Below are positions 1 through 64,000 of a stretch of DNA of 64,000 nucleotides, in pieces. The translations under genes were made by a program, and so were the position numbers. Numbering within the stretch: the stretch's first letter is position 1; each line of letters opens with the position of its first letter. The DNA is taken from NCBI GenBank assembly GCA_937870635.1, contig CALMZP010000109.1:21947-85946 (forward strand). The letters are read 5' to 3'. The DNA comes from an uncultured Acidobacteriota bacterium (GTDB lineage Bacteria; Acidobacteriota; Thermoanaerobaculia; Gp7-AA8). The notes beneath the pieces are model-generated. The model had not been told where the DNA came from. It made no database searches and saw only the letters and a program-made list of their open reading frames with translations.

Positions 1-858
1 TTCCGGAACGAGTACTGGGACAATCACGAGCCCGGGATCTACGTCGACGTCGTTTCGGGCGAGCCTCTCTTTTCCTCCCTCGACAAATTCGACTCGGGCA
101 CCGGCTGGCCGAGCTTCACGAAGCCGCTCGAGCCGGGCAACGTGGTGACGAAGAGTGACCGCAAGCTGTTCATGGTCCGCACCGAAGTCCGCTCGAAGAA
201 CGCCGACTCCCACCTCGGCCACGTCTTCGAGGACGGCCCGAAGCCGACCGGTCTGCGGTACTGCATGAACTCCGCGTCGCTGCGGTTCATCCCGGCCGCG
301 AAGCTGGAAGCCGAGGGGTACGGAAAGTACGCCGCTCTCTTCAGCGGAAAGGGCACGGCGAAGTCCACTGCGAAAACGCAGAAGGCCACTCTCGCCGGCG
401 GATGCTTCTGGGGTCTCGAGGACCTGATCCGCAAACTGCCGGGCGTCATCGACACGACCGTCGGTTACACCGGCGGCAAAGTGAAGAACGCGACGTACAA
501 GAACCATGAGGGGCATGCCGAGGCGATCGAGATCGAGTACGACCCCTCGAAGATCTCGTATGAGGATCTGCTCGAGTTCTTCTTCCGCTATCACGATCCG
601 ACGACGCTCAACCGTCAGGGGAACGACATCGGCAGCTCGTACCGCTCAGCGATCTTCTACCACGACGAAGAGCAGCGTAAGGTCGCCGAGCGCGTGAAGG
701 CGAAGGTGAACGCGTCGGGCAAGTGGAAGCGCCCGGTCGTCACCGAGATCACGAAAGCCTCCGAGTTCTGGACCGCCGAGGATTACCACCAGGATTATCT
801 GATCAAGAATCCGGGCGGATATACCTGCCACTACGATCGCGGGTTCAAATTCGATTAG
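1..858 (+). CDS. msrBA: Peptide methionine sulfoxide reductase MsrB-MsrA fusion, 5' end outside window
   Basis: Frame 1 is open from base 1 ([39 protein letters not shown], then [13 protein letters not shown] = MsrB), followed by [31 protein letters not shown] (MsrA GCFWG motif). Confidence 0.93.
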
Positions 859-870
859 AGGGTGGTGCTT

Positions 871-962
871 GGTGGAGCCGGGGGCGATCCCGCCCGCGTC
901 GCACTCGGGACCGACCGCTCCACTCATCCACTCTGGCGGGCGAGATCGCCCGCGGCTCCACC
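871..962. repeat. REP-like palindromic element (GGTGGAGCC...GGCTCCACC with internal GGGCGAGATCGCCC)
   Basis: Inverted ends GGTGGAGCC / GGCTCCACC in the convergent gap between msrBA and rlmA; a related element lies at about 42509-42600. Confidence 0.55.
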
Positions 963-963
963 A

Positions 964-1767
964 CTAGTTGAACACGAGCAAGTCGCGAGAGAGCGTCACG
1001 TCCATTTCGCCGAGGAGCGCCAGCTTCTCCCTCTCCCGGGTCCGCATCGCTCGATAGGACGAGATCATCACGTCTTCGATCGCCTGATGGTCGAGGCGAG
1101 CGGTGGTGCGGATGCTCTCCTGATGCTGGAGGCGGAACTCGTTCTCGAGCGCTCGGATGGCGGCTTCGGTTCGATCGGCCAGCGTGCCTTCGCCGAGGAT
1201 GGCTTCGCGAAGCTCGATGAGGTCGTCAGGGCCGGCGACGGCGATCACCAGGCGTCCGTCGGGATGAAGCGTGCGGCGGAATTCCTTCGCGTTGAAGCGC
1301 GCGGTGATCGAGGTGACCGTGTGGAACGATCCGGTTGCGTACGGGAGAAAACGATCGGCGTTGGCGACGACGAAATGGCAATCGCGATGTGTCCTGGCCG
1401 CGAGATCGATCGCGGCCACCGATATATCCACGCCGTGCGCTTCGGAAGCCCCGCCGCGGCGGAAGGCCGCGAGGTAGTGCCCCTCGCCGCAACCGACGTC
1501 CAGCACCGCCCCTTCGCGCACGAAGCTGCTGATTTTTTCGACGAGGTGTCGAGAATCGCCGCGATCGAGGAACCGTCGGCGAGCCGCGACCGCTTCCTTG
1601 GAGTCGCCGGGTGTGCGCGAGCGCCGGTCCTGTGGCTGGAGCAGGTTGATGTAGCCCCTGCGCGCGACGTCGAACGCGTGACGGCGCGGACAGACCAGCT
1701 GCCGCGTCTCGCGCGCCAGCGGCTCTCCGCATCCGCGGACTGTACAGAGAAGGGTGAGGCGGGTCAT
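964..1767 (-). CDS. rlmA: 23S rRNA (guanine-N1)-methyltransferase RlmA-like
   Basis: N-terminal Zn-finger-like CTVRGCGEPLARETRQLVCPRRHAFDVARRGYINLL, then SAM motif VLDVGCGEGHYL. Confidence 0.85.
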   Translation of the reverse strand: MTRLTLLCTVRGCGEPLARETRQLVCPRRHAFDVARRGYINLLQPQDRRSRTPGDSKEAVAARRRFLDRGDSRHLVEKISSFVREGAVLDVGCGEGHYLAAFRRGGASEAHGVDISVAAIDLAARTHRDCHFVVANADRFLPYATGSFHTVTSITARFNAKEFRRTLHPDGRLVIAVAGPDDLIELREAILGEGTLADRTEAAIRALENEFRLQHQESIRTTARLDHQAIEDVMISSYRAMRTREREKLALLGEMDVTLSRDLLVFN

Positions 1768-1794
1768 GAGTGCAGCACTGGAGACGGATCTCGA

Positions 1795-1853
1795 ATTTTG
1801 GATTTTTTGGATTTTGAGTCAATCCAAAATCCAAAATCCAAAATCCAAAATGG
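1795..1853. repeat. GGATTTT heptad inverted-repeat element 1
   Basis: ttttggattttttggattttgagtcaatccaaaatccaaaatccaaaatccaaaatgg; 7-nt period, arms complementary. Confidence 0.9.
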
Positions 1854-1857
1854 AAAC

Positions 1858-4356
1858 TCACCGCTTCGCGATGCGGAAGCGCGCGACTTCGTTCTCGAAC
1901 CCCTGTCCGCTCTGGACGAGGTTCTGCACGGTCTCGCTGAAGTCGCGCGCGATCTGGTCGTTCTGCTGTGCAATGGACAGCATGGTCCTCGACGCGTCGG
2001 CGATGCGGTCGGTCTCCTGCAGCTGGCGCTCGAGCAGGTCGCGCATGGAGCGTGACTCAGCGGCCATCCGTTCCAGCGCTACGGTGATGCCGCGTCCGGC
2101 CTGCGACTGCTCGGCAGTGGCATTCTTGACCTGTCCGGCGATGTCGCGGATGCGTTCGGATTCCTGTGCGAGCAGCTCCGTGCCGCGCGCCTGTTCGGTC
2201 GTGGCCCGGTTGATCTCGGCGATGTGATCCGACATGCGCGACGTGACGTCGTGCAGGTGGCGGCTCGCTTTGGCCTGCTCTTCGAGGGCCCGGGAGATCT
2301 TCGTCGCCATCTCGTACGATTGATTCGCGCTTGCGACGATCTTCTCGAGCGAGCCCGCGGCGTCATGCGCCAGGGCGACGTTCTCGCGGACGCGCACCAC
2401 TCCCTCGTTGATCTTGGCCACGGCCTGCCGCGAATTGCCCTGGACCGCCTTGACGACCTCGCTGATCTCTTTCGTCGAGCCGCGCGTCCGCTCCGCGAGC
2501 TCGCGGATCTCGTCAGCCACGACGCTGAAGCCGAGGCCGTGTTCGCCGGCTTGCGCGGCGATGATGGCTGCGTTGAGCGCGAGAAGGTTCGTGCGCCCGG
2601 TGATCTCTTCGATGACGTTGAGCATCTGGCCGATGCTCGCGACGCTCTGCTGAAGGTTGTCGATGACCTTCGCCGTGCTGTCGGTGAGCTCCTGCGTCTG
2701 ATTGATCCCTTCGACCGTGCGGCCGACCGCTTCGCCGCCTGCCTCGGCATCCTCGCGGACCTGGCGGGAGATGGCGGCCGTGGCTTCTGCCGTCGCGCTG
2801 AGCTCATCCACCATGGAATCGAGCTGGGAGACGAACGAAAGGACTTCGTCGCTGATGCCGGCGAGCACGCCCGTGCGCTGCGATGTCTCGTTCATCGTGG
2901 CGTGCATCTCGGTGGTCGACGACGACGTCTTCTCCACCGACTGGAACAGGTAATCCATGCTTCGCGCGACCTCTTCGGCCGACGCCTGCAGCTCGAGTGC
3001 GCGGGCCGACGCGTCGTCGGTGAGTGCGCTCGCGTTTTCCGCGGCGCCGAGAACGGAGCGGATCCCTCCCCGAACGTTCTCGACCGAGGATGTGGATCGC
3101 TCGGTCAGCTCGGCCTGGTTGCGCGAACGCTCCAGCAGCGACTCCGTGCCGCCGGTGATGACGCGGACACCTTCGGTGATGGTGGTGCCGCTTCCGCCGA
3201 TGCGTCCCAGAAGGCGGCTCAGGTTCGAGCCCGTCTCGGCAAAGCTCGCGGCAAGCTCGCCGACCTCGTCGTCGGAGAATGCCTGGCGTCCGGTATCGAA
3301 GTTCCCTGCAGCCATCTCGCGCGCCGTAGCGCGCAGGCGGCGCAGCGGCGCGGTCACGTCGCGTGCGAGCAGCAGGGTCGCAATCGAGAAAACGATCGTC
3401 GTCACGAGCGCCACGAGCAGCGTGTAGAAGGCGATCTGCACGGGAATGCTCTGATAGGCCTTCCAGGGAATCGTGAGAACGAGGATCGAGCCGTCCCGGA
3501 CTGGCGCGAACCGGGCCACGTGGTCGCCGACATACGACGAGCTGTCGCCGTTTCCGATGCGGATGATCGCGTCGATCTCACGCCGGTCGAGCGGCTCGCC
3601 GGTATGAATGGCGGTGCCGTCCTTGCGTACGAGGCTGATCGAATGGTCGGAAGGGATGTACGACTTCATCGTGTCGAGCGCTTCGGCGTCCACCTTTGCA
3701 AGGACGTTCGCGTTGCTGTGCAGCCGCTGGAAACGGTCCGCCGACGAGGCGATGGCCAGGTGCTCCAGTTCATCCGAGACCTTCGAGGAGATGAGAAGGC
3801 CGAGCACGAGCATGGAGATGATGAAAGATCCGATGAAGATGACGGCGATCTTCCGGCCGAGGGACAGCTCTTTGCCTGTGTATTGCGCCGGCATCGGCGA
3901 CGGTGCGGTGAACGACACGAGCTGGCGTTTGCCGGCCGCGTAGGCCCACACCACGGACGGGAAGGCGATGATCAGCGCGGCGGCGCTGAAGTAGGCGAAT
4001 CCCGTCTTCGTCGGCAGCAGCAGCCACGTGGCGACCACGGAAAAGATCGCGCCGGCGGCCGCCCAGAAATAGACGGCAACGGTCGTAGCGCGTCGCAGAC
4101 AGTTCGACATCGCGCCGGAGAGCACATCGCTGTCGGTGCCGGCAAGAGCCTTCTCCACCTCTTCGGCAGCCGGTGCGACTGTCCGCATGAATACCGCCAC
4201 GGCCGCCGCTGAAACGGCGATGAGGAGTCCGAGGAGTTTGAGCGAGCCGAGCGGCGAGAGCCGGACGACCTGGGAAACGAAAAGAAAGGAAAGCGGAAGG
4301 TTTCCCGCCGCGGGGGGGATGGTCAGCCAGAGAACGTAGCGGCGAGCGAAATCCAT
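1858..4356 (-). CDS. Methyl-accepting chemotaxis protein (TM regions, HAMP, signalling domain)
   Basis: [25 protein letters not shown] (HAMP) and the MCP hairpin region [46 protein letters not shown]. Start trimmed to MDFARRY. Confidence 0.9.
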
Positions 4357-4462
4357 CGATCGATCTCGATTATCGCACCATCGTCGGTGCGCAACATTAC
4401 AGGCACGATTTCGAAGATCATATGGGATGACGGGGGTGACTCGTGCACGATAGGCTGCCGGC

Positions 4463-4915
4463 GTGAAATTGAGTGTCGTCATTGTCATCATTGGTGTGCT
4501 CGTCGGCCTCGCCGCGGGCCTCGGCGCTTACACGTTCGTCTATGCGAAGGGATATTCGTATCTGACGAACGATCCCGCGGCGTGCGCCAACTGCCACGTG
4601 ATGGACTCGTATTACAGCGGATGGCTGAAAGGTCCGCATCGCGCCGTCGCCGGTTGCAACGACTGCCATACCCCTCACAACTTCATAGGCAAGTACGCGA
4701 CGAAGGCGTCGAACGGGTTCTGGCACTCCTTCTACTTCACCACCGGCGCTTATCCCGACAATCTCGAAATCCGGCCGCGCAACGTCGGCGTCACCGAGGA
4801 CGCGTGCCGGTACTGCCACCAGGCGATCGTGGATGCAATCGCCTCCCATCCCGCACAGATGAAGGGGGGACGGTTCTCGTGCATCCGTTGTCATGACGAT
4901 GTGGGACACATGTGA
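4463..4915 (+). CDS. nrfH: Cytochrome c nitrite reductase small subunit NrfH (tetraheme, membrane anchored)
   Basis: N-terminal TM plus four CxxCH motifs ([23 protein letters not shown]); directly upstream of nrfA. Confidence 0.9.
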
Positions 4916-4919
4916 GGCA

Positions 4920-4987
4920 TTTTGGATTTTGGATTTTAGATTTTGGATTGAAACAAATCCAAAATCCAAAATCCAAAATCCAAAATC
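4920..4987. repeat. GGATTTT heptad inverted-repeat element 2 (nrfH/nrfA intergenic)
   Basis: tttggattttggattttagattttggattgaaacaaatccaaaatccaaaatccaaaatccaaaatc. Confidence 0.92.
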
Positions 4988-5007
4988 GCCCAGGACGAGG
5001 AGAAATC

Positions 5008-6507
<1,500 letters not shown>

Positions 6508-6537
6508 TCGGCTTCACCCCTTCGCTATCATGGCAGC

Positions 6538-7197
6538 ATGCCCGCGATAGAGGAGCGAGAGCGCCGGAGATTCGGCCGGATCGATCTCGAGCAGCCCCTC
6601 GAGGGGGTGATCGGCGCGATTCCGGTGAACGTAGTCGAAGTGTCGATCGTTGGCCTTCGGGTCATGCACGAAGTTCGTTTTCCTCCCGGCGAAGACGGCG
6701 ACGTGCACGTCTCCTGGCAGGGAAAGGACATGCACTTCCGCTGTCGCATCGTCCGGTCGACGCTTTTCAAGCTTGCGAAGACAGCGGCCGACAAGAGCAT
6801 CTATCAATCAGGCATCCGTCTCGACGAAGCCTTCGGCGAGTCGGAGAAGCTCCTGCGCGACCTGATCGCCCAGCGAGTCATGCGCGCCATCCACGAGCAG
6901 AAAGAGAACGCGTACGGCATTACCTCGATGGGTCCTTTCACCTACCAGGTCGGAAAGGGTGATCGATATCGGCGCTGCGAACTGACGGACGGCAAGTGGC
7001 GGAAGTTCGACACGACGCGTCCCGAACAGCCGACCGAAGGCTTTACGGTGTCGGCCGAGCTCGATCCGCCGCAGATCGAGACACTCTGCAGGACCTACGA
7101 GGCCCTCGCATCGGAAGGCCGGCGGCTGACGAAGATGCTCGCTGAACTGAGCATCCGGAAGACCGAGGGTGGTCCGACCCGGCGGTACATCCCGTGA
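6538..7197 (+). CDS. PilZ-like domain protein
   Basis: RERRRFGRIDLEQPLEGVIGAIPVNVVEVSIVGLRV pattern with N-terminal basic residues. Confidence 0.65.
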   Translation: MPAIEERERRRFGRIDLEQPLEGVIGAIPVNVVEVSIVGLRVMHEVRFPPGEDGDVHVSWQGKDMHFRCRIVRSTLFKLAKTAADKSIYQSGIRLDEAFGESEKLLRDLIAQRVMRAIHEQKENAYGITSMGPFTYQVGKGDRYRRCELTDGKWRKFDTTRPEQPTEGFTVSAELDPPQIETLCRTYEALASEGRRLTKMLAELSIRKTEGGPTRRYIP

Positions 7198-7200
7198 GTG

Positions 7201-7267
7201 TTTTTGGATGTTGGATTTGGGATTTTGGATTACCGGCAATCCAAAATCGAAAATCCAAAATCCAAAA
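7201..7267. repeat. GGATTTT heptad inverted-repeat element 3
   Basis: tttttggatgttggatttgggattttggattaccggcaatccaaaatcgaaaatccaaaatccaaaagg. Confidence 0.88.
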
Positions 7268-7287
7268 GGGCTATTCTTCCTCCGATC

Positions 7288-9825
7288 TTGAACCTGTCTC
7301 CCGGCGTTCGCGTTGGGCCTTACGAGATCCTCGCCGCCCTCGGGGCGGGAGGCATGGGTGAGGTCTATCGCGCGCGCGACGAGCGCCTCGGACGCGACGT
7401 AGCCCTGAAGATCCTCTCCGGCGAGCTCTCGCAGAGCACCGACCATCTCCGCCGTTTCGAACAGGAGGCGCGCGCGGCTTCGGCGCTCAACCACCCGAAC
7501 ATCATCACCATCTACGACATCGGCAGCTTCGATTCGATGGCATACATCGCCATGGAGCTCATCGAAGGGCGCGATCTGCGCTCGATGATTGCCGGCGAAG
7601 CGCTTCCTCTTCGTCAGGCGCTGCGGATCGCGGTGAAGGTCGCCGACGGGCTCGCCGCCGCGCACGAGCGAGGAATCGTCCATCGCGACCTCAAGCCGGA
7701 GAACGTGATGATGTCCCGCGACGGCTTCGTGAAGATTCTCGACTTCGGCCTCGCGAAGCTCGTGGTCCCCTTCACGGACCGGGACTCCACCGTTCCTCAC
7801 ACGACACCGGGCGCGGTCTTCGGCACGGTCGGATACATGTCGCCCGAGCAGGCCGCCGGAAGGGAAGTCGATTACCGGTGCGACCAGTTCGCGTTCGGGG
7901 TCATGCTCTATGAGATGGTGACCGGCCGCCTGCCGTTTTCAGAGCGCACGGCCGCGGAGACACTCGCCGCGATCATCCGGAACGAACCTCCTCCGATCGA
8001 GCATTACAACAGCAAAGTTCCTCCCGACCTCCAGCGGATCATCCTGCGTCTTCTGGCGAAAGAGCCGGACGAGCGTTACGCCTCGACGCGCGATCTCGCC
8101 CGCGATCTTCGTGAAGTGCGCGACCGGACCAGCAACGCCTCCGAGCCGCGACATCGCAGCGACCGGCTGCTTTCCGTTCCACCGCCGAAGTCCGCGGTGA
8201 TCGCCGCGCTGGCGGCGGCCGCCGTGATCGTGATTGCCGGCTTGGTCATGCTTCTGCGGCCGCGCTCCGAACCGCGGCCTCCAGCCGGCGCGGCGAGCGT
8301 CGTCGTGCTTCCGTTTCGCGACCTCACCGGCACGACAGAAGGGCAGATCTATACCGACGGCCTGGTGGAGATGATCAGCTCGCGGCTCGTCGAGGCGAAG
8401 ACGCTTCGGATCATCCCCCGGTTCACGGAGAACGCGCGGCCGGCCGATCCGGTGGCGGTGGCCAGGCAGGTCAAGGCTGCCTTCGCACTTCGCGGGGGCG
8501 TGCAGCGCCGCGGCGACGACGTGGCCATCAACTACGCTCTCATCAACGCTGCCACCGGCGAGCAGGTGGCGGGGGAGACGATGCAGGCGAAGACCTCCGA
8601 CGTCTTCGCGCTCGGGGACCGCATGGTCGCGTCGATTCTCGCCGCGCTCAACGTCGTCGCCGGGGGAGCGAAGAACGACCTCTCCTCCGAACTGTCGAGC
8701 ACGAAGGACCGCGAAGCGTACGTGCAGGCGCTCGGACTCCTTCAGCGCTCGAAGGACGAAAAGTCGATCGATCAGGCGATCGGCGAGCTGGAACGGCTGC
8801 TGATCAACGCGCGCGATTCCCCGAACGTGAACGTGGAGCTCGCACGAGCTCTCATTTATAAATCCCAGCTTGGGCGGCGTCCCAGCCTGGTGGAACAGGC
8901 GAACGTCTACGCGGAACGCGCCCGCGACCTCGACGCGAACTTACCGCAGGCGTACATCCGCCTCGGTCAGATCCGCAATCTGAGCGGGCGTCATGCCGAG
9001 GCGCTGGCGGAGTTTCAGAAGGCGTTGAAGCTGCGGCCGGACGATGCCGACGCGCTCCTCGGGATTGCCGCCACGAACGAGGCCATGGGACGCGCCGCGG
9101 ACGCGGAAGCAATGTACAAGAAGGCGATCGAAGCGCGTCCGGACCATGCAGATACCTACAACGGGTACGGAATCTTTCTCTATCGGAGGGGCCGCTTCGA
9201 GGAGGCGATCCCGAATTTCCGGCGGTTCACCGATCTGAATCCGGAAGCGTCGCGGGGATTCCTGAATCTCGGTGCGTCGTATCAGGCGCTGGGGCGCTAC
9301 GACGAGGCCCGCCGCGCTTACGAGCTCTCGATCGCAGCCAGTCCGACCGGCGACGCCTATTCGAACCTCGCCACGCTGGAGTTCTTCCTGGGACGCTACG
9401 AGCAGTCAGTCAGGGGATTCGAAAAAGCGGCGGAGCTCTCTCCGACGAGCCACGTGATGTGGGGCAACCTCGGCGATGCCTACCGCTGGGCGCCGGGCAT
9501 GCGGGAGAAATCGGCGGGCGCCTACGAGAAGTGTGTGGAGCTCGCGCGGCAGGCGCTTGCCGTCAATGCGCGCGACGCAGGCGTCCACGCCAGCATGGCG
9601 TCGGCGCTGGCGAAGATGGGGCGTCTGGCCGAGGCATCGCGCGCGATCGACACTGCACTGAAAATCGATCCGACGAATCCGTCGGTCCTCTACACGGCTG
9701 CGCTCGTGAATCTTCTCCAGCAGAAACCCGAGGTCGCCCGCACGTGGCTGGAACGCGCGACGGAAGCGGGATATCCTGCGGACTATCTCCAACGCGATCC
9801 GGAATTTGCAGAATTGAGAAAGTGA
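7288..9825 (+). CDS. Serine/threonine protein kinase with TM, FlgO-like and TPR region
   Basis: [62 protein letters not shown]-terminal TPRs. Probable TTG start at 7288; upstream ORF residues are translated repeat. Confidence 0.92.
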
Positions 9826-9835
9826 GGAGGACCCG

Positions 9836-10327
9836 ATGCGAAAGGCGTTGCTCCGCGGTCGAGTTTGGCTCCTGGTGCTTTGCGTTGCTTCGTTGATGCT
9901 GGCCGGTTGCGGGCATATCCGCAGAGTGGGCGACCCCCCGCGCGGATGCGGCGGCAGCGGCTCGAGCGATAAGGCTTTTCCCTTCATCTGTATCGATGAC
10001 AGCACCCTGACGCCACATCCGGACGTCGCCTATGTATGGGATCGTCAACCGCAGCGAAATGGCGAGCCCTCGGACAATCCGGTGGTGATCAAGTGGATGA
10101 CCACGAGCGGCGGCGGAAATCTCGGAATCGAGTTCACGGACAAAGGTTGCCTCGAGCCGAATTCGCTGCGCTGCAACGGGCACGGGTTCTGTTTCGCGCT
10201 GACGAGAAAACTGGAAAAGGGTCAGGTTTCCTGCTCCTACACGATCAATCTCGAGGGCAGGGAGCGCGACCCGGAGGTCGTTGTCCAGCCCTGCTGCATG
10301 GCCGCCGACGTCATCGATAACCCGTAA
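9836..10327 (+). CDS. Hypothetical lipoprotein
   Basis: Lipobox LMLAGC after hydrophobic N-terminus; gaggagg upstream of ATG. Confidence 0.65.
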   Translation: MRKALLRGRVWLLVLCVASLMLAGCGHIRRVGDPPRGCGGSGSSDKAFPFICIDDSTLTPHPDVAYVWDRQPQRNGEPSDNPVVIKWMTTSGGGNLGIEFTDKGCLEPNSLRCNGHGFCFALTRKLEKGQVSCSYTINLEGRERDPEVVVQPCCMAADVIDNP

Positions 10328-10410
10328 TCACGATCCGTCACCGGGAACGGTAGCCACTGTCATGGCGAAACTCCTTCGCGCGACCCATGGTCGGCGGAGG
10401 AGGACCCGTC

Positions 10411-10863
10411 ATGCGTCTCCGGTTGTCGTTCGTCGTTCTGCTCGCGTTGCTCATTCCCCTGGCGTCCGTTGCCAAGGATGCCTTCCCGAAAGCCTGCGTC
10501 GATTGCCATGTGAAGAGTGGCTCGGCGGACATGCGGCTCAGCACTCTCGCGAAAGCCTGGGCCGTGAAAGCCCCCGCCGCTCTGACGGCCAGAGTCTCGA
10601 CGGTGATGCCGCAAGGCGCGGCGCTCAAGGGCAAGCATCCGCCGATCAGCCCAGCGGTGCTCAAAGAGGTTCCGGCGAGCTGCAGGAAGTGCCACACGGC
10701 AACGTCGAAGACAATTCCGCCGCTCGCCCCGATGATTCATGCGATTCATTTCGGCGGAGACAAGAACGACTTCGTGTCGAAGCACGGCGCCGAATGCACC
10801 CACTGCCACAAAGTGGACGCGAAGAAGGGCCAGATGGCGGTCCCCACCGGCGCTGAGAAGTAG
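10411..10863 (+). CDS. Exported small multiheme c-type cytochrome (three CxxCH)
   Basis: Signal peptide MRLRLSFVVLLALLIPLASVAK; CVDCH, CRKCH, CTHCH; RBS ggaggagga before ATG 10411. Confidence 0.8.
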   Translation: MRLRLSFVVLLALLIPLASVAKDAFPKACVDCHVKSGSADMRLSTLAKAWAVKAPAALTARVSTVMPQGAALKGKHPPISPAVLKEVPASCRKCHTATSKTIPPLAPMIHAIHFGGDKNDFVSKHGAECTHCHKVDAKKGQMAVPTGAEK

Positions 10864-10873
10864 ATCAACCGAA

Positions 10874-10915
10874 ATGTTGAACGTTGAATTGAATGTTCAA
10901 TTCAATGTTGAACGA
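10874..10915. repeat. GTTGAAC-type heptad inverted repeat
   Basis: atgttgaacgttgaattgaatgttcaattcaatgttgaacga; TTGAATTGAA-TG-TTCAATTCAA core just 3' of the cytochrome gene. Confidence 0.7.
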
Positions 10916-11030
10916 AGAAGTAAGTTTATCCCTCGCTTTCCTCGGGACTCGCACCTTTATCCGGCTGCGCGGGTGCTGTGATGGCTCGGTTCTCGTTGGT
11001 GCCCGGCACGGGGCACTGGGAGCGGGCCAG

Positions 11031-11153
11031 TCACGTCTGGAAGCCGAGTCTGGGAAGGATGACGAGCTGGAGGATGAGGTAGATGCCGATGACAGCCGCG
11101 AAGAAGAGGAAATCGTTCATGAGTTTTTTGAGTCGAGCGACCGTCACCGGCAT
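11031..11153 (-). CDS. Candidate 40-aa (or 29-aa) small membrane protein
   Basis: Not in the ORF track: MPVTVARLKKLMNDFLFFAAVIGIYLILQLVILPRLGFQT*; single hydrophobic helix. Confidence 0.4.
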   Translation of the reverse strand: MPVTVARLKKLMNDFLFFAAVIGIYLILQLVILPRLGFQT

Positions 11154-11419
11154 CATATAACTACATAAGCATCAGGATATTCCTGTGGAGCACACAGAGA
11201 ACCGCAGAGAACCTCTGTGTCTGTCAGTGTCCTCTGTGCCCCCCCCGTTTGGTTAGCGGTGACATTGGGGCTGTTGTAATCGATGGTGACGCGAACGGGA
11301 CCGATGTACTGGGTAACCGAGGCCTTCTGGTTGTCTCCGCTTGGGGGAGTGGTGATGGGCTGGGCCAGCGCGGTGGCCGCAAACAGGATCAGGATGACCG
11401 GGAGCGCAAGTTTGCGCAT
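11153..11419 (-). pseudogene. Truncated DUF2911-like secreted protein, 3' part replaced by a CACAGAG repeat
   Basis: MRKLALPVILILFAATALAQPITTPPSGDNQKASVTQYIGPVRVTIDYNSPNV matches the DUF2911 N-terminal pattern; the following residues come from cacagaggacactgacagacacagaggttctctgcgg. Confidence 0.6.
11190..11240. repeat. CACAGAG/CTCTGTG intergenic repeat, copy 1
   Basis: gcacacagagaaccgcagagaacctctgtgtctgtcagtgtcctctgtg. Confidence 0.75.
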
Positions 11420-11488
11420 GAGTTCCCTCCTTTGTGGGGCACATTCTCTGTGCTAACCTCGCTGTCCGCGCGTTCAAAACGGAAAATC

Positions 11489-11911
11489 ATGGCCTGGTGG
11501 ATCTGGGTTCTCATCGGCTTCGCCCTGCTCGGGCTGGAGTTCGTCGCTACGACGTTCCATATCGGCTTTTTCGCGGCGGGGGCGTTCTTCGTGGCGATCC
11601 TCGCCCTGGCTGGCTGGGACGGACCGCTCTGGCAGGAGCTGCTGGTCTTCACCGTCGTCTCGCTGGCGGCCGTCTTTGTGTTCCGCCCGATCGTCGTCCG
11701 GAAGTTGCGGATGAACGAGACGAAGCCCGTCGACCAGCTCGTCGGGGAGCAGGCCGTCGCCATTGATGAGATCGCCGTGCTGGGCCGCGGAAAAGCGGAG
11801 CTCCGCGGGAGTACGTGGAGCGCCCAGAATGTTGGCGACAACACAATCACAAGAGGGCAGCGCTGCACTGTCGAGCGCGTTGAAGGCCTATTGCTTCACA
11901 TCAGGGCATAA
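11489..11911 (+). CDS. NfeD family protein
   Basis: MAWWIWVLIGFALLGLEF N-terminus, TM helices and C-terminal small beta domain; next to an SPFH gene. Confidence 0.82.
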   Translation: MAWWIWVLIGFALLGLEFVATTFHIGFFAAGAFFVAILALAGWDGPLWQELLVFTVVSLAAVFVFRPIVVRKLRMNETKPVDQLVGEQAVAIDEIAVLGRGKAELRGSTWSAQNVGDNTITRGQRCTVERVEGLLLHIRA

Positions 11912-11928
11912 CTACAGGAGAGAGAGCC

Positions 11929-12891
11929 ATGGGTAGTCTCATCGTCGCCGTTGTCATCGCCGTTTTCGCGATGATTCTCATCTCGAAGATTGCGCGCGTC
12001 GTCCCTCAGCAGCAGGCCTGGGTCGTCGAGCGCCTCGGCAAGTACTCGACCACGCTGCACGCCGGATTTCACATCCTCGTGCCGTTTCTCGATACGGTGC
12101 GCTACAAGCACTCCCTCAAGGAGCTCGCGCTCGATGTGCCCGAGCAGGTCTGCATCACGAAGGACAACGTGCAGGTGGGCGTCGACGGCGTCCTCTACTT
12201 CAAGGTCCTGAATCCTGAGCGCGCCTCCTACGGCATCACCGACTACACCTACGCGATCTCGCAGCTCGCGCAGACGACGCTCCGCAGCGAGATCGGCCGC
12301 ATCGATCTCGACAAGACGTTCGAAGAGCGCACGCACATCAATATTTCCGTGGTCGAGGAAGTCGACAAGGCCTCCGAGGCGTGGGGTGTGAAGGTTCTGC
12401 GTTACGAGATCAAGAACATCAATCCCCCGCACGACGTCATTCAGGCGATGGAAAAGCAGATGCGCGCCGAGCGTGAGAAGCGCGCGCTCATTCTGCAGTC
12501 CGAAGGTCAGCGCGACGCTGCCATCAACACCGCCGAAGGCGAAAAGCAGAACACGATCAAGGCTTCCGAAGCGAAGAAGCAGCAGGCCATCAACGAAGCC
12601 GAGGGTCAGGCGGCCGCGATTCTGTCCGTGGCCACCGCGACGGCGGAAGGCATTCGCCGCGTCGCCGACGCGCTCAAGATGCCGGGCGGAGCGGAAGCCG
12701 TTCAGCTCCGCATCGCCGAGCAGTACATCGAGTCGTTCGGAAAGCTCGCCAAGGTCGGCAACTCGATGATCGTTCCGGCGAATCTCGCCGACATCAGCTC
12801 GATGCTGGCGATGGCGACCAACGCCCTGAAGCCGACGGTCGGCCACGAGCCGAAGCTCTCGGCGAGGGTCCAGCCGGACGCGAGAGCGTAG
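11929..12891 (+). CDS. qmcA: SPFH/stomatin-like (slipin/QmcA) protein
   Basis: VPQQQAWVVERLGKYSTTLHAGFHILVPFLDTVRYKHSLKE; coiled-coil EAEGQAAAI. Confidence 0.88.
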   Translation: MGSLIVAVVIAVFAMILISKIARVVPQQQAWVVERLGKYSTTLHAGFHILVPFLDTVRYKHSLKELALDVPEQVCITKDNVQVGVDGVLYFKVLNPERASYGITDYTYAISQLAQTTLRSEIGRIDLDKTFEERTHINISVVEEVDKASEAWGVKVLRYEIKNINPPHDVIQAMEKQMRAEREKRALILQSEGQRDAAINTAEGEKQNTIKASEAKKQQAINEAEGQAAAILSVATATAEGIRRVADALKMPGGAEAVQLRIAEQYIESFGKLAKVGNSMIVPANLADISSMLAMATNALKPTVGHEPKLSARVQPDARA

Positions 12892-12916
12892 GGGGTTCAT
12901 TAAACGAAGGTGAAGG

Positions 12917-12947
12917 CGCCGGCTCGAGCAGCCGGCGTCTTCGTTTT
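12917..12947 (+). terminator. Intrinsic terminator after the SPFH gene
   Basis: CGCCGGCT-CGAGC-AGCCGGCG followed by tcttcgtttt. Confidence 0.75.
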
Positions 12948-13048
12948 CACGTCATCCTGAGCCGGCGTCAGCGCGGCGAAGGACCTCAGGATGCGAAAGC
13001 CGGGCATTTTGAGGTCCTTCGTCGTCTTCGCGACTCAGGATGACGTGA
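12948..13048. repeat. REP-like element, copy 1 (CACGTCATCCTGAG...CTCAGGATGACGTG)
   Basis: Outer IR CACGTCATCCTGAG/CTCAGGATGACGTG; inner IR GAAGGACCTCA/TGAGGTCCTTC. Confidence 0.85.
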
Positions 13049-13180
13049 GCACGATAGTCGCGCCTTCAGAAGTTCCGGATGCGGGTATTACCGAGTGTCG
13101 TCGATCACGCGCCACTCGGAGTCGATATCACACCGCCCTGTGCGCAGATCGCATATAACACCGCAAGGAGAGAACCCGAA

Positions 13181-13921
13181 ATGAGGAACACACTCGCTTT
13201 GATCATGGCCGCGACGGTTTTCGCCGCGTGCGGTCAGCAGAAGACCGCGACGCCCGCCGCGGCCACACCTGTGAAGTCCGCCGTGCCCGCGGTAGCCGCC
13301 GCACCCGGGTCGTCCGGTCTGACTGGAAAGGTTCTCGAAACTTTCAATGGCGGTGGATACACGTATCTCAGGCTGACCACAGCGTCGGGTGAGGAGTGGG
13401 CCGCCATCCGCGAGGCGAACGTGTCGATCGGGGACACTGTCACCGTCGACGCGCAGATGACGATGGAGAAGTTCGCGTCGCCGTCGCTCAACCGCACATT
13501 CGATCGCATCGTGTTCGGGACACTCGCCACGGCCGGCGCAGCCGCGGCCGCGCCGCCCGCGAGCCCCATTCAGCACATGCAGGCTCCCGTTGCCGCCGAC
13601 GTCCGCGTAGAAAAGCCGGCCGGCGGAATGACCGTCGCCGAAGTCTGGGCGCAGAAGTCGAAGCTCAACAACACAGAGGTCGTCGTGCGGGGCAAGGTCG
13701 TCAAGTTCCGTCCTGAGATCATGGGCGTGAACTGGATGCACATCCAGGACGGCACTGGATCGCCCGCCTCCGGCAACAACGATCTCACCGTGACGACGTC
13801 GGAAGTCGTCGCGCAGGGTGACACGGTCACGGTGAAAGGAACCGTCGCCGCGGACAAGGATTTCGGAGCGGGCTACAAGTATCCGGTGATCGTCGAGAAG
13901 GCGAAGGTCGTCAACCGTTAA
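13181..13921 (+). CDS. OB-fold-like exported lipoprotein
   Basis: Lipobox VFAACG; two GxVxExxxGGGYTYLRL / VVVRGKVVKF OB-like segments with DLTVTT. Confidence 0.65.
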   Translation: MRNTLALIMAATVFAACGQQKTATPAAATPVKSAVPAVAAAPGSSGLTGKVLETFNGGGYTYLRLTTASGEEWAAIREANVSIGDTVTVDAQMTMEKFASPSLNRTFDRIVFGTLATAGAAAAAPPASPIQHMQAPVAADVRVEKPAGGMTVAEVWAQKSKLNNTEVVVRGKVVKFRPEIMGVNWMHIQDGTGSPASGNNDLTVTTSEVVAQGDTVTVKGTVAADKDFGAGYKYPVIVEKAKVVNR

Positions 13922-13980
13922 CCGTTACGCGAAATCGTCCTGGTGTCAGGTCTGGACTGAGGTCAAATCTTCCAAAAGTA

Positions 13981-14008
13981 GTGTCAAAACGACGTTTGAC
14001 GCTTTTTG
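13981..14008 (+). terminator. Probable intrinsic terminator
   Basis: GTGTCAAA-ACGACG-TTTGACGC (one G-T pair) followed by TTTTTG. Confidence 0.6.
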
Positions 14009-14056
14009 AACGCCTCGTAGACGGTCCCTTGTCGGGAAGCCCCTATCTTGAGGGCC

Positions 14057-14302
14057 ATGAAACTCGACCGGGAGGAGATGTCGTTGTTCGAATTGGCGTG
14101 TTCCGACGCCGGGAACATTCACGCGCAGGAGCTGATGAACGTTTTCGGCGCCGAGAGCGCGCTGACCGTGCTCGAGCGCATGCCGACCGTCCCTCTCGGC
14201 CTTTTCGCGGACCTTGTAGGCCATGTCTGGCGTGCGATCGAAGAGGCGAGGCAGCGCGACCAGTTCCGCGCACGGTTCGCGATGAAGCCGACCGTGCACT
14301 GA
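14057..14302 (+). CDS. Hypothetical protein
   Basis: MKLDREEMSLFELACSDAGNIHAQELMNVFG; ORF between neighbouring genes, no recognised family. Confidence 0.4.
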   Translation: MKLDREEMSLFELACSDAGNIHAQELMNVFGAESALTVLERMPTVPLGLFADLVGHVWRAIEEARQRDQFRARFAMKPTVH

Positions 14303-14323
14303 CGTATCATTTGGCCTTCTCTC

Positions 14324-15250
14324 GTGAAGCGAATTCTCCCTGCAGCAGCCATCTTCTTTGCTGCGTGCGCGACCGTCCCCGTTGCGCCGCCGCCATTACC
14401 GGCGGGTGTCGAGGCGATGTCCCTGACGGGAAAGCCTCTGGCGCGGCCGGAGTATCCGCCATCAGTCGTTGCCGAGCGTGAGAAACAGCTGGAAGCGGCG
14501 CGTGCCGAGCTGGCGAAGAATCCCGACAGCGCAGACGCGTTGATCTGGGTCGGACGTCGCGAGGCTTACCTGGGGCGTTTCCGCGACGCCATCGCGACGT
14601 TCAGCGAGGGCGTGAAGCGCTTTCCGCGTGACGCGCGGTTCCTTCGTCATCGGGGCCATCGCTACATCACGGTCCGCGAGTTCGATCGAGCCGTCGCCGA
14701 TTTCGAGAAGGCCGCGAAGCTCGTGCGTGGGAAGCCGGACGAGGTGGAACCGGACGGGCAGCCGAACGCGCGAGGAGTCCCCATCGGCTCGCTGCAGTCG
14801 AACATCTGCTATCACCACGGCCTCGCGCATTATCTGAAGGGCAATTTCGAGAAGGCGTTGCCCATCTATCAGCGATGCGCGGCGGAGGCGACGAACCCCG
14901 ACCGGCTCGTCTCTGTCTCGCACTGGCTCTACATGACGCTGCGCCGTCTGGGCAGGCCGCGGGAAGCAGCGCAGGTGCTCGAGCCGATCAGCGCCGGCCT
15001 GGACGTCATCGAGAACGTGGCCTATCACAAGCTCCTTCTGATGTACCGCGGCGAGATCGCGCCCGAGGAACTGCTCGGCGAGCCGCTGGCAGGCAACGAT
15101 CGCCCCACCATCCTCTACGGCGTCGGGAACTGGCGCTTCTACAACGGCGAACCGGCGCGCGCGTATGAGCTCTTCGATCGGATCGTCGCCAGCGACCCGT
15201 GGGCGGCCTTCGCTTATATCGCGGCCGAGGCGGAGCTGGCCAGGCGATGA
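14324..15250 (+). CDS. TPR-containing lipoprotein
   Basis: MKRILPAAAIFFAACATVP lipobox; TPR-like helices; TGA overlaps the next gene's ATG (ATGA). Confidence 0.7.
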   Translation: MKRILPAAAIFFAACATVPVAPPPLPAGVEAMSLTGKPLARPEYPPSVVAEREKQLEAARAELAKNPDSADALIWVGRREAYLGRFRDAIATFSEGVKRFPRDARFLRHRGHRYITVREFDRAVADFEKAAKLVRGKPDEVEPDGQPNARGVPIGSLQSNICYHHGLAHYLKGNFEKALPIYQRCAAEATNPDRLVSVSHWLYMTLRRLGRPREAAQVLEPISAGLDVIENVAYHKLLLMYRGEIAPEELLGEPLAGNDRPTILYGVGNWRFYNGEPARAYELFDRIVASDPWAAFAYIAAEAELARR

Positions 15251-18200
15251 CCGCCGCGATCCCGGCCGCAACGACGGCGATCGTCATGATCGTCTTCGCC
15301 GCGTTCGTGCTGCGGCGCGGCGCGAGCCGGCTCAACCGCGCCTTCGCGCTGCTGTCGGCGGCCGTCGTCATCTGGATGGCGGCGTTCACGATGATGTATC
15401 TCGCGCGCGACGCCGCCACGGCGCTCTTCTGGGCAAAGGCCGCGTATCTCGGCGTTCCGTTCATCGCACCGGCGGTCTATCAGTTCACGATCGAGATGCT
15501 CCGTATTTACGAGCGCCGCCGCGTCGCGCTCGCCCTCGCCTGGGGTGGCGCCGCGGTCTCATCCTTCCTCGTTCTGACGACGGATCTGATCGTGGAAGGT
15601 GTGACCCTCTTCTGGTGGGGCCACTATCCGCGCTACTCGATTCCGTTCAGCTTCGCTTTTCTCGTTTTCTTCTTCGGATACCTGATCGCCGCGTCGGTTG
15701 AGTTCGCGCTGGCGTTGCGAAAGGCTTACGGCATCGAGCGCAAGCGCATGCTCCTCGTGATGACCGGGCTCGGGGTCGCCTACATCGGTTGTGTCGACTA
15801 TCTGCCCAAGTACGGCCTCGCCGTCTACCCGTTCGGGTACCTGCCGATCCTCGGATTCATGGTGATCGTCGCGCACACGATGCGGATCTACGAGCTGGCG
15901 GCCATCACCCCGTCCTTCGCGGCGAAAGAGATCATCGGAACGATGGCCGATCCGCTGTTCGTCTGCGACCGCGAGGGTCTCATCCGCCTGGTCAACCCGG
16001 CGACAGAAAAACTCCTCGGGTTTCCGGCGGACGAACTGATCGGAACACCGTTCGACCGTCTGATCGAAAGCCGCGAAGGTGAGGAGATCCTGATCCGCAC
16101 CGCAGCGGGACAGCCGATCGATATGACGGTCTCGACAGCGCCGATCGACTATGAGGGCGAATCGGTCGGCAACGTGCTGATCGCCCGCGACATTCGCGAG
16201 CGCAAACGCGCGGAGCTCGATGTGCGCGAGGCCGTCACGCTTCTGCAGACGACGCTCGACTCGACCGCCGACGGAATCCTGGTGATCGGCGACGGCGGCC
16301 GCGTTCTCTCCTGCAATGAGCGATTCCTGGAGATGTGGCGGATCCCGGCCGATCTCGCCGCCGGTGGCGACGATGATCGCATCATCCACTTCGTGCTCGA
16401 CCAGGTGGCTGAGCCGAAAGAATTCCTCCGCGTCATCAAGCTGATCTACGACCAGCCCGAAGCGGAGAGTTTCGACGTGATCGATTTCGCCGATGGGCGC
16501 CGGTTCGAGCGTCATTCAATCGGCCGCAGGATCGAAGGCGTCGCCAACATCCGTGTGTGGAGCTTCCGCGATGTCACGGCCCGCTTTGCAGCCGAGGCGG
16601 CGCTGCGCGAGTCGGAGCTGCGGTATCGATTGCTGTTCGAACAGAACGCGGCCGGTGTCTGCGTGATGAATGGTGCCGGACGCATCGTCGACTGCAACAC
16701 GACATTCGCGACGCTCGTCGGATACCAGAAGACCGAGGTGATCGGGATGTCGATGCGCGACCTTTACGCGCGACCTGTCGAGCACGACGAGCTGATGATC
16801 CTCCTCGGCGATGCGTCGAACCTCAACAGCGTCGAGGTGGAGCTGAAGAAGAAGGACGAAGGAACGGTCTGGCTGCTCCAGAGCCTGATCATCGTCGGTG
16901 AGCACGAGAACGCCGTCGTGCACGCCACGGTCGTCGATATCAGCGACCGGAAGCTGGCTGAAGAACAGATCGAGTTCCACGCCTACCACGACGTGCTGAC
17001 GAACCTTCCGAACCGGAAGCTGTTCGCCGACCGCCTGCGCCAGAACATGACGCATTCACGCCGGTCGGGACGCACGCTCGCGGTGATGTTCATCGACATC
17101 GACCACTTCAAGTCGATCAACGACACGCTCGGTCACACGTCCGGCGACGAGTTGCTGCTGGAGATGTCGTATCGCCTCCGCCACTGCGTGCGCGAAGAGG
17201 ACACCGTGGCCCGCATCGGCGGCGACGAATTCACGGTCATCCTCTCGGAGCTGCGCCATCCGGAAGATGCGGCGAGCGTTGCCCAGAAAGTGCTGCGCGC
17301 CGTGCAGGTGCCACTGACCATCGGCGGGATGCAGATCGAAGTGACGGCGAGCATCGGCATCGCGCTCTTTCCCAATGACGGATCCGATCCGGAAACGCTT
17401 CTCCGCAACGCGGACAGCGCGATGTATCGCGCGAAGGAGTCTGGTCGGAACAACTATCAGCTCTGCACGAACGAGATGAAGCTGCGCGCGATGGATCGCC
17501 TCTCGCTCGAGGCGCGGTTGCGGCGCGCCGTCTCCGAACAGCAGCTGGTCCTGTTCTATCAGCCGCAGGTGAACCTGCTCACCGGCAGGATCGTGGCGAT
17601 GGAAGCCCTCGTCCGTTGGAACGATCCCGACCGCGGACTCATCCAGCCGGGCGATTTCATTCCGATTGCCGAGGAGAGCCGGCTCATATTGCCGATCGGT
17701 GAATGGGTTTTGCGCACGGCCTGCCGCGACATGAAAGAGTGGCAGAACATGGGAATCGCCCCGGCGCGCGTGGCCGTCAACCTTTCCGCGCGCCAGTTCC
17801 AGCAGCACGACCTCGTCGAGACCGTTCAGGCCGCGCTTCAGGCAGGCGGACTGCCGCCCTCGGCTCTCGAGATCGAGATCACCGAAACGACCGCCATGCA
17901 TGACGGTGAAGTCTCGACCGGCGTGATGCGCGATCTTCGCGCACTCGGTGTGTCCGTCGCCATCGACGATTTCGGGACCGGTTATTCGTCGCTCAGCTAC
18001 CTGAAGGGCTTTCCACTCAGCGCGGTCAAGATCGACCGCGCCTTCATCGACGGCATTCCTCACGATGAAAGCGACGTCGCGATCGTCTCCGCCGTCCTGG
18101 GCATCGCCCGCAGCCTCCGTCTGCGGGTGGTGGCAGAAGGAGTGGAAACGTCCGAACAGTTCGCCTATCTGCGCAGGATCGAGTGCGATGAGGCGCAGGG

Positions 18201-18297
18201 GTATTACTTCAGCAGGCCCGGCACGGCAGACGACATGACCCGTCTGCTCACCGGTACGCCTGTGCTCGTCAGGCAGCAGCCTCGGCTGTGGATCTGA
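15247..18297 (+). CDS. 7TM-PAS-GGDEF-EAL cyclic-di-GMP turnover protein
   Basis: Polytopic N-terminus, PAS regions, RIGGDEFTVIL, then MEALVRWNDP (EAL) and DDFGTGYSSLSYL. Confidence 0.92.
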   Translation: MTAAIPAATTAIVMIVFAAFVLRRGASRLNRAFALLSAAVVIWMAAFTMMYLARDAATALFWAKAAYLGVPFIAPAVYQFTIEMLRIYERRRVALALAWGGAAVSSFLVLTTDLIVEGVTLFWWGHYPRYSIPFSFAFLVFFFGYLIAASVEFALALRKAYGIERKRMLLVMTGLGVAYIGCVDYLPKYGLAVYPFGYLPILGFMVIVAHTMRIYELAAITPSFAAKEIIGTMADPLFVCDREGLIRLVNPATEKLLGFPADELIGTPFDRLIESREGEEILIRTAAGQPIDMTVSTAPIDYEGESVGNVLIARDIRERKRAELDVREAVTLLQTTLDSTADGILVIGDGGRVLSCNERFLEMWRIPADLAAGGDDDRIIHFVLDQVAEPKEFLRVIKLIYDQPEAESFDVIDFADGRRFERHSIGRRIEGVANIRVWSFRDVTARFAAEAALRESELRYRLLFEQNAAGVCVMNGAGRIVDCNTTFATLVGYQKTEVIGMSMRDLYARPVEHDELMILLGDASNLNSVEVELKKKDEGTVWLLQSLIIVGEHENAVVHATVVDISDRKLAEEQIEFHAYHDVLTNLPNRKLFADRLRQNMTHSRRSGRTLAVMFIDIDHFKSINDTLGHTSGDELLLEMSYRLRHCVREEDTVARIGGDEFTVILSELRHPEDAASVAQKVLRAVQVPLTIGGMQIEVTASIGIALFPNDGSDPETLLRNADSAMYRAKESGRNNYQLCTNEMKLRAMDRLSLEARLRRAVSEQQLVLFYQPQVNLLTGRIVAMEALVRWNDPDRGLIQPGDFIPIAEESRLILPIGEWVLRTACRDMKEWQNMGIAPARVAVNLSARQFQQHDLVETVQAALQAGGLPPSALEIEITETTAMHDGEVSTGVMRDLRALGVSVAIDDFGTGYSSLSYLKGFPLSAVKIDRAFIDGIPHDESDVAIVSAVLGIARSLRLRVVAEGVETSEQFAYLRRIECDEAQGYYFSRPGTADDMTRLLTGTPVLVRQQPRLWI

Positions 18298-18338
18298 TAC
18301 GGGCACATCCCTTGCCGTCCATAGGCTGGAGGTGTCCC

Positions 18339-19001
18339 ATGACTTTTGACTCGAACTGGATCTGGATCGCTCTCGGTGCAGTCGCCGTCCTGGTCGTGAT
18401 CGGCCTGATTGCCCGCGGCATGCGCAGAAGCCGCACCGAAGCGCTGCGCGAGCGTTTTGGCTCCGAATACAACCACGCCGTGGCCAGCGCCGGCAGCCGC
18501 ACTCGTGCCGAGCAGGAGCTGGTCGCGCGGACCGAGGAAGCGAAGTCGTATGACATCCGCGCGCTGAACGCCGCCGAGGTCGAGCGCTTCCGTTCCGAGT
18601 GGAACCGGATCGAGCTGCGATTTCTCGAGCGGCCGACGACCGCCGTCGTAGAAGCCGATGAGCTCGTCGCGGAGATCATGCGCACCCGTGGATATCCGAT
18701 GGGTGACTTCGAGAAACATGCGGCGACGCTCTCCGTCACGCATCCCCGGGTGGTGGAGCACTATCGTGCGGGACACAACGCCATCGACGCGAATCGCGAC
18801 GGCAAGTCGTCGACCGAGGAGCTGCGGCAGGCGATGCTGCATTATCGGGAGTTGATCGAAGAGCTGCTGGGAAGGAAGTCGGATGAAGTCCGCGTGGTCC
18901 CGGTCGTGCACGAGGTGCGCGGCACGGACCGCGTTACGTCGCCTTCACAGTCTCCGGCTCGCAAGCCGCCGGCGAATTTGCCAGAGGATATGCGCCGGTA
19001 A
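18339..19001 (+). CDS. Conserved hypothetical membrane-anchored protein
   Basis: Single N-terminal TM; SRTEALRERFGSEYNHAV...VERFRSEWNRIELRF. Confidence 0.6.
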   Translation: MTFDSNWIWIALGAVAVLVVIGLIARGMRRSRTEALRERFGSEYNHAVASAGSRTRAEQELVARTEEAKSYDIRALNAAEVERFRSEWNRIELRFLERPTTAVVEADELVAEIMRTRGYPMGDFEKHAATLSVTHPRVVEHYRAGHNAIDANRDGKSSTEELRQAMLHYRELIEELLGRKSDEVRVVPVVHEVRGTDRVTSPSQSPARKPPANLPEDMRR

Positions 19002-20421
19002 AACAGGCGGTGCAGTAGAGGCGCTTCGGATCGTCACCGTTCCGGACGGCCTCGAGCATGCCCTCTTCCGACAGATAGCCGAGGGAATCGGCTTCGATGA
19101 ACTCACGGATGTTCTCGACGGAGTTTGCGCTGGCGATCAGGTCCCGCCGCTGCGGCGTATCGATGCCGTAATAGCAGGGCCCGGTCGTCGGTGGCGAGGA
19201 GATGCGCATGTGCACCTCTCTCGCTCCGTACTGCTTCAGCATGCGGACGATCTTCTTCGAGGTCGTGCCCCGAACGATCGAGTCGTCGACGAGGATGATT
19301 CTCTTTCCGGCTACGAGCTCGCGAACCGGGTTGAGTTTCACCTTCACACCGAAATTGCGGATGGACTGCTTTGGCTCGATGAACGTGCGGCCGACGTAGT
19401 GGTTCCGAACGAGTCCGAACTGGAAAGGGATACCCGATTCGTGCGCATAGCCGAGCGCGGCAAAAACGCCGGAGTCGGGAACGGGGATGACGAGGTCCGC
19501 GTCCTGAGGATGTTCACGGGCAAGCTGTGCACCGAAGCGGCGCCGGACTTCCGCGACGTTGTTGCCGAAGATCGAGGAGTCGGGCCGCGCGAAGTAGACG
19601 TGCTCGAAGATGCAGCGGGCCTCGCGCTCCGACGCGAACTGGTTGACGACGCGGAATCCGCCGTTTTCCAGCGCCACGATCTCGCCGGCCTTGATCTCGC
19701 GGACCATCTCTGCGCCGATCAGGTCGAAGGCGCAGGTCTCGGATGAGACGACGAGCGAGTCTTCGAGCCGTCCCAGAACCAGCGGACGGAAACCGTACGG
19801 ATCGCGTGCCGCGTAGATGCGGCCCGGCGCGAGCAGGGCGAGCGAGTACGCGCCGCGGCACTGTGAAAGCGCGTCGATGAACGCCTTTTCCAGCGTCGGC
19901 TGCCTCGACCGCGCGATGAGATGCACGATCACCTCGGAATCCGACGTGGAGTTGAAGATGGCACCATCGGACTCGAGCTGGCGGCGAAGATCGGCACCAT
20001 TCACGAGATTGCCGTTGTGGGCGAGCGCGATCGGCCCTTTGTTCGTGGAAGCGACGAGCGGCTGCGCGTTGCAGAGCATGGAGCCGCCCGCGGTCGAGTA
20101 GCGCACGTGGCCGATCGCTGTATCGCCGGGCAGCCTCGACAGCCGTTCGTGCGTGAAGATGTCGGCCACGTAGCCCATCTCCTTTTCGGAGTGGATCTGC
20201 ACCGTGCCGGGCGTGATGATCTGCTCGCCGGCTCCGGTGGAGCCGCAGACCTCGCCGGCGTTGGTCTCCGAATGTTTTGGATCGAACGAGACCGAGGCGA
20301 TCCCCGCGCTCTCCTGCCCGCGATGCTGCAGCGCGTAAAGGCCCAGGTAGGTGAGGTTCGCTGCATCCCGATGGTTGAGTATGCCGAAAACGCCGCATTC
20401 GTCTTTGAATTTGTCCAGCAT
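18934..20421 (-). CDS. purF: Amidophosphoribosyltransferase PurF
   Basis: MLDKFKDECGVFGILNHRDAANLTYLGLYALQHRGQESAGIA; PRPP motif IILVDDSIVRGTT. Confidence 0.95.
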   Translation of the reverse strand: MLDKFKDECGVFGILNHRDAANLTYLGLYALQHRGQESAGIASVSFDPKHSETNAGEVCGSTGAGEQIITPGTVQIHSEKEMGYVADIFTHERLSRLPGDTAIGHVRYSTAGGSMLCNAQPLVASTNKGPIALAHNGNLVNGADLRRQLESDGAIFNSTSDSEVIVHLIARSRQPTLEKAFIDALSQCRGAYSLALLAPGRIYAARDPYGFRPLVLGRLEDSLVVSSETCAFDLIGAEMVREIKAGEIVALENGGFRVVNQFASEREARCIFEHVYFARPDSSIFGNNVAEVRRRFGAQLAREHPQDADLVIPVPDSGVFAALGYAHESGIPFQFGLVRNHYVGRTFIEPKQSIRNFGVKVKLNPVRELVAGKRIILVDDSIVRGTTSKKIVRMLKQYGAREVHMRISSPPTTGPCYYGIDTPQRRDLIASANSVENIREFIEADSLGYLSEEGMLEAVRNGDDPKRLYCTACFTGAYPLANSPAACEPETVKAT

Positions 20422-20459
20422 GCGCGGTGGGTAGAACAGAGTGTACATTCGATGTCATC

Positions 20460-20524
20460 CCGATTTTGGATTTTCGATTTTGGATTTTGGATTGAGCCCA
20501 AAATCCAAAATCCAAAATCGAAAG
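20460..20524. repeat. GGATTTT heptad inverted-repeat element 4 (purL/purF intergenic)
   Basis: cgattttggattttcgattttggattttggattgagcccaaaatccaaaatccaaaatcgaaag. Confidence 0.92.
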
Positions 20525-20529
20525 TTTCC

Positions 20530-22830
20530 CTAATGCGCCAATACTTCCGGTGCCTCTTCTCCCACACCCCGGATGACATCGTCGATGGTGTCGCCGCCGA
20601 GGAGGAGGCTGAAGGACGATCGCCAGATCCGGGAGAGCTCCGGGGTCGTCGTTCGGACGAGCGGCACGCCGTTTCTCTCGATGAGGAACACTCCGGCGCC
20701 GGTGTGGCCGATCCTGATCGCGGGCACACCCGCATCCTTCGCGCGCTGAAGCACGTCGTCCGGTGAGTTGCTCGTGACGACCGCGCGCGCCTGCGATTCA
20801 GAATAGAGCAGCGCGATCGCGTCGAGATCGTCCGCATGCCCTTTGAGATCGACGTGACAGCCGATGCCGTCCATCGAGCATTCGGCCAGCGCCACGGCCA
20901 ATCCACCATTGGAGAGATCATGCGCCGACCGGAGGAGATGGTTCTCGTGCAGCGCAAGCAACAGGCTGATCAGCTTGCGCTCGCGTTCGAGATCGACGAG
21001 CGGCGGCGCCGCCAGCGCATCCGGCATGTTCTGCTGCTGCCATTCCGATCCGCCCAACTCGTCGAAGGTCGCGCCGAGGAGAATGATGTCGAGCTTCTCG
21101 TCGGTGAAGGCGAGGGGCGCACCGTGGTGCTCATCCTCGAGAATCCCGACCATGCCGACGGTCGGAGTCGGGTAGATCGCCTTCCCTTCCGTCTCGTTGT
21201 AGAACGAGACGTTGCCCGATACAACCGGAGTATCGAGTGCCATGCACGCGTCGCTGATGCCGCGGATGCATTCCGCGAACTGCCACATGATCTCAGGGCG
21301 TTCGGGAGAGCCAAAGTTGAGGCAGTCGGTGATCGCCGCCGGCCGGCCGCCGCTCGCCGCAATGTTTCGCGCCGCCTCGGCCACGGCCTGTTTCCCACCC
21401 TCGTACGGATCGAGATAGCAGTAAACGGGGTTGACGTCCGATGTCATCGCCAGCGCACGGCCGGTGCCCTTCACGCGGACGATCGCCGCGTCGCGATCTT
21501 CCGGCGCCGCAATCGTGTTCGTGCGCACGGTGGTGTCGTACTGCTCCCAGATCCAGTGTTTCGAGCAGAGATTCGGCGATGCGACGAGCCGCAACAGGGA
21601 GGCGGTCATCTCGGCGTCGGCGACACGATCGCGCTCGAGCTTCAGCGCGATGCGGTCCGCATACGCCGGGCGCTGCATCGGCCGGTTGTACACAGGAGCC
21701 TCGGTCGAAATCGGCTCGACGGGGATCTTCGCGATCTCATCGCCATGCCAGAAGAGACGCACGAATCCATCGTCGGTGACTTCGCCGATGACGGCCGCGT
21801 TGAGGTCCCACTTGCTGAAGATGCGAACGACGTCTTCCTCTCGCCCGCGCTTCGCCACGATCAGCATCCGCTCCTGCGATTCGGACAGCATGATCTCGTA
21901 CGGCGTCATGCCGCTCTCGCGCATCGGCACGCGGTCGAGATGCATGCGGATGCCGGTGCCCGCGCGGCCGGCCATCTCGAACGACGACGACGTGAGCCCG
22001 GCGGCACCCATGTCCTGGATGCCGACGACCGCATCGGTATCCATGATCTCGAGACACGCTTCGAGCAGGAGTTTCTCGGTGAACGGATCGCCGACCTGCA
22101 CGGTGGGTCGCTTTTCCTCCGATGCCTCGTCGAACTCCGCCGAGGCCATCGTCGCGCCGTGGATGCCGTCGCGTCCTGTCTTCGATCCGACGTAGATGAC
22201 CGGATTGCCGACGCCGCTCGCCGTTCCCTTGAAGATCTTTTCCTTCCTCGTGACACCGAGCGCGAAGGCGTTGACGAGGATGTTGCCGTTGTAGCCGCGG
22301 TGGAATGACGTTTCGCCGCCCACGGTGGGGATGCCCATGCAGTTGCCGTAGCCACCGATGCCGCGTACGACTCCGTCGACCAGGTATTTCATGCGAGGGG
22401 CATCGAGCTCGCCGAAGCGAAGCGAGTCCATACAGGCGATCGGACGCGCGCCCATCGTGAAAATGTCGCGGAGAATCCCTCCGACGCCCGTCGCGGCGCC
22501 CTGGTAAGGCTCGATGTAGGAGGGATGGTTGTGCGACTCCATCTTGAATGCGGCGACCCAGCCGTCGCCGATGTCGATCACCCCGGCGTTCTCTCCCGGA
22601 CCCTGCACGACGATCGGTCCCTTGGTCGGAAAGGTCTTGAGGTGAATGCGGCTCGACTTGTACGAGCAGTGCTCCGACCACATCACCGAGAAGATGCCGA
22701 GCTCGGTGTAGTTCGGAGCACGGCCGAGGATCTGTTCGATCAGTTTGTATTCACTCTCGTTGATGCCGTGCGACTGGACGAGGGTGGGGGTGACGGCGGG
22801 TTCCTGCATGGAGGCGGATTCTAAAGACAT
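20530..22830 (-). CDS. purL: Phosphoribosylformylglycinamidine synthase subunit PurL
   Basis: [83 protein letters not shown]. Confidence 0.95.
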
Positions 22831-22837
22831 TTTGTGT

Positions 22838-22951
22838 TTTGAGGGTCACGTCTGCACTTCGCACTTTCTCCACGAACGGTAGATAGAGTAGATAGGAAAG
22901 GCCCATCTACCGTTCGTGGAGAAAGTGCGAAGTGCAGACGTGACCCTCAAA
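22838..22951. repeat. Perfect 47-bp inverted repeat with 20-nt loop between tsaE and purL
   Basis: Left arm 22838-22884, loop 22885-22904, right arm 22905-22951; arms are exact reverse complements. Confidence 0.97.
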
Positions 22952-23372
22952 GTGCGACGTCGATCTGCCGAGCTCCATCATCGAGAACGCGGATCGTGAT
23001 CTCCACGTGAGAGTCTTCGAAACGCTCGAACTCGCGCTTCGGCCACTCGATCAGCTTGCGCCCCGGGCCGGAGAGCATTTCGGGGATGCCGATCTCCATC
23101 CATTCGCGCGGACGGTCGGAAAGGCGATAGCCGTCGATGTGGATGATCGGGGGCCCGGATGGAACCGGATACTCGTGCACGATCGCGAATGACGGCGATG
23201 CGACGTCGTGAGGATCGGCTCCCAGCTCCGCGGCGATCGCGCGGACCAGAAATGTCTTTCCCGCTCCGAGGTCGCCGGTGAGATGGACGACGGCATCAGG
23301 CGCAAGCTGCCGCGCAATCTCGCGACCTGCGGCGGCAGTCTCGTCTTCGGTGCGGCAGATGTAACGCGTCAC
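22947..23372 (-). CDS. tsaE: tRNA threonylcarbamoyladenosine biosynthesis ATPase TsaE
   Basis: VVHLTGDLGAGKTFLVRAIAAELG (Walker A), SPSFAIVHEYP, HIDGYRL. Confidence 0.92.
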   Translation of the reverse strand: MTRYICRTEDETAAAGREIARQLAPDAVVHLTGDLGAGKTFLVRAIAAELGADPHDVASPSFAIVHEYPVPSGPPIIHIDGYRLSDRPREWMEIGIPEMLSGPGRKLIEWPKREFERFEDSHVEITIRVLDDGARQIDVAL

Positions 23373-24874
23373 TCGCGAAGCCTCTTGATCGCCGCTGGAA
23401 TGCGATCGGCGAGATCACCGGCCGACAATCCCGTGTCTCCCATCTCCTCTTTCAACAGGTCGCCAGCGAAGCCATGCAGATACACCGCCGCACAGGCAGC
23501 GTCGAGAGGATCGATGTCCCGCGCGACGAACGCCGCGATGAGTCCGGCGAGGACGTCGCCCATGCCCCCGCTGGCCATGCCGGGGTTGCCCGTCGGGTTC
23601 ACGTATACGCGGCCATCCGGCTCGGCGACGAGTGTCTGGTGACCTTTCAGTACGACGACGCAGTTGCACAGCTTCGCCGCCTGACGTGCAGACCCGATGC
23701 GATCGGCGTTGACTGTCGAAGCGTCGTTGCCCAGGAGACGGGCCAGTTCGCCGGGATGAGGAGTGATGACGCGGGGGAGCGACCGCGGGTTCATCTCCGC
23801 GGCGTGACCGGCGAAAGCGTTCAGACCCGATGCGTCGATGATGAGCGGAAGCTCGATCGCGGACACCACTTCGCGCACCCATCCGTATGCGCGGTCGTGA
23901 TCAGGCAGGCCCGGCCCGATCAGCACGGCGTCCTTTCCCTCGAGAAACGCGCCGACATCATTGCCGGCAAACGTCATCGCCTCGACCGAGCCGATGTGGA
24001 TCAGCCGCGCCGTATCGGCGTCGCTCATCACGGTGACGAGACCCGCGCCGCCGCGGATCGCACCGCGCGTCGTCAGGATCGCCGCGCCGCTGCGCCCGGG
24101 GGAGCCGGCGATGACTGCCACATGGCCATAGGTTCCCTTGTGCGTCGCCGCGAGCCGCGGAGCGATCAGTGGCCGCACGTCGCGCGGCGTGATCAATGAC
24201 AGGGTCACGTTCTCTTCATCGAGTGCCGCGTGCGGAATGGAGATGTCGGCGACGATCACCTCGCCGCACAGCGCGGCTGCCGGCTCGAACACATGACAGA
24301 CCTTCGGCGCCGCGAACGTCACCGTCACCTCGGCCTGAATCGAAGGCTCGAACGGTTCCGCGGAGGAAGCGTTCACACCGCTCGGCACGTCGACGGCGAC
24401 GACCGGAAGGCGCAGCTCGGCGATCGCGCGGATGACGTCGGCATGCATTCCCGACGGCTCGCGATCGAGACCGGTGCCGAAGATTGCGTCGACGACAACG
24501 TCCGCGTCCGCGGCGTGCACGATCGCTTCTTCGACATCGCTGCTCGTGCGGATGTCGTACATCGGGATCCCGAGCCGCTCGCAGATCAGAAGGTTGGTGA
24601 GGGCGTCACCTTCGAGGCGTGATTTGTCGCCGACGATCAGGATCACCGGGACGACGCCGCGGTTCTCGAGGTGCCGCGCCACGGCCAGACCGTCGCCGCC
24701 GTTCGCCCCGGTGCCGCAGAAGATCGCCGCGCGATCGCAGTCAGGGTAGTGCTCGAAAATCGCATCCACGACGGCGAGCGCAGCATTCTCCATCAGCACG
24801 ATCGACGGAACGCCAAAACGATCCGTCGTGCGCCGGTCGATACTCCGCATCTGCGCGCCGGTGAGGATTTTCAT
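23369..24874 (-). CDS. nnr: Bifunctional NAD(P)HX epimerase / ADP-dependent NAD(P)HX dehydratase
   Basis: FCGTGANGGDGLAVARHL (YjeF_N) and ITPHPGELARLLG, NPGMASGGMGDVLAGLIAAF. Confidence 0.93.
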   Translation of the reverse strand: MKILTGAQMRSIDRRTTDRFGVPSIVLMENAALAVVDAIFEHYPDCDRAAIFCGTGANGGDGLAVARHLENRGVVPVILIVGDKSRLEGDALTNLLICERLGIPMYDIRTSSDVEEAIVHAADADVVVDAIFGTGLDREPSGMHADVIRAIAELRLPVVAVDVPSGVNASSAEPFEPSIQAEVTVTFAAPKVCHVFEPAAALCGEVIVADISIPHAALDEENVTLSLITPRDVRPLIAPRLAATHKGTYGHVAVIAGSPGRSGAAILTTRGAIRGGAGLVTVMSDADTARLIHIGSVEAMTFAGNDVGAFLEGKDAVLIGPGLPDHDRAYGWVREVVSAIELPLIIDASGLNAFAGHAAEMNPRSLPRVITPHPGELARLLGNDASTVNADRIGSARQAAKLCNCVVVLKGHQTLVAEPDGRVYVNPTGNPGMASGGMGDVLAGLIAAFVARDIDPLDAACAAVYLHGFAGDLLKEEMGDTGLSAGDLADRIPAAIKRLRE

Positions 24875-24893
24875 GGGCGGAGTTTATGACGCT

Positions 24894-24968
24894 ATTTTGG
24901 ATTTTGGATTTTGGATTTGGCTTTTCCGGTCGGGCCCAATCCAAAATCCAAAATCCAAAATCCAAAAT
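24894..24968. repeat. GGATTTT heptad inverted-repeat element 5
   Basis: attttggattttggattttggatttgg...gcccaatccaaaatccaaaatccaaaatccaaaatt. Confidence 0.92.
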
Positions 24969-24974
24969 TCGTGT

Positions 24975-25616
24975 TCACTCATCCGCCCACCCACTCTTGC
25001 GCAAATCCTCTTCCGTATCGATGTCCGCCCGCTCCGGCAGGGTGGCCACCGTGCTGCCCCAGGCGGCGATCCTGGCCATCGTCGCGGCGAAGACCGTGTC
25101 CGTTCCCCATGCGATGTCGCTGAAGATCGACGTGTCGAAAGCCGCGGCGCGGCATCCGATGAGGTAATAGCCGCCATCGGTCGCCGGACCGACGACCCAG
25201 TCGCATGAGTCGAGGATTGCGAAGGCGTGATCGACGATCTCGCGCGAGAGCAGGGGATCGTCGACGCCAATTGCGATGATCTTCTCTGTGCGATGAAAGA
25301 AAAACCGTTCCGAGAAAGCCATCGCCAGGCGGTCGCCGAGGGTGCCGCCGGTCTGCATGGCGAGGGTGTGCGTGCCGAATGCGTCCCGCAGGGCCGCGCC
25401 ATTCGCAATCGGCGTCGGAGCCCAGAGAACCTCGACTTCCGTCTCGTTGGTCGACGTTCCGATCGAGGCCAGCAGGTCGCGCAGCATCGCGCGATAGATC
25501 GTCAGCGCGCTTGAATCGCCGAGCGTGGCGGCCAGGCGCGTCTTCACCGCGCCGGGTTCCGGCAGCCGCGCAAAGATGAGGAGCCGTTGCGGCGCCGGAG
25601 GAACCGTCGGTTGCAT
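24975..25616 (-). CDS. DUF2064 / TIGR04282-type glycosyltransferase-like protein
   Basis: RLLIFARLPEPGAVKTRLAATLG, IGVDDPLLS, VVGPATDGGYYLIG. Confidence 0.82.
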   Translation of the reverse strand: MQPTVPPAPQRLLIFARLPEPGAVKTRLAATLGDSSALTIYRAMLRDLLASIGTSTNETEVEVLWAPTPIANGAALRDAFGTHTLAMQTGGTLGDRLAMAFSERFFFHRTEKIIAIGVDDPLLSREIVDHAFAILDSCDWVVGPATDGGYYLIGCRAAAFDTSIFSDIAWGTDTVFAATMARIAAWGSTVATLPERADIDTEEDLRKSGWADE

Positions 25617-25643
25617 CGGCCGGGAGTATACGATTGAGACGTC

Positions 25644-26408
25644 ATGCACATTGCGCTGCTGACCGACTTCGGGACACGTGATCCATACGTCGCGGCGATG
25701 AAGGGTGTCCTCGCAGCGAGGACATCCGTGCCCGTCGCCGATCTCTCGCACGACATCGCGCCATTCGACGTTCTCGAGGCGGCGTGGTTCCTGCGAACGG
25801 TGAAGCGTTACTGGCCCGAGGAGACGATCTTCGTCTGCATCGTCGACCCGGGAGTGGGCAGCGACCGGAAAATCGTCGCGGCACGCGCCGAGGGACGAAC
25901 CTTTCTCGCACCCGACAACGGCGTTCTGACATTCATCGAGGCCGATGAGATCCGCAGTGTCGATTGTCCCGATCTCTATCTCCCGACGGAAAGCACGACC
26001 TTTCACGGGCGCGATCGCTTTGCCCCGGTCACCGCGGCGCTGGCGAACGGTCTGGTGTTCGACATGCTGGGTCCGGAGCTGCCGTCGCTCAGGAAGCTCA
26101 ACTATCGCGCGCCGGAGTATTCGGAGACGATCGTCAGAGGTACCGTCGTCGGAGTCGATCGCTTCGGGAACCTCATCACCGATGTCGAACGAACCAAACT
26201 TCCGTTTGACGCGTTCGAGCTGCAGGCGCGCAACATCTCCATCGAGCGCATTGAGCGCCATTACGCCGGCGCGGAGCCGGGACCGTTCCTGATCGTCGGC
26301 TCGTCGGGGCTGATCGAGATCTCCGTCGCCAACGGCAGCGCCGCCGAACGCCTCGGCATCCGCCGCCTGGACCGGATTACGATCCAGCCTCGTCCGGCGC
26401 CTCTATAA
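25644..26408 (+). CDS. SAM hydroxide adenosyltransferase (DUF62)
   Basis: MHIALLTDFGTRDPYVAAMKGVL, DLSHDIAPFDVLEAAWFL, CIVDPGVGSDRK, FLAPDNGVLT. Confidence 0.9.
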   Translation: MHIALLTDFGTRDPYVAAMKGVLAARTSVPVADLSHDIAPFDVLEAAWFLRTVKRYWPEETIFVCIVDPGVGSDRKIVAARAEGRTFLAPDNGVLTFIEADEIRSVDCPDLYLPTESTTFHGRDRFAPVTAALANGLVFDMLGPELPSLRKLNYRAPEYSETIVRGTVVGVDRFGNLITDVERTKLPFDAFELQARNISIERIERHYAGAEPGPFLIVGSSGLIEISVANGSAAERLGIRRLDRITIQPRPAPL

Positions 26409-26420
26409 TCGTTGCAGTCC

Positions 26421-26801
26421 ATGTCGAAAGATCGCAGGCGCTCCGAGCGCTATCCGACCGCCTCGATCCCATGTCAGCTGTCGGACGTCAACGGCGAGCT
26501 GGTCGATCTGAGCCTCGAGGGAGCCGCGGTCATCCATCGCTCCCCGGTCAAAGCCGGAACCTCCGCCACCCTCATCTTCCCGAGCTACGGCGGCATCTAC
26601 GTTCCGTGTCAGGTGCTCCGATCGATCGTACAGGTGAACAGGGGCGACCACGGACCGGAATACGTCTTCCGCTCGGCGATCTCGTTCGCAGCGATCCCTC
26701 CCGACCAGGAGCAGTCGCTGCACGAGTTTCTGCAGATCCAGATCGACCGCCTCCGCGCGAAGCAGAACGAGGCGGCGGCGGGGACGGGGGCGGGGGACTA
26801 G
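26421..26801 (+). CDS. PilZ-domain protein
   Basis: RRRSERYPTASIPCQLSDVNGELVDLSLEGAAV (RxxxR and D/NxSxxG). Confidence 0.75.
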   Translation: MSKDRRRSERYPTASIPCQLSDVNGELVDLSLEGAAVIHRSPVKAGTSATLIFPSYGGIYVPCQVLRSIVQVNRGDHGPEYVFRSAISFAAIPPDQEQSLHEFLQIQIDRLRAKQNEAAAGTGAGD

Positions 26802-26859
26802 TGGGAGTTCTTCGACGCGTTCGCGTGTATTGGCTTGGCTGCTGACTTCGACCCGATCT

Positions 26860-26959
26860 GGACCTTGGACCTTGGACCTTGCGCCACGAAATTTAGTCCC
26901 TCGGTTTTCACACCACGCCGTACGGGTACCTCTCCCAAGGTCCAAGGTCCCAAGTCCCA
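26860..26959. repeat. GACCTTG heptad inverted-repeat element 1
   Basis: gaccttggaccttggaccttg ... ccaaggtccaaggtcccaagtccc with a loop of about 55-60 nt. Confidence 0.82.
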
Positions 26960-28594
26960 TCACCGCCTCCACCTCTGCGCGATGGGCATCTGTCTTCCGC
27001 TGCCGAACGCCTTCGTGGAGACTCGAATCGTTGGCGCGGCCTGGCGGCGTTTGAACTCGTTGTTGTCGACGAGGCTGAGGACACGCTGGACGAGCTTCCG
27101 ATCGAACCCGGCGGCAACGATCTGATCCAGCTCTTTCCACTTCTCGATGTACAGCTTGAGGATCTCGTCGAGGACTTCGTACGGCGGCAGGGAATCCTGA
27201 TCGGTCTGATTGGGACGGAGCTCGGCGGATGGCGGCTTGGTCATCGTCGACTCAGGGATGACATCGCCGTTCCGGTTCAGCCAGCGTGCGATGCGATAGA
27301 TCATCGTCTTGTAGACGTCGCCGAGCAGAGCCAGTCCCCCGGCCATGTCGCCATAGAGGGTGCAGTAGCCGACCGCCATCTCCGATTTGTTACCGGTTGA
27401 CAGCACCATCGCGCCTTTGCGATTTGACCACGCCATGAGGATGTTCCCGCGGATGCGGGCCTGGATGTTCTCGTTGGTCGTATCGAATTTCTTTTCCTGG
27501 AACAACTCGTCGATCGCGGCCTCGTAGGGTTCGTAAACCGGCTGGATGGGGACGATGTGAAAGGCGATGCCGAGGTGCTCGGCGAGTGTGCGGGCATCGT
27601 CGATGGAGTGCTGCGATGAGAACTGCGAGGGCATGGCGATGCCGGTCACATGCTGCGGGCCGAGCGCTTCGACAGCCAGCGCGGCGGTGACCGCGGAGTC
27701 GATGCCGCCAGAGAGGCCGATGACGACGTCCTTGAATCCGCACTTTTTCAGGTAGTCGCGAAGTCCGAGGAGCAGCGCCCGGCCGATTTCTTCTTCGACG
27801 GGCATCGCCTCGAGCGAATTGCAGCGGGCGCCGTCGAGCCGCACCAGTGTGCTCTCCTCGACGAACGGCTGCGCGCAGAAGATCGTCTCGCCCTTCGCAT
27901 CGATGACGATCGACGAGCCGTCGAAGAGCAGCTCGTCGTTTCCGCCCACCTGGTTCACGTAGACGAGCGGAACGTCGTAGCGCCGCGCGATCTCGGAGAA
28001 GAGCTGATAGCGCGCCCCGTTCTTTCCTGCGTTGTATGGCGAGGCCGAGATGTTGAGGATCACTTCGGCATGCTGCCGGGCGAGCTGGTCGACCGGATTC
28101 TGGCAGTACAGCTTGGTGCCGAGAACTTCGTCGTCGTACCAGAAGTCTTCGCAGATGGAGACCCCGACGCGATGGCCGTTGATGTCGACGACCTTGCCGC
28201 CTTTGCCCGGCTCGAAGTAGCGGAGCTCGTCGAAGACGTCGTACGTCGGCAGCAGCGATTTGTGCTGCTCGAGAAGGACTCGGCCGTTCCGGGCAACGAT
28301 CGCGGCATTGTGCAGCGGCTTGCCGCACCATCGCTCGCTGCGCGTGATGCATCCGAAGATGAGCGCCGTCGATCCGGTCGAGGCCGCCAGCTTGTCGCGC
28401 ATCTCCAGGGCCGCCGAGATGAAGGCTTCACGGTCGAGAAGGTCCAGCGGCGGATAGCCGGTCACCGCCAGTTCCGGAACCATGACCACGTCCGCGCCTG
28501 CTTCCGCACCCTCGTGATAGACGCGGTCGATGGTCGCCGCGTTCGACGCCAGGGCTCCCACAGTGGGATTGATCTGTCCGATGTAGATCTTCAT
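26960..28594 (-). CDS. nadE: Glutamine-dependent NAD+ synthetase
   Basis: Nitrilase-type domain (MVPELAVTGYPPLDLL) plus GLSGGIDSAVTAALAVEALG. Confidence 0.94.
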   Translation of the reverse strand: MKIYIGQINPTVGALASNAATIDRVYHEGAEAGADVVMVPELAVTGYPPLDLLDREAFISAALEMRDKLAASTGSTALIFGCITRSERWCGKPLHNAAIVARNGRVLLEQHKSLLPTYDVFDELRYFEPGKGGKVVDINGHRVGVSICEDFWYDDEVLGTKLYCQNPVDQLARQHAEVILNISASPYNAGKNGARYQLFSEIARRYDVPLVYVNQVGGNDELLFDGSSIVIDAKGETIFCAQPFVEESTLVRLDGARCNSLEAMPVEEEIGRALLLGLRDYLKKCGFKDVVIGLSGGIDSAVTAALAVEALGPQHVTGIAMPSQFSSQHSIDDARTLAEHLGIAFHIVPIQPVYEPYEAAIDELFQEKKFDTTNENIQARIRGNILMAWSNRKGAMVLSTGNKSEMAVGYCTLYGDMAGGLALLGDVYKTMIYRIARWLNRNGDVIPESTMTKPPSAELRPNQTDQDSLPPYEVLDEILKLYIEKWKELDQIVAAGFDRKLVQRVLSLVDNNEFKRRQAAPTIRVSTKAFGSGRQMPIAQRWRR

Positions 28595-28627
28595 GACATC
28601 CAGTGGTTCCACTCTACCGAAAAAGGC

Positions 28628-28711
28628 AACCACAGAGGACACAGAGTTCACAGAGAATCACAGAGAACTTCTCCTCTTTGTATCGCTGTGAACTCTGTGT
28701 CCTCCGTGGTT
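28628..28711. repeat. CACAGAG/CTCTGTG hairpin repeat, copy 2 (26-bp arms, one mismatch)
   Basis: AACCACAGAGGACACAGAGTTCACAG ... CTGTGAACTCTGTGTCCTCCGTGGTT between divergent nadE and a DUF1573 gene. Confidence 0.9.
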
Positions 28712-28742
28712 CGACGTCCCACCGGGCTCCCCCTTTGCTAGC

Positions 28743-29546
28743 ATGCCCGGCATGTCGGACGAATTCGGCACCGTCAACATCAAGCCGCGCTCCGCTGAGC
28801 GGTCGCGCGAGATCGAAGTCATGCGGCAGCACTATCGCCGCCACCACGATGCGCTGAAGGCCATGGCCGCCGACGCGCCCACCGAGAGTCTCGCCGGGGA
28901 GTACCGCCGGCTTCTCGCCGAGATCGAATCCGCATTTACGAAGCTCGATGAGCTCGACCATCGCCCCGCCCCCAGCGACACGCAGCCGATGAAGACCGCG
29001 CCGGGCACGCGTCCGCTCGTGACGCCACCGGCAGCAACGAGCCCCGTGGAGAACGAACCAGGTTCGGCCCAGTCGCGCATCATCATCATCGTTCTCGCCG
29101 GCCTCGTCGTCCTCGGCCTCCTCGGGTGGCTGATGTGGAGGGCCAGCTCGGACGAGCGGCCCGAAACGCCGGTGGTCGAATCTCCCCAGGCGGTCGAAAC
29201 CGTGGAGACAACGACGGTGGCTCCGGCAGTCGAGGAGTCGGCGTTGTCCGTCGAGCCTGCGATCCAGGACTACGGCGCGATCCGGAAGGGCACCCGCGCG
29301 GCCCGGCAGTTCGAGATCGTGAACACGAGCGACGAGCCGGTCAAGGTCGATGTGACGCGGTCAAACTGTAAGTGCCTCTACTACGACTATGCCGACTTGA
29401 TTCCGCCGAAAGGGAAGGAAACGCTGACAGTGACCGTCGACGGAGCGAAGGCGGCCGCGGGCACGCTGCAGGAGACCGTTCGGATCTCGGCAGAGTCGGA
29501 TGCGTCGATCACCACGTCCTTCAAGGTAACCGCTACGATTCGGTGA
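28743..29546 (+). CDS. TM-anchored DUF1573-domain protein
   Basis: Internal TM RIIIIVLAGLVVLGLLGWLMW; DYGAIRKGTRAARQFEIVNTSDEPVKVDVTRSNCKC. Confidence 0.75.
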   Translation: MPGMSDEFGTVNIKPRSAERSREIEVMRQHYRRHHDALKAMAADAPTESLAGEYRRLLAEIESAFTKLDELDHRPAPSDTQPMKTAPGTRPLVTPPAATSPVENEPGSAQSRIIIIVLAGLVVLGLLGWLMWRASSDERPETPVVESPQAVETVETTTVAPAVEESALSVEPAIQDYGAIRKGTRAARQFEIVNTSDEPVKVDVTRSNCKCLYYDYADLIPPKGKETLTVTVDGAKAAAGTLQETVRISAESDASITTSFKVTATIR

Positions 29547-29594
29547 CATGCCTTGAATTAAGAGCGGCGTTAGACATGTTCTAAACTGCCGCGC

Positions 29595-30857
29595 GTGACC
29601 CGCCTCGTTTCGATCCTCCTCTTATCCGTGGCCATCCCTGTGTTCGGACAGGTGGCGACCGGCCCGCTCACGATCGAGCGCGCGGTCGAGCTTGCGCTGG
29701 CGCGGAACGAGCGTGCCGCGGCTGCTGAGACGACCGTCGAAGCGGCGGACGCTCGGCTCCGCAGAGCCCGCACCGCATTCTTTCCGCGGCTCGACGTCAA
29801 TGCGTCGTGGCGCAACGACACGTCCCGCGATACGCGCAATACACTCGGCACGGTCGCCACGCTCTCCCAGCCGCTGTTCGACGCGCGCGCGTTTCCGCTG
29901 ATCCGTTTCGCGCGCCTCGAGCGCAGCTCGATCCGACTCTTCGCCGACGAAGACAAACGCCTCCTCGGCTACGACGCTGCTGACGCGTTTCTCGTGGCGC
30001 TCAGCCTGGAGCAGGTTCTCGCTGCGGCTGAGCATCGCCGCGAATTCGCCCGTGCCAGCCTCGAGGACGCGCGGGCGCGTTTCGAGGCCGGCCTCGTCAG
30101 CTCGAACGACGTGACGAGGGCCGAGCTCGAGATGGCGACAGCAGTCCGCGGCGTCGCCGAGGCGAGCGGCAATGTCGAGAGTGCGAGGATCCAGCTGGCG
30201 ACGTTGCTCAACACCGAGGTCGACGGACCGCTCCAGGTTCCGGAGAAAGTGCTCGCCGCCGCGGCCTCGCCTTCGGGCGTCAGCGAGACCGCGATTGCGG
30301 AAGCACAAGGGCGTCGGAACGACGTAGCCGCGTCGCGGTTGCACGTCGAGGCGCTTCGGGCGTTTGCAGAGGAGCCGTCCCGGCGGTTCATCCCGCGGGC
30401 GGACCTGACCGCTCAGACGAGCAATATCAATGAGGGGTCGATCTCCGACCGGAACAACGATGCACTGGTAGGAGTTACGCTCAACTGGCCGGTTTTTGAC
30501 GCGGGTCTCAGGCGGGCGGAAACCGCGGAACGGACAGCCGTGGCTCGCGGCGCACAGCTCGAGCATCAGCTCGGGCTTCGGAACGTCGAGCAGGAGATCC
30601 GCACCGCGGGCGTCCGGGTGGAGAGCGAACAGGCCGCGCTCCGGGAAGCAACGGCGGCGCTGCGCGCCGCGCGCAAGAATGCTCATGAGACAAACGAGCT
30701 GTATCGACAGGGACTGGCCAGTGCCCTCGAGCTTGCGGACGCCAACCAGCGTCTCTTCGAGGCTGAGGTGGCGGAAGTGACCGCGCGATATCGGATGGCG
30801 CAGGCTTATCTCGCGTTGAGGGAGGCCAGCGGATTGGGACCGCTGGCTGGAGAATGA
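29595..30857 (+). CDS. TolC-family outer membrane efflux protein (cluster 1)
   Basis: LTIERAVELALARNERA...ARTAFFPRLDVNASW; GTG start. Confidence 0.88.
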   Translation: MTRLVSILLLSVAIPVFGQVATGPLTIERAVELALARNERAAAAETTVEAADARLRRARTAFFPRLDVNASWRNDTSRDTRNTLGTVATLSQPLFDARAFPLIRFARLERSSIRLFADEDKRLLGYDAADAFLVALSLEQVLAAAEHRREFARASLEDARARFEAGLVSSNDVTRAELEMATAVRGVAEASGNVESARIQLATLLNTEVDGPLQVPEKVLAAAASPSGVSETAIAEAQGRRNDVAASRLHVEALRAFAEEPSRRFIPRADLTAQTSNINEGSISDRNNDALVGVTLNWPVFDAGLRRAETAERTAVARGAQLEHQLGLRNVEQEIRTAGVRVESEQAALREATAALRAARKNAHETNELYRQGLASALELADANQRLFEAEVAEVTARYRMAQAYLALREASGLGPLAGE

Positions 30858-30870
30858 ATGCAACAGATCA

Positions 30871-30969
30871 AGGCAGAAGGCAGAAGGCAGAAGGCAGAAG
30901 AATGAAGCGCAAACGAGTTTCCGGTCTCGGCACATGGCTTCTGCCTTCTGTCTTCTGCCTTCTGCCTTT
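30871..30969. repeat. AGAAGGC heptad inverted-repeat element; right arm is coding
   Basis: aggcagaaggcagaaggcagaaggcagaag (30871-30900) and cttctgccttctgtcttctgccttctgcc (from 30938). Confidence 0.9.
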
Positions 30970-32023
30970 GCTTTTCCTTCCTGCATGTTCGAAGGATGAG
31001 GCGAAAGCACAGGGCGGCGGCGGTGCCCGCGATCTCGCGTTTCCGGTGGAGGCCCGTCCGGTCGAATCGCGCCGCGTCGAATATGCGGTGAACGCGGTCG
31101 GCTCGCTCGATGCCTTTGAGCGCGTCGAAGTCACGTCGCGTGTGGTTGGCGTCGTCGAGCGCGTCGCATTCACGGAAGGTCAGCTGGTCCGGCAGGGGCA
31201 GCCGCTGATCGAGATCGAGCCGGAACGCTACCGGCTCGCCGTCCAGGCGGCCGAGGCCACGATGCAGAAACAGCTGGCGGCGAAGGCGGAGGCGGACGCG
31301 GGCTTCGCGAGGCGGCAGGCAGCGAGCGCGAAGAATCCCGGTCTCATTCGTGGCGAGGAGATCGAGACCTGGCGCACGCGTGTGCAGACGGCCATCGCAG
31401 AAGTTGCGCAGGCGCAGGCCGCGCTGGCGCAGGCGAAGTTGAACCTGCGCGATGCGTTCGTGCGCGCGCCGGTCACCGGCATCATTCAGACCCGCACCGT
31501 GCAGACGGGACAGTACGTTCAGCCGGGTACAGTCCTGGCGACGCTCATGCGGCGCGATCCGCTCCTTCTCCGTTTTCAGATTCCGGAGCAGGATGCCACT
31601 CCGATCCGGCCCGGCATGATCGCGCGCTTCACCGTGTCCGAAGATCCTGCGCCGCACACGGCGAGGATCACTCACGTGGCGGCGGCGGCGAGCTCCGCTT
31701 CGCGCATGGTCGACGTCACGGCGCACGTCGCGAACCCGAACCACGCCGTGCTCCGTCCAGGCGCGTTTGCGCGCGTGACGGTGCCCGTTGGAAATCGCGT
31801 CGAGGCGCCGGTCATCCCGCAGACGGCGATCCGGCCGAGCGAACGCGGCTTCCTCGCGTACGTCGTGGAAAACAATACGGCGAAACAACGAGTGCTCATA
31901 CTCGGTATGCGCACCGCCGACGGGCAGGTGGAAGTGCGCGATGGCATCCGGCAGGGCGAGATGCTCGTGATCCGGGGAGCGGAAGCGCTGCGCGACGGCG
32001 CGAAGGTCAGATTGACGAAGTAG
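30902..32023 (+). CDS. RND efflux periplasmic adaptor (MFP) lipoprotein (cluster 1)
   Basis: Lipobox FLPAC; VEARPVESRRVEYAVNAVGSLDAFERVEVTSRV; LRDAFVRAPVTGIIQTR. Confidence 0.9.
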   Translation: MKRKRVSGLGTWLLPSVFCLLPLLFLPACSKDEAKAQGGGGARDLAFPVEARPVESRRVEYAVNAVGSLDAFERVEVTSRVVGVVERVAFTEGQLVRQGQPLIEIEPERYRLAVQAAEATMQKQLAAKAEADAGFARRQAASAKNPGLIRGEEIETWRTRVQTAIAEVAQAQAALAQAKLNLRDAFVRAPVTGIIQTRTVQTGQYVQPGTVLATLMRRDPLLLRFQIPEQDATPIRPGMIARFTVSEDPAPHTARITHVAAAASSASRMVDVTAHVANPNHAVLRPGAFARVTVPVGNRVEAPVIPQTAIRPSERGFLAYVVENNTAKQRVLILGMRTADGQVEVRDGIRQGEMLVIRGAEALRDGAKVRLTK

Positions 32024-32035
32024 GGCCAGGCCACT

Positions 32036-35000
32036 ATGAAAATCACCGACGTCTGTATCCGCAAACCGGTCTTCGCATGGATGATCATGATGGCAACGGT
32101 CGTCTTCGGCGGCGTGGCCGCGACGCGCATCGGCATCAGCCAGTTTCCGGACGTCGATTTTCCGACGATCAGCGTGGGCGTGGGCTGGGAGGGCGCGGCG
32201 CCGGAAGTCATCGAACAGGACGTCGTCGAAGTCATCGAAGAAGCGGTCATGCAGGTCGAGGGTGTCCGCAACGTCACCTCCACTTCACGGCAGGGTGGCG
32301 GCAACGTCAGCATCGAGCTCGATCTGTCCCGCAACGTCGATCTGGCGTTGCAGGACGTGCAGACCAAAGTCGCGCAGGCCGCGCGCCGGCTTCCGCGCGA
32401 CATCGAGCCGCCGGTCGTCTCCAAGAGCAATCCCGAAGATCAGCCGATCATGTGGGTCGGTCTGTCCGGCCCGTATTCGCAGCAGATGCTCGCCGATTAC
32501 GCACGCTATCGCGTGAAGGAGAAGCTGCAGACGGTTCCCGGCGTCGGTGAGATCCAGCTCGGGGGATATCTCGAACGGAACGTCCGCATCTGGCTCGACG
32601 GCGACAAGCTCGACGAGCGTCAGGTGACGGTGACCGAGGTGCTGGCGGCAGTGCAGCGGCAGCACGTCGAGCTGCCGGCGGGCCGCATCGAAACCTCCGG
32701 CAGAGAGATCAACGTCCGCGTTCTCGGCGAGGCGCTGAACCTCGACGAGTTTCGCCGTCTCGTCGTCAAGAATGTCGAAGGGGCTCCGGTTTATCTGAAC
32801 GACGTCGCCATCGTCGAGGACGGGTTCGAAGACGTCCGCCGGCTGTCGCGCGTGAACGGCCAGCCGGCGCAGGGGCTGGGTATCCGTAAGCAGCGCGGAT
32901 CGAACGCCGTGGCCGTGGCCACCGGGCTCAACGCCGCCATCGAGGAAATCCGGAAGACGCTGCCGCCGGGAATGGAGCTCGGTATCAACTTCGACTCGAC
33001 GAAGTTCATCGAGGAGTCGGTGCATGAGATCGAGTTCGAGCTGGTCCTCTCCGTCATCCTGACCGCTTTCGTCTGCTGGCTTTTCCTGGGGTCGCTCTCT
33101 TCGACCCTCAACGTCATCCTCGCCATTCCGATGTCGCTCCTCGGAACGGTTGCGTTCATCTACTTCTTCGGTTTCACGCTGAACACGTTCACGCTGCTGG
33201 CCCTCGCGCTCGCTGTAGGCATCGTTGTCGACGACGCGATCATGGTCATGGAGAACATCTTCCGTCACGGCGAGATGGGGAAGGACCGTGTCAGTGCGGC
33301 TCGCGAAGGGACCGAGGAGATCAGCTTCGCGGCGCTCGCGGCGACGCTCGCGATCTGCGCGATCTTCCTTCCGGTCGTTTTCATGCAGGGGGTCATCGGC
33401 AAGTTCTTCCTGCAGTTCGGCGTCACGCTGTGCGTTGCCGTCCTGCTGTCGTACGTGGAAGCCGTGACGCTTGCTCCCGCCCGGATGGCGCAGCTGATGA
33501 CCACAGGCCAGCGCGAAACGAAACTCGGGCATTTCGTCGACCAGGCCTTCGACCGTCTTTCCCGGTTCTACGCGCGCGTGCTGGCGATGGCGCTGAGACA
33601 CCCGATCACGGTGCTCGTCGGGGCCGTCGTGGTTTTTCTCGCGTCGATGTTCGTCTTCAAGAACCTCCCGAGCGAGTTCGTTCCGACGCAGGATCAGAGC
33701 CGTCTCATGGTCCGTCTCCAGACGGCGGTTGGATCCGATCTCACGGAAAGCGATCGGGTCTTTCAGCGCGCCGAACAGTTCCTGGTGGAGCAGAAGGAAG
33801 TCGAGCGCGTGTTCGGTGTCATCGGTGGCTTTGGCGGCGGCCAGGTCAACACGGGAATCATCTTCGTCACAATGCATCCTCCCGGCGACCGCGAGCTGTC
33901 GCAGCAGGAGTTCGCGAGCGTCGTCCGGAATGAGTTCAACTCCTACCCCGGCGTGCGCGCGGTGGTCCAGGACCTCTCGCAACAGGGCTTCACCGGCCAG
34001 CGCGGGTTTCCCGTCGAGTTCTCCGTCCGTGGCGCGGACTGGGACAAGCTCGTCGAGCATTCGAATGACATGCGCGAGAAGATCAGCGCCAGCGGGCTGG
34101 TCACCGACGTCGATACCGATTATCGCGTGGGCATGCCCGAGCTGCGCATCGTTCCCGACCGCGATCGGACCGCCGACCTCGGCGTCTCGGTCGAGGATGT
34201 GGCGACCTCGATCAATGCACTCGTGGGCGGTGTGCGCAGCGGGAAGTATTCGACGGGCGGCCGTCGCATCGACATCCGCACGCGCCTTCTTGCCGACCAG
34301 CGCTCGCGTCCCGAAGATCTGACACAGCTTCGCGTCCGGACACGCTCGGGCGATCTCGTTCCCCTTTCCGCGCTGGTGAAGGAAGACGAACGTCCGGCGC
34401 TGCAGTCCGTCACGCGCCGCGATCGCGAGCGCGCGATCAGCATCTTCGCCAACGTCGCCCCCGGTCACTCTCAGGATGAGGCGCTCGCGTACGTCGAGAA
34501 CCTCGGCAAACAACTGCCGCCGGGATATCGCGCCGTGCTGGGCGGTTCATCGGTCGCCTTCCGCGAGTCGATGGGACAGCTGATGTTCGCGCTGCTCCTC
34601 GGTCTTCTCGTCGCGTACATGGTCCTGGCGTCGCAGTTCAATTCTTTCCTGCATCCAGTGACGGTACTGTCGATCATTCCGCTCTCGATCGCGGGCGCTG
34701 CGTTCGCGCTGCTGCTCACCGGCAAGACCCTCAACATCTTCTCGATGATCGGACTGCTTCTCCTCCTCGGCATCGCGAAGAAGAACTCGATCATCCTCGT
34801 CGACTACGCGGTGCAGGCGCAGAACGACGGCCTCAACGCGCACGATGCCATGCTGAAGGCCGGTCCGGTCCGGCTGCGCCCGATCATGATGACGTCCGCC
34901 GCGACGATGATGGCCGCGGTGCCGCCCGCGCTCGCGCTTGGTCCGGGTTCGGAAACTCGAGGGCCGATGGCGATCGCCATCATCGGCGGCATCATCGTCT

Positions 35001-35122
35001 CGACGATCCTGTCGCTGGTCGTCGTCCCGGCATTCTTTGTCGTCGCCGATCGGATGAAGACGAGGCTCGGCGAGCTGATGCCCCGCCGCCGCTACGACGA
35101 AGAAGCCACACACGAGGTTTGA
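32036..35122 (+). CDS. RND/HAE1-family efflux transporter (cluster 1)
   Basis: MKITDVCIRKPVFAWMIMMATVVFGG, FPDVDFPTISV, GIVVDDAIMVMENI, GIAKKNSIILVDYA. Confidence 0.94.
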   Translation: MKITDVCIRKPVFAWMIMMATVVFGGVAATRIGISQFPDVDFPTISVGVGWEGAAPEVIEQDVVEVIEEAVMQVEGVRNVTSTSRQGGGNVSIELDLSRNVDLALQDVQTKVAQAARRLPRDIEPPVVSKSNPEDQPIMWVGLSGPYSQQMLADYARYRVKEKLQTVPGVGEIQLGGYLERNVRIWLDGDKLDERQVTVTEVLAAVQRQHVELPAGRIETSGREINVRVLGEALNLDEFRRLVVKNVEGAPVYLNDVAIVEDGFEDVRRLSRVNGQPAQGLGIRKQRGSNAVAVATGLNAAIEEIRKTLPPGMELGINFDSTKFIEESVHEIEFELVLSVILTAFVCWLFLGSLSSTLNVILAIPMSLLGTVAFIYFFGFTLNTFTLLALALAVGIVVDDAIMVMENIFRHGEMGKDRVSAAREGTEEISFAALAATLAICAIFLPVVFMQGVIGKFFLQFGVTLCVAVLLSYVEAVTLAPARMAQLMTTGQRETKLGHFVDQAFDRLSRFYARVLAMALRHPITVLVGAVVVFLASMFVFKNLPSEFVPTQDQSRLMVRLQTAVGSDLTESDRVFQRAEQFLVEQKEVERVFGVIGGFGGGQVNTGIIFVTMHPPGDRELSQQEFASVVRNEFNSYPGVRAVVQDLSQQGFTGQRGFPVEFSVRGADWDKLVEHSNDMREKISASGLVTDVDTDYRVGMPELRIVPDRDRTADLGVSVEDVATSINALVGGVRSGKYSTGGRRIDIRTRLLADQRSRPEDLTQLRVRTRSGDLVPLSALVKEDERPALQSVTRRDRERAISIFANVAPGHSQDEALAYVENLGKQLPPGYRAVLGGSSVAFRESMGQLMFALLLGLLVAYMVLASQFNSFLHPVTVLSIIPLSIAGAAFALLLTGKTLNIFSMIGLLLLLGIAKKNSIILVDYAVQAQNDGLNAHDAMLKAGPVRLRPIMMTSAATMMAAVPPALALGPGSETRGPMAIAIIGGIIVSTILSLVVVPAFFVVADRMKTRLGELMPRRRYDEEATHEV

Positions 35123-35158
35123 CGGATGACACGCTTTTTGAGGCGCCCTCCAACCAAG

Positions 35159-35242
35159 TCACTTCACCGCCGGCGGCGCCGCACACACTAGCGCCGCGGT
35201 GCCGATCAGGCGAATCGCATCACGCCGGTTGATTCCTGTCAT
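35159..35242 (-). pseudogene. Truncated Tat-signal-like micro-ORF (27 aa)
   Basis: Not in ORF track: ggaggcggcATG then MTGINRRDAIRLIGTAALVCAAPPAVK*. Confidence 0.4.
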
Positions 35243-36461
35243 GCCGCCTCCCGACGGTGTAGCCGGTGGCGAACCAGAGGATCGCCATCGGAATGCCGAA
35301 GATGAAGATCGAGCTCAGCCCGGCCGCGCGAACCGCGGCGACGAGCCATGAAGCGAAGGCATCGTTTGCGCGATAGATCGTCGTGTCGATGAAGTTCTTG
35401 GCCTTGTAGCGGCTCTCCGCGTCGACGGTGGTGTAAATCATTTCGCGGCCGGGGCGCATCAGCGAGAAATCGCCGGCGCGGTGAACGGTCTGGATGATGG
35501 CCAGCACGACCGCGGTCCGCCATTGTCCGGCGAACACCAGGCCGATCGTGACGAGGAGCGGGACCACGGACAGCGTGATGCGCAGACCGAAGTTTTGCAC
35601 GATGCGTCGCGTCAGAAGGATCTGGATCGCCAGGGCCACGCAATTGATCGTCAGATCGATCGTGGCGAAGAACGCCGTGCGCTCGCCCGAATCGGAGAAC
35701 GTCCTGCCGACTGCGTCGGCCTGCTCGACGTAGAGCACGGTCGAGACCGCGGTGTAGCAGATGATGAGGATCGCGATGCCGCGAAGGCTGATGACCTGCC
35801 AGGCCAGGCGGACGCCCGCCAGGATCGAGCCGCCGATCGGCCGCGCTTCCGTTGGTGCGGCCACAACTTCCTCGGGCCTCAGCCGGCGCATGGCCACCAT
35901 GCACGCCGCGGCGGCGGCGAGGAGCGTCGCCGAAAGCGCGAGGAGCGTCGACGTCGATACGTGCTCGGCGATGGTCGCGGTGATCGCCGGTCCGGTGAGG
36001 GCGCCGGCCGAACCTCCCGCGGAGACGTAACCGTAGACGCGCTTCGCCTGGTCAGTCGAGAACACGTCGCTGACGTTGCTCCAGAACAGCGACACGACGA
36101 ACAGATTGAAGACGCTCAGCCAGATGAAAAACGTGGCGGCGAGGGCCACGGTCGTTCCCGCCAGGAAGAGCGCGTAGAAGATGACCAGGTTCAGGATGAA
36201 AAAGCCGTAGACGGCGGGCAGCACGTGACGCTTCGGGAGCCGCTTCACCACCCAGCCGAAGATCGGGACGATGGCCAGCGTGGCGATGAACGTCCCCGTG
36301 AACAGCCACTGCAGCCTTGAAGCGCCCGTCTGCACACCCATCTCGTCGCGAACCGGCCGGAGGATGTAGTAGCTGCACAGAAGAAGAAAGAAGGATGCGA
36401 ATCCGAGGGTGACGCGGGAGAACTCGCCGGGCTCGAGAAGGCGCTTCGTGCGCTCAGCCAT
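35220..36461 (-). CDS. MFS / ATP:ADP-antiporter-like (COG3202-type) carrier
   Basis: About 12 TM; FASFFLLLCSYYILRPVRDEMGV. Confidence 0.7.
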   Translation of the reverse strand: MAERTKRLLEPGEFSRVTLGFASFFLLLCSYYILRPVRDEMGVQTGASRLQWLFTGTFIATLAIVPIFGWVVKRLPKRHVLPAVYGFFILNLVIFYALFLAGTTVALAATFFIWLSVFNLFVVSLFWSNVSDVFSTDQAKRVYGYVSAGGSAGALTGPAITATIAEHVSTSTLLALSATLLAAAAACMVAMRRLRPEEVVAAPTEARPIGGSILAGVRLAWQVISLRGIAILIICYTAVSTVLYVEQADAVGRTFSDSGERTAFFATIDLTINCVALAIQILLTRRIVQNFGLRITLSVVPLLVTIGLVFAGQWRTAVVLAIIQTVHRAGDFSLMRPGREMIYTTVDAESRYKAKNFIDTTIYRANDAFASWLVAAVRAAGLSSIFIFGIPMAILWFATGYTVGRRHDRNQPA

Positions 36462-36481
36462 CGCCCCCGATTCAACCACAG

Positions 36482-36566
36482 GTTTTGGACCTTGGATCCT
36501 GGACCCTGGATCTCAGACAACCGAGGTTTCGAAACTCTCCCAAGGTCCAGGGTCCAGGGTCCAGGT
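36482..36566. repeat. GACCTTG heptad inverted-repeat element 2
   Basis: ttttggaccttggatcctggaccctggatct ... ctcccaaggtccagggtccagggtccagg. Confidence 0.85.
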
Positions 36567-36569
36567 GCG

Positions 36570-37277
36570 TCAGCGATCGCCCCTGAAGGATTCGACGGCT
36601 TTGTTGAATTGATCGGGCTGCTCCATGTTCGACAGATGAGCGGCGCCGCGAATCGTCACCAGCGTCGCCTTCGGCGCCAGGGCGGCCATCCGCTGTGCGT
36701 CGGCGGGAGGAGTGATCGTGTCGGCGTCGCCGACGACGATGAGCGCCGGCACGGCGATGTTGCGCAGCGTGTCCGTCGAGTCGGGGCGCTCGGCCATCGC
36801 CTTCAGAGCCGCCGTGACGCCGGAGAGGGAACTGGACATCATGATCTGGCGCGCCTCGGTCACGAGCGCGGGCGGAGCCTGGGCCGTGAGCATCTTCGGC
36901 AGCATGGCGTCGACCACGACGGAGACACCCTTCGCCTTCACGTTTTCGATCGTCTCGTAGCGCCCTTTCCTGGCTTCCGCGGTATCCGGCGTCTCACGCG
37001 TGTCGATGAGGATCAGGCCCTTCATGCGCTCCGGGGCGATCCGGGCGATGGCGAAGCAGATGTAGCCGCCCATGGAGAGACCGGCCAGAAAAGCCTTGTC
37101 GATCTTCCGCGCATCCATCGCGGCGAGAACGTGCCGGGCGTAGTCATCCATCGTCATCTGGTCCGGCGGCGCGGCGGCCGTTCCGAAGCCGGGGAGGTCG
37201 GGAGCGAATCCGGGAAGCACGTTCTGCTTCGAGAAAACGCGCGACGACAGTGGGAAGCCGTGGATCCAGACGATCAT
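36570..37277 (-). CDS. Alpha/beta hydrolase
   Basis: MIVWIHGFPLSSRVF, nucleophile elbow GLSMGGY, VVGDADTITPP, GAAHLSNMEQP. Confidence 0.87.
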   Translation of the reverse strand: MIVWIHGFPLSSRVFSKQNVLPGFAPDLPGFGTAAAPPDQMTMDDYARHVLAAMDARKIDKAFLAGLSMGGYICFAIARIAPERMKGLILIDTRETPDTAEARKGRYETIENVKAKGVSVVVDAMLPKMLTAQAPPALVTEARQIMMSSSLSGVTAALKAMAERPDSTDTLRNIAVPALIVVGDADTITPPADAQRMAALAPKATLVTIRGAAHLSNMEQPDQFNKAVESFRGDR

Positions 37278-37385
37278 GAATAATCCCTTTCTGCATCGAG
37301 GGATACCCGGAAAGGCACCTTTCTTGCATGACTGTCCCCCTTTCCCCCGTCGGAACCAGAGGCCTGAAGAAAGAAGGAGAGATCG

Positions 37386-39029
37386 ATGACATGTTCCAGG
37401 TTCTCGCCCCTCGTATGTCTTCTGCTCGTTGCCGCCGCCCTGCCCTTGTTCGCTCAGTCGCCGCAGCCGGGGGAGCTTACCCCTGAAGCGGCGCAATTCA
37501 ATCAATGGTTCGAGGAAGCCGCGGCGGAGTTTGATGTGCCCGTCCAGGTGCTTCAGGCGGTCGCCTTTGCCGAAAGCCGCTGGCGCCATCTGGTGCCGGA
37601 GGCTCCACCGGAAGAATTCGAGGTCGATGGTGTCCGCCCCGTACGCGGCCGCCAGGCCGATCACGAATCGCGGCCTCCGGCGTTCGGAATCATGGGATTG
37701 CGCGATGACAATCACTTCGGCTACTCGCTGCGGGAAGCCGCGGCATTGATCGGGAAAACACCCGACGAGCTGAAGGAGAGTCCCCAGCTGAACATTCGTG
37801 GAGCCGCGGCACTGCTGCACAAGCTGAGCGGCGGAGCAGGGCGGGAAACCCCGCTCGAAGCGTGGGAGGACGCCGTTGCGCTGTACAGCGGGATTCCTCA
37901 GCCCGGCGTTGCCGAGATGTACACCTACGACATTTTCAACTCCATCCTCTCCGGGCGGGCCAGCGAGCGATTCCGGATCGCGCAGCAGGAGATCAGCCTG
38001 GCCAGCATTTATGGAGCGGAGAAGCTGCAGATTCTCTCCGCGCCGCGGCTGACGATCGATGTGCCGGCGCACGGTCCGGACGCCGCGCTCCGCCCGGAGA
38101 TCCTTTCGACCGATTACGGCCCGGCGCTGTGGGATCCGGCGCCCTCCTGCAACTACTCCGCGGGGCGCTCCACGACGGTGACGCACATCGCCGAGCACAT
38201 TGCCCAGGGCTCGTACGCGGGCACGATCTCATGGTTCAAGAACTGCTCGGCCAGTGTGAGCGCTCATTACGTCGTGCGATCCTCGGATGGCCAGGTCACA
38301 CAGATGGTGCGCGAGCATGACACGGCCTGGCATGTCGCCAGCCACAACAGCTACAGCGTCGGGATCGAGCACGAAGGGTTTGCGGAGGACTGCAGCTGGT
38401 ACACGACGGCCATGTACAACGGGTCCTCGCTGCTGACGCGCGACATCGCCGACTCGCACGGCATCGCCCGCACAGGGACCTATGATGCGTCACTCGGATG
38501 GGACACGGAGCTCGCTCGCGACTCGGAATGGAAGATCAAGGGACACACGAATTTCCCCACGACCAAGACCTGCCCGGGAGCCTGCTTCGACTGGCCGCGG
38601 TTCCGCGGCCTCGTCATCGGAGCCTGGTCGCAGATCGTCGACAACGCGGAGGCGCGTTTCAGCGCGAGCGCGAACTGGGGCGTGTCCACCTACAGCGCCC
38701 AGCGCTACGGCGCCAATTATCGGTACGCGAATCCTCAGGCCATCAGCGACGCGGCCTGGTACAAGTTCAATGTCCCGGCCACCGGGAATTACGAGGTCTA
38801 CGCGTGGTACCCGGCCAACAGCGGATACAACGACTCGACGCCGTTTGTGATCGTGACCTCGAGCGGCAACGTCACGGTCAACGTCAACCAGCGGGTCAAC
38901 GGCGGGACCTGGGTCAGCCTCGGCATCTTCAACATCGCCGCAGGTGACGCGAACAAGGTGGCTGTCAGCCGCTGGACGAACGGCGTCGGATACGTGATCG
39001 CCGACGCGGTGAAACTCGTGGCACGATGA
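37386..39029 (+). CDS. Secreted peptidoglycan hydrolase: lysozyme-like + amidase_2 + golvesin-like C-terminal domain
   Basis: Signal peptide; VLQAVAFAESRWRHL / AFGIMGLRDD; HIAEHIAQGSYAGTISWFKN...SVGIEHEG...KGHTNFP; ARFSASANWGVSTYSAQRYGANYRYA...AVKLVAR. Confidence 0.83.
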   Translation: MTCSRFSPLVCLLLVAAALPLFAQSPQPGELTPEAAQFNQWFEEAAAEFDVPVQVLQAVAFAESRWRHLVPEAPPEEFEVDGVRPVRGRQADHESRPPAFGIMGLRDDNHFGYSLREAAALIGKTPDELKESPQLNIRGAAALLHKLSGGAGRETPLEAWEDAVALYSGIPQPGVAEMYTYDIFNSILSGRASERFRIAQQEISLASIYGAEKLQILSAPRLTIDVPAHGPDAALRPEILSTDYGPALWDPAPSCNYSAGRSTTVTHIAEHIAQGSYAGTISWFKNCSASVSAHYVVRSSDGQVTQMVREHDTAWHVASHNSYSVGIEHEGFAEDCSWYTTAMYNGSSLLTRDIADSHGIARTGTYDASLGWDTELARDSEWKIKGHTNFPTTKTCPGACFDWPRFRGLVIGAWSQIVDNAEARFSASANWGVSTYSAQRYGANYRYANPQAISDAAWYKFNVPATGNYEVYAWYPANSGYNDSTPFVIVTSSGNVTVNVNQRVNGGTWVSLGIFNIAAGDANKVAVSRWTNGVGYVIADAVKLVAR

Positions 39030-39088
39030 TCGTTCCGGATAGTGGAAGGGGTCGGTGGCGAGCGCCTTGCGCTTCCCACCGATCCCGG

Positions 39089-39170
39089 GTCATCGAGAGG
39101 CGAAGGACCTCGAACCACGTCAAGCGTATTTTGAGGTCCTTCGGCGTCTACGCGCCTCAGGATGACGTGA
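39089..39170. repeat. REP-like element, copy 2
   Basis: gtcatcgagaggcgaaggacctc...ttttgaggtccttcggcgtctacgcgcctcaggatgacgtga; near-identical core to 12948-13048. Confidence 0.82.
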
Positions 39171-39188
39171 ACGACGCACTCGCGGCGG

Positions 39189-39216
39189 TTGACGGTTAAC
39201 GGTTAACGATTAACGG
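39189..39216. repeat. GTTAACG heptad direct array
   Basis: ttgacggttaacggttaacgattaacgg immediately upstream of the SSS gene. Confidence 0.85.
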
Positions 39217-39237
39217 ACGGTACAATCCCCGTCCAGT

Positions 39238-40716
39238 TTGCACGCGATCGATCTCGCCATCATCGTCGCCTACCTCGTCGCCGTCGTCGGCGCGGGGTTC
39301 TACTTTGGCCGCCGCCAGCTCTCCACCCAGCGCTACTTCGTCGGGGGACGCGAAGTTCCGTGGTGGGCGATCTCCGCGTCGATCGTGGCGACGGAGACCT
39401 CGACCGTCACGTTCATCTCCGTGCCAGGCATCGCCTTCGCGGCCGGCGGCGACTTCCGGTTCATCCAGATCGTATTCGGCTATCTGGTAGCGCGCATCGT
39501 GATCTCGGTGCTCTTCATGCCGCGCTACTTCCGGCGGGAGCTCGTCACCGTCTATCAGCTGCTGCAGGACCGGTTCGGCGGCGCGGTGAAATCGCTCGCG
39601 GCTTCGCTCTTCGTCGTGATGCGGACCATCGCCGACGGCGTGCGCCTTCTGCTCACCGCCTTCGTGCTCGCGGCCGTGTTCAAGAGCCTCGACCTCGCCG
39701 ACAGCGCGGTCAGCGGGTCGATCATCGCCATCGGTGTCGTCATGATCATCTTCACGCTGATCGGTGGCATCGAGGCCATCGTGTGGATCGAAGTCGTTCA
39801 GCTGCTGATCTACATCGGAGGCGCGATCGCCGCGGCGGTCATCCTCGCCGGACAGATTCCGGGCGGCATCCCCTCGGCCGTCGATCTCGGCCAGATGTTC
39901 GACAAGTTTCGATTTCTCGATTTTTCGTTCGACATGACGAAGACCTACACGTTCTGGTCGGGAGTCATCGGCGGCGCGTTCCTGACGATGAGCACGCACG
40001 GCACCGATCAGTACATGGTGCAGCGCTACCTCTGTACCGATCGTCCGCGCAAGGCTTCCCTGGCACTGCTCGTCTCCGGCGTCGTCGTTCTCGCGCAGTT
40101 CCTCGGATTCCTCTTCATCGGCGTGCTTCTGTTTGCGTTCTATCGTCCCGACCGGATGGCCGGATACGGCCCGACGTCGGGCGCGGCGCCGTTCGCCGCC
40201 GCCGATCAGGTCTTCCCCGACTTCATCACGAACCACCTGCCGATCGGGCTCTCCGGGCTGGTCGTCGCGGCGATCTTCGCCGCGGCAATGTCGTCATCGC
40301 TCAATTCGATCGCGGCGACGGTGGTGTCCGATCTCTACACGCCGCTGCGGCCGGGACGCCCCGATCGCCATTACCTCAACGTCTCCAAACTGGTGACGGT
40401 CATTGCCGGCATCGTCCAGATTGCGGTCGGCGTGGCCATGCAGCATTCGGCGAAGTCGGCCCTGGCGATCGTCCTGTCCATCGCCTCCCTCATCAACGGC
40501 CCCATCCTCGGCGTCTTCCTCCTGGGATGGCTGCGGTCCTCCGCTACGCGCACCGCTGCATTCACTGGGATGCTCACCGGCCTCGCCGTGATTCTCTACG
40601 TGGCGTTCGCAACGAAGATCGCCTGGCCGTGGTACACGCTCATCGGGAGCGCAACGACGTTCCTCGTCGGCTCACTCGTCAGCGCTTTCGGAGCAAGAAC
40701 GAATGAAACGCCTTGA
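39238..40716 (+). CDS. Sodium:solute symporter (SSS) family
   Basis: LAIIVAYLVAVVGAGFYFGRRQLSTQRYFVGGREVPWWAIS...STHGTDQYMVQRYL; TTG start. Confidence 0.9.
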   Translation: MHAIDLAIIVAYLVAVVGAGFYFGRRQLSTQRYFVGGREVPWWAISASIVATETSTVTFISVPGIAFAAGGDFRFIQIVFGYLVARIVISVLFMPRYFRRELVTVYQLLQDRFGGAVKSLAASLFVVMRTIADGVRLLLTAFVLAAVFKSLDLADSAVSGSIIAIGVVMIIFTLIGGIEAIVWIEVVQLLIYIGGAIAAAVILAGQIPGGIPSAVDLGQMFDKFRFLDFSFDMTKTYTFWSGVIGGAFLTMSTHGTDQYMVQRYLCTDRPRKASLALLVSGVVVLAQFLGFLFIGVLLFAFYRPDRMAGYGPTSGAAPFAAADQVFPDFITNHLPIGLSGLVVAAIFAAAMSSSLNSIAATVVSDLYTPLRPGRPDRHYLNVSKLVTVIAGIVQIAVGVAMQHSAKSALAIVLSIASLINGPILGVFLLGWLRSSATRTAAFTGMLTGLAVILYVAFATKIAWPWYTLIGSATTFLVGSLVSAFGARTNETP

Positions 40717-42499
40717 CTTCATCCTTCATCCTTCATCCTTCATCCTTTTTCTGTTCCTTCTCTCCTGCGCCTCCACCGCGCCGAAACCTCGCATGCTGAA
40801 ACTCGAAGACCTCACGCTCGAAGAAAAGATCGGCCAGATGTTTGCCGGCGCCGGTCACGCTCTGTTCACGAATGAATCGGGCTGGCGCTACCGCGACCTG
40901 ATGCATCAGGTCCGCGACAACAAGGTGGGAGGGCTGACCTGGTTCGTCTCGAACGTGCGCGAGACGGCTTTCCTCACCAAGCAACTCCAGAACGCCGCGC
41001 GGGTGCCGCTGCTCATCAGCGCCGACCTCGAGGCCGGTATCGGCATGCGCCTCATCGACACCACGTACTGGCCGACGGCGATGGCGGTCGCCGCCACCGG
41101 CGAGCCGAAGTTCGCCGAGGAGCTGGGGAGGATCACGGCGAGGGAGGCGAAGGTGCTGGGGATCAACCACATCTTCGCGCCTGTCGCCGACGTGAACGTC
41201 AATCCCGACAATCCGGTCATCAACGCGCGCAGCTACGGTGAAGATCCGCGGGAGGTCTCGAAGTTCGTCGCCGCGTTCATTCGCGGTGTGCAGGGCGAAG
41301 GAGTCCTGGCGACGGCGAAGCATTTTCCCGGACACGGCGACACGCACGTCGATTCCCATCGGTCGCTTCCGGTGCTCGACGTCGATCGCGCGCGGCTCGA
41401 CCGGGTGGAGCTGATTCCTTTTCGCGCCGCGATCGAAGCCGATGTTGCCTCCGTGATGATCGGTCACCTCGCGGTTCCCGCAATCGATCCGACGCCGGCC
41501 GGCACGCGGTCGGTCGCTGAGTCGGTTCACGAGAACCCCTATGCCACGCCGGAAGGGGAGCTGACGCGGAACGGTGCTGTGCCGGCCACACTCTCGAAGA
41601 TCATCATCGAAGACCTGCTGCGCGGTGAACTCGGGTTCAAAGGGCTCGTGGTCAGCGACGCATTCGACATGGGCGGCCTCGTCGCTCACTACGAAGCCGG
41701 TGAAGCGGCCGTTCTGGGCATCCTGGCCGGGGAAGACCAGATCCTGAAGTCGCCGAACATCGACCGCGCCATCGAAGCGGTGAAGGAAGCCGTGCAGAGC
41801 GGGCGGATCCCTGAGTCCCGGATCGACGAGTCGGTGCGGAGAATTCTCGACGCGAAGAGCCGCGTGTCATTCGCGGTCGGCACGCAGGAAGAAGTCTTCC
41901 GGGTCCTCGACTCGCAGCAGCATCGCGACAAGTCCGACGAGATCGCGACGCGCGCGCTCACGCTCCTGCGCGAGGAACCGGGTCTCATGCCTCTCGGCAA
42001 GGGAAAGGGTGTGGTGATCCTCACCGTCAGCGACTTCGATGAGGTCGGCAATCCGCTTCCCGCATTCGCGCGCGAGGTGAATCGACGGCTCGAGAACGTC
42101 GCACCCGTGTTCCTCCTCGACTCGCGGTCGCAGGCGGACGAGATCGTCCCCTTCCTCCACGCCGCGCGAAACGCGGAAGTGGTCCTCCTGGCACTGGCAG
42201 TGCGGGCGCGGTCGGGAGCCGGCCACATGGCGCTGCCGCAGGTCGCGCTCGACGCGATCGCGCAGCTGCCCCCGCGGGTGAAAGTGGCCGGCATCTCGTT
42301 CGGGAGTCCCTACGTGCTCCGCCACCTCCCCGCGCTGCAGACGTACTTCGCGGCATACGGCATCCAGCCGGTGATGCAGCAGGCCTCCGTGCGCGCGTTG
42401 TTCGGCGAGACGGCCGTCACCGGCCGTCTGCCGGTCACGATCCCCGGCATGCACGCCCGCGGTGAGGGGATCCAGAAGGCGTTGACCGTTAACCGTTAA
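40703..42499 (+). CDS. nagZ: NagZ-like beta-N-acetylhexosaminidase (GH3) lipoprotein
   Basis: Lipobox FLLSCA; LEEKIGQMF, ATAKHFPGHGDTHVDSHRSLPVL (KHFPGHGxTxxDSH), VVSDAFDMG. Confidence 0.9.
   Translation: MKRLDFILHPSSFILFLFLLSCASTAPKPRMLKLEDLTLEEKIGQMFAGAGHALFTNESGWRYRDLMHQVRDNKVGGLTWFVSNVRETAFLTKQLQNAARVPLLISADLEAGIGMRLIDTTYWPTAMAVAATGEPKFAEELGRITAREAKVLGINHIFAPVADVNVNPDNPVINARSYGEDPREVSKFVAAFIRGVQGEGVLATAKHFPGHGDTHVDSHRSLPVLDVDRARLDRVELIPFRAAIEADVASVMIGHLAVPAIDPTPAGTRSVAESVHENPYATPEGELTRNGAVPATLSKIIIEDLLRGELGFKGLVVSDAFDMGGLVAHYEAGEAAVLGILAGEDQILKSPNIDRAIEAVKEAVQSGRIPESRIDESVRRILDAKSRVSFAVGTQEEVFRVLDSQQHRDKSDEIATRALTLLREEPGLMPLGKGKGVVILTVSDFDEVGNPLPAFAREVNRRLENVAPVFLLDSRSQADEIVPFLHAARNAEVVLLALAVRARSGAGHMALPQVALDAIAQLPPRVKVAGISFGSPYVLRHLPALQTYFAAYGIQPVMQQASVRALFGETAVTGRLPVTIPGMHARGEGIQKALTVNR
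40718..40750. repeat. TTCATCC heptad direct array (4 units), coding in the nagZ signal peptide
   Basis: ttcatccttcatccttcatccttcatccttttt starting 2 nt after the SSS stop codon. Confidence 0.9.
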
Positions 42500-42502
42500 C
42501 CG
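42482..42502. repeat. GTTAACC heptad array at the 3' end of nagZ
   Basis: ttgaccgttaaccgttaaccg, encoding the ...LTVNR* terminus. Confidence 0.8.
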
Positions 42503-42508
42503 CTGACT

Positions 42509-42600
42509 GGTGGAGCGCGGGCGACCTCGCCCGCGACGGACATGAGGGCGGGTCAGATCGCCCGCCCTCCAACGATCTTTGTGCCCGCCGGGGTCGCTCC
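42509..42600. repeat. REP-like element related to 871-962
   Basis: ggtggagcgcgggcgacctcgcccgcg...gagggcgggtcagatcgcccgccctcc. Confidence 0.55.
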
Positions 42601-42806
42601 AACGGTCCGCCCTTGCGAGGAACGGACAGATTACACTCCTTAACGGTTAACGCATTTTCTTCCGTCCTTGCGCTCGACGGCGTCCTATCACCGTTGCTTA
42701 TGACGAACGCAAAAAAGAGTTGACGGAGTCTTGACTCACGGTCCTCATCGAATTACGGTGGTGCTCCTACGTCTCAGGTCTCAGGAAAAATTTGCGGAGG
42801 GTGTTT

Positions 42807-45800
42807 ATGGCCAGTCGTCGTACGGCGTCTCGTCTCCTCGTTATCCTCGCTCTGGTTGCCCTGGCGGCGACCTCGCTTCAGGCGCAGACCGTCACCGGAA
42901 CCATGCAGGGAAGGGTCACGGATACATCGGGTGCCGTTCTTCCCGGCGTCACCGTCACGATCCGGAACATGGAGACGGGCCTCGAGCGCGTGGTCGTGAC
43001 CGACAGCGAGGGCTTCTTCAACGCACCCTTCCTGCCGATCGGCAGATACCGCCTCGCGGCGGAGCTCGCGGGTCTCGGCACCATGCGGCGCGAGCGCGTT
43101 CCGGTCAATCTGAACCAGACCACGGTTCAGGATTTCATCATCGACCCGCAGATGTCGGAGACGATCACCGTCAACGCCGAGGCGCCGCGGATCAACGTGA
43201 CGGACGGCGAGATCAAGCAGACCATGCGCTCGGAAGAGATCATGACCATGCCCGCCGCCAATCAGACGAACTTCCTGAGGCTGGCCGAAGTGTTCAGCGG
43301 GTTTCAGGAAAACCCGACGTCGGGACAGAACAACCCGACCTCGTCTTCCGGATCATCGATCAACTTCAACGGCACCGGTACGCGCGGTGCCACCTTCCAG
43401 ATCAACGGCGTCAATAACGACGACTCGTCCGAAAACCAGAACCGTCAGGGCGTTGCTCTCGCCACCATCAAGTCGTTCCAGGTGCTGACGAACAACTTCA
43501 GCTCCGAGTTCGGCCGCGGCTACGGCGCGGTGGTCCTCGTGCAGACGAAGAACGGCACGAACGACCTCGCTGGTGAGCTTTACGGTTACGCGCAGGACGC
43601 GCAGTACAACGAGCTCGATGTCTTCAACAAGGGAAACACCAAACCGAAACGCTATCGCCGGCAGTATGGGCTGGCCGCCGGGTTCCCCATCATCCGGGAC
43701 ACGCTCTTCGCGTTCCTGCATGGAGACATGGTGGAAGACAAGGGCTCGGGGTTCATTACCCGCGGCGTCTTCACCGAGGCAGACCTCGCCCTGCCCCGCC
43801 TGACCCTTGGCAACGACACGCCGGCGAACCGCGCCTGGCAGGATTCCATCATCGCGCGCTGGCCCAAGGTCACTCCAAACCGGCCGGCAATCGGGCCGCG
43901 TGCGTACGCAGCGCCTGTCGACAGCGATTTCCCGACGAGCGACTATTCGGCACGCCTCGACTACAACCTGAACGCCAGCAACAATCTCACCGGCCGCTAC
44001 CAGCGCAGCAGCCAGGATCTGACGCCGGGTGAGTTCATCGTCGGAGAAGTGGCGGTCCAGAACAACCGCCAGTCGAACATCGGCATCACCTGGACGGGCA
44101 TCCTCTCGTCAGACACCGTTCAGGAAGCGCGATACGGACTGGGTCTCCGCAGCACCAACGTGAACATCGGCGACGGCAACGATACGCCGGTCGTCCGCAT
44201 CAATGACGTTGGCGGCGGCCTCTTCACGATCCTTGGCAACGCCGGCGCCTTCCCGATCAACCGCAATCAGCGCGACCAGCAGTTCGTCTACAACATCTCC
44301 AGTGCCCGCTGGGCGAACCACACGCTCAAAGGGGGCATGGACATCCGCATGGTCCAGCTCAACGATCTGGCGGACAACTTCTCCCGCGGCTTCTGGACGT
44401 TCAGCCGCAACTGTGCCGGGAAAGACTACGGCACCGGTATCGCCGCGTTCATGGCCGGCTGCGTCAGCCAGTACTGGAAGGGCTACGCGAACTTCTATCT
44501 CGAGAACAGCATCGACGAGCAGAACTTCTACGCGCAGGACGACTGGCGCGTCCGCGACAACCTCATCTTCAACCTCGGCGTCCGCTACGAACGCGCCAAT
44601 GCCGCGAAGGAGGACGAGAATCGCGTCGACTACCAGTACAGCGACAGCGACTACGTCGATCCCAGACTCGGCTTTGCCTATACGCCGAACTGGGACCGCA
44701 ACCGCTTCTTCCGCGCTCTGACCGGCGGTCAGGGCCGATTTTCGATTCGCGGCGGCTACGGCCACTTCCACGGCCGCGTCTTCCAGTCGATTTTCTCGCA
44801 GGGAGGCGCCAACGTCCGCTTCAATCCACCGAACGCCCAGTTCGTCGCCGCGGTGGGCACGACTACGCCCTTCACCCAGCCTGGCTGGAACAATTTCAAC
44901 CTCGCCGATCCGTCGAACGGGTATCAGTTCACGCCCGGGACGTTCCCGACGACTCGATATTCGATCACCACGATTGATAAGAATCTGCAGATGCCGGAGA
45001 CCCGGCAGTGGAACCTGACTTTTGAAAGGCAGATGTTCGCCCAGTCACGTTTCCGCGCCAGCTACATCGGCACGCTCGGCAAAGGGCTTCTGCAGTACGG
45101 TCTCGACAACCTGCCGGTCGCGCCCGGCGCTCCGGGCAGTCAGTACCGGGTCGCTGCCGACTGGCGCTGCGCCGGGACGGGGAATCCTGGCCTGCCGGTC
45201 GGGACGGTGGTAGGAGGCGTTGCCTGTACCCAGGTTTCGCCGATCGCCGCCGATGAGATCAGCATTCGTGTTCCTCGGATCAACGAACGGCGTCCCGATT
45301 CGCGGTACACGACGAATCTCGTCGTCAGCAACGGTTCCCAGAGCTGGTATCACGGCGGCCAGCTCGAATGGGAGACGGGGATGGTCCGCGGCTTCCAGGG
45401 GCGGGCAACGTATACCTACAGCAAGTCGGAAGACACCGGTTCCGAGGCCACCTTCGTCGGAGCCGGCGACACGAACATCCTCGGACCGCACAAGGATTAC
45501 AACCGCGGGCTCTCTCGTTTCCACACCCCGCATCGCTTCACGTTCCTCGGCAGCTACCTCCTCCCGTTCTTCCGCGACCGGGATGACTGGGTGGAAACCG
45601 TCTTCGGCGGCTGGCAGATTGCGACCGTCGTCCGGATCGCTTCGGGCACACCGTTCACGATCATCGATGCAGGCGCGCTCGATGTGAATTTTGACGGTGT
45701 CGGCAATGCCCGCCCTGTCTGCGTGAACCCTTCGGGGTGCGAAGGCCTCGTGATCAACGACCCGGAGACCTCACGGCAGGAGCTCAACCGGTCCAATTTC

Positions 45801-46076
45801 CGTCGCATCGAATACGGCGACACGTTCGATGACCTGGTACCCCGCAATTCGATGTACACGGACGGTCCCGAAACCGTCGATCTCAGCTTCTCCAAATCGT
45901 TCGCGCTGCCGTACCGGAACGATTCGCTGATGATCAAACTCGAAGCGTTCAACGTGTTCGACCGTGTGACGTGGGGATTCCCGGACAACAACTTCAACAG
46001 CTCCACCTTCGGGCGCCTCACGGGACTCAATTACACGCCCCGCTACTTCCAGCTCGGGGTGCGGTACATTTACTGA
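42807..46076 (+). CDS. TonB-dependent, Oar-like outer membrane receptor with carboxypeptidase-regulatory-like domain
   Basis: TMQGRVTDTSGAVLPGVTVTIRNMETGLERVVVTDSEGFFNAPFLPIGRYRL; plug and barrel; ends ...FQLGVRYIY. Confidence 0.92.
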   Translation: MASRRTASRLLVILALVALAATSLQAQTVTGTMQGRVTDTSGAVLPGVTVTIRNMETGLERVVVTDSEGFFNAPFLPIGRYRLAAELAGLGTMRRERVPVNLNQTTVQDFIIDPQMSETITVNAEAPRINVTDGEIKQTMRSEEIMTMPAANQTNFLRLAEVFSGFQENPTSGQNNPTSSSGSSINFNGTGTRGATFQINGVNNDDSSENQNRQGVALATIKSFQVLTNNFSSEFGRGYGAVVLVQTKNGTNDLAGELYGYAQDAQYNELDVFNKGNTKPKRYRRQYGLAAGFPIIRDTLFAFLHGDMVEDKGSGFITRGVFTEADLALPRLTLGNDTPANRAWQDSIIARWPKVTPNRPAIGPRAYAAPVDSDFPTSDYSARLDYNLNASNNLTGRYQRSSQDLTPGEFIVGEVAVQNNRQSNIGITWTGILSSDTVQEARYGLGLRSTNVNIGDGNDTPVVRINDVGGGLFTILGNAGAFPINRNQRDQQFVYNISSARWANHTLKGGMDIRMVQLNDLADNFSRGFWTFSRNCAGKDYGTGIAAFMAGCVSQYWKGYANFYLENSIDEQNFYAQDDWRVRDNLIFNLGVRYERANAAKEDENRVDYQYSDSDYVDPRLGFAYTPNWDRNRFFRALTGGQGRFSIRGGYGHFHGRVFQSIFSQGGANVRFNPPNAQFVAAVGTTTPFTQPGWNNFNLADPSNGYQFTPGTFPTTRYSITTIDKNLQMPETRQWNLTFERQMFAQSRFRASYIGTLGKGLLQYGLDNLPVAPGAPGSQYRVAADWRCAGTGNPGLPVGTVVGGVACTQVSPIAADEISIRVPRINERRPDSRYTTNLVVSNGSQSWYHGGQLEWETGMVRGFQGRATYTYSKSEDTGSEATFVGAGDTNILGPHKDYNRGLSRFHTPHRFTFLGSYLLPFFRDRDDWVETVFGGWQIATVVRIASGTPFTIIDAGALDVNFDGVGNARPVCVNPSGCEGLVINDPETSRQELNRSNFRRIEYGDTFDDLVPRNSMYTDGPETVDLSFSKSFALPYRNDSLMIKLEAFNVFDRVTWGFPDNNFNSSTFGRLTGLNYTPRYFQLGVRYIY

Positions 46077-46097
46077 ATGTTCAGTTCAAGCTGTCAG

Positions 46098-46132
46098 GAA
46101 AGCGCCGGTCGTTCGACCGGCGCTTTCTTTTT
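46098..46132 (+). terminator. Intrinsic terminator of the TonB receptor gene
   Basis: GAAAGCGCCGGTC-GTTC-GACCGGCGCTTTC then TTTTT. Confidence 0.93.
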
Positions 46133-46138
46133 AACCCC

Positions 46139-48820
46139 TCATCGTGATGCGCCGAGATTCGCGCCGAGATAGAGGGAATCGTTGGTGGTGTTGTCGACGA
46201 ACGCCCCGTATGCTCCGATGACACCGGAGAGGGGAGAGACCCGGATCAGAACGGGACCTGACACGTTGATCGCTCGGGCTCGGAAGATGTCGTTGAGCTG
46301 CATGCCGCCGGACATCGGTACGCTCGCCGTAAACTCGTCGACGGGCCTGCCACTGGAATCGACGATCTGAACGCGCACGTTCGCCGGTCCCGTGCCGCCC
46401 CATGGCGTCACCTCGACCAGGCCGATGTTCGTGCGGTAGCGCGGATCGGCGATGGCGCCGAGGATCTCGAGCGTGTCGCCAGCTGTTCCCATCTGAAAGT
46501 TGTTGAGTGGGGGCATCAGGAATCCGTAGGTGCCGCCATTCCCGTCCACGGAATACGTGCGTGATGTGATTCTCACGCCATTGCTGTCGCCCGTAGACTG
46601 GTAACGGAGCTTGGCAATGCCGGTCCGGTTGAACGCTGTCTTGAGGACGTCGCGGATGACGCGGGCCTCGTTCGGAAGGAGCGTCATCGGGAGATTCAGA
46701 AGCTGCGGGCTGTCCCACATCTGCGCCTGAATCGTGACGAATCGGGCCTGTGGTGAGGGGTTGTAGAGATAGAGGTCGCTCCTGAAGTGCGAGTCGTTTG
46801 CGCCATCGAGGTGGCCGATCGCGGGAATGGTTCGAGCGATCGGCGCGGGAAGGTCAGGCGGAAAATACGTCGCGTCATTCGTGCGGTTGTCTGTCACGAA
46901 GACCGATGCGATGGCGTGGCCGGCGACCGGACGGATCAACAGCGCGCCGGTGTCGAACGGCAGCAGGCCCATGTGCGCGCCTACTCCATTGACCCGGAGC
47001 TGACCGCCGGCGGAAGTCGTGAACATCACGTCGGTAAAGCCGGCCGGGCCGGAGAGGCCTGCCGCGTTGAGCGCGGTGCTCGTGCCGGCGCCGGAGGTGT
47101 CGGTGATGACGAGGTTGGTGCGGAAATCGCGACCGAGGAACGCTCCTGCAAACGAGACCGGAAAGCGAGGGCTGGCCGCGGCCGCGTACATGTCGATCGC
47201 ATTCATGCCGAAGCCGAACGTGCCCGGCGTCGTCTGCGACTGCGAATACGTCCGGCTGGTAACGGACACGCTCTTCGCCGGCACGATGAAGAACGCGCCG
47301 AGGCCGGAATCGTGACCGAAGATGGTGAGGAGCGCGTCGGGAGCGAGGCGGATCTCGCGCGGCGCGAGCGTCATCGCTCGTACGCTCACATTTGCTGCGG
47401 CTGTATCTCCCTCGGGGATGAAGCGGATCTCGACGGTCTGCGCTTCGTCATACGGGTTGTAGAAGATGACGTCGGTCCGCCAGTAGCTGCCGAACGCTCC
47501 GGGCGTGCGACCGACGGAGGGCAGAATCAGTTTTTGCTTCAGCGAGCCGCGGACCACACCCCACTCCTGGACCACGTCGCCGCCACCACCTCCCGCGGAG
47601 ACGCCTCCTCCTCCTCCGGCCCATCGCAGTCCTGAGTCGAACACGAATGGTTCGCCAAGCGCGACCTTCTCCACGTCGAGATGGACGAACCCTTTGTTGC
47701 GTTCTTCATTGAGGAAAAGCTCGTCGTATTCGCGCGGTGCCGGTTCGCCGGCATTCCATATGGCGAGCGCCGGATCGATGAAGAGAATCTGATTGGGGAG
47801 GCGGCGCGGAATGTGGACCTGCACGAGAAGCCGCGTCCCGGACGATCCCGCATGCAGCGCTTCGACTTCGGGAGCGGTGATGTCCTCCCAGTGCTTCACG
47901 AGTCCGGCGCTGCCGTGCTGATAGAGAATCGTCGGCGAGCCTGGCCCGCGGCGAATCAGCCACGCGCCAGTGTGATCGAACGTCGGAACGGCGAAGAGGC
48001 CGAGATAGACCTGGCTCGGCGCTTCCATCACGGCGGTCCTGGTGCCTCCATTGACGAGCCATAGCGTGTTGGAGGCTCCCGTCCACTCATGAACGTATGC
48101 CGAGCCGCTCGGCGTTATCCATCCCTCGGCCAGATTGGTTCCGGCGACTGCGAACTTGTTCGAAACAGAGCTCGTGACCGTATCGAGCGTCAGGACCTCG
48201 GTGCCGCTCTGAACCAGCACGCGCCGTCCCTCGCGGTCGGTGCCGATGAGACGCGGATTTGCCACTGCCAGGACGTTGCGCGCCGTGCCGCCGGCGCTGA
48301 TCGCGAAGACAGCCTGCTGAGACGTGATGATGAACGGATCTGCTTCGGTGCCGATGCGAATCGCCGAGCCGCGGCCGCCGGCGAATGGTCCCCCAACATC
48401 GGTCGAGCTCATCACGTGAGTGATGTTGAAGCTTTCGACGGGGAGCACCTTCCAGGTCGCGCCGGCGTCGCTGCTGAACATGAATCGCAGCGCCCCGGCG
48501 TGAGTTGTCTGGATGAGAATCGACGGCACGCCCGCGGCGTTTTCACGAACCGCGGCCGCGCCGATGGATACATTCGAATCATCCTGGGGATAAATCACCG
48601 ACGGTGCCTTCTCACCCTTCGAGTCATAAATGACGAGTTGCGAGGACGTGAACCCCGATCCAGGTCTCGATTCGACGAGAACGAAGTGGCGGTTCATGCG
48701 GTGCTGCACCGCGGGAAACGCGACCCGGTCGGTATACGGCGCGTACGAGATCACGCGGGCCATTGCGGGCAGGCAGAAGACAAGGAGCACGATGAGAGCG
48801 GGATAAAGCCGGCGGATCAT
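46139..48820 (-). CDS. Large secreted protein, paralog A
   Basis: Signal peptide; ARVISYAPYTDRVAFPAVQHRMNRHFVLVES; shares N- and C-terminal blocks with 51952-54684. Confidence 0.78.
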   Translation of the reverse strand: MIRRLYPALIVLLVFCLPAMARVISYAPYTDRVAFPAVQHRMNRHFVLVESRPGSGFTSSQLVIYDSKGEKAPSVIYPQDDSNVSIGAAAVRENAAGVPSILIQTTHAGALRFMFSSDAGATWKVLPVESFNITHVMSSTDVGGPFAGGRGSAIRIGTEADPFIITSQQAVFAISAGGTARNVLAVANPRLIGTDREGRRVLVQSGTEVLTLDTVTSSVSNKFAVAGTNLAEGWITPSGSAYVHEWTGASNTLWLVNGGTRTAVMEAPSQVYLGLFAVPTFDHTGAWLIRRGPGSPTILYQHGSAGLVKHWEDITAPEVEALHAGSSGTRLLVQVHIPRRLPNQILFIDPALAIWNAGEPAPREYDELFLNEERNKGFVHLDVEKVALGEPFVFDSGLRWAGGGGGVSAGGGGGDVVQEWGVVRGSLKQKLILPSVGRTPGAFGSYWRTDVIFYNPYDEAQTVEIRFIPEGDTAAANVSVRAMTLAPREIRLAPDALLTIFGHDSGLGAFFIVPAKSVSVTSRTYSQSQTTPGTFGFGMNAIDMYAAAASPRFPVSFAGAFLGRDFRTNLVITDTSGAGTSTALNAAGLSGPAGFTDVMFTTSAGGQLRVNGVGAHMGLLPFDTGALLIRPVAGHAIASVFVTDNRTNDATYFPPDLPAPIARTIPAIGHLDGANDSHFRSDLYLYNPSPQARFVTIQAQMWDSPQLLNLPMTLLPNEARVIRDVLKTAFNRTGIAKLRYQSTGDSNGVRITSRTYSVDGNGGTYGFLMPPLNNFQMGTAGDTLEILGAIADPRYRTNIGLVEVTPWGGTGPANVRVQIVDSSGRPVDEFTASVPMSGGMQLNDIFRARAINVSGPVLIRVSPLSGVIGAYGAFVDNTTNDSLYLGANLGASR

Positions 48821-48991
48821 TGGCAGGTCCTCCTCGGTTGCAGATTTTATGTGAACATAGCATGAAAGGCGTGGTTATTTCTGGGATTTCAATGTTGTAG
48901 CAGCAAATCATGATGCTGCAATGACTTCCGTCGCCAAATGCGACCTGCCACGATTGGTCGCTTCCGGCGGTGACTGCGATACATTGCCAGC

Positions 48992-51340
48992 GTGAACAAT
49001 CACGGATCGATCCCGACGCGCCGGTCCCTCGACCGGCGCTTTCTTTTTTGCGCCACGCTTTTCCTGGTCGCTTCCTGCGCGACCGTCCCCCCGATTGCCA
49101 AGGTCTTCGATCCCGCGAAGCTGCGGGAGATCGACGCCTCCATCGAGCGCGCCATCGACGACGGGCGCATCCCCGGTGGAGTGCTGTGGATCGAGCGACA
49201 CGGTGCGATCTATGGGAAGACCTACGGCAACCGCGCAGTGGAGCCACAGGTCGAGGCGCTGACGCCCGATACGATCTACGACGCGGCGTCGATCACCAAG
49301 GTCGTGGCCACCGCGCCGTCGATCTGGCTGCTCATTCAGCAGGGGAAGGTCGAGCTGGATGCGCCTGTGGCCCGTTACATCCCGGAGATCGCGTCGAAAG
49401 ACATCACCGTCCGGCACCTTCTCACTCATACGTCCGGGCTGAAGGCCGGCCTCTCACTGGCGCAGCCGTGGCGCGGATACGACGAGGGGATCCGGCGGGC
49501 CGCCGCGGAAGTGCCGACCAACAAGCCGGGCGCCATCTTCCGCTACAGCGACGTGAACTACATCCTCCTCGGCGAGGTCGTCCGCCGCCTCTCGGGGCAG
49601 ACGCTCGATGAGTTCTCACGCGAGCACATCTTCAAGCCGCTGGGCATGAGGGATACGCGGTTCTTTCCCGTGGGCGGGGTCGCCCGCGCTCCACTGACCC
49701 GCGTGGCGCCGACGGAACGCTTCGATGGCGAAGGCATTCTGCGCGGTATCGTCCACGATCCCACGTCGCGGCGCATGGGCGGAGTGGCCGGACACGCCGG
49801 CCTTTTCACGACCGTCGACGATCTCGCGAAGTTCGCCCGCGCTCTTCTCGCCGGAGGCGGCAAGGTCTTCACGCCGGAAACCGTGCGGGCCATGACCAGC
49901 GTTCAGTCCCCACCCGGCGTCGCGGTTCGCCGCGCCGGCGGTTTCGACCTGGAGTCCGTCTACGCCCGGCCGCGTGGAAACTTCCCTCTCGGCTCGTACG
50001 GGCACACGGGATGGACGGGCGGCTTCATGTGGATCGATCCGTACTCGGAAACGTTCTACGTGTTCCTTTCCAATCGCGTTCATCCGGACGGGCGGGGGAA
50101 CGTCGTCCCGCTGCAGCGCGAGCTCGGGCGGCTCGTGTCCGAAGCGGTCCGCGGTGTGGATTACGGCAGCTTCACCAACGCGATGGCGGTGCGCAACGGC
50201 GGCGGCGTTCGTTACGCGGTGGGCGGCGGCGACGCGCAGAACGGCATCGATGTCCTGGCCGCACGAAACTATGAAACGCTGCGCGGCCTGAAAATCGGGC
50301 TGATCACCAATCACACCGGGATCGACAAGGCCGGCAATCCCACGATCGACCTCCTGCGCAGCGCGCCCGGGGTGGAGCTGGTGGCACTCTTCAGTCCCGA
50401 GCATGGGATCAGGGGACAGGCCGACGAGAAGATCGGCGACGATCGCGATGAGTTCACGGGTCTTCCCATCTACAGCCTGTACGGCGAGAGGCGGAAGCCC
50501 TCACCAGAGCAGCTCGCCAATCTCGATGCGCTCGTCTTCGACATCCAGGACATCGGCGCGCGCTTTTACACCTACATCTCCACGCTCGGCATGGCCATGG
50601 AATCGGCCGCCGAATCGAAGAAGAAGTTCTTCGTCCTCGATCGTGTCAATCCGATCGGCGGGACCATTCTCGAAGGACCGGTTCGTGACGGCGCGGAGTC
50701 ATTCGTGGCATGGCACCCGATCAACCTCCGGCACGGCATGACGGTGGGCGAGCTCGCGAAGATGTTCCGCGATGAACGCAAGATCGACGTCGATCTGACG
50801 ATCGTCGAGATCCGCAACTGGAAGCGCGATCAATGGCAGGACGAAGCGGGGCTGCCGTGGATCAACACGTCACCGAACATGCGCAGCCTCATGGCCGCCG
50901 GCCTTTACCCCGGACTCGGCCTGCTGGAGAGCGCGCTGTCGGTCGGACGCGGTACGCCCATCCCGTTCGAACAGATCGGCGCACCGTACGTCGACGCTGC
51001 GGCCCTCGAAAGAGACCTGCTTGCCCTGCGTCTTCCCGGTGTGACATTCGAGCCGGTCACATTCACTCCCGACTACAGTGTTCACAAAGGAGAGGTCTGC
51101 CACGGCCTCCGTTTCACGATCACCGACCGCCGTGCGCTGCGCGCCGTCGATCTGGGGATCGCCCTGGCCACGATTCTCTATCGCCGCTATCCGGCGCAGT
51201 TCGATCCAGAGAAGATGACCCGGCTGCTGGTTCACCCGGCGACGATGGACGCGATCAAGGCCGGGAAATCGATCGAAGAGATTCACGAACTCTGGGGATC
51301 GGATTTCGAGGAGAGACGGAAGAAGTATCTGATTTACTGA
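48992..51340 (+). CDS. Lipoprotein fusion: beta-lactamase-family (AmiE-like) serine hydrolase + NamZ/DUF1343 exo-beta-N-acetylmuramidase
   Basis: Lipobox VASC; SITK (SxxK), GHTGWTGG (HxG), then GLITNHTGIDKAG, FSPEHGIRGQ, FDIQDIGARFYTYISTLG, LDRVNPIGG, SPNMRSL. Confidence 0.88.
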   Translation: MNNHGSIPTRRSLDRRFLFCATLFLVASCATVPPIAKVFDPAKLREIDASIERAIDDGRIPGGVLWIERHGAIYGKTYGNRAVEPQVEALTPDTIYDAASITKVVATAPSIWLLIQQGKVELDAPVARYIPEIASKDITVRHLLTHTSGLKAGLSLAQPWRGYDEGIRRAAAEVPTNKPGAIFRYSDVNYILLGEVVRRLSGQTLDEFSREHIFKPLGMRDTRFFPVGGVARAPLTRVAPTERFDGEGILRGIVHDPTSRRMGGVAGHAGLFTTVDDLAKFARALLAGGGKVFTPETVRAMTSVQSPPGVAVRRAGGFDLESVYARPRGNFPLGSYGHTGWTGGFMWIDPYSETFYVFLSNRVHPDGRGNVVPLQRELGRLVSEAVRGVDYGSFTNAMAVRNGGGVRYAVGGGDAQNGIDVLAARNYETLRGLKIGLITNHTGIDKAGNPTIDLLRSAPGVELVALFSPEHGIRGQADEKIGDDRDEFTGLPIYSLYGERRKPSPEQLANLDALVFDIQDIGARFYTYISTLGMAMESAAESKKKFFVLDRVNPIGGTILEGPVRDGAESFVAWHPINLRHGMTVGELAKMFRDERKIDVDLTIVEIRNWKRDQWQDEAGLPWINTSPNMRSLMAAGLYPGLGLLESALSVGRGTPIPFEQIGAPYVDAAALERDLLALRLPGVTFEPVTFTPDYSVHKGEVCHGLRFTITDRRALRAVDLGIALATILYRRYPAQFDPEKMTRLLVHPATMDAIKAGKSIEEIHELWGSDFEERRKKYLIY
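49018..49049 (+). terminator. Terminator-like hairpin inside the 5' coding region of the namZ fusion
   Basis: GCGCCGGTC-CCTC-GACCGGCGC then TTTCTTTTTT; near copy of the 46098-46132 terminator. Confidence 0.65.
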
Positions 51341-51348
51341 GTGAAAAT

Positions 51349-51380
51349 CCTTCTCCCCCACTCTTCGGTGGGGGAGAAGG
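51349..51380. terminator. Perfect 13-bp hairpin between convergent genes
   Basis: CCTTCTCCCCCAC-TCTTCG-GTGGGGGAGAAGG; no clear T-run, so hairpin or repeat rather than a proven terminator. Confidence 0.6.
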
Positions 51381-51391
51381 GAGAAACTGCC

Positions 51392-51898
51392 CTATGCCGC
51401 CGCTTTGCTCGCGTCGGTGATGTTGAACTGCTGCTGATTGACCTTCTCGTCGCCGATCCAGACCTCGGCGCGATAGTCGCCCTTGGCCCACGAGGCCGTG
51501 CTGGGTGACGAGAACGACAGGTACTTCTGTCCGGAGACTACCGGCTTGTTTTCCTCGCCGATCTTGGTCTCGTTCGGGCCGTACCACACGACCTTGACCT
51601 GCGAGTTCGGCGGGGCGTCGCCGACTTCCATCGTCAGGTAAACGGTCTGTCCAGGCGCGAAATCGTCGCCCGTCTTGCCGGCGACCATCGAGCCATCCGG
51701 AGCGAGCTCGCTGCCGATGGTGACGTCGTCAATCCATGACTGGGCCGTGGTCGGAGCGATGTCCGAGGGGCTCGAAGTTCCAGCCTGTTCCGTGGTCACA
51801 GTGGAGGCGGGTGGTTCTGCGGTTTCATCGCGGCCACACGCCGCGAGCGCCATCGAAAGCGCCAGGATGAGGATCAGTAGTCCGAGTTTCTTATTCAT
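51392..51898 (-). CDS. Hypothetical lipoprotein
   Basis: MNKKLGLLILILALSMALAACGRDE lipobox; Ig-like beta C-terminal region. Confidence 0.7.
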   Translation of the reverse strand: MNKKLGLLILILALSMALAACGRDETAEPPASTVTTEQAGTSSPSDIAPTTAQSWIDDVTIGSELAPDGSMVAGKTGDDFAPGQTVYLTMEVGDAPPNSQVKVVWYGPNETKIGEENKPVVSGQKYLSFSSPSTASWAKGDYRAEVWIGDEKVNQQQFNITDASKAAA

Positions 51899-51951
51899 GT
51901 GTGACTCCTTTACGGGAGTGGCACACAGCAGAAGACGTGCCGGACTCGACC

Positions 51952-54684
51952 CTACTCCTTCGCCGCCAGGTTCGCGCTCAGGTAACTCGCGTCATTGCTG
52001 CGGTTATCGATGTGTGTGGCGTACGCACCGATGAGTCCGCCAAGCGGCGAAACCCGGATCATCACCGGCCCCTTCACCGTCAACCTGCGCGCCCGGAAGA
52101 CGTCGTTGAGCTGCATCCCTCCGGCGAACGGCACGCTGACGGTGAACGAGTCCGCCACGTTGCCCGTCGCATTGACGATCTCGATCTTCACGCTGACCGA
52201 CGGCCCGATCCCGACGCCGGTGAGGTCGACCAGGCCGATGTTCGTCCGGTAATCGTCGTCCGCCACCGCGCCCAGGATTTCGAGCGTGTCCCCCGAACCG
52301 CCGCTCTGGAAGTTGTTGAGCGGCGGCATGAGGAAGCCATACGTCCCGCCGTCGTCGTTGACGCTGTAGGTTCGCGACGTCACGCGGACGCCGTTCGCGT
52401 TTCCATCCATCGACTGATAGCGAAGCCGCGCGATGCCCCTGCGGCCGAACATCGTCTGCAGCACATCGCGGACGACCCTGGCCTCGTTCGGCAGCATCGT
52501 GAACTGCAGCGTGGCCGTGTCCGGAGAGTCCCACATGCGCACCTGCAGTGTGAGCGTACGGATCTGCGCCGTGGGATTGTAGATGTACAGATCGCTGCGG
52601 AACCGCGAATTGTTCGCGCCGTCGACGTGGCCGATCGCCGGGATCGTTCGTACGATTGGCGCCGGAAGATCGGGGGGGAAGAACGTCGTGTCGTTGGTGC
52701 GGTTGTCGATGGTGAACACCGATGCGATGGCGCTGCCGCGGGTGGGCTGGAAGAGAAGCGCGCCTGTCTCGTAAGGGTAGACGCCGATCATCGGCCCGAT
52801 GCCGTTGATCTGCTGCTGTCCCTTCGGGCCTACTTCGAACCTCACGTCCGACAGTCCCATGAGACCCGTGGTGCCCGCTGCGCGGAGGCCGCTCACCGAT
52901 CCATGCTCTCCCGCATCGGTGATCACGAGGTTCGTCCGGTAGTTCGTGCCGAGGAAGGCGCCGGCGAAGGTGACGGGGAAGCGGGCGCTGGCTGCCGCCG
53001 CGAACATGTCGACCGCGGGCATGTTGAACCCGTAGGTCCCTGTGGCCGCCTTCGAATAGGTGCGGCTGGTCATCGTGACGCCGCTCTCGGGCTCGATGAA
53101 GAAGGCTCCGGTCCCTGCCTCCATTCCGAACAACGACTCGAGAACGTCTTCGATGAGCCGCGTCTCATTCGCGGCAAGCGTGACGGTCCGCAGGGGATTC
53201 TCCGCTGTCGTGGCCGGTGCGCCCGTCGGTGCGAAACGGATGTCCACCTTCTGGGGAGTCGAAGCGGGGTTGTTGATGATGACATCCGTCACCCAGTAGC
53301 TGTCGAATGCTCCCGCCGTGCGCCCGACCGCCGGCAGCACGAGCCGTTGCTTGAGCGACGCGCGCACGACGCCCCATTCCTGAATGACGTCTCCGCCGCC
53401 TCCCGGTGGAGTGGAGGGCGAAACGCCGCCCCCGAATCCAGCGAATCGGATCCCCGAGTCGAACACGAACGGCTCGCCGTCCGCGATCTTCTCGACGTCG
53501 AGATGGACGAACCCTTTATTCAACTGCTCGTCCATGTACAGCTCGTCGTAGACGCGCGGCGCCGGCTGGCCCTCGCTCCAGATGGCAAGAGCGGGATCCT
53601 GAAAGATGCGCTGATCGGCCTGGGGACGCGGACGATGAACCTGGACGAGCAGTTTCGTCCCCGACGATCCCGCGTGCAACGCCTCCACCTCGGGCGCCGT
53701 GATGTCCTCCCACTGCTTGACGAGGTCCGCGGACGCCGTGTGTTTGTAGAGAACCGTCGGCTTGCCGGGCCCCCGCTCGATGATCCATGCGCCGGAGTAA
53801 TCCCACGTTGGAATCGCAAACAGCCCGAGCGCGCTGAAGGAAGGGATTTCGTGCACGATGCTCCGCACGCCATCACGAATGCGCATGAGCCGGAACGTGC
53901 CGGAGCGCTCCTCGATGTAAACCTCTCCGGACGGCGTGATCCACCCCTCTTCGCTCGGGATGGTCGAATCGACAAGTGTCGAGATGCCTGTCGTGATGTC
54001 GAGCATCGACAGTCCGTGTGCGCTGCGTACGAGAAACCGGGATCCGGTCGCGTCTCGGCCGAGCAGCTCTACGGTGACCGACGCATTCGTGGGGCGCCAC
54101 AGCTCGCGCGTCGTTCCGTCGGCGCTGACCGAAAAGACGGCTTCCCTGTTCGTGACGATGAAGGGATGGTTCTCGTTGCCGATCCGCATCCGGGACCCGC
54201 GTCCGCCGGCGAACGGGCCGCCGAGATCGACTCCGGACGGAAACGGACCGTAGTAGTTCGGGACCGCGATGCTGAGTTTCTTCCAGGTGGTCCCGGCATC
54301 CCTGCTGAAGATGAACACGGGCGGCCACTGGTTGTTGGTGTCGAGCACCAGGGCGAGGATCGTCGGAACTCCCGCCGCGTTCTCCCGAACCGCGGCGCTG
54401 AAGAAGAGTGTCGTGCCTTCCTTCGGATAGACGACCTTCGGCTCTTCGATTCCGAGGAAATCGTAGACGACGAGCTGTCCGATGATCCCGGGTGCCTGAA
54501 CCGGCGGCAGCGCCGCCCCGCCACCAAGAGAGGTCGCGGGACCTTCGATCAGGACGAAGTGCCTGTTCATGCGGTGCTGGTGCGCCGGCACCGCTGACCG
54601 GTCGGTGTAAGGGCTGTAGGAAATGACCCGGGCCTGAACTGTGATCGCGAGGAGAAGGAGGGGAAGGAGAAGGAGGCGGCGCAT
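51952..54684 (-). CDS. Large secreted protein, paralog B
   Basis: ARVISYSPYTDRSAVPAHQHRMNRHFVLIEG; C-terminus GGTYGFLMPPLNNFQ...GDTLEILGAVAD shared with paralog A. Confidence 0.78.
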   Translation of the reverse strand: MRRLLLLPLLLLAITVQARVISYSPYTDRSAVPAHQHRMNRHFVLIEGPATSLGGGAALPPVQAPGIIGQLVVYDFLGIEEPKVVYPKEGTTLFFSAAVRENAAGVPTILALVLDTNNQWPPVFIFSRDAGTTWKKLSIAVPNYYGPFPSGVDLGGPFAGGRGSRMRIGNENHPFIVTNREAVFSVSADGTTRELWRPTNASVTVELLGRDATGSRFLVRSAHGLSMLDITTGISTLVDSTIPSEEGWITPSGEVYIEERSGTFRLMRIRDGVRSIVHEIPSFSALGLFAIPTWDYSGAWIIERGPGKPTVLYKHTASADLVKQWEDITAPEVEALHAGSSGTKLLVQVHRPRPQADQRIFQDPALAIWSEGQPAPRVYDELYMDEQLNKGFVHLDVEKIADGEPFVFDSGIRFAGFGGGVSPSTPPGGGGDVIQEWGVVRASLKQRLVLPAVGRTAGAFDSYWVTDVIINNPASTPQKVDIRFAPTGAPATTAENPLRTVTLAANETRLIEDVLESLFGMEAGTGAFFIEPESGVTMTSRTYSKAATGTYGFNMPAVDMFAAAASARFPVTFAGAFLGTNYRTNLVITDAGEHGSVSGLRAAGTTGLMGLSDVRFEVGPKGQQQINGIGPMIGVYPYETGALLFQPTRGSAIASVFTIDNRTNDTTFFPPDLPAPIVRTIPAIGHVDGANNSRFRSDLYIYNPTAQIRTLTLQVRMWDSPDTATLQFTMLPNEARVVRDVLQTMFGRRGIARLRYQSMDGNANGVRVTSRTYSVNDDGGTYGFLMPPLNNFQSGGSGDTLEILGAVADDDYRTNIGLVDLTGVGIGPSVSVKIEIVNATGNVADSFTVSVPFAGGMQLNDVFRARRLTVKGPVMIRVSPLGGLIGAYATHIDNRSNDASYLSANLAAKE

Positions 54685-54716
54685 GGGAGCAATCTACCCC
54701 CTGCCGCCCTCCCTTG

Positions 54717-54974
54717 CCACCCGTGACGCCGCCCACCCCGCCGCCGTGACGCCACCCGCCCTTTCCACCCGTGACGCCTTTCACCCGCCCGCCCGTGACG
54801 CCACCCTCCCAGCCACCGTGACGGAGGACGGGTGGGGAGCTGACTCGGCCACACGGCGGTCAGGGGGCAGCGGCGTTACGGGCGGAAGGGCGGAGGCGTC
54901 ACGGGGGAAGGGGCGGCCGGCGTCACGGTGGGTCGGGTGGGCGGCGTCACGGTAGGGCGGGTGGGAGGCGTCAC
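54717..54974. repeat. Palindromic cluster of ~24-bp repeats (5 x GTGACGCC-type, then 5 x GGCGTCAC-type)
   Basis: GTGACGCC or variant at 54723, 54746, 54771, 54795, 54818; GGCGTCAC or variant at 54872, 54895, 54919, 54943, 54967. Confidence 0.88.
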
Positions 54975-54985
54975 GCGTTCGTGAC

Positions 54986-55014
54986 TGGACAATTCGATCC
55001 AGTGACCCTATATT
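54986..55014 (+). promoter_or_regulatory. Predicted sigma70-type promoter of the tetR-RND operon
   Basis: TGGACA - 17 nt - TATATT. Confidence 0.65.
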
Positions 55015-55020
55015 CGCCGC

Positions 55021-55038
55021 ACTGACCGCGCGGTCAGT
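55021..55038. promoter_or_regulatory. Predicted TetR operator, perfect 18-bp palindrome
   Basis: ACTGACCGCGCGGTCAGT directly downstream of the -10 and upstream of tetR. Confidence 0.75.
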
Positions 55039-55056
55039 GTGTTGGACAACACCACG

Positions 55057-55157
55057 CCACCAAGCCACCAAGCCACCAAGCACCAAGCACCAAGCACCAA
55101 GCACCAAGCACCAAGCACCAAGCACCAAGCACCAAGCACCAAGCACCAAGCACCAGG
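55057..55157 (+). repeat. CACCAAG direct array (3 x 8-mer CCACCAAG, 10 x 7-mer CACCAAG, 1 variant) in the tetR leader
   Basis: Counted directly: 8-mers 55057-55080, perfect 7-mers 55081-55150, CACCAGG 55151-55157. Confidence 0.97.
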
Positions 55158-55168
55158 CACCCGCAACC

Positions 55169-55798
55169 ATGATCTACCCCAAATCAAAAGAAGAGGTCGT
55201 ACAGGAGTTCCGCATCCAGTCGCTCCAGGAGGCGACCATGCGCGTGATCGCCCGCAAGGGCATCGCCGGGGCGACGATGCAGGACATCGCCGATGAAGCC
55301 GGCGTCGCCAAGGGAACCATCTATCTTTATTTCCGCGACCGCGACGAACTGGTGGAGAAGACCTTCGAGAACGCGATCACCGAACTGCACAGGCGGGTCG
55401 ATCTCGCGCTCGACACCGACGCTCCCCTCGAACAGCGGCTGCGCGATTCCCTGCGGCAGGCCATCGACTTCTTCCGCGACAACGGCCAGTTCTTCCGTCT
55501 GTACATCGCGCAGCGATTCCCGGAAGGAACTCCCCAGCAGCAGGCGAAACAAAAGCGTCATTGCGACCAGTACAAGTCGCGGATGCTGAAGCTTGCCGCC
55601 GTCTTCGAAGAAGCCATGAATCGGGGCGAGATCCGACGCGTCGATCCGTATCGCCTGGCGCTGTTTTTCGCCGAGGGGACGAACGCGATCATCGTCGAGC
55701 GTGTCATGGAGCAGGACCCACCACCGGCCGACGCGGACGTCGAGCTGATCGTTTCTTCGATTCTCAACGGCGTTCGAATTCAACGGAGTGACATTTGA
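55169..55798 (+). CDS. TetR/AcrR-family transcriptional regulator
   Basis: TMRVIARKGIAGATMQDIADEAGVAKGTIYLYFRDRDELVEKTF (HTH). Confidence 0.93.
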   Translation: MIYPKSKEEVVQEFRIQSLQEATMRVIARKGIAGATMQDIADEAGVAKGTIYLYFRDRDELVEKTFENAITELHRRVDLALDTDAPLEQRLRDSLRQAIDFFRDNGQFFRLYIAQRFPEGTPQQQAKQKRHCDQYKSRMLKLAAVFEEAMNRGEIRRVDPYRLALFFAEGTNAIIVERVMEQDPPPADADVELIVSSILNGVRIQRSDI

Positions 55799-57108
55799 AA
55801 CGACTCACATTCATCATCATCCTGGCGGCGCTGAGCATTGCCGTCTCCCTGCCGGCAGCGACGCTTACGTTCGAACAAGCGATCCGCCGCTCGCTCGAAG
55901 TCAACAACGACATCCAGACCTCGCGCTCGGAGATCGGCGTCGCCGAGGCGAATCGTGCCTTCCTTCTCTCCGCGGTCATGCCGCGCATCGAAGTCGACGG
56001 CGCGCTGACACGGAACAGCATCGAGCAGAGATTCGGCGAAGGCGACGAAGCGCTGACGATCCTTCCGCGCAACGACTGGAATTACACCGTTCGCCTGTCG
56101 CAGCCGGTCTTCGCCGGCCGCCGCGAGCTGCGGGCGTACTCCCAGGCCAAGCTCGGGATCGAGAACGCCCGCGAGACGGAAGACGCCACGGAGGATGCCA
56201 CGCTGCTTCGAGTGGCATCGAGCTACCTCGCTCTCGTCAATGCGGAAGCGCGCATCGAGATCGAGCGCCGCAACATCGAGCTCGCCGAAAAGCGGCGGGC
56301 GCAGGCGGTAGCCTTCTACGAGGCCGGTGAAGTGACGCGCGTCGACGTCCTTCGCGCGGAGACCGCCGTGAAAGCGGCGCAGCGCGTCATGGCCGGGGCG
56401 GAGCAATCGCGCGAGCTCGCCGAGAGCGATCTCCGTCAGGCTCTCGAGATCGACGGCGACATCGACGCGGTCCCGCCGGAACAGAAGATCCCTGCACCGC
56501 CCGACGAAGCAACGCTCATCGCCCGAGCCATCGCCGCGCGCCCGGACGTCGACATCGCGGAGAACAACGTCCGCATCGCCGATCTCGAAGTGAAGAAGCA
56601 GCGAGGCTTCTGGCTGCCGGTCATCCGCTTCGATGGGGGATGGGTCAATCAGCGCACGCCCTTTCCCGCGGCGCAGTACGCGTACGGCGCGCTGCGATTC
56701 AACGTCCCGATCTTCCAGTCGGGCGAAGTCTTCGCCCGTGTCGCCGGCGCGAAGGAGCGGGAGCTGCAGGCGGAGCTGGCGCTGCAGGATGCCCGCCTCA
56801 ATGCAACGGAAGATGTCCGGCAGGCGCTCGTCGCTCTCCGCGCCGCCATCACCGGCCTGAGTCTCGCCACCGAGCAGCTCGAGGCGGCCGAGGCGGAGTA
56901 CAGCCAGGCGTTCGACCTTTATCGGGCGCAGGAAGCGACGTCACTCGACGTCTCCACATCCGAAACCTCCCTCGCCGACGCGCGCCGCGCGGTCGCTGAA
57001 GAATCTTTGAACCGGGATCTCGCTGAGCTTCGCGTCTGGTACGCGGCGGGCGCGATCAAGGAAGCCCTGAACGTGACAGGCCCGACGGCCGTCAGCGGAG
57101 TCAATTGA
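55795..57108 (+). CDS. TolC-family outer membrane efflux protein (cluster 2)
   Basis: LTFEQAIRRSLEVNNDIQTSRSEIGVAEANRAFLLSAVMPRIEVDG; TTG start overlaps the tetR stop. Confidence 0.88.
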   Translation: MKRLTFIIILAALSIAVSLPAATLTFEQAIRRSLEVNNDIQTSRSEIGVAEANRAFLLSAVMPRIEVDGALTRNSIEQRFGEGDEALTILPRNDWNYTVRLSQPVFAGRRELRAYSQAKLGIENARETEDATEDATLLRVASSYLALVNAEARIEIERRNIELAEKRRAQAVAFYEAGEVTRVDVLRAETAVKAAQRVMAGAEQSRELAESDLRQALEIDGDIDAVPPEQKIPAPPDEATLIARAIAARPDVDIAENNVRIADLEVKKQRGFWLPVIRFDGGWVNQRTPFPAAQYAYGALRFNVPIFQSGEVFARVAGAKERELQAELALQDARLNATEDVRQALVALRAAITGLSLATEQLEAAEAEYSQAFDLYRAQEATSLDVSTSETSLADARRAVAEESLNRDLAELRVWYAAGAIKEALNVTGPTAVSGVN

Positions 57109-58010
57109 TGAGACGCACTCTTTTTCTCCTTCTCCTTCTTTCTGCGGTCCTTGGCCTTGCCGCCTGTGGCGGCAACGAAGAGACCACCGCCGCGACGACG
57201 ACGGCGACCTCGACGGCCGCGCTGCCGCTGCCTGCTGACGTTGCCACGATCGGCACCGCGATGACATCCACCGCGGCCGGAACGATCGAGGCTTCCGCCG
57301 CGCCGGGAACGCTCGTTTCGACGGGCGAGTTCGTATCTCCGGTCCGCTCCGAAGTCGCCGCCAAGGTCATCGGCCGCGTGTCACGAGTCTTTGTCGACGA
57401 GGGCGCGCGCGTCACGCGCGGCCAGCCGCTCCTGACGCTCGAGACCGATTACCTCCGCCTGAACCTGCAGGCTGCCGACGCGCAGACCGCGCAGGCGAGA
57501 GCGGCGCTCGATGAAGCGCAACGCGATCTGGTGCGCAAACAGGAGCTGATCGCAAAGGCTTCGATCCCCCAGGTGACGTTCGACCGTTCGAAGGCCACTT
57601 ACGAACAGACGCGCGCCGCACACGCGGGAGCCGCCGCGCAGGCCTCGCTCCTCCGCCAGCAGATCGCCGACTCGACTCTCCGTTCGCCCATCACGGGCAT
57701 CGTGGCCGAGAAGCGCGCCGATGTCGGCCAGAAGCTCGGCGACGGCAACGTTGCCTTCGTCGTGCTTCAGATCTCCCCGATCAAGCTTCGCTTCAGCGTC
57801 CCCGAACGCTACCTCGGACAGGTCCGAGTGGGGCAGACGGTGACCGCGAAGGTCGACCCGTATCCCGGTGAGACGTTCACCGGCACGATCAAGGCGGTAG
57901 GCGGCGTCATCAATCCGCAGACGCGGACGATGTTCGCCGAAGCGGAGTTCCCGAATCGTGACGGCCGCCTGCGCCCGGGATTGTTCGCGAGGATTGAAAC
58001 GAAGTTCTGA
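57108..58010 (+). CDS. RND periplasmic adaptor lipoprotein (cluster 2)
   Basis: Lipobox GLAACG; SEVAAKVIGRVSRVFVDEGARVTRGQPLLTLE; DSTLRSPITGIVAEK. Confidence 0.9.
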   Translation: MRRTLFLLLLLSAVLGLAACGGNEETTAATTTATSTAALPLPADVATIGTAMTSTAAGTIEASAAPGTLVSTGEFVSPVRSEVAAKVIGRVSRVFVDEGARVTRGQPLLTLETDYLRLNLQAADAQTAQARAALDEAQRDLVRKQELIAKASIPQVTFDRSKATYEQTRAAHAGAAAQASLLRQQIADSTLRSPITGIVAEKRADVGQKLGDGNVAFVVLQISPIKLRFSVPERYLGQVRVGQTVTAKVDPYPGETFTGTIKAVGGVINPQTRTMFAEAEFPNRDGRLRPGLFARIETKF

Positions 58011-58031
58011 AGCTGACAGCCAAGAGTCAAT

Positions 58032-61000
58032 ATGCAAAAACTCGCTGAAATCTGCGTCCGCCGCCCCGTCTTCGCGACCGTCATCATCCTCGCGCTGGTC
58101 GTGGTCGGCGCGTTCTCATACTTCAAGCTCGGAGTCGACCGCTTTCCGAACGTCGAGTTTCCGTTCGTCATCGTCACGACCGTGCTTCCCGGCGCCGCGC
58201 CGGAAGAGGTCGAGACCGAGATCACGGACAAGATCGAGGAATCGGTCAACACGATCAGCGGCATCGACGAACTGACATCGTTCTCCTCGGAGAACGTGTC
58301 GGTGGTCATGATCGCGTTCAATCTCGAGAAAGACCGTGACGTTGCCGCGCAGGAAGTGCGCGACAAGGTTTCGGTGATCCTCTCCGCCCTTCCGCGGGAC
58401 GCCGAGAACCCGATCGTTCAGACGTTCGATCCGGGTGCGATTCCGGTCGCCACCATCGCGGTGTCCGGGCCGGGATCGCAGCGAGAGATTTCCGAGTATG
58501 TTGACAAGAACCTGCGCCGCCGCATCGAGACGGTGTACGGCGTCGGACAGGTCCTCGTCGTCGGTGCGCGCCCGCGCCAGATCAACGTGATCGTCGACAA
58601 CGCCAAGCTCGCCGCGCAGGGGCTGACCGCGGCGCATGTGGTTGCGGCGCTGCAAGCCCAGAACATTCAGATCCCGGGCGGCAAGGTCGAGCAGGGCGCG
58701 CGTGATCTCACGCTGCGCACGTACGGCCGTGTGAGTTCGCCGGAAGAATTCGGGGCCATCCCCATCGCCACCGTCGGCACCACGCCGATCCGCGTGCGCG
58801 ACGTGGCCCGCATCGAAGACGGCATGGCCGAGATCGAGTCGGCGGCCAGCGTCAGCGGCAAGTCCGCCGTCGTGCTGATCATCCGCAAGCAGTCGGGAAC
58901 GAACTCCATCGCCGTCGTGGACGGCGTCAAAGCCCGTGTCGAAGAAGTGCGGCCGACGCTGCCTCCCGGCTACCAGGTGAACCTCCTGCGCGACCAGTCG
59001 GAGTTCGTCCTCGCCGCCGTTGGCGCCGTCAAGGAACACCTCATCCTCGGCTCCATCTTTGCCGCGCTGGTGGTGTGGCTATTCCTCTCGTCACCGCGTT
59101 TCTGGCAGGTGATGCTGATGCTCGCCGGGACGCTCGCGTTCTACTCGCTTCTGTGGGGCCACAGTCTTCCGCTGCCGCGGGGCATCGCGGTGCCGATCGC
59201 GATTCTGATCGGCGCGGCGATGTTCATCTACTTCGCGAAGAAGTCGAGGCCGACGCTCATCGCCGCGGTGGCCATTCCCAGCTCGCTGATCGCGACGTTC
59301 GCGGCCATGCAGTACATGGGCTTCACGCTCAACGTCATCACGCTGCTGGCGCTGACGCTGGCCGTCGGTATCGTCATCGACGACGCGGTCGTCGTGCTCG
59401 AGAACATCTTCCGGCACATGGAAGAGAAGAACATGACGCCCGCCGAGGCGGCGGTGGCCGGTACGAAGGAAGTCGGCCTGGCGGTCATGGCCACGTCGAT
59501 GTCGCTGATCGTCGTGTTCCTGCCCGTCGCGTTCATGGGTGGCATCGTCGGACGGTTCATGTACTCGTTCGGCGTGACGATGGCCTTTGCCATCGCCGTG
59601 TCGCTGCTCGTGTCGTTCACGCTCACGCCGATGATGGCCGCGCGGTATCTCCGCCGCGAGGATCTGCACGGCGACAAGGGGAAGGGAACCCGTGAGGCGG
59701 GCCTCTACGCGAAGATCGAGCACGCCTACATGAAGATGCTCGACTGGTCGATGGCCCATCGCTGGGCGATCATCGCGCTGATGTTCGTCGTTCTCTTCTC
59801 GACGGTCCCTCTGTTCATGGTCGTCGACAAGAACTTCCTGCCGTACGACGACGAAGGCCAGTTCGCGATCACCGTTCGCGCGCCGGAAGGGGCCAGCGTG
59901 GCCTCCACCCAGACGATCGCCGAATCGATCGCCACGCGTGTCCGCGCGCTGAAGGGCGTCACGATGACCGTGGTCACGATCGGTGACGATCCGCAGCAGA
60001 CGCTCAATCTTGCCACGGTGTACACGAAACTCGGTCCGGCTGGAGAGCGCGACGATCAGTACACGATCATGGATCGCGTGCGCAAAGAGGTCCTGCCGCA
60101 CTATCAGCGGCTGAACCTCCGCACGCAGGTCGCTCCGGTCAACGAGTTCGGCGGCGGCACGGACGCGGAAGTCATGGTGTGGATAGGCGGGCCCGATCTG
60201 GTCCAGCTCGACAAGTACGCCCGCCAGCTGACCGAGGCCATCAAGGATCCGAGCCTGGGAACGACCGACATCGACACGAACTTCATCGTCGGCAAGCCCG
60301 AGCTCGCCGTCCGCATCGATCGCGACAAAGCCACCGACCTCGGCGTCCGCGTCCAGGATCTCGCCGCGACGCTGAACGTGCTCGTCGGCGGCCAGAAGGC
60401 GACCAGCTACTACGAAGGTGGCGAGGAGTACGAGGTCCATGTCCGCGCGGCCGAAGGTGCGCGCAACAACGTGGGCGGAATCTCGCAGATCGAAGTGCCG
60501 TCAGCAACCGGAACGAACGTGAAGCTGGCCGACCTGGTGAAGCTCGAAGAGGGCACCGGCCCGTCGGTGATCAATCGATTCAACCGGCGGCGCATGGTCA
60601 TGGTGCTCGCCAACATGCAGCCGGGATTCTCGTCGCAGAAGGTCGTCGACCTCCTGCTGGAGAAGGCGCGCGAGCTGAACATGCCCAAGACGTACTCGTA
60701 CGGACTGACGGGCCGCGCGCAGGAACAGCAGAAAGCGGGTATCAACTTCATGCTCGCTTTCGTGCTGTCGATCATCTTCATGTACCTCATCCTGGCCGCA
60801 CAGTTCGAGAGCTGGATCGATCCGATCACCATCCTCAGCTCTCTTCCGATGACCGTGCCATTCGCGCTGCTCTCCATCCTGATCTTCAATCAGTCGGTGA
60901 ACATCTTCTCGGCGCTCGGCGTCCTGGTGCTGTTCGGTATCGTGAAGAAGAACGGCATTCTTCAGGTCGATCACACCAAACAACTGCGCGCTGAAGGGCT

Positions 61001-61319
61001 GGAACGGCACGAGGCGGTCATGCACGCCAACCGAGACCGCCTGCGCCCGATTCTCATGACCACGCTCGCCTTCGTGGCCGGCATGATGCCGCTGGTCATC
61101 TCCAGCGGCACCGGCGCGGGGACGAATCGCGCCATCGGCACGGTCATCATGGGAGGACAGACGCTCGCGCTGCTGTTGACGCTGATCGGCGTCCCTGTCA
61201 TCTACACGCTCCTCGATGATCTGGCCGTACACCCGATCTGGGCGCGTCTCGGCCTGCGGTCGAAGCGATCGAAGGGGGGGGAGGAGCAGGCCCCGGGCTT
61301 CCCCGAGCCGGCGCATTGA
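58032..61319 (+). CDS. RND/HAE1-family efflux transporter (cluster 2)
   Basis: MQKLAEICVRRPVFATVIILALVVVGAFSYFKLGVDRFPNVEFPFV; GIVIDDAVVVLENIFRH; GIVKKNGILQVDH. Confidence 0.94.
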   Translation: MQKLAEICVRRPVFATVIILALVVVGAFSYFKLGVDRFPNVEFPFVIVTTVLPGAAPEEVETEITDKIEESVNTISGIDELTSFSSENVSVVMIAFNLEKDRDVAAQEVRDKVSVILSALPRDAENPIVQTFDPGAIPVATIAVSGPGSQREISEYVDKNLRRRIETVYGVGQVLVVGARPRQINVIVDNAKLAAQGLTAAHVVAALQAQNIQIPGGKVEQGARDLTLRTYGRVSSPEEFGAIPIATVGTTPIRVRDVARIEDGMAEIESAASVSGKSAVVLIIRKQSGTNSIAVVDGVKARVEEVRPTLPPGYQVNLLRDQSEFVLAAVGAVKEHLILGSIFAALVVWLFLSSPRFWQVMLMLAGTLAFYSLLWGHSLPLPRGIAVPIAILIGAAMFIYFAKKSRPTLIAAVAIPSSLIATFAAMQYMGFTLNVITLLALTLAVGIVIDDAVVVLENIFRHMEEKNMTPAEAAVAGTKEVGLAVMATSMSLIVVFLPVAFMGGIVGRFMYSFGVTMAFAIAVSLLVSFTLTPMMAARYLRREDLHGDKGKGTREAGLYAKIEHAYMKMLDWSMAHRWAIIALMFVVLFSTVPLFMVVDKNFLPYDDEGQFAITVRAPEGASVASTQTIAESIATRVRALKGVTMTVVTIGDDPQQTLNLATVYTKLGPAGERDDQYTIMDRVRKEVLPHYQRLNLRTQVAPVNEFGGGTDAEVMVWIGGPDLVQLDKYARQLTEAIKDPSLGTTDIDTNFIVGKPELAVRIDRDKATDLGVRVQDLAATLNVLVGGQKATSYYEGGEEYEVHVRAAEGARNNVGGISQIEVPSATGTNVKLADLVKLEEGTGPSVINRFNRRRMVMVLANMQPGFSSQKVVDLLLEKARELNMPKTYSYGLTGRAQEQQKAGINFMLAFVLSIIFMYLILAAQFESWIDPITILSSLPMTVPFALLSILIFNQSVNIFSALGVLVLFGIVKKNGILQVDHTKQLRAEGLERHEAVMHANRDRLRPILMTTLAFVAGMMPLVISSGTGAGTNRAIGTVIMGGQTLALLLTLIGVPVIYTLLDDLAVHPIWARLGLRSKRSKGGEEQAPGFPEPAH

Positions 61320-61375
61320 CATGAGGTGAATCGGGCCCCTCGCCGTCATGCTGACGGCGGCGGGATCCGCGTGGT

Positions 61376-62395
61376 ATGCCGGCCGATCACAGGCGTCTTC
61401 TCTCCCAGTTGCAGCTGGCATTGACCCTCGCGTTGATGGGTGCTGCCGCCGTCCGCGCCGAAACACGCATCGAGCCCCCGATGCGCGTTGCCTCCCAGGC
61501 TCCGCTGCAGTCCACCCGGCTGGCGCTCGTTCCCGCTTCGGCCGGATATCTGAGAGCCGGCGAAGTGCGGCTCGAACTGACGGACACCTGGACCAACGTC
61601 TGGGTGAATCAGCGACCGGCCATGCTGCTCGACTACGAGGCCGTGGAGCTCCGTCTGAGCGCCACATGGGCGGTCTCGGACACCTGGTCACTGCAGATGG
61701 ACATCGATGAAAGGCGTCGTTTGGGTGGGGCACTCGATGCTTCCATTCAGAATTTTCATCGTCTAATCGGGAACGGACTGAACGGACGCGAGTCCGTGCC
61801 GCGCAATGGCGTCCACATCGAAGTCAGGGATCCCGATACCGGGCAGGTGAAGCTCTTGCTCAACGACGAGGGGACGTTCTCACGCGGTGTCTCCGCGACG
61901 GTGGGACGATCAAAGCGTCTCCTCGGCGGCCGGGCAACATTGGGAGCAACGTTCAGGGTCCCCCTGCGTCATGCCGGCGAGGAGCTCGCCACCGGCTCCG
62001 ACATCGGCGTTTCCGCCGGCTGGTCTGGGAAGATTTCAGGAAGCAGCGTTCACCTCGGCGCGGGGGTGGCCCGGCTGGGACGAGTCGAGGTCGATTATCC
62101 GATCCGGCGAATCCAGAAAACCGCACTCGCCGCGTACATGCACCCCCTCACACCGCGCACCGCAGCCGTCCTGCAATACCTCTACAACGATGGGACGGCC
62201 CGCTCGGGACCGCTGGGCCGCGACATTCACGAAATAACCATTGGAGGGAGGTTCCACATCTCGCCGCGCACATCGGTTGATTTCGGCCTCATCGAGAATG
62301 TGCTCCATTACGACAATGGCCCCGATGTGGGCGTACATCTCGGCATCAGCCGCATCTGGCCGTCGACGAAAACTCGCGTTGAGGATGTCCGATGA
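61376..62395 (+). CDS. DUF3187-like exported/outer membrane protein
   Basis: Signal peptide; VRLELTDTWTNVWVNQ...AVELRLSATWAVSDTWSLQMDIDE; ATG of mlaE overlaps its stop. Confidence 0.6.
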   Translation: MPADHRRLLSQLQLALTLALMGAAAVRAETRIEPPMRVASQAPLQSTRLALVPASAGYLRAGEVRLELTDTWTNVWVNQRPAMLLDYEAVELRLSATWAVSDTWSLQMDIDERRRLGGALDASIQNFHRLIGNGLNGRESVPRNGVHIEVRDPDTGQVKLLLNDEGTFSRGVSATVGRSKRLLGGRATLGATFRVPLRHAGEELATGSDIGVSAGWSGKISGSSVHLGAGVARLGRVEVDYPIRRIQKTALAAYMHPLTPRTAAVLQYLYNDGTARSGPLGRDIHEITIGGRFHISPRTSVDFGLIENVLHYDNGPDVGVHLGISRIWPSTKTRVEDVR

Positions 62396-63162
62396 ATGCG
62401 GTTTTCGAATGGATCGGCCGATTCTTCCTTCGATTCTTCGAGTCGACGGGACATTGGTTTTTTTTGCTGTGGCGTACGCTGGCCGCACTCCCCCGAGCGC
62501 CGCTCGATCACCGCGAATGGCTCCGGCAGATGGTGCGCGTCGGAACCGATTCCATTCCCGTCGTTGCCCTGACCACGCTCTTCACGGGCATGGTGATGGC
62601 GTTGCAGACATTCACCGGCTTCCAGCGCGTCCATGCCGAAAACTTCGTCGGTAGTGTCGTGGCACTGTCGATGCTGCGCGAGCTGTCGCCGGTGCTCGTG
62701 GCGTTGATGATCACGGGACGTGTTGGTTCGGCGATGGCTGCCGAGATCGGCACGATGCGGGTCACGGAGCAGATCGATGCCCTGGAAGCAATGGCCACGG
62801 ACCCGATCCATTATCTCTTCGTTCCGCGCGTGGTCGCCGGTGCGGTGATGCTGCCTCTACTGGTCATTCTCGGGGATGCAATCGGCGTTTATGGAGGGTA
62901 TGTAGTCGCCGTCGGACTGATGGGGGCGAACTCGGTGGCGTACGCTCAGAATACGTTTCAGTTTCTCGAGCTCAATGACCTCTGGTCAGGAGTCGTCAAG
63001 GCCGCATGCTTCGGGCTGATTCTGACGGTCACCGGCTGCGTGCGCGCATATTTGACGACGGGTGGAGCTGAAGGCGTCGGCGCCGCCACGACGAAAGCGG
63101 TTGTCAGCGGGTCGATCATCATTCTCCTGGCCGACTTTTTCCTCACTAAGCTCCTGTTCTGA
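62392..63162 (+). CDS. mlaE: MlaE-family ABC transporter permease
   Basis: VVALTTLFTGMVMALQT, SPVLVALMITGRVGSAMAAEIGTMRVTEQIDALEAMATDPIHYLFVPRVVAG. Confidence 0.92.
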   Translation: MNAVFEWIGRFFLRFFESTGHWFFLLWRTLAALPRAPLDHREWLRQMVRVGTDSIPVVALTTLFTGMVMALQTFTGFQRVHAENFVGSVVALSMLRELSPVLVALMITGRVGSAMAAEIGTMRVTEQIDALEAMATDPIHYLFVPRVVAGAVMLPLLVILGDAIGVYGGYVVAVGLMGANSVAYAQNTFQFLELNDLWSGVVKAACFGLILTVTGCVRAYLTTGGAEGVGAATTKAVVSGSIIILLADFFLTKLLF

Positions 63163-63170
63163 TTCGGCAG

Positions 63171-63204
63171 AATTTCCGCACCCATTGCGGGAAATTTCAT
63201 TTTT
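63171..63204 (+). terminator. Probable terminator after mlaE
   Basis: AATTTCCGCA-cccat-TGCGGGAAATT (one bulge) then tcattttt. Confidence 0.55.
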
Positions 63205-63759
63205 GGGGCATTGCCGGTTCAGACGACAACGGCGTTCGCTCGAGGCAATGACGATTCCCTGCCGTGAAGCAACCCTGACTCATGACAGATCTTGATCGCA
63301 TAGATTCGCGAATCAGCAATGACGCAGGGTGTGACGTCAAACAGGAGGGCGCCCTGCCGTAGAGCGAACCATGCGACCGCTCAGTGTGATCGAGTCTCGA
63401 CGCGGGCATGCAGATCGGCCATCGCTGCTCCAGAGCACGCACACGTCAGCTCGGCGTGGGAAACTTGATCATTCGGACGAGTCCAGACGGCGGTGAAATC
63501 TGCGGTCGGGAAGTCTCCGCGTATGTCTCGGGAAAGGCGCGGAAATCGCACTCGGGAGGTCGTCCGTTCGATCCCGATCCCGATCAGCTCCACCACCTGT
63601 AAAAGATGTCCACGACAACCTGGGCCGGCCGGTCGCGCCGGTCAGTTCCGCGTCTACGTTCGCGGGATCATCATCACACCTGGAAGACCTACATCGTCTT
63701 CCAGTGCCGGCGCGGGAAACTCATCGCGACCGCGTCGCTGTCATGGAGGTTTGTTCATC

Positions 63760-64000
63760 ATGTATGTCGACACGATTGCTCTCAATTTCTCGGGATCGGA
63801 CGACCTCCTATCGTGGAATGTGAATGTGGCTGAAGGTGCGCTGGGAAAGGATGGAGTCCTGTTCATTAGGATCGAGTCCAATACGCCAATCATTTCATTT
63901 GGCCAGAAGTGTGGCTGTCCATGTTCCCGCCTCGCGCCACTGCATGGCGACGCGTTCCCGGAGGACTCCGCGAAGCACACCATCCGCGCCCAGCGTTCCC
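63760..64000 (+). CDS. Hypothetical protein, 3' end outside window
   Basis: ATG with GGAGG upstream; MYVDTIALNFSGSDDLLSWNVNVAEGALGKDGVLFIRIESNTPIISFG open to window end. Confidence 0.45.
   Translation, partial: MYVDTIALNFSGSDDLLSWNVNVAEGALGKDGVLFIRIESNTPIISFGQKCGCPCSRLAPLHGDAFPEDSAKHTIRAQRS

What the first reader, a model, noticed from the sequence alone, without database searches (positions are those of the whole stretch)
1795..55157. Family of intergenic heptanucleotide arrays, mostly folded as inverted repeats, with a different 7-nt word at different loci
Seen: GGATTTT/AATCCAA arms at 1795, 4920, 7201, 20460 and 24894; GACCTTG/CAAGGTC at 26860 and 36482; AGAAGGC/GCCTTCT at 30871; CACCAAG at 55081; TTCATCC at 40718; GTTAACG at 39189 and 42482; short GTTGAAC at 10874 and GCACTTC inside the 22838 hairpin. 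The shared property is the 7-nt period, not the sequence, which suggests one mechanism acting on different words rather than one mobile element. Known comparison: heptanucleotide STRR sequences of heterocystous cyanobacteria. The inverted-arm arrangement and several words within 55 kb make this set look distinct. The mechanism (slippage, hairpin-templated repair, dedicated enzyme) is unknown.
Basis: partly seen in the sequence, partly recalled or inferred. Interest (0 to 1): 0.85.

Follow-up and report, generated by a model that had tools for sequence, protein, structure and literature searches.

The report
Heptamer-armed hairpins between bacterial genes
This bacterium carries well over a hundred small DNA hairpins, most wedged tightly between genes, whose two arms are stacks of the same 7-letter word, and where the arms differ in G the G-richer one comes first in all but a few cases; relatives use other words and distant phyla sometimes the same ones, which makes the cause of 7-letter repeats testable.

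Summary
In 746 kb of the window's genome, 140 of 149 exact tandem arrays (at least 3 copies and 18 bp) have period 7. One word, GGATTTT, makes the commonest hairpin (319 nested pattern hits); about ten other words make the rest. The paired form is not new: Rehm et al. 2015 (PMC4692102) described inverted GGGAATC pairs near stop codons in Xanthomonas. What I add: (1) arm order is fixed. GGATTTT comes first in 46/46 sampled hairpins, with 0 reverse-order matches in the whole genome and in eight genomes of other phyla. Across 46 genome-by-word families the G-richer arm is 5' in 37, 3' in 2. The rule predicted a second word in 149 class genomes (18 hits against 0). (2) GGATTTT arms share one phase, usually 4 units plus 3-5 nt. 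(3) The word is absent from 40 relatives, which use others, yet occurs in at least four other phyla. (4) Hairpins fill tight gene junctions; 79% of facing gene ends are within 16 nt. (5) No reverse transcriptase; Y1 transposase genes are not flanked by arrays. Best reading: REP-like dispersed hairpins, born by fold-back copying of a G-rich heptamer array (inferred), adjusted by 7-nt slippage.

The parts
1795..1851 (.). GGATTTT hairpin, left arm degenerate (units of 7 and 9), right arm 4.4 perfect AATCCAA units; 6 nt from the stop of the gene 1858-4356 (-)
4919..4987 (.). GGATTTT hairpin, arms 31 and 33 nt; 3 nt after the stop of 4463-4915 (+), 20 nt before the ATG of the cytochrome c552 gene 5008-6507 (+)
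7202..7267 (.). GGATTTT hairpin with variant units; 4 nt after the stop of 6640-7197 (+)
20462..20523 (.). GGATTTT hairpin, a CGATTTT variant unit present in both arms; 6 nt from the stop of the purL-like gene 20530-22809 (-)
24894..24968 (.). GGATTTT hairpin, perfect arms; 6 nt from the stop of the gene ending at 24975 (-)
26859..26957 (.). GGACCTT/AAGGTCC hairpin, loop about 54 nt; 2 nt from the stop of the NAD synthase gene 26960-28633 (-)
30870..30968 (.). AAGGCAG/CTTCTGC hairpin, arms 31 nt, loop 37 nt; 12 nt after the stop of 29595-30857 (+)
36486..36565 (.). mixed GGACCTT/GGATCCT/GGACCCT hairpin; 4 nt from a called gene end at 36570 (-)
39186..39216 (+). single CGGTTAA array, intergenic, about 21 nt before the called start of 39238-40716 (+)
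40717..40747 (+). single CTTCATC array inside the 5' end of a GH3 gene (codons 5-15)
42480..42502 (+). single CGTTAAC array across the stop codon of 40703-42499 (+)
55058..55161 (+). single CACCAAG array, 14.6 copies, C-rich strand sense, just before the called start of 55169-55798 (+)
10874..10914 (.). GTTGAAC/GTTGAAT imperfect palindrome, not a clean array
22838..22951 (.). perfect 47-bp stem with 20-nt loop upstream of the purL-like gene; contains two GCACTT(C/T) units

Best explanation
These are REP-like dispersed hairpin elements whose arms are heptamer arrays. SHOWN: fixed arm order (G-richer arm 5' on both strands wherever a word is skewed, with few exceptions), arms of about 4 units in one phase for the main word, variable loops, placement in tight gene junctions mostly within 16 nt of a stop, word turnover between genera, single-unit copy changes. 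INFERRED: a hairpin is born when a nascent strand that has just copied a G-rich heptamer array folds back and copies itself, leaving G-arm, loop, C-arm; slippage in 7-nt steps then changes the copy number; whole hairpins spread to other junctions by copying (route unknown) and persist because a stem just after a stop codon is tolerated or useful, as E. coli REPs are (ribosome stalling, 3'-end protection).
For: Order: 46/46 sampled; reverse order 0 in the whole own genome against 319 forward hits, 0 against 88 in eight genomes of other phyla, 0 in viral contigs. 46 genome-by-word families: 37 G-first, 2 C-first (sign test p about 3e-9); ordinary intergenic inverted repeats of the same genome only 34 to 22. 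Prediction tested on a second word in 149 class genomes: 18 G-first hits, 0 C-first. Phase and length; same phases in other phyla. Same variant unit in both arms of 5 hairpins against 1.6 expected, p=0.0035, as arm-to-arm copying predicts. 7-nt indel next to the loop among near-identical Microcoleus loci; Oscillochloris pair with kept arms, changed copy number and loop. Shared loops within other genomes, as unit copying predicts. Position: 53 of 67 gene ends within 16 nt (13% expected per base pair, 57% per junction). Stem energies -37 to -49 kcal/mol.
Against: Own loops of at least 10 nt share no 9-mer, so unit copying is not visible in this genome itself. Left and right arm lengths do not correlate, so arm-to-arm copying is at most partial. 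AACGGTT/AACCGTT (1 G-first, 3 C-first) and CGACCTT/AAGGTCG (0 and 2) break the order rule, AACATTC is mixed. No target duplication and no empty-site pair at strain level was found. No function was measured; the stop-codon bias is much weaker when counted per junction.
Confidence: 0.5

Rival explanations
1. Plain replication slippage. DNA polymerase slips preferentially by 7 nt (the Mrazek 2007 proposal), each array grows in place from a chance seed, and inverted partners are incidental.
For: Period 7 dominates whatever the word; single-unit 7-nt indel in Microcoleus; the proposal is reported.
Against: One word at well over a hundred loci with a common phase and order and none in 40 relatives is hard to get from independent seeds; order is one-sided across words.
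Confidence: 0.12
2. REPIN-type elements moved in trans by a Y1 (RAYT) transposase.
For: Inverted arms with variable spacer, intergenic, high copy, near stop codons; three Y1_Tnp hits in the genome.
Against: Nearest arrays are about 1.9 kb (C139) and 4.3 kb (C170) away; the third gene has only a 15-bp array of another word at its 3' end. Arms lack the GTAG/CGTC foot and internal hairpin of REPs.
Confidence: 0.12
3. End addition: an enzyme adds G-rich heptamers to both 3' ends of a double-strand break and the ends are joined, giving G-arm, junction, C-arm.
For: Explains order, fixed outer phase, unrelated loops and absence of target duplication.
Against: No RVT_1 domain in this 98.7% complete genome; loops are shared between copies in other genomes; the same variant unit recurs in both arms; several words would need several templates.
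Confidence: 0.1
4. Pure selection at RNA or DNA level (G-quadruplex, terminator, REP-like stem) keeps any G-first heptamer hairpin that appears; the origin is ordinary mutation.
For: Position next to stop codons; in tandem gaps single arrays nearer the next start have the C-rich strand sense 12 to 0; Rehm et al. saw a four-unit preference and G4 formation in vitro.
Against: Most words lack GGG runs (GGATTTT, GAACGAT, GAATTGA), so a three-tetrad quadruplex is not the common factor; no T-run follows the stem, so not a canonical terminator; selection does not explain the period.
Confidence: 0.16

Closest known systems
GGGAATC heptamer repeats of Xanthomonas and GGGGA(T/C)T of Nostoc (Rehm et al. 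2015, PMC4692102)
   Same: Period 7, intergenic, four-unit preference, inverted pairs 'with convergent orientation' in 70 and 75 cases, G-rich strand sense just after stop codons, few between divergent genes.
   Different: One G3/G4 word per genome was studied there; here about ten words in one genome, most without GGG, with an order rule that holds across words and phyla.
TAACTGA repeats of Beggiatoaceae, Cyanobacteria and Bacteroidetes (MacGregor 2015, PMC4679880)
   Same: Intergenic heptamer arrays, same word in distant phyla, patchy in near relatives.
   Different: Direct arrays just before start codons, one inverted case among 170; here mostly inverted pairs after stop codons.
REP / BIME / REPIN elements
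   Same: Dispersed palindromes, inverted arms with variable spacer, close to stop codons (Liang et al. 2015, cited in PMC12306157).
   Different: No tagged foot, no internal hairpin in the arm, no flanked RAYT gene; arms are tandem heptamers.
STRR sequences of heterocystous cyanobacteria
   Different: Known to me as direct arrays; words and order were not compared here.

Membership tests
Heptamer inverted arrays of the Rehm 2015 type | tandem unit of 7 nt, mostly intergenic | tested here: met
Heptamer inverted arrays of the Rehm 2015 type | inverted pairs with the G-rich arms converging | tested here: met
   exceptions AACCGTT and AAGGTCG
Heptamer inverted arrays of the Rehm 2015 type | G3 or longer tracts able to form quadruplexes | tested here: not met
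   main word GGATTTT and several others have at most GG
REP / REPIN (RAYT-associated) | RAYT gene flanked by the repeats | tested here: not met
REP / REPIN (RAYT-associated) | GTAG or CGTC foot and imperfect palindrome inside each repeat | tested here: not met
   arm and flank listings; an odd-period array cannot be its own reverse complement
REP / REPIN (RAYT-associated) | often located within about 15 nt of stop codons | tested here: met
   53 of 67 gene ends within 16 nt; weaker per junction
MITE | target-site duplication | tested here: inconclusive
   2-nt or longer matches 10 against 4.2 expected, only one of 3 nt among 45
MITE | terminal repeats shared with a transposon in the genome | not tested
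   no full survey of insertion sequences was made
Intrinsic terminators | stem followed by a T-run | tested here: not met
   no T enrichment in the 12 nt after the hairpin
Curated RNA family | match to an Rfam model | tested here: not met
   no Rfam match in the window

The most novel reading that the evidence does not exclude
Heptamer-armed hairpins in many phyla are products of one unrecognised process that makes 7-nt arrays on G-rich nascent strands and folds them back, so that period 7 and G-first order are its signatures; words are only the locally fixed substrate.
Probability: 0.3. Interest if true: 0.85.

Novelty: new variant of a known kind. Interest (0 to 1): 0.58.

Why it matters
Why bacteria favour 7-nt tandem repeats has been open since at least 2007, with one untested proposal (polymerase footprint). 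A directional rule that holds over many words and several phyla is a constraint any mechanism must meet, and it can be tested in sequence data and in replication or reporter assays. It also separates the phenomenon from G-quadruplex formation, the explanation so far offered for the Xanthomonas and Nostoc cases.

Tried and rejected
Reverse transcriptase link: none in the genome. RAYT link: genes present, not flanked. Target duplications and palindromic extension of flanks or loops: no clear signal. Arm-length coupling: none. Rfam: no match in the window. Strain-level empty sites: not obtainable; Microcoleus genomes turned out to hold one conserved hairpin each, and the nearest relatives are other genera whose intergenic DNA does not align. 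Order of the Xanthomonas word in viral contigs: no G-first match and a single C-first locus in two near-identical contigs, with two-unit arms in what looks like an unrelated phage repeat; uninformative but not in favour. Gene starts come from my own simple caller and are approximate; stops of real genes are exact.

Full report
Observation. Eight are inverted pairs, four are single arrays, one (10874) is an imperfect palindrome and one (22838) is a long perfect stem with only two heptamer units. The TTCATCC array at 40717 is coding, at the start of a glycosyl hydrolase family 3 gene. In a 455-kb sample of the same genome, exact arrays of at least three copies number 70 at period 7 and 13 at all other periods from 4 to 15; a first-order shuffle gives none at 7. 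In 746 kb the count is 140 of 149.

Anatomy of the main family. The 20-mer of the GGATTTT word occurs 457 times in the genome, both strands together, and never in 40 relatives, 17 of them of the same family. Of 93 arrays sampled, 84 have an inverted partner within 150 bp and none a direct one. All 46 hairpins of the sample read GGATTTT, loop, AAAATCC; because a hairpin reads the same on both strands, this order is a real property and not a choice of strand. The opposite order does not occur in the genome, against 319 nested hits for the observed order. Arms are most often 31-33 nt, start with (G)ATTTT and end with GGATT; loops are 1-40 nt; flanks and loops are unrelated among loci.

Other words and other genomes. 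The same genome uses GGACCTT, CGACCTT, GGTGCTT, GAACGAT, GAAGGAT, GAATGGT, AAGGCAG and GGTTAAC, among others. Relatives in the family also show a period-7 excess where arrays are common enough to count, but with other words; in nine comparisons of conserved gene junctions with an array, seven had it on one side only and two had different words. The GGATTTT hairpin occurs in Chloroflexi, Hydrogenedentes, an Acidobacteria gp4 genome, Phycisphaerae and Microcoleus, always in the same order (0 reverse against 88 forward matches in eight genomes) and mostly with the same outer phase. In several of these genomes copies share loop sequence (GAGGAC...GTCCTC; GTGTAG; GCAGATG...), as expected if whole hairpins are copied. 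Words shared between distant groups, the ascertained word excluded, number 17 against 2.3 expected, though some are one-step variants of the ascertained word.

The order rule. Counting each word in each genome once, with loops up to 250 nt, the G-richer arm is 5' in 37 of 46 families, 3' in 2, the rest tied or mixed. Ordinary intergenic inverted repeats of the same genome split 34 to 22. As a test on a word chosen beforehand, GTGCTGA hairpins were sought in 149 genomes of the class: 18 G-first hits in five genomes, none C-first. The exceptions are AACCGTT (1 G-first to 3) and AAGGTCG (0 to 2); AACATTC is mixed. Rehm et al. describe their Xanthomonas pairs as convergent, which I read as the same order; I could not verify it in their genomes, and my attempt in viral contigs found only one apparently unrelated C-first locus. 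The genomes compared were not an unselected sample: they were picked by kinship or by carrying the GGATTTT hairpin.

Position. Of 67 gene 3' ends facing a hairpin, 53 lie within 16 nt of it; uniform placement per intergenic base would give 13%, uniform placement per junction 57%. So the main effect is that hairpins occupy tight junctions, with a further, weaker bias to the stop side. All eight paired arrays of the window lie within 12 nt of a stop codon by these gene calls. E. coli REPs that lie within 15 nt of a stop codon stall ribosomes (Liang et al. 2015, as cited in PMC12306157), which makes an effect here plausible but not shown.

Mechanism. Slippage explains copy-number change (a single 7-nt indel in Microcoleus) but not one word at so many loci. 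The one-sided order follows if the second arm is made by a nascent strand folding back after copying the G-rich side. The same variant unit in both arms of 5 hairpins (1.6 expected, p=0.0035) fits arm-to-arm copying; uncorrelated arm lengths show that slippage acts on each arm alone. Dispersal is inferred from phase, order and shared loops elsewhere; its agent is unknown. A reverse transcriptase is absent and Y1 transposase genes are not flanked by the repeats.

Verdict. Confirmed as an observation; a multi-word variant of a known but little-studied kind; the order rule and the word turnover appear new within the papers I could search.

Noticed in passing
12941-13054; also inside loops at G000 C12:4381-4545, C31:27137-27297 and C157:20508-20724 (L161): A second dispersed hairpin family (CGTCATCCTGAGCCGCGAAGACGGCGAAGGATCTC...), also present in relative G008, sometimes enclosed by heptamer arms, giving concentric hairpins.
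   Followed up: partly
28628-28711: Hairpin with arms of ACCACAGAGGACACAGAG-type repeats of about 9 nt.
   Followed up: no
54703-54975: GC-rich tandem arrays of 23-24 nt (CCGTGACGCC...) arranged as an inverted pair, next to the CACCAAG array.
   Followed up: no
870-963 and about 42510-42540: GCGGGCGA(T/C)CTCGCCCGC-type inverted repeats that recur across the genome.
   Followed up: no
L147 (G000 C40), last about 20 bases: Contig end reads AGATCGGAAGAGCGTC, the Illumina adapter, so the assembly is short-read and untrimmed there.
   Followed up: no
L142 (G000 C8), bases 1-77: A contig begins inside an 11-copy AAAATCC array, so longer arrays may break the assembly.
   Followed up: no
L082, L087, L089 (IMG/VR contigs): Contigs catalogued as viral carry GGATTTT arrays and hairpins in the same order; whether they are truly viral was not checked.
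   Followed up: no
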